Source: Vitis vinifera (Eukaryota; Streptophyta; Magnoliopsida; Vitales; Vitaceae). From it: a DNA stretch of 64,000 bases. A program made the translations under genes and the position numbers. Positions 1-64,000 of the stretch are shown one piece after another. The first letter of the stretch is position 1. Every line of letters starts with the position of its first letter. The notes beneath the pieces were generated by a model. It was not told the origin of the DNA and searched no databases. It was given only the letters and a program-made list of their open reading frames with translations. The DNA is taken from contig NC_081812.1 of assembly GCF_030704535.1 (NCBI RefSeq), forward strand, positions 17,803,501 through 17,867,500, written 5' to 3'.

Positions 1-88
1 AAACTAAAATGTAAAAAGTGAAAATTATAAAGGTCACAAGTGTTGGGGCATAAACATCATAGAATAAATAGAATAGAAAACAACTTAC

Positions 89-2164
89 CACACTGTCAAT
101 AGAAACACCCAATATTTCTGTGTTTAACTTCTCAAACTCTTCATAGCGGTCACTGAAAGCAGTGATCTCTGCAAAATGGTTTAGGAAGGGGATAAAATAG
201 ATTCAGCATCCCCCATGCGAATGCGAGAAAAAGAAAAAACAAAAAGACGAGATTCAGTGCCCACAACTATCAAATTTCAACTGACATTTTCATACATCAA
301 ACTGACCTGTAGGACAAACAAATGTGAAGTCCAGTGGGTAGAAAAAGAGAATCACATATTTCTTCCCAATATACTCTGAAAGTGTAACCTGAAAGAGCAA
401 GTCCTTAGTCAGGAAAAAATGGATATATATAGTACTACCAACCATTTGGTACCCGATAGAACAACTTGGACCCAACAAAACAATCTAATTTTCCCACAGC
501 CAAAACTATTACGCAAATTCAACCAAATATCTATATTGCATTTTCAAAGACAGGTGCAGTTCAATACAGGTGTACAAACCTGATTCAGCTCACACTAGTA
601 TAGTGTGCCGAATCAACTAAAGTTCAGAAAATATGAAACAACTAATTCAGTTACAATGGCACATGTGCATGCACACACACTGCACAACCATATGTATATG
701 TATATGTATATATAATGAAATAAGCTACAACAAAACTAAATTTCATTTTACCTTATAAAAAGTGTGTGCACGCTTATATCTATATGTGCATGTATACATA
801 ATGAAACAAAATAAAACGAAAATAGATATCATGTTATCATGTAAATGAGTGAATAATTATTACTAAGAAAGTAATACTTTGTAGCCCTTAGTATGAGAAT
901 GAAATTGTAGATATGTAAGCTGCCAATGAATCTCTCTATTTATATTTACATCCCTCCACAAGCAAAACCTGTACCTCAGAAAGGAGATAGAGCAAATATT
1001 TAATAATCTAATTTGCTGCAGACAATTCAATGTGCTTTCAATAAAAAAACACCCAATGTATAGAAACCTTTATAGTAATTGTGGCTTGCGACTTTAAATG
1101 TTACTATATTTTCACAACATTGCTCTTCTATAGATACCTTGATGAACTCCTGATCAAAAACAGCTTCTGCCTCAAAATCCGGTGCCTTATTCCCAACCAG
1201 TGGAGCTTCACTCTGTAAAACAAGAAATCAAATGGAACTAAAATAAAAATTAAAAATAAAAGTTACACAGTAGCCAAGTCAGCTGACAGATGTGATAAGG
1301 AAATTGAAACTCTGATCATTTAAGTAGATCTATTTTCCAATCTAGTTTCAAGTTACATTAATGATTAATGCTTAGCAGAGAAAATCAGCCATTATGTGAA
1401 TGTGATTCACATATGATATGTAATCCCATAATTCGGAATATTAGGAGCCTGAGTAGCCACATGATTAACTTAAAACTCGTGTCAGAAACCTAATTTAAGG
1501 GTTTAGTGGTTTAGATCAACTCTGATGACACGCTGTTTTTATCCCAATTAATGCAGCATATTAGCACTGCAAAGTTGAATGGAATAAGCTCATAATGACA
1601 TAAAAGTTATAGACCGAAAGGAAGTAACCCGAATGCATAAACGCATTCTACAAAACCTCGATTCTTTGTTTGTTTGTCGAGAAAGCGTAGGGAAACGAGA
1701 GAAACATAAGAAGAACCTACTCTCAGAGGAATTACAGATAAGATTTAAATTTTGACATAATATGGTTTTCAACCATCGTATCCGCAACCAAACAAGGGGC
1801 ATTTTCACGAGAAGTACATCCAAATGGAAATCGCAAAACCTCGGAAGCTAGTGAGTCTAAACCGCATTGACGGAAGTACCAAAAATCCACCACAGGTAGT
1901 GAAAATAAGAGCAATAGAGCCAAGGAAAATACTTACAGCCCTGACAACGAGGCTACGTCTGGAGTGAGAGCCACGGGAGGAAATGGAGCGGGGGACCGGA
2001 GATTGAAAGGGCTTGCGCAGAGGATTGAAGGAATTGGGGATGGTTAGGGTTTGGGGAGAGAGGGGCTTGGAAAATGAAGCCACGGTGGATAGGGATTTGG
2101 AAGGAAAAGCCCTGGGGTTGGAAGAGAGGAGAGTGGTGGGGGTTGAAGGAGCCGAGCAGGCCAT
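89..2164 (-). CDS. BAS1: Chloroplast 2-Cys peroxiredoxin (BAS1 type), 3' end beyond left edge
   Basis: Thiol peroxidase of the chloroplast stroma that reduces hydrogen peroxide and alkyl hydroperoxides, using NTRC or thioredoxins as reductant. Four exons are visible on the minus strand: 2164-1937, 1212-1138, 388-307 and 168-89, all with GT-AG borders and compatible phases. Exon 1 (76 codons from an ATG) is Ser/Arg/Pro-rich and acid-poor, as expected of a plastid transit peptide, and ends VVRA before the mature start [13 protein letters not shown]. The peroxidatic cysteine is in FVCPT (about residue 126), preceded by FFYPLDFTF. The last visible exon ends VSIDSV. The remaining exons, with the resolving cysteine, lie beyond base 1. 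The reading is intact over about 155 residues. The family assignment is secure; whether it matches Arabidopsis 2CPA or 2CPB is not decidable here. Confidence 0.94.
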
Positions 2165-2189
2165 CGGAGATAGAACAAGGCAGTAGCTT

Positions 2190-3480
2190 CCCTCCTCTCT
2201 CTTACAGTCTTGCAGTCTTTAGGGATGAGGAATGGTTAGACGAGAGGATAAGTAGGCAGTGTGTCTGTGGTTTGGTGGGGGTTTTAGATGCCCGGCTGAC
2301 CCGCACCCTATGCTCTGGATCTTCGGCCCAACCGTAAATACAGCTTTATTCCTAATATTACCTGCCTTTCTAAATGACATCTCTAACCTCTCTCCGCACC
2401 AATTATTTATGTCTACCATGGGAAGAGACAAAAAATTTCAAAATGCCAAAAAAAAATTTTGGAAGAAAAAATATAAAACTTCTCTCTAGTTCTTTTATAG
2501 ACCCAAAAAATAAATGGTCGCAAGAAGGGAAAAAAAAAATCTTGAACAACAAAAATTTAAACACTTCGATATTTTCTTTTTCTTTTTCTTTAACATTTAA
2601 TTTTCTAAAATTATCAAGAATCAAATATATTCAAAATTATGAGAAAAAAATTGCAAGGAAAATATTATTTTATATTTTTTAAAAGAGGTTAAAAAATATT
2701 TAAAAATATACTTTTTTTCCAACTTTTTTTTTTCTTTTTAAATAAAATTAGAAAGAACAAACGTTTGATTTTTTACACTGATAATATGAAAAAGGTTTTT
2801 AATTCTTAAAATAGTAAAATTGTATTTATAGATAATATAATTATATCTCTCTCTCTCTCTTTTACATAAACAATCAAATACAAAAATTTGTATGATTTTT
2901 TCTTTTAAATTTTCATTCATTTTATTTTTCCTTCTAATTCATTTATCCTAAAAAGATTAAAACGTATTTTGTTTTTTTTTTCCTCGATTTTTTTTCATAA
3001 GGCAACTAAAATAAATAAATAAATAATTAATTATTTTTGTAATTTTCAAATATCATAATATTAAGATTATGATTGTCAAGTAATTTATATTTTACTTCAT
3101 GGCTCATAATGTCCAATATTTCAAAGATGTGAAATTTCTTAGATAAATAGAATACATCTAAAAAAGAGTGAATAAATTTATATGAAATGTCTATTATTTA
3201 TTTTAAATCATATTCATTTGAATGGAGCTGAAATTGATTTTATTTTATTTTTTTCAATTTATTTTTCAACAACAAAATTTCTTATTTTAATGTCAGTTGT
3301 TTTCTGTGAAAGAATAATTCACAATTAATCAAAACTTATAAAAACAATAAATAAATATTAATTATAAACTAATTTAAAGTTGGGCTGGTCTCTAGGCGGC
3401 CCAAGATGAAAATTTCAGGCCCTCTAGCCTTTGTCATTCCGATAATCCTCAAATTGGAGATAGCATTTTTCTCTCTCAAA
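2190..3480. other. Divergent intergenic spacer between peroxiredoxin and mTERF genes
   Basis: AT-rich spacer between two genes transcribed away from each other, so it should hold both promoters. It contains homopolymer A/T tracts, a short CT microsatellite at about 2846-2860 and an ATAA/TAAA-rich stretch near 3005-3030. No coding sequence is recognisable. Confidence 0.6.
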
Positions 3481-3588
3481 TCTCCAAATCTCCAGATCAT
3501 CGTTGAAGCCTTATCCATCTCTTCTAGACTCACACCCACTTCTTAAATCTTCTCCAACCAGTATACAACACTTTCCCTCCAGCCAAAC

Positions 3589-3594
3589 ATGTAG
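3589..3594 (+). promoter_or_regulatory. Start-stop upstream ORF (ATGTAG) in the mTERF leader
   Basis: An ATG followed at once by TAG lies 10 bases before the chosen start codon of the mTERF gene, in a different frame. If the leader starts upstream of it, as the CT-rich sequence from about 3460 suggests, ribosomes would meet a minimal AUG-stop element just before the main start. AUG-stop elements are known in plants to stall ribosomes; function here is inferred. Confidence 0.45.
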
Positions 3595-3604
3595 CAATCA
3601 GACA

Positions 3605-4612
3605 ATGCAAGAAACCATCCACCTTTCCTCCAAACACAGCTCCTTTCCCAAATCCCATGTTCTCCATTCCCACCATGATTTTTCTACACTTTCCCGCCCC
3701 AGAATCATCCACTTCCCCATCCTTTCCTCAAAAACTTCAATCACCATCCCACCCAAACCCTCCAAATCCCCAGAACTCCCTTCCATATCCCCACCTTCCT
3801 CTCCCGACCCTCCCGACCCTCACTCCCAATTCGAAGAAAAAATGCTCTACCTCGACTCCATCGGCCTCGATCTCTTCTCTCTCATCAACGACCATCCTCC
3901 CATCGTCTGCGCATCCCTCGACGACATCAAATCCACTGTTGATTTCTTGTACTCCATGGGCTTTACCGCGCTAGAGTTCTGCCGCATCTGCGGCATGTGC
4001 CCGGAGATTCTCAACTCCCGCGTTTCGGACATCGTTCCCGTTTTCACCTTTCTCCTCCGCGAAGCCCGAGTGGACGGCTCCGATTTGCGCCGCGTGGTTA
4101 ACCGGCGCCCCAGATTGCTCGCTTGTAATGTCAAGAACCGCCTCCGCCCCACCCTCTATTTCCTCCAGAGCATAGGCATTTCAGAGGTAAACAAACACAC
4201 CAATTTGTTATCATGCAGCGTTGAAGAAAAGCTGATACCCAGAATTGATTACTTAGAAAAAATTGGGTTTTCGAAACGGGACGCAGTTTCCATGGTCCGG
4301 AGGTTTCCCCAACTATTCAACCACAGTATTAAAGATAATTTGGAGCCCAAATTCAATTACTTCGTGGTGGAAATGGGTAGGGAACTGAGAGAGCTGAAGG
4401 AGTTCCCACAGTACTTCTCATTTAGTTTGGAGAATAGGATAAAGCCTAGGCACCAGTGTTGTGTGGAAAAAGGGGTGTGCTTTCCTCTCCCTATAATGTT
4501 AAAGACCACTGAAGCCAAGTTTCATGGTCGATTGGAGGTATGTTGTAATTCTTCGGGGCCTTTGAGAACTTCTCCTCTGTGGTGTACAAATTGTGATGTT
4601 AATTCAAAATAG
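3605..4612 (+). CDS. Plastid mTERF-domain protein, probable EMB3114-type
   Basis: Intronless gene for 335 residues. mTERF proteins are helical-repeat nucleic-acid-binding proteins that act in organelle transcription, splicing or translation. The frame stays open upstream to a TTG at 3503, but the first ATG is at 3605. Residues 1-75 are Ser/Pro/His-rich with few acidic residues, as in a plastid transit peptide. From about residue 78 come repeated roughly 30-residue units with the typical Leu/Pro pattern: LYLDSIGL, MCPEILNS, RRPRLLACNV, LLSCSVEEKL, RFPQLFNHSI and EFPQYFSFSLENRIKPRH. The neighbouring E2F gene matches the Arabidopsis order mTERF (At2g36000, EMB3114) then E2FA, which supports that orthology. 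SOLDAT10 (At2g03050) is the main alternative. The C-terminal tail after residue 310 is Cys/Ser-rich and outside the repeats. Confidence 0.88.
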   Translation: MQETIHLSSKHSSFPKSHVLHSHHDFSTLSRPRIIHFPILSSKTSITIPPKPSKSPELPSISPPSSPDPPDPHSQFEEKMLYLDSIGLDLFSLINDHPPIVCASLDDIKSTVDFLYSMGFTALEFCRICGMCPEILNSRVSDIVPVFTFLLREARVDGSDLRRVVNRRPRLLACNVKNRLRPTLYFLQSIGISEVNKHTNLLSCSVEEKLIPRIDYLEKIGFSKRDAVSMVRRFPQLFNHSIKDNLEPKFNYFVVEMGRELRELKEFPQYFSFSLENRIKPRHQCCVEKGVCFPLPIMLKTTEAKFHGRLEVCCNSSGPLRTSPLWCTNCDVNSK

Positions 4613-7600
4613 AGTCATTCCGTTTATATGCCTTCACTTTCAGTAGTCTTTTCGCCATAGACTTGATCACGTGTTTTAATCCATTGATGATTCATAGTTT
4701 TTCTAGCAACAATTTTCAGGTGCTCACGTCCTGAATAAGTACTTTTCTTCCTTAGGTTGACAATTGCATGAATGTTGATGTCCCTCTTCCTTTCTGGTGA
4801 GATCGAAGGGTTCACTCTTGTGCTGATTTTTGCTTTTGTTTTTAGTTTAACCTAATGTTGGTTATTTAGCATTTCAGGCTACACTGGTCTATCTAAGCAC
4901 ATCTTTACTAAGCTTTCGAGTAATGGAGAGGAAATGTAATCATTTTAATTAAATTATAGATTATAGATATGAAATGAAATGACAAAATTATCCTCCTCTT
5001 CGATCTTTCAGCCTAGCCAATCCAAACCGAAATCCTCTTCTTCGACTTAATTTCGTGGTTTTTATTTATTTTTTCAATATTAAAAAAGAATTTGGAAAGA
5101 AAATGGAGGGGAAGGAGAGAGTTAGGGTTTGGATGGGTGGGTTGAAATTTTGAAGAAAATGTTAGTTTTGTTGTTTTATAGCTACGATTTATCGAAAACA
5201 AGAAGGTTATGAAGAGAGTTTTAAGTGCAGGGATGGAGCCAGAAATGGGCTGTAGGAGGGGGCAAATGTAAACCAGAAAGTAATATTTGGCTTACTGGTC
5301 GGTTGGTTTTGGTTTGAATTTTTTCAAAGTTCAAGTCATGTTTTATTTTTGCGTGTCCCATAGCTAAATCCGCCACTGTTTAAGTGGGTGTGATCTACAA
5401 TTTTTTTTATGAAACATTACCAAAAAGAAGTTAATTACCTTAAATGCTTTTATAGCATTAATTTACTTTTTGTGTGGAGGCCTCACTTTTATGATATTAT
5501 TTAATACATGAATATCCTATATTTATATAGAAAAGCAATGTTGAACCAATAAAATATGTAATAGGTGCATTAACATACACGGTAAGAGAATTCATTGCTT
5601 TGATCATTATGTCATTATATTTCATTTTTATTTTAATATAATATTATATTAAATTAATACAAATATATATATAATAAAATCATTACATTAATCTCAGAGG
5701 TACTCTTGTCCCATTTTTATCGAGGAAGTGAAATGTGTTTCGGTAAAGGGTTTCAAAGGATTTCATTATCAAGAATGTCAAAATTGATATCTTTTATTAA
5801 TTTCAAATTCAAGTAAACATTTGGAAGGAAAGAAAAGATAATTATTCCTATTCATTTAATTCGTCGATGATCAATAAGCCATAACTTGTGGAAGATATGA
5901 TACTTATTGTCACATTGAATTTTTACTTAAATTCTTTTAGAATATTCCTTAGTTTTTATCTTTCACTTCATGTCTATGTATTATCAATTGATTGGTCAAA
6001 ATTCTAACCATAAGAATACGACTTTATGTCCGTATTTGAGCATGAACTCCTAATTGCGTCCATGAGAGCACAATCTATCAATTGTGTTATAAAGAACACA
6101 GTTTTTTATTAGGTTAACTCGTGTTGACATCCCCCGAACAGCTGTTTATAGTTTATTGTATTCACTATAGTGTCTACTTGAGTGGTTAAACTTAAAAGTA
6201 TTATCTATAGTTGGAGCATGCAAGAGTTTTTAACTTTTTACTCACTTATATTTTAGGGTGATGTCGTATGTTTGTTGTTGTTTTCCATTTATCTTGATCA
6301 TGTGTTTAATCTTATACCGACTTTAAAACACGAATTCAAAAGTGGGTTTTTAAAAAATTAGTACAAAAGCAGGACATGAACACCTCAGCACATTCAGAAT
6401 TTGACACACCCATAAGGAAGACATGCTACCGTGTTTATTCAGCCATTCTGTAGTCGAGGAAGGGTAGCCGCTCAAATACATGGGTATGTCGAAAAGATTG
6501 AGTGCTTGATTTGGATGCATTATCATGGGGGTCCTACGGAGGAAACTTCCTAAACCATTTTTATGCTTTAGAGTAACTTGAGTTAGGAAAAAGGAAATCC
6601 ATGAAAGACCGGAGCTCCCACATGACCAATTGCAATTTTTTTTTTTTTTTTTAAGTTGTGCTAGATTGTCAACTTCACATGGATCATGGATCTGTTCGAG
6701 CAACTCTTTCCCACTTCTCACAAACCTCCTCTTTTTTTTCCATGGTAATGCTCAAAGATCGAGACGAGGTTACCGCTTTCATTTTTAAAAAGGTCATAAG
6801 CTGGTGTTACTCCAATTGCATCAAATCTGCTTCATCCTTGCGTTGCTTTCATCATAGTTAGAGAAATGCCAATAGTGGCATTTGGGTGGATGCCACGTCA
6901 TGACCTGCGCAATCACTCTTACGTCTGAGCCGTGGCATCTTCCATCACTATCTAAGTTATTGATAATATGAATAATATGACTCGTTTTTAATCAAAGCCA
7001 AGTAATGCAACTTTAAATGCTCATGGTTGGAGAGACTCTAACAATGAAGGCGACAACTAACAAGGGCTTAATGCCACATGTCTCATATCGGAAGCGATAG
7101 CACCGTTTCTTTATATGCCCAACAGTAACCTCATTTTTAGGGTTTGATGGGACGTGGGGGAAAAGGAGGTGAGTGCCAAATAATCGGCAGCCGTTTGAGA
7201 CAAATAGAAGGCGCGTATCGCCGATTCGAAGCAACATATTTTGTTTTTTCTACCCTTCTTTTTATCATTTTAAAACTGATGCCCCTAATTTTGCTCTAAT
7301 TTTTATAACGTCACTCACTTTCTTTCCTTTGTAGTTTTTTTATTTTTTATTTAAATAAATAACATTCTCTTTGAACCCATGCTCCAGGAAATCAACCTAC
7401 ACCAGGATTTTTATCCGTTTCCGACCACTGCCACATCCTAAATAAAAAAATCATTTGCTAAGAAATGCTTGGATTTGACCGGGAATATTTGGCACAGATG
7501 ATGGATGATTATGAGATAAACTACTTTAGACAATACGACACATTCAGTGAAATTAACCCTTTCACGTCCTTGTACTGTAGTTCTTTGTCCAATTCCATTT

Positions 7601-8060
7601 TTGTGCGTAAAAAACAAACTTGACAATACTGAAATTTAACGGTCACTTTTTTTGCTTAACTCTATTTAAATTACAAACAAAAATAGACATGTTACAATAT
7701 GTTGATTAATCAAGAAAAAACGAACTTTAGTCCGTAGTCCATCTCTATCGCATGAGAATAAGTGAAAAAAGTGTCAGGATAAATAAGTATTTTAATTCTA
7801 ATTTAATCACGAAGCTTAAAATCAAAGAAAACTTACCTCTTATATTATAAAGTATGAGATGTTAAAATTAAATTCAAATTGCATTTGTCTTCTTAACACC
7901 ATTGTAATGCAACAAACAAACCGAAAATATGTTTTAAAATATATTTTCAAATTTAATTTAAATACAGACCGCGGGGCAATACGAGAAAATGAAAGTATAA
8001 AAGAAAGGCAAGGGGGGAAAGAACATAAAAACATGAAAAATAAGGGGCAAGAATAGAAAA
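4613..8060. other. Intergenic spacer, mostly AT-rich, one MITE
   Basis: Between the mTERF stop and the E2F leader. It holds the mTERF 3' untranslated region, the 151-bp MITE listed separately, a T-run at about 6637-6654 and less AT-rich patches at 6360-6860 and 7000-7240. Short open frames in those patches show no recognisable domain. I see no supportable gene. Confidence 0.5.
5228..5378. mobile_element. hAT-type MITE with 8-bp target duplication
   Basis: A 151-bp element starting CAGGGATGGAGCCAG and ending with the inverted counterpart CTAAATCCGCCACTG, an imperfect terminal inverted repeat of the CAGNGGCGGA kind common in plant hAT MITEs. It is flanked by exact copies of TTTAAGTG at 5220-5227 and 5379-5386, and an 8-bp duplication is the hAT hallmark. 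It has no coding capacity, so it must have moved with a transposase supplied elsewhere. The perfect duplication suggests a fairly recent insertion. Confidence 0.8.
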
Positions 8061-8274
8061 AAGTGAATAATAGTTTTGGTCAGTGCTCCAATTCCCTCCA
8101 CATCTATCCGAACTAAAATTCCCTCCTTCCCTCGTTTTCTGCTCTCGCTTCCCCTTACTTTCCCCCAAAACCCTCTCTCTCTCTCCTCCGATCCTCTCCA
8201 ATTTCACCAAACCCTAGCAATCGCTCCTTCCTCTCTTCCACACGCATCTCTCCGCTTCCATCGCCTAATCTTCC

Positions 8275-11200
8275 ATGTCTGGACCTCGAGCTCCCACCCG
8301 CTCCGCGCCTCCGCCGCCTTCCTCTGGTCAGATCCTGCGGCCGATGAAGCGTCACCTCCCCTTCACGTCTACCAAGCCGCCGTTCGTCCCTCCTGACGAT
8401 TACCACCGGTTTTCGTCTGCCGATGCTCACGGGGTTGCCAATCACGAACCTGAAGGCATTGTCGTCAAGTCCCCTGTGAGCTTGATGTTTCTCTTTGCGA
8501 ATTGGATGTTTTTTGGGATTGTATTGAATTCAAATTTTGTTGACATTACTTTTAAATGTTTTGGTTTGATAATTTTATTCTGATTTTCGAGTGCTTGGGC
8601 TTGCGCATTTCGCGATCTATGTGTTTCTTGGTAATTTCGCAGAGATGGAGTTTGGCGCCTACAAAAAGATTTGAGTTTGGTATTGCACCGAACAGCTTGA
8701 TATTATCTTTGTGCTAGTTTGATTTGGAAAAGCAACGGTTGCGAAGAAAAAAAAACAAAAGGAAAATAAGAAAGATGTTAAACAACTGGAGTGTCATCTG
8801 TGCAGAATGAGTAAAATTAGTGAATGATTCAAATTCAAAATATTTTTTATGTGAAGTGAGTTTATGGATGAACTTGCAAGCTTCTTTTAGATGTTATGCC
8901 TTATTGAACTGTGAATTGTAAGACTAATGCCTTTGTTTGTAAATTAATGTAAAGGATTGGGTTGGATATACATACCAAGGGTTCAGGGAGAGGTTGAAGA
9001 TGATAGTTCTTTGGAATTTAAATCTGCACAAGGCTTAGCTGGCTTCTCTATTTTGGATTATATCATATTAAGTTGCATAAATTTAATTTCTTGTCCCTAT
9101 CTTGCATTGGTGAAAACCGGGTAGTTGGTTTAAGAGGGATTTTTTTTCTTTTTTCCTGAAATCAGATCTGATTAAATTGCTGTGGCTTTCTCTTTATAAT
9201 GACTTAATGAGTTGTTCAGGTTGGCTTTTATTTCTCCTTTTATGATTATGCATTTTTAATTCTTTAAATTTTTTTCATAAATTTGTGCAAGGTTTATGGT
9301 ATTGTAGCACACAGAAGTTTAAGCAAAGTTTTACCATATACATTCTGTTTGAATTAATGATGCAATCATTGTCCTAGATGATACTTGTGCTTTCTTTGAG
9401 TGAAATCTTTGCCTGGGCACTTGAGATGCTGCCAAAGGGAATCACAAGTATATGCTTTGTTAACGTCAATTGGCTGTGAAGAAAGTTTATTGTGGATTAC
9501 CTTGCTTGATGCTTGAATTGTTTTATAAAAATTGTGCTTGGTTTTTCTCTTTATCTTTTTTTATTTTATTTTCTTGGATTTTGTTGAAAATCCTTTTATG
9601 ATTTGTTGTGGTTGAAAATTGTCCTTGTCATTTTCCTTATTAGACTTAATGCATTCAAAATGATCTTCAGTAAAAAACTGTATGATTCCTTTACCGTTTG
9701 AAGATCTTTTGATTTTAGTTTACTAATCATGAGTTAATTACAGGCATTATGACGTTGACTTATATGTAGTCTTGAAGCATAATCATGTACAGTTGTGTTG
9801 CACTTTCTGTTATAGTCACTAATATTTCTCAGTTCTACACACCATAGGTGAGGGTGTATGCCAAGGTCCAAAAGATATTGTGGTTAATGTGTCTCCTATA
9901 TTTCAATCATTGTTAAAGTTTGCTGCCCAAATCAATGCTTGTACCCCATTATGTCATATTATCATAAACTGGATCTGTTGTGACTATTAAAAGAAAGAAT
10001 ATCATGGTCAGTTTGTCCTCTGTATGTCACTAATTTCAATTCTACAAACAAATTGCTGTTTCTCAGCAATTGAAGCGGAAAAGTGCAATGGATGACAATG
10101 AAGTCGGATCTAGTGAATGGACTGCCAGTCCTGGATATGCTGATGCAGGTAACAGTCCCTTTCGAACTCCTGTTTCTGGAAAAGGGGGAAGGATATACAG
10201 CAAGTCAAAGGTCTCAAAGGGCAATGTATGTGGACCTCAGACCCCTGTGTCAAATGCTGGTGAGAAATGTTATCCAATATCTTTGTAGTAATTTCTCATT
10301 TGTGATCAGGATACTATGATACGAACTTTAGTGAAAAAATAGTCTGGGAAATAGATTGTGTTAGATGGTTCAAATCAGATGCTTTCCCCCAGCATAAATG
10401 TATTTTCAGAGTGCAGTTCATACTCCACAGGGCACAAAGGAAAAGAATCTCATTAGATGGTTTCTGTTTAACTTGCAGGTTCCCCTTCTACTCTTACTCC
10501 AGCTGGCAACTGCCGCTATGACAGTTCGCTAGGTAATATTTGAAAGTGATTGCATCTAAGATTAGTTCTTTATATTTAACTAGATGCTACTTTAAGCTCT
10601 CATATGTGGTGTGAGTGACAATAATGTGCCACAACTTCTCAGGTCTTTTAACAAAAAAGTTCATCAATTTGATCAAGCATGCAGAGGATGGTATTCTTGA
10701 CCTAAACAAAGCTGCTGAGACTTTGGAGGTGTTCATTTTTCTATTTAAGTACATGTATAATATAAATTACATGCTATTTTAATTTAAGGTCTTTTATACA
10801 AACAGGTTCAGAAGAGGCGGATATATGACATAACAAATGTTCTGGAAGGAATTGGTCTCATTGAAAAGAAGCTCAAGAACAGGATCCGCTGGAAGTAATC
10901 CTGAAATATTTTATATCTCTAAAAATTTGACTGCTTTTATCTTAGGTTTGAGTTGAGATTTTAGCAAGCATTTGGAGAACATGTAACTCATCTAAGCATT
11001 GGTTGAATGATTGATTAGGGGGCTTGATGTTTCAAGGCCAGGGGAGGTTGATGATGATGTCACCATTTTACAGGTATAAAAATGTATATTGGTTGATTGC
11101 CATGTAAACGCTTGGGACTAGGTTTATCTTGATTTATGAAAATCATCACATGATCTCTTGTTCATTATGTAATATTAACCATGATATGAAACAAAAAAAC

Positions 11201-13433
11201 AAAAAAACAAAACAAAACAAAACAAATAAACCAGAAATGAAGGAATACAACCACTTTTGTGCTCTCCGGATGGTTGAGACTTCATCTTGTGGTTTGGCAG
11301 GCAGAAGTTGAAAACCTTTCCCTGGAAGAACGCAGATTAGATGATCACATCAGGTTATGGTTTATTAACTTTTTAGAATCAGTTCTGTATCATATTTTTA
11401 GAATCATTTCTGCCATCTTAAAACTATTGGATAATACTGATGATGCTCCCACCCTGTTACAGGGAAATGCAGGAAAAGTTGAGGGATTTGAGCGAAGATG
11501 AAAACAATCAAAAGTAAAATCTCTCCTCCACATGCCTACATTGAGTTATGTAAAGATAATTCGAATTTTTACTCACACAACAATACCCTTCTTCTTCTTC
11601 CAATTATTCTAGGTGGCTTTTTGTGACTGAAGATGACATCAAGGGCCTACCCTGCTTTCAGGTTAGTTATGTTGTAGCGATACCCTTTTTCTAGGGCTGC
11701 TGTAATTGTCTCTTATCTTCAAAGCTCACTTCCCCCTGATATCTTAGCTAATTAGTAATTCAAAATTTTATGATTTGCTTCTAGCAGAATGAGACCCTTA
11801 TAGCAATTAAAGCTCCACATGGGACCACTCTGGAAGTTCCAGATCCTGATGAGGTAAGTGCAGTAGAAAAATTTGAAGGAAAGCTCATGTTATATTCTAC
11901 ACTTTGAGTTATTAACATATGGAGGAGCCTGCTTCTCTATGCACCAGGCTGTTGACTATCCACAGAGAAGATATCGTATAGTCCTTAGAAGCACAATGGG
12001 TCCAATCGATGTCTACCTTGTCAGGTATTCTTGCCTTTTCTAATGGGGCAGAAGTATTTACTTTGGCACATTTTTAATCCATATCCCATCTGCAACTCCG
12101 CATTCCTCTTTGTGTTGGTTGGATGATGGACAACTTGGGATCCTTTCTAGTCCTGATATTCTTCTCTTTCTTCTCTTCTTTCTTTTCCCTCTTTCCCTGG
12201 CATTTGTTCTTTAGTCAATTTGAGGAAAAATTTGAGGAGATGAATGGGACTCCGCCTCCTTTGAGCTTTCCTCTTGCATCAAGTTCAGGGTCTAATGAGA
12301 ACCCATCAACAGAGGTCGTCATTGCTGATAGCAGTGGGAAGGAACTTGAACCTCAAGATGGTTATCAAATGTGTTCTGATCTTACTGCATCACAGGAGTT
12401 TATCGGAGGAATCATGAAGATCGTTCCTGATGTTGATGTAAGTTTTGTTTTTTGAGTGATTTTATGAAAATACAACGTTAAAGTTTTGTTCTGGTTTTTT
12501 AGGTGTACTGTCTTGGACACTGCTTTGTATTTCTCATTGTACTGGGGTTGAGCCCTTTCCATGATGCCTTAGTCAATATTTTTTTACTTATCAAAAGAGA
12601 AAAAGGGTTTCTGAAGATAACTATGAATTTACCATTGGCATAATTAGACCATGGAAATGGATGTCTACAAATTTAACTTTTGAATGAGGACAGAAACATC
12701 ATTCACATTTCTATCATCTCTACCTAAGTTGTAGCTCACCTGGCATGTATTCAGTAACTTGAAGTCCCAGAACAGGATCTCTTTATATAATTATCGTGAT
12801 CAAAATAAATTTTGAGATATTTCTGAGGCTTACTTTATAATAGACTACCTTTTCTTTTCAAAATTTCTTTGTAAAAGATAAAAGTATAGATCATCCAAAC
12901 TAGTCTGATCATCTTAATTCTTTTGTATGTTAGACATCTTATGTGGAACCTATTTGTCGGTGAGACCTAACTATTCAAATGTGGACTTTGCCCTTAAGAA
13001 ATGGGAACTAAGGAGCTTGTGGAAGCTCTGGATGAAAATTTGTAATTGTACTATTATTTTCTTGTAAAATTTCCAATAATTTATGATTGGATTTTCTGGA
13101 ATTCAACATATGTACACTGGCTAAGTGTTTCTTGTTCTTGTTACAGAGTGATGCTGATTACTGGCTTCGATCAGATGCAGAAGTTAGCATTACAGATATG
13201 TGGAAGACAGACTGTATCCTCCCTTAATGTTGCTACATTATTATTTTTGCATACTTTTTGCAGTGAATATGCTCAATTCCTTGACTCCAACTGTAGCGTA
13301 TGTTGAATGGAATGGAGTGGATATGCTTAACGCAGAGTTTGGAATGGCTGATGTCAGTACTCCACTGCCTCAAACACCTCCATCTGGCCTTACCGAGGGG
13401 CCGTCTACTGCTGTTAACCCTACACATAGGTGA
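8275..13433 (+). CDS. E2F: E2F transcription factor (E2FA/E2FB group)
   Basis: Cell-cycle transcription factor that pairs with DP and binds TTTSSCGC sites at S-phase genes, under retinoblastoma control. Fourteen exons: 8275-8475, 10067-10259, 10479-10532, 10643-10728, 10806-10894, 11019-11073, 11301-11353, 11463-11513, 11613-11661, 11788-11853, 11948-12024, 12215-12437, 13147-13213, 13264-13433. All borders are GT-AG and the phases join to 477 residues. A Pro-rich N terminus precedes the winged-helix DNA-binding domain (about 147-211) with the RRIYD contact motif and [13 protein letters not shown] leucine-zipper-like dimerisation segment (220-262) and marked box (262-330) follow. The RB-binding motif is at 402-418 ([16 protein letters not shown]). 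Having both a DP-dimerisation region and an RB motif makes it a typical activator-type E2F, not a DEL-type. Position suggests a co-orthologue of Arabidopsis E2FA and E2FB. The start ATG follows a CT-rich leader from about 8060. Confidence 0.96.
8608..8658 (+). promoter_or_regulatory. Candidate E2F-binding sites in E2F intron 1
   Basis: TTTGGCGC at 8651-8658 is an exact match to the plant E2F consensus TTTSSCGC. TTTCGCGA at about 8608-8615 is a near match 36 bases before it. Both lie in the first intron, less than 200 bases after exon 1, where autoregulatory sites would be effective. Binding is inferred from sequence only. Confidence 0.45.
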
Positions 13434-16400
13434 TTTCAACTGGTCCATTGAGTTTAATCAAGAAACTCAGGCACCTGCCTCGTAGCAACCTTCTATGCCC
13501 ATCAATTTTCCTTTTAATGTCACTGATTCAGTTCTTGAACTGGGAGTGGAAGATACCATTGGGTTGGCCAATAATGCATCATGCAGAGGATGGATGGTAA
13601 GCTGGAGGTAACTGCTAGTATACAGTTGAGAGATACAGTTGACCCTGTGGTTTAGTAATGAATAAAAAAACAAGTTGCTTTTGCTATTTAAAAGGAACAT
13701 GGCAGCAGATAATGGAATGACTATAGCCATGTGTGCTGCAAACACATGAAATGGATGTAGCAAGGTTGAGCATACTGCATGGATATCCTTGCTTTCAGAG
13801 ATTTCCCTCAATTTAACTAACATGAAATGTATCATGTATGTTCCTAGACATTTGGTATGCAGCCTTGTGTTCTCCCGCAGGAGAGGGGAAATGAGAGAAG
13901 GTGGTGGGTTGGGTTTTGTTGTTCCTGCAACTACTAAGCAGTATAGAATATGGTTATGGTGATAAAGGATGCTGATTTTTATTTGATACATCTCAGTTCC
14001 GGGGATTGCATCCTTTCCTATAGTATAAATATTATATGCAAGTTCTGAACTACAAGTTGAACTTGAGTCAACTACTTGGGGAAGTGGAAATGAAGTTCAC
14101 AAGCAGAACCAGAGTGCTTGTGAAGGATTTAGCTTCATGTTAAATGTGGTTCTTCCAGAATCCAGAATGGAAATAATTTGTAGGAGTCTGTGGAAGTATA
14201 ACACATGCTGCATAAGTACTAGGTATGTATTATGACATTTATTCATCAGCCTTTTTAAAAAAAAATTAAATTCTATTAATATCAAGGCAACTGTGAACAT
14301 TTTTTTTTGCCTGTCGGAGCCAACTGCTTGGCAGTACCGCAGCTCTGTTTGGTAGTATGTCATTTTCATTCCACAAAGCCTTGAAGAGAATGATACTCTT
14401 TACTTCAAAGTGGGGACCAATTTGTTTTGCCCTCTTAGAAGGAAGTGGATGAAGGGCCTTGGTTCCTCAACATCTTGGGCTCTTGACGCTGAGAGATTTG
14501 TCCTGTGTCAGGTTTGTTTTTAAAGAAGCTTCCTTCAATTTTAGATTAACATATTCTGGGGACAGCATCTGTATTTAATTTGTTTCTTTATTTGGTTTTT
14601 GACTTATCCTTGAGTTGGTTTATATTTATTTAGATATGTAATTTAATTGGGGTAGATGTAGACTTTTTGTCTAAATTCCATTTCGATACCATGTGAAAAG
14701 GAAGCGGGAAGAAAGGACTCCTTAGCGGTATGAAAAACTATCGGTTGCCCGCTTGCACGTCAACCTCTTTTTGTATATGGCCCATTTGTGCAGGCAGGTT
14801 GGATTGGTCAACAGTAGATAAGGTATGGTGAGATTCTAGAAGTGACTTTTTTATCCAGCTCATAACCACACAACTTTCAATCAATCCACACTGGATTCCC
14901 AATATGGTCCAGCCTGCAAGTCACTTCTCCGCTCTCCTTTTTCCAATTTTATCTGGTGTACTTTTTCGGTGGCTCAGATGCTTCTGTGGTTCCACCTGCA
15001 GCAGCTACTGTGCTATTTTCCAATTTAGAATTTGAAAAGTATGTTTCAGACTTTTGAAAATATTTATTAAAAAACCCTTGTTCTTAATTTCAAATTTAAT
15101 GTTTATGTAATTTACTTATCTACTTGTGTTTATGGTCAAAATGTTATGGAGTTGACCGGAAAAAGTTATAATGTTATTATTCTTAATTGATAGAAACTTC
15201 AAAATTTTGTTAAGCCGTCATTATCAGTTATAAATGGATGGTTAGACTCATCGGTTCTTAGGTTTGTTTTAGTATACTGCACATAAAAGGTGTAACATAA
15301 GCCTCTTGAAACGACTTTTGATGAAATTGAAACTGAAATATTTAAAAAATTAATAATAAATTATAAATGCTAAAAGTATTCAAGAAAAAGGGAAATTGTA
15401 TCTTAGTTTTTAAGTTTTAATCATTGGATTTATTATTATTTTTATTTTAAATGATCAGATTTATATGTGAAGAAGAATAATAATTTAATAAAATAAAAAT
15501 TATTTAAAATCTAGAGTTCTTTTATCTATGAAGCTGTAATTTGTTTATCTTGGTAATGAAAATTTTGGAAAAAGATATTTGCAGTAACATTCTTTTTAAT
15601 ATTATAATTTTTAGACATAATTTAGTTTCTTTAAAAAAAAAAAAAAAAACTTGTTTGATTATGTAATCTATTTTATTTCGGAACATTTTTTTTTTATATA
15701 TAAAATAAGATATAGTTTTGTCAAATCGAATTAGATAACAAAACTTAATAATTGCCCAAGATGGGGAGGGGGTAAATGATACTTTGGAAAAGAAAAAAAA
15801 GTTTATTTTGCAACAAACCAAATTTAAAATTTTAATTATAAAAAACAATGAAGACAACCAAAATGAAATATTAAGGAGATGAAGAGATATAGCGAGAGAA
15901 TGTGACTACAAGGGAAAGTGACTAGGACAAAATTGAATGACATGAAGAAAATTATTTAGTGCTACAATTTAGTGTTATGCTTGATGTCACAGCTTATGTT
16001 ACACTTTGATTTTGCAATATAAGTGTGAGAAGACCATTGCAATCATAACTCAAGTATTCTCAAGATGCTTAATTCAATATTTTCAAATGAGTTTGGGGCA
16101 TACAAAAACATTTTAGGATAAACTATGCAAATCCATGTGAGATTTTATACGGTATCCTTAAGTTTTCAAAAAGTTTATCAATATACAAATGCATAACTCT
16201 TTAAGAATTTCAATTGTACATAAATGCATCATTATAGGGATTTGGTTTAAGTTTTCCCCAATAAGACTCATAATATATATGAAGGATGCGATTAACTTCA
16301 CTATCTTATTAGAGTGACAATATCAAATGAAGCTTTTGGAGGACTATTAGTTGAGTCATTGCAATGAGAGAGTTATCTAAAAGGAACCAAGTCTATAAAT

Positions 16401-17947
16401 AGGTTGCTCTTCTCCCTTATGGAGAGCATTAATAAAAATAAAAATAATCTCATTTGTCAAAGTACCATATTCTTCTTTTTTATGTGAGACTTTCGAGTTA
16501 GGGATATACTTGATTGATTTTTGTAGTCTTTCACGATCGCAACATGGTTATTTGGAGTATTATAAGAACAATCCTAGAAGACTTAACATAAAAATTGTAA
16601 CAAATCAGTAAAAGAAAAAAAAAAATCTCAATTGTTTATTATTTTTGGAATAGAATATTTCTAGAACCAACATGAGTAGGATGCTGCCTTGTGTGAAATA
16701 ATTAAATAAAAATATAAAAATAACATTACCGAACAAGTCAAGGATGACCATAAAAACCAATCACTGTTAGGAGTAAATAAGTGTCAACAAAAAAGAATTG
16801 TGCCTTGAAACCAAAGTTACAAAGATCTAGTGGTAATTTTGTACATGTGCTTTGAGAATCCAGAGCAAGACATGATCCCCACCACAAAATAAAATGACAG
16901 GCTCAGGTAATGTCATGCCCATGGGTATGTTAGTTGAGACTTGAGGGGAGTGGCTGTGACTTATCCGACCAAGACTTGTATACGTGAGCTGCACAAAACA
17001 AGGGAAAAAACAATACCTAATGAACAACGAGGGCGGGCCAGGCCTTCATACTCCGTATCATAAATGTTCACCAACAAACATATTGAAAATATACACCCAC
17101 AAAATAATAAAGCCGAGACTGTCTCGGTCGTCGCTCATCTGTATTAGCTCTTTCAGTTGGTCTGCCCTCTCCTCCTCCATTCTTTTGTTCTTATGGTCAA
17201 CATACCTATACTATACTGGTTGTTTGGAATCATTCCTCCTCCTCGTTTCCAAGGACGTGGGTTGGTCCATTTCCCTTAACCCAATTGCTTTTTGGCTTTT
17301 TTGGTCGATTTTACGACTTTATGAGAACCTGCCTTGTCGCACATCATTTTAAACATTCAGCGTTTTCATGGGTTTATTTTTATTTTTTTCTAATAGATTT
17401 CTCATGATAGTCTCTACCTCGTGAATTTTATAACCAATAATTCTTTAGAGTTGTGTTTTGTTGACGCTTGAAGCACCATTCAGAAGGAGACCCTAGCATC
17501 CAAACGCGACTTTCTGGGAGATCATGATGACCCTTTTTTTTCTTATAACGGATGGGTCCAGGGTGCAAAAGTTGTTGTCACAGTGGGGATAAATTGAAAA
17601 TACGAAGGCAGAAATGGGATAAAAGCAAATTCAACAGAGTGGATGACATATATCTATGTGTATACATCAAAAACGAAAAACCACACCGAATAAGGACGTT
17701 TACCATATAATCCAATAAGCGTAAGTCATGTTGTAACGCAGACGAAGAGCAGCAAAAGGCAAGCCGCCGGAGGAGGGAAGCTAAAGGGCTGAAAGCCATA
17801 CGATTCATTGGCACCACTGCGAGAAAAACATCCACAGGGTATGGTATGATCCATGACGGGTGATCTGGGGGAGAGCGAGTATCACTGAACCTCCCCACAA
17901 CCACAACCACAACCATCAGTCCCCGTCTCTTCAACATCCAGTCAACC
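13434..17947. other. E2F 3' region and intergenic spacer
   Basis: The first kilobase (to about 14660) is less AT-rich and is probably E2F 3' untranslated sequence. Beyond about 15000 it becomes strongly AT-rich with long A and T runs (for example 15632-15649). The stretch 16990-17350 has mixed composition but no recognisable domain. The last 250 bases are the leader and promoter of the next gene. No further gene is supported. Confidence 0.45.
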
Positions 17948-18502
17948 ATGGTGGACGACTCCGCCTCCATCTCCCACCCGCCGCCCTCTTCCAATCTTCG
18001 CCGTAGAAACTCCATCGGCACAGCTGCTATCCCCACAAAGCTCACCCTCCCATCAAAGGCCCACTACAGCTCCAGCTTTCCACGCCCAAACGGCGTCCGC
18101 GTTTCATCCTCAACGTCGTCATCGTCCCCCCAATCCTCCTTCCCCAATGTCGATTTCGAGCTCATCTCCCTCAAATCCCTCGCCTACACTTCCCTCAAGG
18201 ACCTCCTGCCCTCAACCTCCGCCGCCCAGTCTCCGACGGCTGCCGGCACCGGTTCCGGCTCCTGCTATGAGATCTCCATCCGCAACCGTCTCGTCAAGCA
18301 AGCCGCCTGGGCCTATCTTCAACCTATGTCTGCTTCTCCGGGATCATCCGGCGGCCGGCTCTTTGACCGCATGTTGCTCGGATTCTCCATGGAGTGCTTA
18401 AGGAATCGGGTCAGTACTTGTCTTGGATTCATCAACCGCCACATTTTTTCCGCTATAATCCGTGCTTTTGATCGGATTCTACGAATGATTGGGGTCCGAT
18501 GA
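17948..18502 (+). CDS. Unrecognised plant protein, 184 residues, intronless
   Basis: A single open frame from an ATG with strongly coding-like composition (GC-rich, C at third positions) unlike its surroundings. The N-terminal 95 residues are Ser/Pro-rich and probably disordered, with an early basic patch LRRRNS. The C-terminal half is denser and helical-looking: SCYEISIRNRLVKQAAWAYL (about 104-123), then RLFDRMLLGF, and a hydrophobic/basic end (INRHIFSAIIRAFDRILRMI) that could be an amphipathic helix. I recognise no domain, signal peptide or clear membrane span. It converges on the HVA22 gene, with stop codons 277 bp apart, so their 3' ends may overlap. I judge it a real gene of unknown function, probably plant-specific. 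Confidence 0.75.
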   Translation: MVDDSASISHPPPSSNLRRRNSIGTAAIPTKLTLPSKAHYSSSFPRPNGVRVSSSTSSSSPQSSFPNVDFELISLKSLAYTSLKDLLPSTSAAQSPTAAGTGSGSCYEISIRNRLVKQAAWAYLQPMSASPGSSGGRLFDRMLLGFSMECLRNRVSTCLGFINRHIFSAIIRAFDRILRMIGVR

Positions 18503-18779
18503 CCCAAATTGGGCAAAAGGGTTGGGGTCATTTACTGATCGTAGCGGCTAAGGCTGAGCCTTTTTGTTTCATTCATAGAATTGATTCCGTTACAAAGTGT
18601 ATTTTGATTTGCACACGGTTTTTTCAGTGTGACTTTCGAATTGCAAAAGAAAAAAAAAAGCAAGGACAAATTTACATCTATAAAAGGAGATTGATATATA
18701 TAAAGGGAGATTGATATGTAATGAATTTGGAATTTGGACTAAAAGAAAAGGGAGCAATTGTTGTTTTCTTTTGTAAATT

Positions 18780-20611
18780 TCACTGATCCGGTCTTGAGTT
18801 TGAGCGCCTGAGTCTCAGGCGAACCGCATGTAGCTGATTTTCGCCATCTCCCTCTGGGCCGGCTTTAGAATCTGGACTGGTGATGAAGCCATTCTCTGCC
18901 TGCATTTGTACGTGTTTGGGGATAGAAGGTTGAGAAATATCGTGATTGATAGTGGTAGATGGGGTAGCTTGTGCGCTCTTCTTGCTGTCTTGGCGTGTGG
19001 ACTTTCCTTCTTCTACTTCCTTCTGCAAATTTTAGGTTTTAAGTTTGCAGTGAGGCAGAAGAAAAGAACCAAAAACCCTATTGGTCTAATAATTTGTTTT
19101 ATGTGAGTGATTTGTGTCTATTCGTAAAACATTGAATTGACGAACCATTTGGTTCCATTACATTGGCATTGCATCTCTTTAGGCATATAAATTTACTTGT
19201 TATAAGGTCCCAGAATGTGGGAGTAGATAACTATAGTTTTATGTATTACTAATGAATTAGTGATGTCAACTGTCACACATTCCCGGAGGGGTGGAAAAGG
19301 GGGTAAAAGGAATTTGGTTCTACACCAAAACCACTGCAATTCACCTCAAAAATGTATTTAGGAGGAAATTTAGATTCTACCTCAGAGCCACCGTGTGACG
19401 GCATCCTAGCAGACTGGGCAGCCAAGAACTGGAGCATTTGGACGAACGTAGTCTGTCCGAACTTGGCGCAGTGTTGCCAATAAAAGATGGCCAAGTCCCA
19501 CACCCTGGCCCTCAATTCCAATAGCTTCCTATCTATGTCCGTCTCATGCTTTGCTACATAAGGCCGCAACAACACTTCATACACGTACCCTGTTCCCTGC
19601 ATTAACCCAACAAGTTTTCTCTTATTCTTTCATCATAATCCCTTATTTTTGGTCCCTAAATTCTCTCCTTTTTTACCTTCGTCTTGGGGTACCACAAGTA
19701 GATGATGAATGCCAACTTCATCTCGCCATACATGGGCAACCTTCACAGGAATAGTAGCATGAGAATTCAATGCACCCAAATACTACCTACAAATTCCTAC
19801 TGGGGGGGATTTGGCATACCATGAAATAAAAATGTCAGCAAACCTCTCTGTGACAGTCAGCATTGCCACAATGATCCTGAAAAATTCGTGATAATTAAAA
19901 TTCCATTGGTAATATATACAAGTTTAGGATGGGTAAGTGGAATGGGCCATGTCATCCTTTAATTCAATGGAGATAGTGACATTCCAATTTATTTCCACAA
20001 GGAAACATTCCAAATTGATCAAATGATCCTGCCAGCCAATTTATAAGAATTTCTCTTCAATTCGTTGGACAACCAACAACTTTTTAAGTTGGTGAGGTCC
20101 TACTCTGTAATTATCATACGTGTGGGATGTGGTTAGATGTTGATGTCATTCTCTGTTTTCGTGAATAATACTGTGCTGAAGATTTATAATGCTGAGATTA
20201 GATCATATGAAATAGGCATTAAAAAGATTAAGAAAAATCAAGAAATCATTAAAAGCCTCCACAGTTTAATAGAAGATCAGAATCAATTTCAACTACAACC
20301 ATAGAACTCGAATGCTCAAAATCGAAGAAAAAAAGAAAGAAAAAGCCTTCTCACCAGTATTGACACCAGAAGCGGAGTTCTTCGATTTCAACCTTGTTCT
20401 TCTCCACGATTTTGTAGCACTCAAATGCAGGATATGCATATCCAAGAAGCATCCTGCCATTCCAACAGAATTAAAAATTCCAAATCTCGTCGGAGTCGAC
20501 CGTGGAAAACAGATTCAAATAAATCAGATGAAAAGACCAAAAATGAATGAGTAGAAAAAAGATTGTTCGCATCACATACAAAAGACTTCTGGTGATGAAA
20601 TCTCCCAACAT
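18780..20611 (-). CDS. HVA22: HVA22-like protein (TB2/DP1/Yop1 reticulon-like family)
   Basis: HVA22 proteins are ER-membrane, hairpin-forming relatives of yeast Yop1 that shape tubular ER; several are induced by ABA and stress. Six exons on the minus strand: 20611-20580, 20453-20355, 19876-19820, 19740-19677, 19596-19381 and 19022-18780, giving 236 residues from an ATG start (MLGDFITRSL). The TB2/DP1 domain covers about residues 5-100: LLGYAYPAFECYKIVEKNK, RFWCQYW, a hydrophobic hairpin (IIVAMLTVTERFADIFISW), then LPMYGEMKLAFIIYLWYP and TGYVYEVLLRPY. The 80-residue tail is polar, Ser/Lys-rich and ends in RLRLRRSNSRPDQ, as in the longer HVA22 h/i/j group. The exon-5 donor is uncertain: GAG/GTAGAA at 19381 and GAG/GTGAAT at 19345 are both in phase. 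Position next to E2F suggests an HVA22J orthologue. Confidence 0.9.
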
Positions 20612-23600
20612 CTTTAATAATCCCTGCGCAGCAAAATTCCAAACGCTCATTACTCAAATAATCGAATTTCTCCATACTCTCACAAAATTCATTGAAACAA
20701 AATCCAAGAACTCGAGAAACGAAAACAAAAAGGGCACGAATCCAACCTGTTTCTAAGAACGAAGAAAATCAATCACAGAATCAAAGTTTCATCCAAGCCT
20801 CCAACAAACCTCCATTAAAAGGATTCAGGCGCTGCACGAGAAACGATAACCCATGGAAAACGGCTTCAAGGAAAAACGAAAAGAAAATAAAAATGCAAAA
20901 TAAAGAGAATAAGATTCATTGAAGTAGTTTAGGAAGAAATGGTGTTATTAACCTATGGAAGAAAGGATCTCTGATTCTGTGAAAGATTAAGATTCGCAGA
21001 AACTTGGGATGAGAGGCGAACAAGTTCGTAACACCAAAGACCTCCAAAGACCTACAAATATATGTGTCAAAGGGAAGAAATGATTTGGAGTGATTGGATA
21101 GAAAGAAATTGGAAGGATTTCTTGGGAGGGACGCTTCCTTATTATTTTACACGAACGACTACATATCAACTTTCAATTTTTCAATGAATTTTTTGGGATT
21201 CCAACGGATTTACCGTTTGGCAGTTAGGTTCTATTTTCCGGTATTTTCGTCTTTTTCTCATTTTGTCAAAAACAAATATATATTTTACTAAAAATTATTA
21301 ATTTTGATTAAAATCACTGGCCACTTATATTTGTCTTATATATTTATCTATCTTTATAAATTTACCTTAATAAAGCTTATGGTATCTAGTTGTTTAATCA
21401 CCCGGACCATATTTTATTTTATTACAAGTACAAAAATTACAGATTCTAAAAGTCTTTGGTCAACACTAATAAAAAATAAATTAAATTAAATTAAAAAAAG
21501 AAAAGAAAAGAAGACTGTGCGGCACATGTGAACTTGTCCCGAGAAATGGCATGATCAAATAGGGATTATGAGAGGATCGAAAGAAGACCGTCGGTTTCAC
21601 GTGATGGAGCCATCCTCTTGTTTTACTTTAAAAAGCAGACAACACAGAATTTGCGTTATACTATGTATTATTAATCGCAAAAAGGGCTAGTATCCAATTA
21701 TACAAGTGGATTTATTATCTTTGGATTATAAGATAATAAGATAATATTTGTTTTTATTCTTTTTTACTCTAATTAAGATATTTTTTTCCTTTGAGAAATT
21801 TACAAAAGAAATAATTTTTATTTTTTTTACTTTAATTAAAATATTTTGTTTTCGAATATTTTTTTAAAATTTGTACTGTAACTAGAAGATTTGAGTATAT
21901 TAGCAAAGCTAAATTTATATCATTTCAAATTTTGTCCAGGTCAAATGTGTATGATTCATCACTTATTAAACCTGAATCTTGAAGACTTTAAGACTTGAAG
22001 ACTTAAAACTCGTTTGAATTTTAGAAAACACTTATAATATTTTTAATATTTGAAATTTTTTAGCATTCAACCATTATAAGTATTAGAAATATTTTATAGA
22101 ATCACTATCAAACGCACTTTTTAAGTGTATTTGATTATATTTTATGAAATGTTTATAATATTTTTATCATAAATTTTTTTAAATGTTTTTAAGGTTAAAA
22201 ATGTCTCATCAAACAAACTCATAATGAGTCATAATTTTGAAGACTAATTTAGAAATAATTTAATCCACTAGATTTCTTTTATATCTACACCTTGTATGTA
22301 GGATGGATTAATTCTATATTAAGATAAAAAAAAATATACAAATTATGTGTATAATAAACTTGTTTTTTATTAATTTTTTATTTTACTTATTTTATAAAAT
22401 AAAAAATTTATTATGATTTTTTTATTTATAAAGCTTAAACAGTTCTAATCACGAATTTTGTTAAATATAAAAAAGATTACATTTTTTAAATAAAAAAATT
22501 GAAATATGATATAATTTTTATTTTAGATATGAAAAGATAATATATATTTTATTTTATTTTTATTAATTTTATAAATTAAATATAAAAAATATAACATTAT
22601 TTTATTTGATATGTTATCTTAAAATATTATGTCCACTAGATTTAATATCAAATGATATAATATCTTATTATAAATCATATCATACCTTATTTTATCAATC
22701 AAATTTAGTTTAAGAGAATAACAATTACGTGAATAATCACAAAATATTATTAGATATTTTTATTTATATCATGCCAATCCATAGTTTAAATTTGAAAGGA
22801 GTTAGTACAAAGCCCACCGGATAATTAGTCTTGAGAATTTCTCTTATTAACCCATATGGATTGGCACAGTATAACAATACCTATCTTCATTTTTATTTTA
22901 ATAGATATTGTCCATCTTCATTTGGCATGTACATAATTTAAAAAAATATTTATTTTATTTTATTTTATTTTTGTTGTTAGAAGGAATCCAAACATTTCTG
23001 TTGGTGTCGAGTCAACTGCATTCGGGTCCATCCAACTTTATTAAAGTTAGGTGGACTTCTACTCTGCACAAAAGGATGTTTGAACAAGTAGTCCGAGCAC
23101 GTCCATCTGAATCTTAAGTCATAAGTCAATAAGAATAATTCTAACTATTTTTTTGTGGAAGAGAATGCATGTGTACCTTGTTCATACTTCTTAAAGGATT
23201 TATATAGAGCTGATAATACCGTCATTATAACGTTGATTATGCATTATTGTCTTTCTTGTAATGATGATTGTCCTTAGGGCGGAAACCCAGCCTTGATAGG
23301 ATAGTCAATGCTCGTCACTCTACGTGGATTAGACAATCACATCAAATAAGGGATGTTGATTGATGTTATTTGCCGATTGTTGTGCCAAAATATTGGAACA
23401 TGCAGTTGATTGTGCATTTAACTTGATAATGCTTGGGATTGTGTAACAATTGATTGACATTGACTTTTGGGTGTAAATAACGTATAGTTCATCGCTCAGA
23501 TATCAAATGTGATTAATCACGCATATTAGAAATAATGAGGATTTGATTAGATTGATTTGCCCGTCTGAAAGATCTAGTCGATTTGATTTGTCAAATCCGT

Positions 23601-24580
23601 TTAGTCTTGTGAAAAAAAAAAAAATTCACTTCTGATGTCAAATGGAACTTATTTTGGTCAGTAGACGATTTATATATTTAGCCTAATTGATAAAAAAAAT
23701 TTGAGTTTGGGAAGAACACGTGGAAGAAAGCTTTCCACAATTTATAATGTTAATTATCATGCAATAATAATATTTCAAGTTATATACTATAGATGCTATA
23801 ATTCAGCGGGGAGTTCACATTTGGAAGCCTGAGTGGGGGTGGAAGAGGGCTGAGGAAGCGTTCTAGTCAACGCACTTATCGCAGGGTCCATGTACGTTCT
23901 GCGATGTTGCGTTTTTAATCTTACGTCTACAAGGACGGCACCCATTCAAAATAGAATTTTATTTTAATTTTATTTTAATATTGTTATTAGTTGCATTCAA
24001 TTGGTTTAACAAGTGGTGTTTGATCTCAAAAAAAAGAAAAAAAAAAAAGAGCTGGTAGGTTAGGTCAACCTTTTAACCAAACCAGTGCCGCAGGTCACAG
24101 CGGTGGCAAATATTAGCGTCTTTGATGAAGTTTAACAGGTCAATTAGCGATATGAATAATGGGGAACTGGTCAGAGTCAGCGAAATCTTGAGTTTGGTTG
24201 GTGTGGGTTAGCCTGATCCGATTGCATCATCCACAGTGGGTGTGATACGGATGGAGCTGTCTTGGCGCTGCACCCACTTGTGAAATCAGACTCTTACGAC
24301 CGAACTCAAATACTGAAATGCTCACCACTATTTTTATGTTTTTATTAAATCACTGTTGAATTAATCTTCATATCTTATCGTTAGGAGCAGATTCATAAAA
24401 TTGTACAACTGAGACTGGAAAGGAAATACTAGGAGGGAAAATTTAAAGAACGGTTATTTCATAAAATCACAGAAATATAAATAACATTTTTTTAATGAAA
24501 AAAAGAAGAAAAAAAAAAAAAAAAGAGAAAAAAAGAAGAAAAAAAAAGGAGGAAAATGCTCGAACAATTTTGTGCTTCCA
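20612..24580. other. HVA22 leader/promoter and AT-rich intergenic DNA
   Basis: Bases 20612-21060 are probably HVA22 5' leader and proximal promoter. From about 21250 to 24000 the sequence is very AT-rich with palindromic ATAAA/TTTAT stretches and MITE-like inverted repeats near 22011-22225. A purine-rich GAA/GAAAA tract lies at 24495-24556, just upstream of the probable leader of the hydrolase gene. No gene is recognisable. Confidence 0.5.
22011..22225. repeat. Degenerate MITE-like inverted repeats
   Basis: CGTTTGA (near 22013) is mirrored by TCAAACG (near 22110), and inner sequence around CACTTATAATAT recurs inverted as ATTATAAGTATTAG. Next to it, GTATTTGATTATATTTTATG heads a second unit that ends near TCATCAAACAAAC at about 22220. 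This TTTGA...TCAAA pattern is typical of old AT-rich plant MITEs. No clean target duplication is visible and the borders are approximate. Confidence 0.35.
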
Positions 24581-25060
24581 TAGTCCGACCCATCTGCTTC
24601 TCACTCTCATTCCCTTGCAGGTAAACTATGAATCCCCAACATCCGCATTAATCCAACCTATTTGCCCTAACTATCTGTTCAATTTGTTGATTTTTCCATC
24701 AATTTTTGCTTTTATTTTTTATTATTTGTTTCTTCAATTTTGTGCGTTGACTCAATAGAACAGACGTTTTTGAATTTGTTCCGCTCATTGTCTCTCAACA
24801 CTTTGATTCTTGGAACGGGTGAGAGAACTGATTGAAAAATTGCTAGAACGGATTATTTTTCTTAGCATTTTCTTTATTCTTTCATAAGAATCAAACGGAA
24901 GTATACCTCAATTTCTTTGTTGTCTGACAACAGGCGATACCCAGTCCTTGAATCTTTCTTTGGATTATTCTGATGACTTCATCTGACCCCTTATATCGCC
25001 TGTGAACTTGATTTTTGTAATGCTAGGATCAGGTATATATCAAAGTGTGCAAGTTGTTTG

Positions 25061-28000
25061 ATGGATCATGAAAATTTACTTCCAAGTGGCAGGAGCCTTG
25101 CCAATTTTCGACTCTGCAGTGTGTCTGGGTATACTCCAGTTTGCTATCTTTTTTCAGTTTTTGGTTAAGGATTTGTTGATGATGAGTACATGACTGATCT
25201 GATCTCTTAACCTATTCTGGTCAGTTATACAACCGAGTTACTTGATCTTCATGCTGAAGAACCTAAATTGCATGTTCTATTCATCCCTGGAAATCCTGGT
25301 ATGTGTTATGTGAACCCACATGTTCTATTTTGAGCAATACCGTACAAATTAGAATCCTGTACTAAAAAAATCCACACAAGATTATGTGCTCCACATTTCT
25401 CCCTTCGCTATGAAAGGCAGAGACAACCAAAATTCCATTAATTTCAAAAGTGTTCTTGTTACATCAGTTATATGGGTTTCAGTATAAATCATTAGAGATT
25501 TCCTTTGTATTTCATGATTAGAATTAGGAATTGGGGTGGTCATCACAGGTATTGTTTCATTTTACAAGGACTTTGTGGAGTCACTCTATGAGCTACTTGG
25601 AGGAAGTGTATCTGTGACAGGCAAGGAACTGGTTGCTGCTTATACATGTTCTTTGCATGTGCATACCCAAATTTGGACCTTTAATTTTAGTGCTAATGGC
25701 TGTGTCTTTGTGTTCATCATCAGCTATTGGGCATGTATCACATACAAAAAAGGTACTTCTCATTTTGCCAACATAAGTTTAAACAGTGTCAATATCGCTG
25801 TGTACCCTGTTATTGACATTGCCTCTGGTGTTTCGAGCGTTTATGATTCTACATAGCTGGTTCCCTTTACCTTCTAAGAAAGCAGCATTGACCTGGTAGA
25901 TAGCCAGAACAAACTTTTAGCTAAACTTTTATAAACATTAATCTTAAAAAGCTTAACATTTTGTGTGTAGCTAGTAAAAATAATTTGGAATTAAGCTTTT
26001 TCAAGCTGATTTGAGTTGAGGAGTTCTGTGACTCAATCAGTAATGGATAGATGTAAAATTTATGTAGCTGATATAATTTTTAAGTATATACATAGCATTT
26101 GTATATACCAAAAATACTGGGGTACTTAGCCTTTAATGAATGCTATAACTTTGTAAATCTTGTTAGCTAAAGATGTTCTGCCATTGCTGGTGCCTTCTTG
26201 ATGCATTTAGAAGTGTTAAGAGTCAGTCTGATGACATTTTGTTATATATTCTATTGGTGTCAAAATTTTCAAATAATATGGTCATTTGCTCATTCCTTGT
26301 CTATTTTTCCTTTGCTTTATTTTGCTTCTGCAATGTGACTCATATCATTGCTTCCACTTTTCATGGAAAATAACATGTACTATAAATTTGTGAAAATTTT
26401 AAGTTTGACTAAATAGAAAAATGCAACAAATTGATTTTGACAAGTCTTAGGTGCAAAATTGTAGATACTTGGAAGTATATGTCTTCGAACATCCCTACAT
26501 CTATGTTAGATTTGTTTGATTGGCTGGTTGATTGGAAGTATATGTCTTTTGCCTTTTGGTGCCCTTTGTGGGCTATTTGTGTACTTTGGTGCACCCTTTT
26601 TTTAGGCATTACTTATAAATTTTTTTCTAAATATTTTTTTTTCCTTGTGCTTTTTCTTTGTGCAATTGTGAAATAAAATCTGTAGTTTTCAATGTAGTTT
26701 GGGTTTGAGACCATGAAGTGGTTTGCTATGTTTGCTTATAGTGCTTTTTCTTTGTGCAGTTGTGAAATAAAATCTGTAGTTTTCAATGTAGTTTGGGTTT
26801 GAGACCATGAAGTGGTTTGCTATGTTTGCTTAATGAAACTAATTTATTCCTATCTTCCTGAGATCCATCCTATGCAATACAACTTGATTTGATGTTTTAT
26901 TTTTAGTTGTTTACTAGCATGGCTCTTGTTCTTATATGAAGTTTAATCTTCTTTGTAGAACTGGGAACATGGAAGGTTGTTCACATTACAGGACCAAATT
27001 GATCATAAGGTAATCCTGCTTGCCTTTTTGCCCTTTCTTCTTTTTTCTTTTTTTCCCTTATTCTTATTATTAGTTGTGGTGTTAAGAAAATGTTTTGCCT
27101 GGTAAAAGTGATCATTATCTTTTTATCTTCAATAACATGCTGTTGGGAACCTTAATGCCTAGGAAGCAAGGAAATGTGGATAAGTTCATGTCATCTATAT
27201 TTATGGAGAACTGATATTGGCACCTGCTAAATACATTGAGCTGCATGATTTAGCAATCCACTAAAGCAAAGTTGTAAACTGCACTAAGGCCACAATTTCC
27301 AAATCGATTAACTCTTCCCCAAATAAAACCTATAAACTGTTGAGCTCAGTTTCCTTTAAGAAAGCCAATTCTAATATCTGTATCTTTATTGACTCTATTT
27401 ATTAAGAATTTGATTCCTTCTTTCCAAATCTGTGTCCTTTTTTTCAGATTTGGTTAATCAAAGTGCTATGCTTTACCTCTATGTTGGTAAAAATTATAAT
27501 TCCCATTTGATCTCCTTTTTGCAGATGGACTTCATCCAACATGAGCTAAAAAATATTGATGCTCCTATTTTACTGGTAGGATCATATTCTTTTTGTTATT
27601 AGCTTTAAAATGTTAATTATGGCTTATATTTTACTGAGGGGTGTTTGGGGCTGGGTTTGTTTATGTTTGTGTTGGTTGCAAAACTGCAAACTCTGTCCAA
27701 AATCACGTTAGGAACCTTGGATAATGATTACTAGTTTGAGGGCACTTGTTAGTTTAATGGCATGGGTTGGCTTTGCTTTGAGATTCCATTTTGGGGAGAT
27801 CAGGACTCAGGAGTACAAACTCCTTAATATTTGTGCTATCTCCATATGCAGTGATTTTTGTACTGTGATTCTCCTGTGCATGAGACGTGCATACCATTGC
27901 TGCTTCTTTCCTTCTAAGTTGCTTTCCACAAGACACTTATCTTTGTTCTGCTTATGTCAGTGATTGGCCTTTAGCTGATTAAGCTTATAAGACAACATAA

Positions 28001-31000
28001 TTAAATCTTTTCTGTGTGATTCATCTATCTCATCAATGTTTTCTGAAAATTGTGCAACTTGACCTATACTTTCTTGCTTGAAATTCTTGGTATCTGACTA
28101 GTAATCCCTTTCTGAAGGTTGGGCACTCTATTGGTGCATATATATCTATGGAAATGTTCAGGAGATCCCCAGACAAGGTGATAACAAATAATTTAGTTTC
28201 AGAGTATATCATGCTACTTGTCATGTGCTTCTGATGCAGAAAAATCCAGCTCCTAACCCCTTTCCCGCCCTTTTCAATCGGTGGATAGGTTATCTATTAT
28301 GTTGGACTATATCCATTTTTGGCATTAAACTCAGAATCCAGGAAGCAGACTACCATTGGGAGGATTTCAGCGTAAATCTCTTTCCTTTTTATAAGCAATA
28401 TCACTTCCCTCTCTTTCTATTTTATCCCATATGTATATAAATGAATCAATTTGATCTTCAATTGCAGTAATTTTCTCTTGATTATTAGCTTTCTTCTTAC
28501 TTATTTTTTTTTTAATTGCAAAATCTATGGTTCATTTATCAGTCATTTTAGATCTAGTGCAGTGAAAAGGTTCAAATCATTTCATTTTGTTACTGCAGTA
28601 AATTAATATCTTATATCAAATAAACATGAAACTAATATATTCTGAACTAGCGGCTTGTTAAAAAGCTCCACAAACATGTATTCAATGTTGGATGAGGCTG
28701 AGAGATTTCCAACCAGAACATTATTTTGTTTGTATTGAAAGATTATTAAATTTAAAATGCTGTTAGTCATATTTCTATTATCGAAAATATTAAAATTTCC
28801 CTTGGGTTCACAGGTTCCAATCAAAATTTTGCAGCCCTAGTTAATATTTATTGTTAATCATTATTAATTTTCGCTAAACAAGAATTTGAAAATGAAAATA
28901 GGAAAAATTTCCCCAATTTTAGCTTGCAGTTCATTTTTTGGAGCTAGGTTACCCTGAAAGATTGCTATGTCTGGAGATCTAAAATGTTTCCATTTCAGTC
29001 TTTCAGAATGTAAATTCATTTACATAGAGAAATTTCTCATTTGTGTGGTTTGAGACATTAGAGAAGAAAGGAAAAAAGAAAAAGAAAAAGTGGAAGCAAG
29101 AAATGAATAGTTGTAATGGAAAGTATAGAAGGAAAGGAATATGACAATGTTATACATTATATAAGGCGGGTTTGAAAAAAAGGAGTCCGCAATATTGGGT
29201 GAAAATTTTATTTTATTATGAAACATGCTATTTTCTTTTTAATAGCTTCTCAAAATTACCTTGGCAACATACTCTCAATGGAACTAAGTGTAATTTTTAT
29301 ACAAAGTGAAGGACATTTTGCCTATGCCTTTATTTGGTAATGCTATTCAACAATGCGGTTCAGCTTAAATAGCTGTGCTATTTTATTACTGTTATTATTT
29401 CTCACACTTGCTGTGAATGAATGGAGGTATTTATTTTTGTTTTTTGGGAGACAAGCCATAAAATGTAAGAAGGAACTTTGGAGAGCAGCCTCATAAAAAT
29501 GAGTATCTTGGCATAAAGCAATGGCCACAACAGATTAAAATGGTTAAAATGTCCTTGGGAAACACTGGATGGGAAAGGGGTAGTTTAAAGGTAATCTCTT
29601 TTAGTTTGCTTGTAGAAGTGAAAGAACTCTTTTGTATTCAGAACTGGGTTACTAGGTTCTAACTGAGTAATCTAAATGAGCTTGTCTGTATCATATCAAA
29701 TGCAGTTGGAAGTGATGCTCCCCATTCCTGCTCTTGTTCCATGTACCATATGTAACATCTTTCAAGTAACACTTTTTTGATGTCTCAACCTCTTTGGACC
29801 TTTGAGCCTCTGCTTCAGGAGAGAGGATCCTTGGCTTTGGCTCTACAGTTTAGTTTAAGTGACAAGAATGGACTGTAACCTTATCTATTTCAGTTGGTTC
29901 TATTATAAACTTTGTACTCCTGCCTATTATTGTCAGTATTATAATTTTACACTTTTTTTTTTTATGGACTATATAACACTATTATCTTATTGCTGTGGAT
30001 GCTTCTGTTAAGGTATTTAGTGGGATTAATTTTGCAAGTCTATGATATTCAGGTCCCCAATTCTATGTGCTGCTCTAAGTTCCATTGTGGCATTTTTGGG
30101 ATTATTACCAAGATGGGCTTCTGGGTTTATTGTATCAAATTCTCTTGGGAAGTCATGGTCTTCTACTGCAGTTGAAGCTCTTTGCTCCCACCTACTGAAG
30201 GTTAACCCTTGTTCTTGATTGTTGGAGTGTGGATATGCTTCCCATCTGTAATGCTTAATGATGAAATTTTTTTTGAAACTACTTTTCACATTAGTTGATA
30301 TTCAAATTGTCGGTTTTGAAGATCTGTCATCTTTCTTGCAAACATGATGGTCCATCATCATTTTTGCAATGAATGACAATACAGAGCTGTTGAACCAATT
30401 GGGGATGTGACATCCAACTCAGCATATTGAGTTTCTTTCTTGGTTTTCACAACCATGTTTTGATTATCACTGTGGGAAATCAACAATGGACCATTGTGCT
30501 AGATGGATTCATCATCAGCACTTAGGTTCAGTTGTCTTCTTGAGGCTTCTGTGCATTATTTCCTTTCCTTTATTAAAAACCTTAGTCATGGCATTGTATT
30601 CATGTGATTTTTGGATGCTCACTGATAGTTTTAGTAAGCTGGTTTTATCTTCTTTATGTTGTTTATAGAACAATAAATTCAAACTTTCAGTAAGGGATAT
30701 GTGACTTTCATTTGGTAGATGACTCAACTGTTCTCAGAAGTGTACATATTGAAACCATGTGTCATCACTCTTTCATGATCACAGAAATCTTCTCCAGGAT
30801 TATTTTAAGTGAATTAAAATTTCTCATGTTCATTGAGACAGAAACAAGGCAGCTGGCTTAGCCAGTTTGGTGTATACTCGTAGAGATTCATTGATGGGAT
30901 AGGTTGTTCTCTAAGGACCTGTCCATGGGAAGGTCTTCTCTAAGGTCATTGTTTTCAAGTTCTCTTCCAATTCAACCTGGTTTTGGTCAAAATAGAATCC

Positions 31001-34000
31001 ATTTGTCTCTTTTTTAAAACTACAACCCAATATGAACTCTTTGTTCCATGTCAGCGGCCATCCCATGTTACCACCTCTAAATGTTATGAGTGACCATCTT
31101 GACAAGTTATCAGTCAACACCCTGGAAAGTTACTAGTTACCACTTTAAGGAGTTATAAGAAAACCTTATAAGTTGTCAGTTTGAAGGTCGTAGTCCCACC
31201 TTGTAAGTAATTGGTAGTTACCTTAAAAAATATTAATAATCATCTTGAATGTTATCGAATCCTCTCCTTGAAACCTGGAAAATTACTAGTCCCTGCCTTG
31301 AAAATTATTAGTTGCCACTTCGAAGCAATCAATTCCAACCTTGTTGTTTGTGTTCACCATGACAAATTATTAGTCATCATCTTGAATAATTATCAGTCAC
31401 CACGTTGAAAGTTATTTTTAACATTTTATCCCCACTTTGAAAATTTTTTATGGAAGATGGTAAAAGTCATCTGAATAGAATTTTTTCTTTTTAGCAGTTG
31501 AGGCAAATGGGTGAGGGAAAGAAGTACAGAAATTTAGACATGTTTACCGCCTGGTGATGATGGTGAAAATTCACAATATTTGTGTAACCAATATTATTGA
31601 TATCTTTATCCTTGCATAAGTTGCAGTTTGGCCTAAGCCCTTGAGGACAAATGTGATTTATAAGATAGTGCCAGCTATTATGGTACTAGCACAGGCATCA
31701 AATTTGATTCTTCAATTGTCAATACAAGGATGGGCATATTGAATGTTGAATTTTTTGTATTAATTTCCATTGCATATTTCATTTGTTTGCAGTACCACAC
31801 AATTCGGAATGTGCTCTATATGGCAATGACAGAGTTCACAAGGGTAAGACTTCTTTACCCACAATATATATGTGGTGGAGAGTTAAAATAGCTTAATCAT
31901 GGTGATGTTTTGGACTACATCTTGAAACATCACATCAGGTCATCATCATTGCCAACCCAGCTTGCACCCTCAACTATTTTTTTTCTTTATCTATGTTTTT
32001 CACCCAGTTTCAGTATTTCATATTTATTTATTTTTATTTTATTTTATTTTTTACTTTTGAGTCTATATCTATGTTTTTCTCCATTATCTTATGATTAAGA
32101 TTTGATCCTATGATTCATTTATTAACAACCATTGCCTATGCATTCGCAGTCTAGCTTCTAAGAAGTTGAAGGCAATTTTCGACTACCATATTCTCTTAAT
32201 CATCATTGGCTTTACATGATTTTTATTTTCTTTTCTCCTTGTTGATTCTTGAAAATTTTATGTGGTATTATCTCTATGGGTGTTGGTCTTTGTTTGCATT
32301 ATAGCTATAATATTAATGTCTTCCTGTTCAGCATTGTCTGTATGCGATTACAACATTCAATCTTGTATTGACCATGGTCCATGAGTATTAGCTTTCAGAA
32401 CCTCTGGATTGGGTATTTATGAGAGAAAAGCGAAGCCAGATAGCTTTTTTATTTGGTGTTGATGATCACTGGGGACCGTTGCAAATGCTTGAGGAGGTAA
32501 GTGATTGATTCAGTATTTTTAGTTGAGCATGTGTTCTAGTTTGGCCCTCCAAATTTGACTCTGACATCCTTTTCCTTTTGCTCCTTGACATCTATTTTGC
32601 TTTTGAGGTTAGATTTCTTGTTATGACTTGTTTGGCTGATATTTTCAAGCAGTATTTTCTATAACATTTCCATCTAGACCAATATTCTTCAAGGACTTGT
32701 TTGATCTTTTTTGGGATTTAAAACCTAGGTGGATACGCTACTAGTGCCATTTACTCTAATGTTCCCAACTAGGAATATCCTGATTTTGTATTGATTGATG
32801 GACTCTGATCACCAAGTTTGCTTCTAGACTTTTTTTTTTTTTTTTTTTTGAATGAGTAAAGAGAGGTAATAATATATTATAAAGAGACACCAAAACAGTG
32901 ACTCATAGAAAACAAAAAAGATACACTAATCCCCACCCAGCTGAAACAAAAACAGCTGTGAGCAAGGAGGTACACAAAAGACCTCACCTTCAATAAGAGC
33001 TTAACCAATCAATGAAACCAACTAACGTCGAAGGACCATCTTTAATGAACAATTTCGTCTCCGACCAAAGAAAACAAACAAAAGAACTTTTGAGTTTTTG
33101 GATGGATAACACATCATCTTCAAACACAATTCTATTCCTTGCCTTCCAAACTGTCTAAAAAATGCATAAGGGACCTACTCTCCAAACTTCCCTCCTCTTC
33201 TTACCCACAAAGGACCCATCCCATCCCAAAAGAGTCACCCTAACTGACGCAGGCAGCACCCATTGCACCCCAAAGAGAGTGAAAAACAGCTCTCATAAGG
33301 TCCTTGTCTTGGCACAATGGAAAAGAATGTGATCTATTGATTCTTCATGCATTTGACAAAGGTAACATCTATTTGCTCACAACCATCCTCTCTTCTGAAT
33401 TTGATCCAAAGTGAGAGCTCTACCCCATGTTGCTTTCCACCCCAAAAAACTCACTTTGGGCTACACACAAGATTTCCAAATGATATTCGATGGGAAGGAA
33501 ATTGTAGAGCTTGGTTCTAAGGCTTTGTATAGGGATTTAACAGAAAACTTCCCGCACTTAGTCTCCTTCCAAAGCACCCTATCCTCATCCCGCTGAACAC
33601 TCTTCCTATTGAGACTCAATAAGAATCTGTCCACCTCATCCACCTCCCAATCATTAAAGGGTCTAGAGAAATGCGGGCTCCAACTCCCCCCTCCGTTAGT
33701 GGAACTCCACACATCATTCACCCAAGCGTCCTTAGAGACGGCTAGAGCAAATAATGAAGGAAAATAGACGCAAAAAGGTAAAGCCCCACACCAATTATCC
33801 TTCCAAAATCTCATCCTCCGTCCATTACCCACCATAAAGGAAAGTCTACTACTTACTAAGTACCATTCCTTCCTAATTGCTTTCCACCACCCCACACCAT
33901 GGCCATCCCTCACTTCCTTGGTACATCATCCCCCTTGCTCCTCCCATACTTTTCCTTTATCACTTGATTCCAAAAGACCCATCTCTCAATTGCAAACCAC

Positions 34001-36237
34001 CAACTCCATTTGTATAGAAGAGCCTTATTGAGGATAAATAGGCACTTCACCCCCAACCCTCCTTTTCTTTTGTCTAAGAAAACAGTCGTCCACTTTACAA
34101 GATGAGTTTTCCTCTCAAGAGCCCCACCTCCCCACAAGAAATCCCTTTGAATCTGATCTAACCTCAATCTGATTATCCTGGGTAAATAAAGTACAGACAT
34201 GTAATAAATGGGCAAATTAGGCAAAGTGCTTTGTATCAAGGTGATTGTCCCTCCTTTGGAAATGTATTGTCTCCTCCACACCATCCCAAGCAACCACAGA
34301 CTTAAAAGCCGCACCCAATGACAATCCTAAGTAAAAGAAAGGAAGACTCCCTACTTTACAACCAAGTTTTGTAGCAAAATCCTCCACATTTTCCACACAT
34401 CTCATTGGAATTAACTCACTTTTCTCCAAATTAATTCTCAACCCCAAAATGGCCTCAAACCACATAAGTGTTCAACATAAATACGTCATTTGATCCTGAG
34501 AAGCCTCATAGAATACAAGTGTATCATTTGTGAACAATAAGTGGGACACTTGAGCCCCTTCACCACCTCTACCCCTCACCTTACAAGCTGTCAAAAAGCT
34601 CCCATCCACAACTCTCTTTAGAAGACAACTAAGTGCCTTCATTGCAATCACAAACAAATACGGAGAGAGAGGATTCCTTTGCCTTAAACCCCTAGAGCTT
34701 TGGAAAAAGCTTGAGGAAGTCCCATTAATCAAAACGGATAACCTAGCTGTGGAAATACACCACTGCATCCACCCTAGCCATTTCTCCCCAAAACCCATCA
34801 TACACAAAACTGAAAGCAAGAATGATCAGTCCACATGATCATACACCTTTTCAATATCAAGTTTGCACATCACCGCACATTCATTGCTCTTCAAAATCAA
34901 GTCTATGGTTTCATTTGCAACAAGGGCAACATCCGGAATTTGTCTACCCTCCACAAAGGCATTTTAGGCCTTGGAGACCACCTTTCCCACCACTAGCTTT
35001 AACCTATTTGCTAGCACTTTAGCCAACCACTTATACAACCCTCCCACCAAACTGATTGACCTAAAATCCCTTAAGTCTTTTTTTTTTTTTTTTGATAATT
35101 AAAATCCCTTAAGTCTTCTGCTCTCCCTTTCTTTGGGATCAAAACTAAGAAAGTTGCATTTAAACTTCTGACAAAAGAGTTGTGGTCATAAAACTCCCTA
35201 AAAAAATCCATGACCTCCTTCTTCACAAACCCCCAAGAAAATTGCCAGAAAGCTATAGAAAAACCATCAGGCCCTGGTGCTTTGTCCCCACTAAAACTCT
35301 TAAGAGCCTCAAAAACCTCCTCCTCAAAAAAAGGCTCTTCCAGCCTGGCCGCTTCAAGAGCCTCCAGCCTTGCAAAAGGAAAGGCCACTAATGTCGGGCT
35401 CCAATTTCCTGCAGTAGACAACTGAACCTTAAACACGTTGACCACTTCATCTCTGATCTCATTCCCTTCTGTTAACCAAGTACCATTGATTTTAACTCGA
35501 GCCATTGAGTTCCTCCTTCTATGAGCATTAGCCATCTTGTGGAAAAAACTAGTATTTCTATCCCCTTCTTTCAGCCACACTTCCATTGATTTCCGTCTCC
35601 AAGAAATTTCTTTTAGGAGGACCCATTTTTTAAAATCCTCCTTTGCTTCTCTCCTAGCTTCCATCTCATGAACAGCTAGTAGTCGGACTATCTCTTCTTC
35701 GTCCCAAAATTCCACCTGCTTCAAAGCCACAACCTTATTGACTTCGACTTATTGTTTGCTTCTAGACTTATGGTTACTTAATTTAGGGGTTTTGGCCATA
35801 GTAGATATATGTTCCTATGGGAGCCCTTGCAAGAATGGGATAATGGGAAATGAACTTTGGGGCTGGTTCCAAACATCTTGGAAAAACAGATAACTGTGGT
35901 GTCTATGGATATTTTACAACAATATTTTTATGGCAATATAGAGCGTTACGATGACAATTATACTGTTGTTTTCTCTTCATGTTCATTTTATCTAGTGATT
36001 CATAACTTTGCACTGCCTTCTTTTTCCCATTTGCTTTGCTATTTCTTCAGTTTGACATTAAGCTGATCTTTCACTTGTATTTTCTGCATACAGATTTCCA
36101 AGCAGGCCCCAGATGTTGCTCTATCAATAGAAAGAGAGGGCCATTCTCATGCTTTCTGTTGCACTGAAGCTGGCTCATTATGGGTAGCTCAGCATGTTGC
36201 AAACCTGATCAAGAATCAAATATCAAGTGCAGACTAG
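25061..36237 (+). CDS. LDAH: Lipid-droplet-associated hydrolase (LDAH), alpha/beta-hydrolase
   Basis: Alpha/beta-hydrolase of the LDAH (C2orf43) family, which associates with lipid droplets; its substrate is debated. Twelve exons: 25061-25128, 25225-25298, 25549-25620, 25724-25752, 26959-27009, 27525-27575, 28118-28177, 28289-28371, 30053-30200, 31793-31843, 32392-32496, 36094-36237. Phases join to 311 residues. The chain shows the oxyanion-region FIPGNPG (about 43-49), the nucleophile elbow GHSIG with Ser119, a probable acid Asp in GVDDHW (253/254) and a catalytic His in EGHSHAF (281/283). All triad parts are present. Intron 3 uses a GC donor. Intron 4 holds a 94-bp tandem duplication and intron 11 an antisense LINE that enlarges it to 3.6 kb. 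An untranslated first exon ending CTTGCAG near 24619 is possible. Confidence 0.93.
26647..26832. repeat. 94-bp tandem duplication in LDAH intron 4
   Basis: Two adjacent copies (26647-26740 and 26741-26832) both start GTGCTTTTTCTTTGTGCA and end TTTGCTATGTTTGCTTA. I see one substitution near the start (GCAATTG against GCAGTTG) and small differences at the junction. Such identity in an intron means a recent duplication, so it is likely to vary between individuals. Confidence 0.9.
32832..35753 (-). mobile_element. 5'-truncated L1-type LINE, antisense in LDAH intron 11
   Basis: The minus strand encodes LINE ORF2 fragments: a pre-RT region ([20 protein letters not shown]), reverse transcriptase ([38 protein letters not shown], where the usual FADD reads FTND) and a zinc-knuckle zf-RVT end ([18 protein letters not shown]). 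The endonuclease domain and ORF1 are missing. The frame changes several times and stops occur between about 34820 and 35070, so it is dead. The 3' end is an 18-base T-run (A on the element strand) at 32832-32849. GTTTGCTTCTAGACTT flanks both ends (32816-32831, 35754-35769), a 16-bp target duplication. Without it the intron would be about 660 bp. The exact duplication suggests moderate age despite the coding decay. Confidence 0.93.
35080..35099 (-). mobile_element. 20-bp micro-retroposon nested in the LINE
   Basis: Fourteen T followed by GATAAT, flanked by exact copies of an 18-bp sequence (TAAAATCCCTTAAGTCTT) at 35062-35079 and 35100-35117. On the minus strand it reads ATTATC plus A14: a poly-A tail with six bases of element, bounded by a target duplication. 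It is best explained as an extremely 5'-truncated LINE or SINE insertion that landed in the older LINE. Confidence 0.75.
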
Positions 36238-38820
36238 AAGGGTCAGACTCCAGTCTTGCTACCCTTTTGTTTTAGTGACTGAGTTTAATTGGTTCATGAT
36301 GTTGGTCAAGAGGGTGTTGGTTGTTGGTTAGCATCTGAAATTAGTCTCATTCCATTCTGTTTTTATTCTGAAATCAGATTATTTTGTTGTCTAGCTGATA
36401 AACATTGTGATTTGTTTTGTGAACACAAATTTCTCCATTTCTTGTTAATTACCATTTCACAATATCAGTAGCAACCCTGTTTTACTTGATCTAACTACTT
36501 TTTTAACTCATTGGTTATATGATTTCCATGTTGTCATTAAAATGTTCCAGTGGCAACATTTTCCCCTAGTAAGCAGCCATCTTTGTTTCTTTTATGCCTG
36601 GTATAAGGACTCAAATATCTTTGTACTACAAATCAGATTCATCAAGCAGAAGTTGACTCTACTCAGCAACCAGGAGTTTATTCTCATAGACACTCAATGG
36701 TGATGGATATGAGCCTTTGCTGAGGCTATGATCCTTGGAAAAGGTCCTAGCTCATTATGTTATTTACTTAAATTAGGTGCAGGGGCACCTACTGCTCTTT
36801 CACTTTATTCTTTAAGATTTATTTCGACTGTTAACACAAGTTGAAAGTCTGGAAAAGGGACTGCCAGTTAAGGATGTTATATAAATAGTTTCAGTGTTTG
36901 TATTGGTTGCCCATATGTTTGATACTGTTACCTTATCTTGGTTCTTTATAAACATGGATGGAACAGGTTTAATGCTTGTGAGGAAAGATAAATGACATCT
37001 TTTCTTTAGTCACAACTCTGTTCTCTCCAATAACTCTATTCTAGAATATGGGGTTGTCGCTTCCAATGCTGCAGAAAACAGAATCCAATGCTTAATCTTG
37101 CATTTGACCATTTGTATGTATTCTCTTCCTACTCAACCCCGCCTCTTCTAACTCTTCTTTTAGCTCATTCTTCATTTTGCTTGCAATCAAAATCTAATGG
37201 TTCTGCTTGGCTGAACTTGCTTGAGCCGCTCAAGCTCGACTCTAGCATGATTAGCCAACCCAGCTCAAACGTGTTCATGAACCTAATGCAACATTCATTT
37301 GCGTGCTTAAATCCACTTCAAAGGAGCTTGTCATGACCAATGGCGCTTGGTTGACGGCAGTATTTCGTGGATAAGCATTACCTCTACTTTCCAACTTCAC
37401 GTGATGCATCTGTAGTACAATAGACTAACGGCAACCGTTGCAAAGGTGGTAGGTCCAATATTTACGACCATGGTGTTGTAACTCTTCTCTGCACATTTAT
37501 ACCTTTGTCCTCTTCCATGCAAGCAGAGACTCTCAGCCCACAGTTTATCTTCAGTTGGATAAGGAATTTGCTTGGCTTAGATTTAGCTGGGTTGAGTTTG
37601 TTTTCACAGTAGACATAACAAGCTTATTTATTTATTGCTATTGTTGTTATTGTGACACTATGGTGGTTATTACTCATAAGGACTGAGATAAGAAATTATG
37701 GTGCTCACTGTATCACACGTGTAACGCCTTCTATTAACATTGTAGAGTGGGAACAGAAAAGGCCAATTCTGGCCGCAGAATCACAAAATCGCGGCAGATC
37801 ATCGGCTCATATTGGCTTCTATCGCCCCCGTGAAGGCACGGCTCGTGATATGTGGCCCAACCCATCCACCTTCAACATAAATTTCCCACTAGTTGACTGA
37901 CATCGCCCAATAAAATATCGTATAATATGGCATATGCCGAGGCCCATTAACCCTTAAAAATAATGTGCTCCTATAGCTTTATGGCACTAGCGGGTTTTGC
38001 CTTCATTAAAGAATAGTCACTTTTATTCTTTCTAAATTCCAAGCTCAGCAATTATCGTGTCGTTTTCCTTTTTCTGATTAGAATGCAAAATCCAACTTTT
38101 CCGTATTGTTCTCTTAATAATATTGAACACAAATTCCAATTATTAGACAAATTGAGGAAGTCTTGTTTCATAATGAATACTCATTTCCGAATTTGGAATT
38201 ACCACTTGGAAATGTTCGTAAAGCGGAGGGATTTGTCACTACTAAAGAGTCGGCTCAGCGAGTCTTTTGAGTGAATTATCACAAGACCTTCCTGTTCATG
38301 ACAGAAATTTTCCAATCTATACATTTTGTATATTTTCCAAGTGGGAAGAATCTTGAGGGACGTACGTATAGATGTGGATGAAGAGACCTGCATTTGGGGG
38401 ATCTGAACCATTGGTATCAAATCAAGGGGCCAAAAATATAGTTTGTGATCCCCATATCATTCCTAATGCTCATGTCAATTCCTTACTCTCAATTTCTTAC
38501 TTTGAGGGACTTCTAGTATATAAAGCACAATTGGTAAAGACTATGACTCCAGCTGTCTGACATTTTTTTATTAATGACTGTGCCTCTAATGATCATGCTG
38601 CCCGACGCGTCTCTCTTAAAAACACACGGTCAAGATTGGGCTGTCACCACTTAGAGCAACAGATGAGTAAGGATGCAGTGAGGGACCCTCATCCCTCACA
38701 TGCAGAATTTATAGAGAGCCTTCGCCTCCTGGCCTCCCCCACAGCCAGAGTCAAATGCATCACTTGCTCTTCATCTAATCCAATTTCCTTATTTCATTCG
38801 GCACGCCTTTCGCGACAAGC
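36238..38820. other. LDAH 3' region and intergenic spacer
   Basis: The LDAH 3' untranslated region probably runs several hundred bases past the stop. The rest is intergenic sequence and the first OVATE gene's promoter. Short open stretches at 37088-37336 and 37652-37900 have no recognisable domain and lack splice or codon support. Confidence 0.45.
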
Positions 38821-38821
38821 C

Positions 38822-38843
38822 CCTCTCTCTCTCTCTCTCTCTC
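38822..38843 (+). repeat. CT microsatellite in OVATE-gene leader
   Basis: About eleven CT units end some 20 bases before the ATG of the OVATE-family gene. CT-rich leaders are common in plant genes, and a run this long is likely to vary in length. Confidence 0.8.
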
Positions 38844-38861
38844 CCTCTCCCTTTGTCTGCA

Positions 38862-39422
38862 ATGCCCACCAATAGGAGGAAGCTCCGTCTCAACACAGTG
38901 ACTGTAAACCTTGGTTGCCGTTGTCGGAGGCCGAAACTCTCCGATATCTTCAACCCCAAACCCAAAGCCAAAACAACTCCCGTTTGCCGCAGGCCGGATA
39001 CGTATCGTTCCTCTTCAAGCTCATGGGAAAAGGGTGGCTGCTCCACCGACCAAGACGACACCACCACCACATTCTCTCCCAACGTAGGCACGTCGTCGGA
39101 TTACTCCGAAACCGATTACGAAGCGAAGAGCTCTAAAAAGGTCCGTGGGTTCGGGAGAATCGGGGGGGAGAGCATGGCGGTGGAGAAAGACTCGGACGAC
39201 CCATATCTGGATTTCCGGCACTCCATGCTTCAGATGATCCTAGAGAAGGAAATATACTCGAAGGACGATCTTAGAGAGCTTCTCAACTGCTTCTTGCAGC
39301 TCAACTCGCCATACTATCATGGAGTCATTGTTCGAGCTTTCACTGAGATCTGGAATGGGGTCTTCTCTGTGAGGTCCGCTTCTCCAAAGCCCCATGGTTC
39401 CCGCAAGTCACGTGACTTCTAA
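38862..39422 (+). CDS. OVATE family protein, OFP10/OFP6-8-like
   Basis: Plant transcriptional repressor that partners TALE homeodomain proteins and TRM proteins and affects organ shape. Single exon, 186 residues; the frame extends nine bases further to a TTG, but the first ATG (MPTNRRKLRL) is used. The N terminus has the family's basic patch and cysteines (LGCRCRRPKLSDIF). The middle is Ser/Thr/Asp-rich. The OVATE domain at about 112-165 is complete: DPYLDFRHSMLQMILEKE, DDLRELLNCFLQLNS, YHGVIVRAFTEIW. A short basic tail follows. A CT repeat precedes the start. Its position between HVA22 and CAF1 agrees with Arabidopsis OFP10 (At5g22240) or the OFP at At2g36026. A second OFP gene lies 7 kb away in the opposite direction. 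Confidence 0.94.
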   Translation: MPTNRRKLRLNTVTVNLGCRCRRPKLSDIFNPKPKAKTTPVCRRPDTYRSSSSSWEKGGCSTDQDDTTTTFSPNVGTSSDYSETDYEAKSSKKVRGFGRIGGESMAVEKDSDDPYLDFRHSMLQMILEKEIYSKDDLRELLNCFLQLNSPYYHGVIVRAFTEIWNGVFSVRSASPKPHGSRKSRDF

Positions 39423-42400
39423 ATGCTGCGCACGTGGCCTCCTAATTTCTATTAAAAAAAATTTATATATTTATGTATGTACAAGTACAAGTGGATGAAG
39501 CTGTGGCCAACGTTGGTGGGAAAATACGTATAAAATCCAAAGGAGGTGGAGTGATGATTTGTGGGAGACCGTTGGTTTGATGCATTTTAATGAGTGACAG
39601 TCATGTGTACAGTGTATTTCATATTTGAGACTGACTTTGTGTACATTTTCCAACACTCTCTTATTAAACCACCGCTGCCATTTTCGTTTACTGCTTCCTT
39701 CAAGTCCAATGTTGATGGGTCCTTTCTCTGAATGGATTTCAATGTTGTTAGGTATGTTTGCATTTTGAATTCGAATCAAGACCTTTCTCCAATTTGGCAT
39801 ATGCTTCGTCTCCAGTCTCCACTATGCTTCTGTTCCTAATTATTTCCACCATCTGTTTTTAATTTTTAATTTTCGGATTAAATGCAAAGGATGATATTAA
39901 CCTCACCCTAATGCAATGCAAATTGCACTTCGACATATGCAATAACTAGATGAAGAATAATTTTTAAAAATGTGAATTTAAAAAAAATTATTTTTTAATT
40001 CAATCGGTCAGAGGTTTTTCTTATATTATATTATTTAATAAATTTTTTTAATTTTAATCACTTTTCATCACATTTGAATTAATTACATATCTTTTTCTAT
40101 TAATTTAAAATTTCATTAAATATCCTTTTTTTTTTTCTTACTCAAAATGAGAGGAAAGTATTTAAAAATATGTTGAATTACATCATATTATTTATATATT
40201 TAGATTTTAATCCCATTTTTCTGTTGGGTAACTTTGATGAAGAAGTTGGGGAGTGAGGTTGTTTCAATTTTACCCTGGTAGTAGTGCTGTCGTAACCTTT
40301 TGAGCTTAGATGGGTCTAGATCAGGGGAATGATGAAAGGTTGAGATAATGGGGGCATACCAAACAGCTAGCACTGAGGGCAATTAGGGAGGTACTGGGCT
40401 TGCAGCAGTTAAATGATGGTTGGGTGTAGCTAATGAATAAATCATTCAATCCTTCTGACTCACCCCCACACATAATTACTTCATAAATGTGGGTGTCAAA
40501 TCAATATGAGAGTTTAAAATGTGGTGTTCTTTCAAGGGTTGGTCAAATCCATAGGCCCCATTAGGGAATCTTCAATCCTAGTGGAAACACCCTGCGAGGT
40601 GGGTCCTTCCCTTCTCTCATTTAAACAGATCAAGATGGCATTTGGCCATTGGCAGATAAAAGATCTGTAACTAATTAACTATAAATCTATAACCCCATCC
40701 CACTCCCCCTACCCAAATTTTAGAAACAAAGTGCTCTACAAAGAAGTACTAATCTCTTCTTCTGCATTTCTAAAAGCTATGTCTAGAGAAATCTTCCTTT
40801 GTTTTCAATCTTACTCTTCCCGTTAATAGAGCCAAAGATTCAAATCAATAGAAAATTTTCAATCTTTCCTTCTCAGACCAATCAAAGTGGAGATACTTGC
40901 TACAAAAAGAGGAGTGTCTTTTCTTCCTTCATGTTCAATAGCAAGCGTTTCTCTCATAGATGTTTTACCAACCAACAACTTGTTATTGCTTCTGATACTT
41001 TCTAAGCAAAATCCAGCATGTGGTTATAAAGGAAAAATATCAAATCAACCTACAGTTTCAATGCTTTCAACCAAAAGAAGAAAAGAATAAAGGTACAGTT
41101 TCAATAAGAAGACACCAGGTCCATCACCATCTAATCCTTTGGTAGTGGGGGACATCTTTCTTCTTTTGTACTCATGAAAAAACCACGTTATCTGGTTTTG
41201 CCTCATCTTAATCTAAGTTGGGTTATGTGGAGGAGTGAGGGACAGACGAAGCAGAAAATATTCTGAAAAAACTCAAATGAAAATTATGAAGTTTTAGTTT
41301 ACCCCACCCCATTAAAAACCAAAAATCTGAAAAACACACATGTCCAAAACTTGGCATCTATGCCCTTCTGGGTTTCGGTTTTACAAGTCTCTCATGAGCG
41401 TTTCATGGAAGAAAAAAGAAACATGTGTTATGGTCTTTTAAACTTCTGGATGACATTGTGTCAATGTGAGAAAGTAATATATTGTTTGATAAAGATGAGA
41501 CAAGGCATAAAGGTTCAAAAATCAAACCCAAAGAGTACTTCGATTTGGTGAATGGAGATGGGAAGATATTAGGAAGTGAGGGGATAGTTTGTTGGCCAAT
41601 GAATTGAAATGTTTTCATTTGGAGCATCAAGATGTGAGCTTACGGATAAAGTAGTTGCGGCAACCCATGACAAAGGGCGTCAATGCTAATCAAATCAAAC
41701 AATTCATCACGCCACAATCAGAACACCCCAACCCCATTTGCTTCAACCTTGTCCCTCAATCAACGACGCACTTAACTTGCTTATCCTCCAAAGGTTTGCT
41801 TCCAGGCCCCAAGGACCCTCACTTACCATGCTCCCAGCCCATCAACAAATGTGGGGGTCCTCGTGCTTCCATCTCAATGGAACATGATGGCGATTACACA
41901 TGCTTTGCTATAATGGGCCTACACAAGTTGTGCCCTGCCCTAAATCTTGACTTGGGCTTCTTATCCCGGGGCTGATTGGGTCCATATACTCATCATATTA
42001 TCAGATGTTGATCACATCCAAGGTGTGACTTTGAGTGGAGGTTGTAATTTAAAAAAAATAAAAATGGGAGCTCAAAACAATGACCAAATCCAAGGGAGCA
42101 AACAGTCCCCTCCCCTTGAGATATGTACTAAAATCTGTTCATCATTACAGCCATATAGAAAGGGGTGGCGTAGTGGACGTAAGCTGAGAAAAGGAAAAAA
42201 ACAAAAGAAACAGAAGAACATTCAATGCAAAATGACATAAAGTAGTGCACTGATTTGGGACATAAGTCATAACCCTCCCTCCCAGCGAGTTTATTGATCT
42301 GGGCAGAGTAAGTCTGATTCATGAGTCACTTTCTCACTATTTCCGAAACCAGGCTGGGTGTGGTAATGATTTTAGACAATTGACTCTGTCTCATGCATTC

Positions 42401-42590
42401 AGAGCTTGCTTCTACTGTGGGAACAAGCAATCGATGTGGCCGTGGCTATTAGTTCTAGGCTCAGGCGATACTAATGAAGAAGAGGTATTGAATGCTCAGG
42501 CAATATTGATAGTAATGAAGAACAGGTATCAATTCAAAAGATTACTACTAAAAGTTACAACATGCCAATATGCCATGCTTGTTTTATATT
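39423..42590. other. Intergenic spacer, no gene seen
   Basis: AT-rich near 39830-40200, then mixed composition to 42590. Short open frames on both strands lack domains, and several lack an ATG. I see no gene, RNA gene or element that I can support. Confidence 0.45.
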
Positions 42591-42595
42591 TTAGT

Positions 42596-42968
42596 AGTGT
42601 TTGGCAACTTAATACTTATTATTTAATAATATAAGTTAAATTATATTTAAGTTATTAACTTAAAAGTTATTACTTAATTTTTATTTTATTTTATTTTATT
42701 TATAAAATTAACTTAAAATTTAATTTTAAAATTTTAAATTAATATATTTACCTTCATAAATTATAATTAGAATAAAGAAAGTTGAATAACAAAAAATATC
42801 GTAAAGATAATTATAAAAAATAAGGATAAAAATGTAAAATAAATATGTTGATTTAAAAATAAATTAGTTATTTTTACTTATTATTTTTAACCTTAAGTGA
42901 TACTATTAAGTTAGTTTATTAAACATGCTTAAATTACTTAATTTAAATTGATTTACCAAACATCCACT
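42596..42968. mobile_element. AT-rich MITE, about 370 bp
   Basis: The left end AGTAGTGTTTGGCAACTTAA is mirrored by the right end TTACCAAACATCCACT (reverse complement AGTGGATGTTTGGTAA). The interior is a large imperfect palindrome of ACTTAATA/TTAAGTTA motifs. Borders are good to a few bases. No clear target duplication is seen and the superfamily is unassigned. Confidence 0.55.
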
Positions 42969-43187
42969 TATTCTTATTCATATATATCTTAATTAGATTG
43001 ATTCCATCATATTCATTTTTTATATCTTAATCTTATCTAAATTTTTTCATAGACCTTAAATAGTAGATATTGATGGATTGTAAGTAACTCTTTGGCACCT
43101 TAAATTTTTCTAAGTTTTAAGGTGGTATTTCCCTTTTTATTTATTAAAGAATAAATCAGTTACTCTTTATTACAAAAAAAACATTTA

Positions 43188-43285
43188 AGTTATGTTTAGT
43201 TTTCAAAACTTTTAAAAAGTTACAAGAAAAAAATATTGAGAGAAAAAGGAAAAAAAAGTAAAAGAAAATATTTGAAATCAATAAA

Positions 43286-43322
<37 letters not shown>

Positions 43323-43474
43323 ACTTATATTACTTATTTCTCTTTCTTTTTAAATTATTTAACATTTATATATATTATTTTATTTTATATTTTTTTTATA
43401 GTAAAATAAAATTTAGAAAAATAATTTTTTTATTATTTTTTTCTTTATTGATACTTTTCGAAACAAACACAACT
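43188..43474. mobile_element. Tourist-like MITE with TTA duplication
   Basis: Imperfect inverted termini (AGTTATGTTTAGTTTTCAAA on the left, matched by the reverse complement of TTTCGAAACAAACACAACT on the right), flanked by TTA on both sides (43185-43187 and 43475-43477). A 3-bp TWA duplication points to PIF/Harbinger. The interior is AT-rich and contains a TA microsatellite at 43291-43319. Confidence 0.6.
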
Positions 43475-43499
43475 TTAATATATTGGAGTTGACCAACTA

Positions 43500-46437
43500 G
43501 GGATAAGGAAATATTGCAATAATAAACCGCACGTACATTTTATATAGCTTATAGCTGTCCAATTTTTTAAAAGCTGCATCAAATCCTTCTTTAAATACAA
43601 GTTATGATAACGCCCACGACTCAATTTCTGACGTTATGATTCCTTAAGGCAATGGTAGCTGGGGATCACTGATTATGCAATATCTCATAATCTTATAGTT
43701 TTTTGAAGAGCCCACATTGAAAGCGCAATAAAAACAAGTTAATGCTTTGAAGCATGGGATGGTGTATTTGGCCACGGAAGGCAATTAATGCAAAGCCCAC
43801 AAAAAGCCACGAACAGACACCAACTTCAATATTGTTTGGTCACAAGCCACGGAGGAAATTAAATTTTCACGGAAAATGAGGATCTTAACAAGTGGTGATT
43901 AAATATACTGCTAATGAGCAAACCAAAAATTAATTATTTAGCAAAAACTGTATTGGTTTCCTCCAAACTTTTGACAAGTTAAAACCTGCAGAGGGAAAGG
44001 CCGTAGGGTTTGTTTGCTTGTCTCAGATAGAAATGATCAGCTGTGGCTTTTCTCATTCTGATTAACACCGCGGACTCATTGCCTGATGACTATATATCAT
44101 CACCGTCCAATAAGTAGATGATCCGATTCCATTCAAGAGATGAAATGGTATTTCCCAAACAGTACTCTACGCCTGTTGATAATTCCTCCCCTTGAGATTT
44201 GCAATTTGGAGAGGAAAACACAGTCAGAAATTTCGAGCCTCTTGGTAATTAATCACAACGCTAATTGAACTTGAAAAACCAACCCCACTTGCCTCAAACT
44301 AATCAACCACTGGAATATTGTTATGTAGTCATTGACTACTGCCCGCATGAGATCAAATCCATTAGACATAAATAACAAATGGAAATCCCATCATTAGGAA
44401 CAAGCCATAACTCTGAAACCTAACCCGCCAGCTAGCATTAGTTTAGCATTATCTTTGCATGGCCTATAGTGACGTTGCGTTTCAAAATAGAGGGTACGGC
44501 ACAAGGTTTAGAAGCTTCGCCACCCGGGCAAGAATCTGGGCTCATAGATTAATAAAGCCTAGGCCCCCATGGGGAGCTACAAATTCTTGAACTTGGCGCG
44601 TTGACAATCAATTTGTTTCTATAGATATTCATATAATATGCTTTATTTTATTTTTATATCACACTAATGCTAGTAATAAAGCTTGGTTGGCTCCATAAAT
44701 TTGCTGCTTTTGCAGGACTGGGGTTCAGTCAGCCCAGTTTTAGGAAAGGTAATTATGTTTGCCACAAAACTTCCTACATAAATGACTGGTGGATTAATAG
44801 TATAGGATATGGACATACACAGTGCTGTTTAGGGTTCCAACTTTTTCTTCAAGGGTCTCGACCCAAATTGATGAAGGATAACCCAAAATAGTCTACTTTC
44901 AAATTAAATCATGTGAGGAACGTATAGCTGTATATATAATTGCATACACAGACATACCAGTATTTAAATTTTACAAAAACGAGCGGATGTCACATCAATG
45001 AATATGCCCATGTTTAGCAATTGTATTTTTATCATACATTAGAGTTAGCTGACATGTGAAAGAAATTCTTAATAAGCATAACGATTTGAAGTGGAGTCGT
45101 GAAAGGCTTAAACTCCTATTTGTTGAGGAAGAAGGAGAGGAGGAGAGAGTCTTCATCGTTTCAAAGGAAGCCAAAAACTATAGACTTGTAATGAAAGTTT
45201 AGTTTTGTTTTATAGGACAGATTCTGCAATTAGATATCACAAGAAGTGAAGTGAAATAGCAATCAATCAATTATAGCAGACAGAATTTAGTTGTAGATCA
45301 TGGAAATCACCATTTAGGGCAACAAAGAGTGTAGGCTTTATCTGCAATTTCAATTTCTCCAAACTTCCTGTTTAGGCAAAGTGGATCCACTAGAGGTTGA
45401 ATTTCCAGCTGGCTCTTTGCTCATCACCGGTACCACCCATCACATTTCTGGAGGTGACATTCTCCCTTCACCCAACAAGAATATTACGTTTTCTTGTTTT
45501 ATCCTCCAGCATTTAGTTTGGCTTTGAGATAGAGATCAGATTCAAATTCCTTTGCACGCTGAGATGATAAGGTGCCCTACCAAGAAGAAATTAAAGTATT
45601 GAGTATTGATATTTGTTAAGCTATTTAAAAGTTGAATGGCAGATAGGGTTTTGTTTCTATTCTAAAGTTGTGGCCATTTGACCCAGGATACCTTACCTTA
45701 GATCTATCATACTAAACACGAGAGGCAAGGTAGCAGACCAAAATAAAATTCTAAATTTTCTTGAGGATACCGATAAATGGTGCAGGTGCAGGGATATGAG
45801 GGGTAAGCACCAGGCCAAAATTCTGCGCTGGAATTGTACCTATCAGTTGACAATGACTGTCCAATTCAAAATCAATGGCTGTGATGTGTGTCATCAGCTC
45901 AGCTTACTATCATTTAATCAGACTGGTGACACGTGTGTGTTTGTGACTTGAGATACATGGGATCATCCATCACTGACAAAATTCAATTACCAAAACAACT
46001 CATAATCAACCCATTTGGAACTCTATGCTGCCATAAATAACAGAATGCCGTTGAAGCAACCTCTCCCACTTCTGCTTGATTTTCAAACTATTATTTTAAT
46101 CCACTTTGGGTTTTCTCTTCCAGAGGGTGGTTTTTTCCCTTCTTTTTTTTTTTTTTTGGTGTTTTATGAGACAAACAGGAAAAGAGATGTTTTCTCTGTC
46201 CCCTTTTTTTCTGTTTCATATTTCATTCTGGGGGAGAGAACAAGTCTTCTAAAATGGGAAAAATAAGCTTGGGAAGTAGGAATATGTCAATGGCAATTTC
46301 CATTTCACTTTCTCCAATGCACATAAAGAAAAAGGAAGTGATGTCCTACACTTGGTAGAAAGGGAGAAGAAGAAGAAAAAGGAGGTTAAGTGGAATATGA
46401 TTTCTTGAACTAGAAGTATACATATATATTCACTGAT
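43500..46437. other. Intergenic spacer, no gene seen
   Basis: From the MITE to the stop of the second OVATE gene. The segment 46320-46437 is probably the 3' untranslated region of that minus-strand gene. The rest has mixed composition, with a T-run at about 46143-46157. No domain or exon chain is recognisable. Confidence 0.45.
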
Positions 46438-47127
46438 TCAAACATGCAGAGATGAACCATTGTCATCTTCAATCTCTATTGAAGAAGATAAACAAGGAGT
46501 AGTGGAAGAACAGGAAGAAGAAGCAAAAGACAAAGGAGAGGAAGGAGAAGGAGAAGGAGAAGTAGAAAAAGAAGAAGAAGAAGTAAAAGCAAAAGTAACA
46601 AGTAAATCAACAAAAGCTCCGATGATGTAACCATGATTCTGCTTTTCATTGACCCTCAAATACCAACTCAACAGCTCTTCAAGGGACTCCCAATCCTTCA
46701 ACCCATGAGCCTCCGCCATCTCCTCCATCGACCTCCGAAAGTCCACGTAAGGGTCCTCCGACTCCATGGACAAAACCACACTCTCCTTGAATGGAAACCC
46801 GCCTCCCTTCGCCTCCTCCAATATGGAACTCGTCTCACCTGGCTCGAAAAACAGCCTTTCCGACCTCAGCCCACGAATCACAGTCTCTATGCACTCACCT
46901 CCAGACTCCTCCGAGGATCCGGAGAAGCTTTCCGACTCGGATGAGTTGGTGGACCATAACTCCTGCGTGTCAACGACATCAGAGTAGGCGGAGTTGAGGG
47001 TCTTGAACATGTCGCTGCTGCCAACTCTGAAAGACAGGGTTTTGGGCTGCGTACAGTATGGCCATTGCCATGGAAACCTAGCATCTACGTTCTTCAACAG
47101 AAATGGGAACTTCGTCCTCTTCCCCAT
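46438..47127 (-). CDS. OVATE family protein, OFP13/15/18-like
   Basis: Single-exon gene, 229 residues from an ATG (MGKRTKFPFLLKN). The N terminus carries WPYCTQPKTLSFR, typical of the OFP13/15/16/18 clade. An acidic Ser/Glu stretch occupies about 58-80. The OVATE domain at 125-178 is complete: DPYVDFRRSMEEMAEAHG, LEELLSWYLRVNEKQNHGYI, IGAFVDLLVTF. The tail is a Ser/Pro low-complexity run with a repeated GAAGGA/GAAGAA purine pattern at DNA level, probably length-variable. Members of this clade repress transcription and alter fruit and leaf shape. It faces the other OFP gene (convergent). Position before UEV1 agrees with Arabidopsis OFP15 (At2g36050). Confidence 0.93.
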   Translation of the reverse strand: MGKRTKFPFLLKNVDARFPWQWPYCTQPKTLSFRVGSSDMFKTLNSAYSDVVDTQELWSTNSSESESFSGSSEESGGECIETVIRGLRSERLFFEPGETSSILEEAKGGGFPFKESVVLSMESEDPYVDFRRSMEEMAEAHGLKDWESLEELLSWYLRVNEKQNHGYIIGAFVDLLVTFAFTSSSSFSTSPSPSPSSPLSFASSSCSSTTPCLSSSIEIEDDNGSSLHV

Positions 47128-50100
47128 ATCAAATTCTAGGGTTTGACAGAGAAACAGGGTTGAAGCTTGGGTGGCATTAATGGGGGTAGCAGAGAGATTT
47201 TAAAAGGAGTGAAGAGAGACGAGTGGAGGTGGGAGTTGTAAATTTGGAATCAAGGAAGCAGAGGTACAGTTTTAGAGGGGAGTGGTGGGGCCTTTTCATT
47301 TATAGTATTAAATCAAAAGCTTTCTTATTAAATAAAAGTATTTCAGTTGAGACCATTTAATACCATGGTACTTTTGTTATGTTTTTCTTTTATTACCATA
47401 GCTTTTTACACAATCTACAATCTACCCACCCTCACTTGTCCCTGTTCAATATACTTATCAATTATTTCTCTTTTTATCACCCTGTTGCCTGTGCAATGCA
47501 ACCCCTAACCCACGTGGAATCCCATCTTTACTTTCACATTCAATGATACAAAACATTTCTTTCTTTTTAATTATCCTATATTAATGAATTTACCATTTTT
47601 GTTAAATTTGTAAAATATCTTTAATGATTTATTTTATAACTTTTTTAATATTTACATTTCCTAATATGACTTATATTTTATAGGTTTTTGAATAATTATT
47701 TTGTTCCAAATATTTTTTTCCTGTAAATCACATAATTATAGGAAACAATTTGACAGCATGTTTTCAAGATCTATTTCTAAATTATTATTTTTTTCTTTCA
47801 AAGTGGGTTAAATATTGTTTTATTTATTGTACAAAAAGGAACAGTTTAATAATTAAAATACCACAAATAAATTTTATAAAATAAAAACAGTTTTAAAAAG
47901 ATGTTAAAAAAAATAGGGACGATTTATTAATAAAAATATATATACATCATACTTCCTGATTTTGGTTTTGAAAAAATTAAAAATATTTTTTAGAAGAAGA
48001 AGAAACGAGATGGAAATGGTAAAAGTCTGAAAATTAAGGAAAGTAGAGGAGGAGGGAGAGATGGGGACCACGTCATTTGGGACTGCTATTAAATTAGGGA
48101 AAACAAGATTTATGATCATTCTCTTGAGCATTGTCATTTGTCACCATCGATCAAAATTAGGATTGAAAATGACGAGGTCCAGCATCACATTATTTAGAAG
48201 ATAAAAGGACAAAAAGTCATCTTTATGTATATTGGATCGCAATGATGACGGGCCATTTAACCATTCGACCATACTAATTTGTGTAATGTCTAAGATCTAA
48301 TGATGTCAAACCATCGCACCCACTCATCAAACATCAGCTAACCTCAAATGGCTCTATAAGGTTAAATCGATTCCTCTTGGAAGGGCAAAAATACGTAGGG
48401 GAGAAATTGCCCCCCAACCCAACAAAACGAAAGAAAGAAAGACATGGTGGGGCTGAGGTTCATGTGAAGTATTAATTTGAAAAGGAACCACGGGTCACGT
48501 GGCTGGATAGACGTTCCAGAGTTGCAGTTAAAAGATTGGGACATGGAGAGAGGGAGAGAGGATGAGAATGGGTATTAAAGGCTTGGTGTGGATGGAGTGG
48601 AGTGTATTTTGTGTTAAGGAAAAAATGGTTGTAGGGGTGTGTGTGACCCTTTTGTTTCCTTTTTGTATCGGATGGGATGGTGTCAGATTCAAAATTATCT
48701 CACTTCATTCTATAGACATGATTGGGACATTGGGGGTAAATGGGAGGGTTAGGATGAATTTGATGGTGGAGGGGTGGGCGGTGGGCCCACTATGCTGGCG
48801 GATGAAAGTGGTTTTGGTTTTGTAGGCTACTTGAGAGTTGAGACAATGTTATCCACAATTTATGATATAATGAGATTCCATCTATAATGCAGTATCCCCG
48901 CTACCACGTGGTCCCTTTCCTTGTTAATTACGTACATACCCAGACCCTTTCTTTTCAACTTCAAGTTCTCTCTCTCTTCCTTTCTTGCCCCTCTGCTTTT
49001 ACTTTGCTCAACTCAAAACGGATTTTTTACTCCTCTTTCATTACAAATTTCACCGAGTTAATGATTTATTTAAAAAGGGATTTTGTAGACATATGAACTC
49101 AAATTTAACAAGAATAATATGAAAGGTTGACAACCCCAACATAATCATAAAGACGGGGAAGAAGTGAGAGATGAAAAACACTAGACCGGACAAAGAGATT
49201 ATATTTACTGGGAATCTGAGAACATTACAAGCATTTACCTTCACACAAGGAAAAAGGGAGTGTGGGGAACAAAAACATCTACATCCGTCAACAGTCTTTG
49301 AGGGATTTCCTAGCCAAATTCCAATCTAATTTTGTTTACACAAACAATCTTCTATTTTAATCCATATCCCAGATAGATTCAAGGCGCCACAATAGGCTGG
49401 GCTGCCCGCTGCCCCCTTCGACACTCAACAGCTACAAGTTACAAACAAGGCCCAGATAAACAGATATTATATTTACACGGACTGACTTCCATAAAATTGT
49501 AAATGAAACCCAAACATACGCTTTCATTCATCAAAATACATGGAATTTTTTTTTTTTTTTTTTTTAATACACATGAAAAAACCAAACAAAAAAATGCAAT
49601 ATATCTTAAATTTTCAATAAATAACTATAGAATCTGCGCCTTTTCTTTTGTAATATAGACTTTTAAGAGAAATGAACAGTAATCGATTTAAATAATCAAA
49701 TTAAATAATTTAATCCAATGGACTGGATCAGAATATGAGGCCAGCATGCCAGGCCCCAAGGGCTAGTCCATCCATCGCATTCACTAGAACAGGCTGAACC
49801 GAAGCCAGCCAAGGGCATGCTGAACCCTGTCCAGATTTAGACACTGATGAACTAATTCGCCAGTATGCTGCATCAGAGATCATCCACTCAGTAGTTCAAT
49901 TGATGGAGACGGACTAAGAGATCAAAAAATGTATTACTTCCATGTGTGTAATAAGATAAATTGCCTGTTTCAGGGTACTAGAAACTACTATTATCCATGT
50001 GTTAGAACATAGAAGTTCCTGCATGGTGCTCTTATTTTTGTCTCCATTACCTGAGAGGGCTCAGGGAGGATGTGGTTGGCAATTTAGCTAACAAAACTTC

Positions 50101-53100
50101 CCCGAGTAAAATGAACAATCTCGCATCTGTAGAGAAGTCCACACTTGTGGGCAAAAAAATTAAAGATCAACAATTGAGGATGCGGTTCCCAGAGTCTTTT
50201 AAGGTTCAAAAGATTTTTTAAAGTCAAAAAATCAGTAAGAGAGTCCATGTATCAAAGAGAAATGACCACAAAGATGGAATAAGTTGATTATACATAGTGG
50301 GAGATAACATGAGAAAGAACAAGCGACCTCGGAGGACAGTATAAGAGGGAATAAGTTCATTACAATGCAGAAAGGGGCACAAACATGAGACAGAATAATC
50401 AATGTGGAGGATAAAAGGGTGATTAAATACAATGCAGGCCACGACCAACTTGTATCTTCTAGTTGTATTCAGAACTACAGCAAAACCTAAAGCCACCAAA
50501 ATGTCATGTTACAGCACCATCTAATCACCACCACCATGTGACGACTTCCCCTCTCCCTGAAACAGCACCACCACATTCCCAGTGATATCACCATCAGAAT
50601 CAACCAATTCCTAACTCAACCCTCATATTGTCATTCCCACAACTGCCGTAGCTACTGCACTGCATGCAAACCTGCACATTTGCCCAATTTGTGCTAGTCC
50701 TCCTCTAGGACAAGGCTACCCTAAGCCTTTAAATCTCTTAAACTTTACTAGTCAAACTTTTTTTCAAAATTTGAGAACCAACTTAAATCTGAAATGTCAA
50801 AAAAACAAATGATATTTAACAAAGGAAAAAAAAAAAATCTTCAGCATGGATGCATGAAAATATTCTTCGACTTCAACAAATCAAGAACTATGATAGTCTT
50901 CTAGCCCCTCGAACTATTCTCCTCTAAAGCCAACCCACCCCACCTGAAGGAAGAGAAGCGACTTGCTCACAACGTACAAAAAAATTCCTTCTCACTAGAG
51001 TTCACTACTGGACTTCTGATATATCTCCTGTTATTTCAAGTGAAAATTTAGATTTTGCCACTTCACTTCAGAACCCAACTACTCTCTTCGATAAAAAATA
51101 AAAATAAAAAACTCAAATTCGGGATCAATAGCACTGTTCACAGTGAAAACTGCCTTCGCCTGCTATGCTAACAGGGAAAGGAGAACTTAGCACAACTGAA
51201 AACTTCTGCTTAAACGTCTAGAAAGCAAGTCCCTTTGCTACATATACAGGAGTTGAGAGCCACAACAGAATCAAAGGAATTCTGTGTGCAATTTTGGAAC
51301 CCGGCCCGCTGGACTCTTTATACCACCAAAGTAAAGGAGATACCACTGCAGCCTTCAAACACAGCAAGAAAAACACTCATCTCATACCTAATGACTTGAT
51401 TCGGAACAAGTCATTTAATATTAGAACTACAATAACTATATAAAATCATTAGCTTTGGACTTCTAACACCTAACACCGCCTAAAATTCTAAGTTTTAAGA
51501 AGACAAACCACACTTGAAATAAATTTTTTACAACTTGGTTTCACTTATTGATCACCTAAGAATTCCCAGACTCAGCCTAATGGAAACCCTTCGAAATATC
51601 ATATTCATCTGCCCCAACTAACCTAAACCCACAAACAAAATAAAGCCTCCACCTTCATTAACTGAGTACATGTCCCAATGCATCTTCTTCACCGGAACTA
51701 ATTAAAATTTTCCGGACTTGCAGCTTTAAATTATGAAACAGAAAATGTTCCTTGGGAGTTTTTTCTTGTCCCACTTTGACCATCACCTATTTCTGAAAGT
51801 CTTCAAGCCCCTTCATAGTTCCTTACCAAACTACAGTCCATGAATTTCTATAACCTCAGTGCATGGTCATCTTTACCCAGATTCCTAAAGAAAAACTGTC
51901 CTAAAGGCACTGCAGCTTCACACTAAACCTCCAAAATCAAGCAGGTTTTCTTCATTAACCCAATAGGCTAAATGCCCAAGTCCCCTAAATAACAAAATTT
52001 TAGCATTTGAAAATTTTGATTTCTTTCTCTCCTACATATTCTCAACTGCCAAACTAAACCTATTTTCACATCCAAAGAAGTTTACTTGTGATCAAATCAT
52101 GTATTGCTTTCCTAATTTTCTTCCATCATATAATGTATCATAAGCTTTTTACAAATATCAAAAATGGGTATGAAGTGAAAAATATCAATATACAAATCAA
52201 ACAAATACTTATTACAAGAATGAAATGAAGGAATAGAATAACAATTTCATGAAAGATACTAATGTAAAAGGAAAATATGGGCATCACATTTAAACCTTGA
52301 ACATTGAAGTTCAGAGAAATCAATGTAACAGGTACCGCATTTTAATGCATAAAGTTATCATAAAATCTATTAAATAAACTTCATTAACCTCCAACTTTAA
52401 AATTCTTTTTATAGGCAAATGAAGACTTGTTAAAAGTAGGGGTGCAATCGAAGAACACACAATATATACAAGCAGTGCATTGAAAGACAAAACAACACTA
52501 CACCCAAGCTAACTAATCTCCAAACTATCAGCAAAGTCTAGCATGGACAAAAATGACCCCAAATCACCATGGATTGTGAAATCGAGTAAAACCAACCTAG
52601 TAATACACCCAACAGGGGAGATGAATTGGGTTTTCACCACTTTTTAAGTTTTTGCCCAAAAACTAGCAAGAACAAATAATAGCAATATATGGCAAAATGC
52701 AACAAAAAATAAGGAGATAGAGAGTGAGAGACATTGAAAAAGCTATTTATACTAGTTTGGTAACCGCCTATGTCCGCTCCCTCCAACTTCTTCCTAAGCT
52801 TGGAAATATATCCACTATACTAAGAGGTTCCTCAACCAAAGATCTTAATGTTCTTGTAACCTTTAATTGCTACATCTACACCCTATAGCCTCTCCCCAAG
52901 ATTGGAAGTATATCCAACATACCAAAAGCTTCCTCAAACTAAGCTCTTAATGTTTTTGTACACTTGAATTCCAAGGTTCCAATGGACCTTTACATTCACC
53001 ATTGAGTATCCCTCAACTCCTCACACAAAAAATGTTTTTAAATATAAGGTGTATCGAATAGGAACAACTCTCACAAAGGGTAGATTTTACAAGTAAAATG

Positions 53101-53689
53101 GCTTGAGTACAAGTGTTCGTAATGAGGATAAGCAAGTCTGGGCTTCAATACAAAAGAATTTAAGAAGGCTAGACAAGTAATAAATGGAGTTTGCAAGTTG
53201 TCTATCTATAAATACACCTAAGGTCGGGTTTATATAGGTTTTGGGGTCAAACTAACCATTAGATATAAATTCATAGAAAAGGCCAACCATGCGGTCAACC
53301 ACATGACTAGCCATTATATCCTTAAATGCATTGCAGGTTACTGTTGGAAAGTAAATGACTAAAGAGGTCAATCACATGGTTGACCACATGCATAAGAAGT
53401 CAACTACATGGTCAGCCATAGTAGACAAACTTTTTTTCATGATTTTTCCATTTTCAGCATGAAGCAGAGCAAGAGGTTGATTGATAGAAGAAATCTTGTC
53501 TCTTCATGATAAAAAAATAGCTTCTTCTTGAATTAGCACTTTTTTCTTGCTTCTTGGAGATATGGTCATTACTTCAATTATACACACAAAATATTTGATT
53601 GTGAATACCTATGCACCTGGACCATAAATGGATTACTTTCAGTAAACTTTCTTTTGTAAGCATCAAAACTGGGATTACTCAACCCCTAA
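47128..53689. other. Long region without a convincing gene
   Basis: The first few hundred bases are the OVATE gene's leader and promoter. Bases 47520-48000 are AT-rich. From about 49260 composition is more balanced and looks like old repeat DNA or a decayed gene region, with a T-run at 49549-49565 and no coherent exon chain on either strand. A 38-codon open stretch at 49797-49917 is discussed in the findings. Bases 52600-53450 resemble a transposon-derived non-coding repeat, family unassigned. Confidence 0.4.
53293..53411. repeat. Cluster of GGTCAACCACATG-type motifs
   Basis: Four related 12-14-base motifs within 120 bp: GGTCAACCACATG (53293), GGTCAATCACATG (53366), GGTTGACCACATG (about 53378) and AGTCAACTACATGG (53398). 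The second and third together form a partial palindrome around GGTCAA/TTGACC. Looks like part of a decayed repeat or promoter-like array. Confidence 0.5.
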
Positions 53690-55215
53690 GCAAACATGGG
53701 TCCACAAAAACAAAGTCCAAGAAACATATCCTTCATCTTCAAACATGATCTCACCTCTCCTTCAAATGTTCTCCTATTCTGCTAGTTCCAAGTAATCCAA
53801 AAGACACCTAAAGGAATCAGCTCCCACACTTCTTTGTGCTTGGCTCCGAAGGTGCTTCACCAATTAAGGGGAAGATCCTCAACCGAAGAGATGACCCAAG
53901 AAACACCGAACAAAGAGAACGTCAAAGCTCATAATCAGCAGTCCATTTGCAATGGATGAGGATATGATTAGCTGATACATTTTCTTAATTGCAAAGTCAA
54001 CACCTATTGGACAAGCTCCATCCTTTTCTCATAAGATGGTTAATAGTCGGACCTTTCTCCCAAGAAGCTTTCCACCTCAAAAGACAAACCTTGGAAGGCG
54101 GTCTTGCATTCCAAATTAGCTTAGCAGGGAAGTTGGGGACTTCACCAGACACTAGAGACAAGCTGTAAGGTCTGATAGAAAAGAGGAACCTTAACAATTT
54201 TCTATACCAATTTATCCTCCACATCACTAAAAACAGAAAAAGGAAACGATAGCTGCAAACAAGGACTGCACTGCATTCACTTCCCTATCAGAAAATTCTT
54301 CTTTGAATATGAGATTCCAGCAATCCCCTCCCAAAAATCTGCTACTCAACTATCCCTGTTTACTGTCATGTTGAAAAGACTCAAATGAATCAATCCTTTG
54401 GAGAGTACACACCACATCAAGAATCATGACAAAATTTGACCCTTGGGCTACCGCCTATGACAAACCTTGTTCTTGAGAGAAAGTCAGTCATATTCTTATT
54501 GATGGTTTTCCATAAAATAGACCCATATGTCTTCCCAACCTCCCTAGTCCACCTGCCCCCTTCCAACTCTTCATACTTTCTTGCAATCGCCTTTCTTCAT
54601 AAGCTTTCACACTCCAGAGCAAATATCTGAAACCATTTTCCAAGTACAGGCTTGTTGAGAGGCTCAAGCCTCTTAATACCCAAACCCCCAGCATATTTTT
54701 AAGCACGTGCAATAGACCACCTCACTAAATGAATCTTTTTCTCCAACTGTCCTCCCACCAACAAAAAGTCCCTCTGAATCATTTCTAGCCTGCTTATCAC
54801 CTTCCTCAAAATTATAAAAGCTGATAAAAATATATATGGGAAACTGGAATGCCTGCCCTTCAACAAAATAAGCCCTCCACTTTTGGAGAGAAATTGACAT
54901 TTTCACGAGATCAATCTTCTCTCGAATCTTTCCTCTATTGAGTCCCACACCAATAAAGACTCACACTCAACACCCTAAGGCAAACCTAAATACTTTGTGG
55001 GAAGACTACCCACCCTAAAACCCAACTCATAATATCATCTGATCTCCCTATCAAATTAGCTTGAGTTCTCTAAGTTGATTTCCTAGCCTCTAAGCATAAA
55101 GAATCCACCTTACATCAGCTAATAGATATTGTAATTTTCCACCTCACAAATCAGCAAAGTTTATTGGCAAAAAGGAAATGGAAGATGTTGATCTCCTCAC
55201 CCCTGTCAGGTTCCA
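53690..55215 (-). mobile_element. Degenerate LINE fragment, RT end plus zf-RVT region
   Basis: Minus-strand translations show L1-type ORF2 remnants in order: NIFHFLFANKLC near 55150-55200 (the RT FADD region, decayed), KINL/SELIP-like and GSLPTKYLGLPLG near 54990-55070, a GLGRLGRHMGL segment near 54530 and the zf-RVT segment KLIWNARPPSKVCLLRWKA near 54080-54120. Frames change repeatedly and no long open frame remains. I find no poly-A tail or target duplication, so both borders are approximate. It is older than the LINE in the LDAH intron, judging from heavier decay. Confidence 0.8.
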
Positions 55216-55865
55216 AGTACTCTGCTAATAGATATCGTAATTTCAAAATTGTAAAGTTTCTATAAGTCTTCAACCAGTATAGATGAGTCTTTGGGCAGTG
55301 CTTAAAATTTAAACCCAAAGTATTCAGTAAAAGTTCTTATCTTTATTTGATTATCATTCTTTTAAGTCAACATACAGATCATCTAATTGACACTGCTTAA
55401 ATATTTATTGGAAGTTGTAATTTGCCACACATGCCTTCACAATAAGTGTATAACGTTTTTAGACACCATCATTTTTTATACACAAACAAACAGAATATAT
55501 TGGAAAGTGCCAATCAAAAAGGAGGGCACCCTAGTAGATTGAAAGTAACAAATGGTGCCAAAAGGCTAGAAAGGCAAAAACAAAATATTACCAGGATCTC
55601 TCTCTTCATGCCTATCAGTAGCTTCTCAAATTTAAAAAATAAACAAAAATATCACAATTAATTTTTCCTTAAAACTATTAAAGATAGTCAATTGTGATCA
55701 TTGAGATATGTATTATTTTACATGAAAAAAATATATATATATTTCAAGCATCTACTACCATGAATTTTTGACAATTACAATTACATCTTAAATGTAACCT
55801 GAAGTACTCAACAATTCACAATTTAGAAGCATGCACAACTATTCTTCATCTCATACATCTACACT

Positions 55866-55929
55866 ATTTTAGAATTTCAAGTCCTAATTATTTGAGTCAT
55901 GTATTGGTTGCAAGAAAAAAAAAAAAAAA
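55866..55929 (+). mobile_element. 64-bp poly-A-tailed retroposed fragment
   Basis: A 64-bp insert ending in a run of 16 or more A, flanked by ACATCTACACT at 55855-55865 and 55930-55940. Tail plus 11-bp direct repeat is the signature of target-primed retroposition. The 45-base body is not recognised. Confidence 0.55.
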
Positions 55930-56099
55930 ACATCTACACTTTATTCATCCTTTGATAGAACATCTCTTGCAAATATACAATTATGTCCAAAGCACCTTCA
56001 AGAAACAAAGGGAAATTACAAAGAATGATGATGATGATGATAATAATATCACATGAGAATAGAATAAAAAGAAACCATAAAATACATATCAAAAATTAA

Positions 56100-58215
56100 T
56101 TGTCAGAAGAAACCATAAAATTCATTAAAGGTCGTTCTCTTAGTGGAAACAGATTTGTATTCGATTGGTGGATGCCAACAAAGGGATGCTCACGTTTGGA
56201 TGTTCAACGGAAGGAATCCCATGTTAGATTGCCAAGGTTGCCCCTACAACATTGGGGGAAGGAAACTTTAAAGGAGTTAGAGAATGCTTGTGGGGATTTA
56301 TCACAGTGAACACAAAGACTTGAGCTGCATTGCAACCTGAGATGGGCATGAATTTTGGTAAAGAAAAATAATGGAAGGTAAGTGCCAGGAAAATTAGAGG
56401 TGTCGGTGGAATTTGTTCCTTCTCCATGTCACTAAAGTGGGAAAACTCAGTTTGGTATTCATCATTGTAAGTTGTAGTTTCAGTAAGAACCCCATCCAGA
56501 GATAAACAAGAGGGTACAAGGAACCTTATGCAAGAAGAAGTGGTATCAAATTCGCACACCTTGGTGTGCATGGGCAACAAAAATAGTGGCACTAGCAACT
56601 TCCCATGGGTCTCTGATGGCTGAAGGGACCCACAACTCTCTTGAAATGATCCCTTTAGATCAAGGTGCAAAGAAAAAGCAAAAAGGCAGCTTTGCCTTCT
56701 CTGCAATGGTCTTGAATAGGTTTACTAGGGGGGGCTATCAATGATAAGCCCGTGACTGGTGGGGCAATGAGACTAAAGTCCAATGATGATGATGATGGGG
56801 GCTTTAGGGCTAGAGGCCCTCAACTAAGTGGAAAGGAGGATGGGGGCAAGTCAAAATGGTTGGGCCAAGTGAAAGGAGTTTGGGCCGAGGGGAAAGGGCC
56901 AAGTCTTTGGAGATGGGCAAGAAATCAAGAGGGTGAGATGTCTAAAGAGGGTCCCAAAATAACCTGGGCCTTTTTTAAAGGAAGGGTGAGAGTGGGCTGC
57001 CAGACATTAAATGGGAAAGGCCTGCAGGTGGAGACATGTGTTGAGCCTAAAAGGCCTAGCATATTTGGATCAAAGATAGGACAAGGGAGCTTCTCTCATA
57101 ATCAAAATGTCCTGCCTCATTTGGTGAAGAATGAATTATCGAGGAGTAGCAATGCAAGGTTGATGGGGCTATTGTGTGGAGTAATGGAGAGTGAGAGGGG
57201 TATCACAACTCCTCCTAATGATGATGGATTGTCTTCTCCTTTGGCTTCAAAGATGTTAAAGAGTATCGCGCTAAGAAGGGGAGGGAGGGGGAGGAGAAGG
57301 AAGCTGAGGGTTTCAACAGGCGGGGAGGGGGGAGCCTAACAAACCCATATGGCAAGTGGGATTGGGGGAACTAAGCATATGGTTCTCAAGGATATACAAT
57401 CCATTGAATTTCCAGAAAACCCTCAACTCTCTTTTCCAATCATAGTATCTAAAGAAGGAAGTGTGGGCCTGTAATTTTCTTTTTCTTTTTTGATAGGTGG
57501 AGTGTGGGCCTGTAATGTCATTGGTTCTGGTCAGTGAGGCAAGAGATATGGGAGTAAAGTCCTCATGAATAAAAAATCCCTTGGTTCTGTAAGAAGGTGG
57601 GGGTATCATTGGAGGGCTTTGAAGAAGATATTCTGAAAATCCTCTCAGAGATTGAGGATAGGATGTTCTCCAATAGCCTGGTTACATAAAACAAAAGCAA
57701 GTGGAAATCCAGCTCGATAAAGGACAGTGAACTTAGAAAAGTATTCAGCTCTGTTATTATGAGTAAGGTAGGTAGATAAGAAGATGCGGGTGGAAAAGGT
57801 TGGTCTCTAATAACGATAAATGAAATTGCATATCCTATCCTAGAATGTGAGAGAAATGCAGGATTCAGATAAAAGGAAGGTGATCAAATCCGTGGTTAGG
57901 AAGAAGAAGCTGGATTTGATTTCAGAAAACCAAAATAAGTGAACTGACCATGGGGATTGTAAGAAGTTTGGGAGTGGGAAAGAGCTTGGAATAAGCTCCT
58001 CCTGATGCTAGGAGGATAACGGGAAGGGTACACTTAATGTGAGATTCAAGAGTTCTGAAGTCATTGAACAATGAAATGAGCTCCTTTTCTATTTCTGTTC
58101 ATTTTAGAAACTGTGAAGATGGGTTCATTTGAATGTTTATGGGGATTTATGGCACGCTGAAGGGAGAGGGAGAGAAGGGGGTTGTGGGAGGAGTTGGCTG
58201 CAAGTAGAGGTATAC
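56100..58215 (+). mobile_element. Degenerate LINE fragment, ORF1 and start of endonuclease
   Basis: Plus strand. At 56200-56310 a DUF4283-like ORF1 piece reads VRLPRLPLQHWGKETLKELE. An open stretch at 56752-57339 continues as a Gly/Lys/Arg-rich ORF1-like region. At 57830-57930 the endonuclease begins (ILSWNVREMQDSDKRKVIKS, then LDLISENQNK), followed by RSLGVGKSLEWASLDARG-like sequence near 57960-58015 and VHFRNCEDGFIWMFMGIYGT near 58100-58155. Similarity stops near 58215, about 200 bp from the CAF1 stop codon. There are several frame changes, and RT and the 3' end are missing. Losing the 3' end is unusual for a LINE and points to later deletion or rearrangement. Confidence 0.8.
57476..57500 (-). 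mobile_element. 25-bp micro-retroposon nested in LINE fragment
   Basis: A T-rich run followed by GATAGGTGG, flanked by exact copies of AGTGTGGGCCTGTAAT (57460-57475 and 57501-57516). On the minus strand it reads CCACCTATC followed by an A-rich tail, ending in TATC plus A like the insertion at 35080-35099. Confidence 0.7.
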
Positions 58216-58417
58216 ACTTCCTGCTTCTGAATCCCAACTCCTTCAAACATCAACAACATTATTGTTCCCGTAAAATTATTAAATCAGCCTTCACCAAGTA
58301 AGAAGCAGAAAACAAGTAAAAGAGCAATTAAGAGGAACAAAGAATGGATCAAATTGAACTAATATTATTGATATGCCAAGGATTGTACATAACTACGATA
58401 TGCAGAAGTTTAGACAT

Positions 58418-59254
58418 TCAAGAAACCTCTAACCCATAGAGCACGCCGGCGTACTTTTCTGGTCCATCTTTCCCCAAATAAACCTCCATGATCCTCTTAA
58501 AGGCATGCAGCGTCAGCAAGCTATCTGAACCGGCCTGGTGAGACTTTCCGATAACCCGGTCCACCCCCAGAGACTTGGCAACACGGTCTAACCCACCATA
58601 CAAGCTGGCACAGAAGCGTATCATATGCTTCACATCATAAACATTAGCGCCAAAAAAGGTCCCCACCAGAGTTAGAAACTCGTCTAACTCGGATGGCAAA
58701 TCACGCCGAGTCAGAATCTTAACCAGGTACCCGAAATCGTAAGGGCTATGGAATGTGATCCAACTCACTGACTCATTGCAAACGAGTCCAGACGACATCA
58801 TCAATTCAGCGAACCGGAGAGAGTCGATCCCGAGCTCCCTGTTCTTATCGAAATCAATCCCTTGTTGCCTAAGTAATTCGATCGAGTCTGGGGCGTGAAA
58901 GTCACGGGCTACGTCAAAATCCCTGAAGTTGAATTCCCAGATGTAGCGCTTGCCGGTGCCAAAATCGGGAAGATTACCGTCGGCGTCAGAGATTGTAAGG
59001 CCGATCTGGATGAGGTTAAGGACGTCGACATTGGCCTTGAGGAGGACGTAGTTGACGGCAGAGGGAGATTGAGGGGGGTCAGGAAGTCCAGAGAGGGAAC
59101 GAACGATGACGCCGGGGAACTCCGTGTCCATGGAGACGAATGGAAAGAGATCGATTACAGAACTGATCAGCTTGAATTCATGGTCGAGATTGGAAGACCA
59201 AACGCCCCGGACTTCAACGGGGGCGGAAGTCCGAGGGGGATCGTCGGTGGGCAT
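58418..59254 (-). CDS. CAF1: CCR4-associated factor 1 (CAF1) deadenylase
   Basis: Catalytic subunit of the CCR4-NOT complex; a DEDD-superfamily 3'-5' exonuclease that shortens mRNA poly(A) tails, often stress- and wound-induced in plants. Intronless, 278 residues from the ATG at 59254 ([19 protein letters not shown]). The frame extends to a TTG at 59308, but no earlier ATG exists. The four acidic catalytic residues are present: Asp43 and Glu45 (SMDTEFPG), Asp173 (HSPYDFGYL) and Asp244 with His239 ([11 protein letters not shown]). [16 protein letters not shown] and [10 protein letters not shown] are also typical. Length and lack of introns fit the Arabidopsis CAF1-9/CAF1-11 group, and its position beside an OFP fits At5g22250 (CAF1-11). 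Confidence 0.95.
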
Positions 59255-59795
59255 GGCTTGTGAGAGGGGATGATGTGGCTTGAAAATGGAGGATGAAAGC
59301 GAAAGCAAGACGAAAGCGAGGGTTTTGTTTTTTTTTTTTTTCTTTTTAAAAATTATTTCGCTGGAAAGTAAGAGAAAGAGGAAAGAGGAAAAAAAAAAAA
59401 GGTGAGAAGACGTGGCGTAATCAGAGAGAATAGGTAGGGCGGTTCGTCTCTTTTTTTATTATTAGATGATTGATGATGAAAACAGAAGCGTGCTGAGTGC
59501 TAAACTTAAGCCTGTTCCTCTGCATCCTCCTATAATAATTATATATTATAGCAACATTTTATAGATGAGGAAATAAGGCCAAAGTTTAGTGTGCGAGTTT
59601 TTGGACCCTTTTTTTGGACGGATCCATTCCCCGTTTTCCCAAGGCCCACAGTTTTTTGCATTAGTTGTCAACTCGCGTCTAGATCGCGGGGCGGCACCGG
59701 GTTTACACGCTTTTTCAGTTCGTTGGTTCGTTATTGCTTGCAGCTTTATAAAGTGCACAAGTGGATGTGAGGTTGACCTTTCTTTTACCCTCTCG

Positions 59796-60274
59796 AAGGA
59801 TTAGAATATCTGGATATATGGTCGATATATCCTTCCATGATACCATATAAAATTCGGGAAGATATATCCGTTAACTAATATTTTTAGATATTTTATCAAT
59901 TTTTTTATGTTTCAATCAATTTTTTTTTATATTTTATCGATATTTCACTGACTTTTTTATTTTTTTATTATTAAATAAATAAATTATAATTATTTTATTT
60001 TTATATTTGATTTAATTTATTACTAAAAATATAAAAACATAATTTTTTTAATAGGTCTTTTTTATATAATCTTTATATTTATTAAATATAATAAAAAAAT
60101 ATTTAAAAAATTATACATATATTATTATTTATTTGATATCATTGAATATATTTAAATTAAAATGGACCATAATTTTAATATTAAACATATTTTAAAATTA
60201 GACATATTATCATAATAATATTGTAAAATTTATATTTTTTATCCACATAGAGAATATTATTATCAAATGTGACA

Positions 60275-60326
<52 letters not shown>

Positions 60327-60516
60327 ACTTTAAAATATATATTTTTACTTCTTATATATTTTTTAAATATTTTTAGAATTTTAGTTAATTTTTAGATATT
60401 TTATATCAAAATATTCATCGATATGTTTTTGATATATCCGATATATCCATAAGATGTATCGGATATATCCATAAAATCAAACCGATATATATGTGATTAC
60501 CGATATTTTTATCCTT
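59796..60516. mobile_element. Non-autonomous TIR-like element rich in GATATATC
   Basis: The left end AAGGATTAGAATATCTGG is matched by the inverted right end (reverse complement of CCGATATTTTTATCCTT), 15 of 18 positions alike. Both flanks inside carry clusters of GATATATCC/GGATATATC, which is nearly its own reverse complement. The 550-bp core is AT-rich and contains a TA repeat at about 60278-60321. No coding sequence and no clear target duplication are seen. Confidence 0.55.
60278..60321. repeat. TA microsatellite
   Basis: About 22 uninterrupted TA units inside the GATATATC-rich element. A second TA run of about 14 units lies in the MITE at 43291-43319. Both should be highly variable in length. 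Confidence 0.9.
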
Positions 60517-61148
60517 ATTCTGTATGACTCAAGTGTCCCTTACATATGGAAATTGACAAATTAAAACCAATAACACATGCAACTTATGGGCAATTGAAAC
60601 TAGAAAAAGATAACGTATGCATCTTCCGTCATGTCATGGCTTATCAAATCAAATGAATTATTCATAAGATTAATCTTTGATTTTGTGAGGATGAATAAGA
60701 TTATGCCAAAGGGGCCCGAGGGGCAAATCTGGAAAAAAAAAGAGGCAAACAATGGAATAGAAGCTTGGGTCATTAAACTTTACGAGGGTTGTGAACTGTA
60801 GTCAGCTGTGAGAGCCCACTCGCAACGGAATTGGTAACCTGAACGGGCTGAAAGGGCCCAACTAGGGACCCTGGGGCTGGGACTAAATTCCTGTTCAATC
60901 CCTTTCAATCAGTTAAAAGTTAAAACTTAAAGCACACATCTCTAGCTCAGTGTCGTCCCCCAGCACGTTTTGCATACGCGGCATAACTTCAAAATCTCTG
61001 TTACTGGATTTTTCAAAATCAATTTCCACCATTAAAATTAAGTCTTAACCATGCTGCCCACCTCAGAATGAAGGTTTGGTACCATGAAGAAAAGCATATA
61101 AATTCAGCCTTTAGAAATGTCAGATAGATAGATATAAGAGTTACATAT

Positions 61149-61413
61149 GACTTGCCTTTGAAAACAATTTGCAAAAAACAATTTCTAAAAATAATTTTTG
61201 TTTGAGAATGCAACATGTTCTTAACATGTTTTCTATGTTTGAAAAGTAATTGACTTTTATATGTAATATTTTATTTTTGATTATATTTCATACTTATATA
61301 ATTATTTTTTAAAAGGAACTTTTAGAAAACAATTAAAACATTTTCTTTGAAAATACATGTTTTCTGGTTGTCTTCAGTGTCTTCCTGTTTTCAAAAACAA
61401 TTACCAAACAGGC
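61149..61413. mobile_element. MITE with GCCT...AGGC ends
   Basis: The left end near GCCTTTGAAAACAATTTGC and the right end TTTTCAAAAACAATTACCAAACAGGC form imperfect inverted repeats of the GCCTGTTTGG...AAAACA kind common in eudicot AT-rich MITEs. TACATAT occurs on both sides (61142-61148 and 61414-61420) and may be the target duplication, though five extra bases precede the left GCCT. Confidence 0.5.
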
Positions 61414-61875
61414 TACATATATTTTGGAGGTCGTTCAGATTATACTTCTGGAATCATGCACCAACTCTGGCTAAACTCCACTTACCTACCTCATCCACAT
61501 GTTTTGTTGCCCTGAATGAAATGTTAAAAGAATTTCTAGCTCTTTTTTTTTTTAACTCACTAAGAGGAAAAGTTAAAGCCATCAAAATAACAAGTTTGAA
61601 CACAGAATAAAGAGCTCAAGTTCTAATTAAAAGGTAACTTAAATATTTGACACACAAGAAATCCCATTAATCAAACAGCATTGCTGCAGCAGAGTTTAAT
61701 AAAGGAAGATGACAAAGCAAGAGGAGAAGCCATGGAGACGTTATAGAAGGACATGCGTTTTTGGGGCATTCTCCATACGTTTTTAACTTCCAACAGGATC
61801 AACACATCATTACAATACTATATATTGCATATCCCACATGCAATATGGTTCAAGATATCTATATGATCTTAAAAA

Positions 61876-63978
61876 CTAGAAGTAGGTACCTTCAGGAGGC
61901 TGGACCAACTTCCGGTTTTGTGGCGCAGCCATCTCCTTCTTCAGCTGTGTCAGTATATCCTCCATGGTGTACTCCCGCTGCCAATTTGCCAGAATTCCAA
62001 ACTTCTTAGGTTCCACCTGTAACAAATGGATCCCATCAGACCTTGTCACCCAATTCAATTATCCATCCATAAATCAGATCTTGTTCCTGAATTTAACTAT
62101 TTATTCACAAATCGTCCAAACAGGCAAATCTTATAATAATATATTTATTGAAATGTTAAGTCCAATAATTATAATCTGCAGAAAAAACCAAATGGAAGAA
62201 CAGCAAGCGAAAGGCCTAAGGGCACTATATTTAACACTGAATGCATAGGGAATGCTAAAAGAGCAAAAAATAGAAACGCACCAGGCCTAATAGTGATAGC
62301 AATAATATTACTAGTACCAAGAATACTCCAAAAAAGAGAGAGAGAGAGAGCATGAGGCGATGGTGGTGGAGGTAGTGACAGTCAGCGTAGCACATACATA
62401 GAAAGTGGTAAAAGGCAAAGAAATACAAGGACACCATAAACCAAAAACCAGACGCCAAACACCAGCGCATCAGTAACAAAGCAGTTGTAGTGGTGTTAGT
62501 TGTGGTTAAAAGGAATGAATAAAAGAACACCAACCCCAAGCATCAAACATACCAACTCATCAGCAGTGGTGGTAGTGATGGTTGGCAAAGCAAAATACAT
62601 AGGAATTGGTAAAAGAGAGAAACTACAAGGACACCATAAACCAAATCCCAAACACCAACACACCAATACCAATGGTGGTAGCAGTAGCATTAGCTGTGGT
62701 GGTAAAAGGCAAAAAATACAAGAGCACCAACCTAACCCTGAGCACCGAACATACCAACTCATCAATAATAATAGTAGAATAGTCACTAAAATGATGATCA
62801 AACAATTCCAGGATAGTCCTATAACCAACGATTACAGAACTTTAGTCCCATTCCCACAGGACATAAGACAAATAGAACATGTACAGTGAATCAAACCAGA
62901 CTATACCCCCACCATTTTTAACAATTGGAAGTTGCAATTGCATAGCTCAATACTGAGAATCTGGAGATCATCAACTACAATGAGCATAAACACCACCAGT
63001 GCAACAACTGCATAACAAGACCAATTATAATGTAAAGGGATCAAAATTTTACCACTCCAGTTTCATGGTTAACACAAGTCATGTTGATCCGTGAATGAAA
63101 ACGGACACTTGGTGGCTTCTCTGGATAATCTTTGTCACAGAACAGCTTCAACTGATATATGCGACCTTCATGTACAGTCTGAAAAAAAATAAAGGAGAAG
63201 ATTGTAATGTGCTTGTAAGCTATCCATATCAGCAAGAAGTCAAAATCCAAAACCTCAACAATAGTACATTTCATTCTACAACAGAGTTTTTAACTCACTA
63301 AATCTCAAGTAAAACTCATTGACACACTGTTGTTTTGGGAAATAATTACTTCACACTTTGGATGCTTCTCCTTTGTATTTGAGAGGATTGAACCAAATAC
63401 GCACACCCCAACCAAAATTGAATTAAATTTAAATAATGAGGAAATGCCTGGAACCAAGCTTAGGAAGAAACCCCACATCATGCAAAGTATTCTAGTATAT
63501 ACTCACCACAATTGGCCATAGGTCGACCAGTCAAAGCATTTTCTGAATAACATGCTGAACTTAAATGGACGACATGCCACCAGGCTAGAAGTACCATCTA
63601 CCTGATTGGTTGATGCCTCCTCAAATGGTCTCAACTTCAAGACCACCTGAGGCATATCCTGTAAATTGAAAACCTATTTCACAATTTAAGTAGGCTAAAT
63701 TTCTCTTCTTCTTTTTGGGTCAAGACCAAGCCATAACAACATGTAGTATATCAACATATATAAGAGTGATGCTGATATTTGTCACGTAACAAGATCAAAG
63801 AATATATAAAGCATGTTGTTCTTTAAAAGGGCACTTACATTATGAGGACCGATGATGGTGCCAGTCCAAGAGCGCATATAAATGTCATCTCCATCATCCA
63901 TTCCATAGCTGACAGTACCATCTCCAATACCCTTTTCTCCACGTTCAAGTTCCTCAAGCAATCTGAAGTTTCGAGGGA
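61876..63978 (-). CDS. UEV1: Ubiquitin E2 variant UEV1/MMZ, 5' end beyond right edge
   Basis: Catalytically inactive E2-like partner of UBC13; the pair builds Lys63-linked ubiquitin chains in DNA-damage tolerance and signalling. Three exons are visible on the minus strand: 63978-63839, 63178-63053 and 62016-61876, GT-AG throughout with matching phases. They encode [91 protein letters not shown] and the end [10 protein letters not shown]. The E2 active-site cysteine position is not conserved, as expected of a UEV. The first short exon lies past base 64000; the visible part starts in codon Val before Pro-Arg-Asn. Position agrees with Arabidopsis UEV1C/MMZ3 (At2g36060). Confidence 0.95.
62360..62765. 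repeat. Diverged tandem repeat, ~200-bp period, in UEV1 intron
   Basis: ACAAGGACACCATAAACC recurs at 62425 and 62625, and CATACCAACTCATCA at 62548 and 62750, giving a period of about 200 bp. Each 200-bp unit contains two related ~100-bp halves, both with a GTGGTGGTAG-like start and a GGTAAAAGGCAAA-like core, so the array is about four diverged ~100-bp units. A GA microsatellite (62338-62350) borders it. Confidence 0.7.
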
Positions 63979-64000
63979 CTGCATGGAAATGCAGAGACTT

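Follow-up and report, generated by a model that had tools for sequence, protein, structure and literature searches.

A row of genes on contig C8 of the grapevine Vitis vinifera resembles the neighbourhoods of both E2FA and E2FB of Arabidopsis, the two activator-type E2Fs underlying much of plant cell-cycle genetics. To which of them is the E2F gene of this row orthologous, and when did the two part? The stretch analysed here, referred to as the window, comprises 64,000 nucleotides (C8:17803501-17867500), and the searched genome comprises 495.6 Mb on 21 contigs. An earlier note had read the window as the union of two Arabidopsis segments that lost different genes after a duplication within the Brassicaceae, and its E2F as co-orthologous to E2FA and E2FB.

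Gene content of the window

The seven genes mTERF, E2F, HVA22, OFP, OFP, CAF1, and UEV1 that the earlier note had named are present in the named order (7/7), and all seven window families pass the curated Pfam cut-off. This part of the reading is borne out, and the row recurs on contig C6 (see below). The genes of the window are:

3605-4612, plus strand: mTERF gene, single exon; PF02536 with E 1.8e-41 for the open frame
8275-13433, plus strand: E2F gene, 14 exons, 466 aa; PF02319 and PF16421
about 19375-20452 (range of the matched exons), minus strand: HVA22 gene; PF03134 with E 6.3e-26 for a protein whose exon junctions were joined by eye
38862-39422, plus strand: OFP a (OVATE family), 186 aa; PF04844
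46438-47127, minus strand: OFP b, 229 aa; PF04844
58418-59254, minus strand: CAF1-type deadenylase gene, single exon, 278 aa; PF04857
61879-63982, minus strand: UEV1-type gene, three exons in the window; PF00179

The E2F gene model was built from both genomic copies, C8 and C6. All 13 introns of the window gene are of the GT-AG type, the 466-aa frame runs without interruption, and the protein carries one winged-helix domain (PF02319) and one CC-MB stretch (PF16421), as a canonical E2F does. Located by family model and not by best-match ranking, three canonical-type E2Fs were found in the grape genome, on C8, C6, and C18; three are likewise given for Arabidopsis in the available text of a study of carrot E2Fs (PMC7994507).

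At the HVA22 locus, additional 3' exons are likely to follow past the matched range; tblastn of the frames at this locus was noisy, its sole indication being the minus strand. The UEV1-type gene is truncated by the window end, since a likely first exon is situated roughly 3.4 kb past base 64000. Just left of the window, a LOG-type exon (C8:17796140, PF03641) and an aspartyl protease gene (C8:17785566) were found, and the conserved row therefore reaches beyond the seven reported genes. Among the sequences of solved structures, CAF1 matched nine and E2F five (query: a 430-aa model without two small exons), none of them a plant relative.

Several further features were observed. An open frame without Pfam match and with a transit-peptide-like start lies on the minus strand at 1808-2218, and another frame without Pfam match (212 aa, plus strand, 17864-18499) is located between E2F and HVA22. 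A 94-base tandem repeat occupies 26647-26832 in two copies, 98% identical. LINE-like reverse transcriptase frames extend on the minus strand over 33000-35750 and about 54000-54850 (RVT_1, E 9e-5, under the curated cut-off), with a longer relative at C6:24329565-24335512. As to the mTERF gene, a survey covering 25 mTERF genes of grape mentions chromosome 8 once in its available text, at chr8:20.07 Mb; the window gene (3605-4612) seems to be either missing from that survey or positioned elsewhere in it. Two mTERF matches elsewhere in the searched genome, C11:1834709-1835014 and C11:1835453-1835758, lie within the interval published for grape VvmTERF17 (chr11:1833849-1837293), in agreement with a grapevine source.

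A second copy of the row on C6

Comparison of the window frames with C6:24200001-24350000, together with genome searches, revealed an inverted series on C6. It comprises aspartyl protease, E2F, OFP, OFP, CAF1, and UEV1; order and relative strand are kept at all six anchors, each of which lies on the strand opposite to its C8 counterpart:

24354196, strand opposite to C8: aspartyl protease, from the genome search
24292845-24283458, strand opposite to C8: E2F, gene model
about 24263738 (also 24263756), strand opposite to C8: OFP a copy, 56% to OFP a of the window
about 24253769 (also 24253988), strand opposite to C8: OFP b copy, 50% to OFP b of the window
24238021, strand opposite to C8: CAF1, 70% to CAF1 of the window
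24227128-24230378, strand opposite to C8: UEV1, exon matches

The two E2F genes have 14 exons each with the same intron phases, and their proteins are 75% identical. Within the 495.6 Mb, the C6 place is the top non-self match for the aspartyl protease, OFP a, CAF1, and UEV1, in the last case by bit score for all three exons. A counterpoint to the pairing of C8 with C6 is given by OFP b, whose top other match is C13:14434182 (67%), with C6 in second place (50%). Several unrelated families are duplicated with order and relative strand preserved, as expected of a gamma-type paralogous segment. Because C6 holds E2F, both OFPs, CAF1, and UEV1 in order, the ancestral segment held these five together.

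A minus-strand tandem array of aspartyl proteases extends over C8:17695954-17787026 left of the window. It contains fragments and seven long matches, whose identity to the query, itself the seventh, is 49-51%; on C6 there is the one match at 24354196.

Three genes of the C8 series were not seen at the C6 place in searches that scored best-candidate matches. Among 28 such genome matches of mTERF none lies on C6, and the same holds for the 26 family matches and 10 protein matches of HVA22; the 11 best-candidate matches of LOG include two on C6, at 0.8 and 3.4 Mb, and none near 24.3 Mb. The C6 stretch as read reaches to within 4 kb of the aspartyl protease. The positions of mTERF, HVA22, and LOG are interior to the collinear series rather than terminal.

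On C18, LOG, HVA22, and an E2F which we take to be E2FC-type by its sequence features occur within about 81 kb (C18:12021346-12102291), likely an older paralogous segment. The E2F is located at 12102028. The best non-self match of HVA22 (C18:12095770, 54% over 69 aa) lies 6 kb from it and that of LOG (C18:12021346) 81 kb from it, with LOG in an order unlike that on C8. A third E2F near HVA22 and LOG points to a single ancestral neighbourhood, in which E2F, HVA22, and LOG were probably adjacent before E2FC separated from E2FA and E2FB. If so, the absence of HVA22 and LOG from C6 is a loss; as their best other matches adjoin the C18 E2F, loss from C6 is likelier than gain on C8.

Age of the duplication and a possible third segment

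The E2F genes of C8 and C6 differ by a Ks of 1.07 (NG86) or 1.32 (YN00). Grape gamma duplicates have Ks values of about 1-1.3, and the E2F value lies within this range, as expected of an ancient event. For the other C8-C6 pairs, Ks amounts to 1.73 for CAF1 and 1.81 for OFP b (both NG86 only), and for OFP a it was not computable; the values of these pairs are high or saturated. The C8-C6 split is old, and judged by synonymous divergence the E2F pair fits the gamma hexaploidy of the core eudicots.

Grape chromosomes 6, 8, and 13 reportedly constitute one gamma set. A putative third copy on C13 is represented by a single gene, the OFP b relative at C13:14434182, which differs from the C8 copy by a Ks of 1.06/0.94. 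The family-model search of the genome found no E2F on C13, and the genome searches gave no CAF1 match there.

Comparison with Arabidopsis and carrot

The Arabidopsis neighbourhoods are taken here from AGI codes in the available text of papers. These sources give AT2G36010 for E2Fa, AT5G22220 for E2Fb, AT1G47870 for E2Fc, AT2G36000 for mTERF3, At2g36020 for HVA22J, At2g35990 for LOG2, AT5G22250 for CAF1b, and AT3G44260 for CAF1a. By these codes LOG2, mTERF3, E2Fa, and HVA22J are consecutive, and the four match LOG, mTERF, E2F, and HVA22 of C8; the neighbours expected of an E2FA orthologue are thus found in order on C8. Further, we take OFP15 to be At2g36050, UEV1C At2g36060, another OFP At2g36026, and OFP10 At5g22240, as given in the earlier note; the AGI codes of these four were not found in the literature searched. 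A table of 35 Arabidopsis mTERFs contains no AT5G22 or AT3G44 code. The neighbours of E2FA are hence of the C8 type, whereas next to E2FB, as on C6, there is CAF1 but no mTERF, so that the window most likely corresponds to the E2FA segment and C6 to the E2FB segment.

According to the available text of the carrot study, both the tree and gene synteny make DcE2F1 an orthologue of AtE2FA. DcE2F2 and DcE2F3 fall with AtE2FB, though with low bootstrap support and no clear synteny, and DcE2F4 is nearer to AtE2FC (PMC7994507). An E2FA orthologue in an asterid implies, provided that the tree is not misled, that E2FA and E2FB were already distinct when rosids and asterids diverged. As far as their available parts go, papers on bamboo E2F, pepper, Chinese cabbage OFPs, and grape mTERF genes do not settle the Arabidopsis match; the last reports six syntenic grape-Arabidopsis mTERF pairs, with mTERF3 in none of them. 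The literature search yielded no paper tying the paralogy of E2FA and E2FB to a whole-genome duplication in eudicots.

Protein comparisons were made with provisional rows of Arabidopsis E2FA, E2FB, E2FC, and CAF1 that have no database source; the following values are to be taken as a lead only. The identity of provisional E2FA is 64.9% to the window E2F and 61.4% to the C6 copy, that of provisional E2FB 57.7% and 60.6%, respectively. Of the sites that distinguish the window E2F from that of C6, E2FA shares 39 with the window and 20 with C6, E2FB 19 and 32, and E2FC 16 and 4. The four-row E2F tree separates window and E2FA from C6 and E2FB at 99/98, and a tree constrained to unite E2FA and E2FB loses 12.35 log units (AU p=0.0107). 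The informative sites are more evenly divided: 11 join window with E2FA and C6 with E2FB, 10 join E2FA with E2FB, and 4 follow the third split. Sites polarised by provisional E2FC place E2FA and E2FB alone together five times, C6 and E2FB four times, C6 and E2FA once, and window and E2FA not once; provisional E2FB forms a long branch in the tree. The provisional CAF1 rows are 73.5% and 76.8% identical to C6 and 64.7% and 64.6% to the window. We did not count these identities towards a C6 match, because the CAF1 tree leaves both models compatible (AU p=0.234) and because the outgroup row, too, resembles C6 (56.3%) more than the window (53.0%).

Origin of E2FA and E2FB

In our judgement it is quite probable that the window is a gamma segment, that C8 gave rise to the E2FA segment of Arabidopsis and C6 to the E2FB segment, and that the split of E2FA and E2FB predates the Brassicaceae. 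The genes of the window, the collinearity of C8 and C6 with its rough date, and the set of genes on C6 are direct observations; the assignment of the two copies to particular Arabidopsis segments is our inference. The window would be one of the paralogous segments remaining from the core-eudicot gamma hexaploidy. C8 would have retained aspartyl protease, LOG, mTERF, E2F, HVA22, both OFPs, CAF1, and UEV1; C6 would have retained aspartyl protease, E2F, both OFPs, CAF1, and UEV1; and C13 at least one copy of OFP b. The C8 copy would have become the E2FA segment and the C6 copy the E2FB segment of Arabidopsis. The window E2F would most likely be orthologous to E2FA, whose duplication with E2FB would date from long before the Brassicaceae. 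Afterwards, CAF1 would have been lost next to E2FA, and LOG, mTERF, and HVA22 from the C6/E2FB copy.

The rival account of the earlier note derives both Arabidopsis segments from the C8 copy, as Brassicales or Brassicaceae (alpha or beta) duplicates with differing losses, to which the window E2F would be co-orthologous. The window does carry the union of the named genes, the provisional rows hold nearly as many sites uniting E2FA and E2FB as sites for the favoured split, and the provisional CAF1 rows are compatible with a descent from the window side. However, this account provides no Arabidopsis counterpart for the C6 E2F despite three canonical E2Fs per genome, it conflicts with the carrot E2FA orthologue placed by tree and synteny, and joining E2FA and E2FB is disfavoured in the provisional rows (AU p=0.011). 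We therefore regard it as unlikely. A duplication of the segments within the Brassicaceae is likewise improbable in view of the E2F Ks of 1.07-1.32, the C6 locus, and the carrot gene. Co-orthology is probably wrong, as it was concluded with the C6 copy overlooked, a second E2F locus whose content agrees with the known part of the E2FB locus: CAF1 is present, and LOG, mTERF, and HVA22 were not found by the searches described above. What stands of the union is that the C8 order is common with the E2FA neighbourhood and that E2F, the OFPs, CAF1, and UEV1 are ancestral, as seen on C6; what lacks support is the origin of both segments in a Brassicaceae duplication.

A further alternative assumes hidden paralogy: E2FB would stem from the third gamma copy, on C13, with E2F lost there in grape, so that strictly E2FB would be orthologous to neither of the two grape genes. 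That a third segment exists is indicated by the closest relative of OFP b at 14.43 Mb of C13, and the lack of an E2F on C13 would suit the assumed loss. Still, provisional E2FB is nearer to C6 in both identity and differing sites, and CAF1, the companion of E2FB, has no match on C13; we give this alternative a slim chance. That the collinearity of C8 and C6 reflects coincidence or a recent segmental copy can be set aside almost entirely. No point in its support was found. Crude estimates, computed after the pattern was known, put the probability that four best matches fall close to a single place by chance at 6e-14 and that of the agreement in order and strand at no more than 9e-5, and a recent copy is excluded by the E2F Ks above 1 and by protein identities of 45-75% across the four aligned C8-C6 pairs.

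Returning to the gamma origin of the C8 and C6 segments, we lean, with less confidence, towards a wider scheme including C18. E2FA, E2FB, and E2FC of eudicots would all trace back to one LOG-E2F-HVA22 neighbourhood that was multiplied in several rounds of whole-genome duplication: an earlier round would have set apart C18 (E2FC-type), and gamma would have separated C8 (E2FA) from C6 (E2FB). The activators E2FA and E2FB would then be gamma ohnologues kept since the origin of the core eudicots and not Brassicaceae duplicates. Should this be true, distinct orthologues of E2FA and E2FB are to be expected in other core eudicots unless they were lost, and functional differences between the two should be compared across eudicots instead of being approached via a recent Brassicaceae duplication. 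More generally, where one outgroup window appears to unite two segments, paralogous segments in its own genome should be checked before co-orthology is claimed.

Comparison with known systems

The Arabidopsis E2FA neighbourhood (At2g35990-At2g36020) is like C8 in showing the four families in identical order, as far as the available sources go. The window differs in having CAF1, which according to the earlier note the E2FA segment lacks. In the E2FB neighbourhood (AT5G22220-AT5G22250), E2F and CAF1 occur together, a combination shared with both the window and C6; by the available codes it is without mTERF, and its content is closer to C6 than to the window. Outside the rosids, the carrot DcE2F1 locus provides an E2FA-type gene syntenic to AtE2FA (PMC7994507). 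The carrot study agrees in part with window as E2FA and C6 as E2FB; unlike the present analysis, its available text contains no occurrence of 'Vitis' (PMC7994507).

A palaeopolyploid block is an ordinary kind of finding, of modest use for naming and comparing plant E2Fs. The C8 window, its collinear C6 partner, the remnant gene on C13, and a Ks of about 1.1-1.3 are like the paralogous segments of the grape gamma set 6-8-13. There is no difference in kind: the window represents one more such block, resolved gene by gene.
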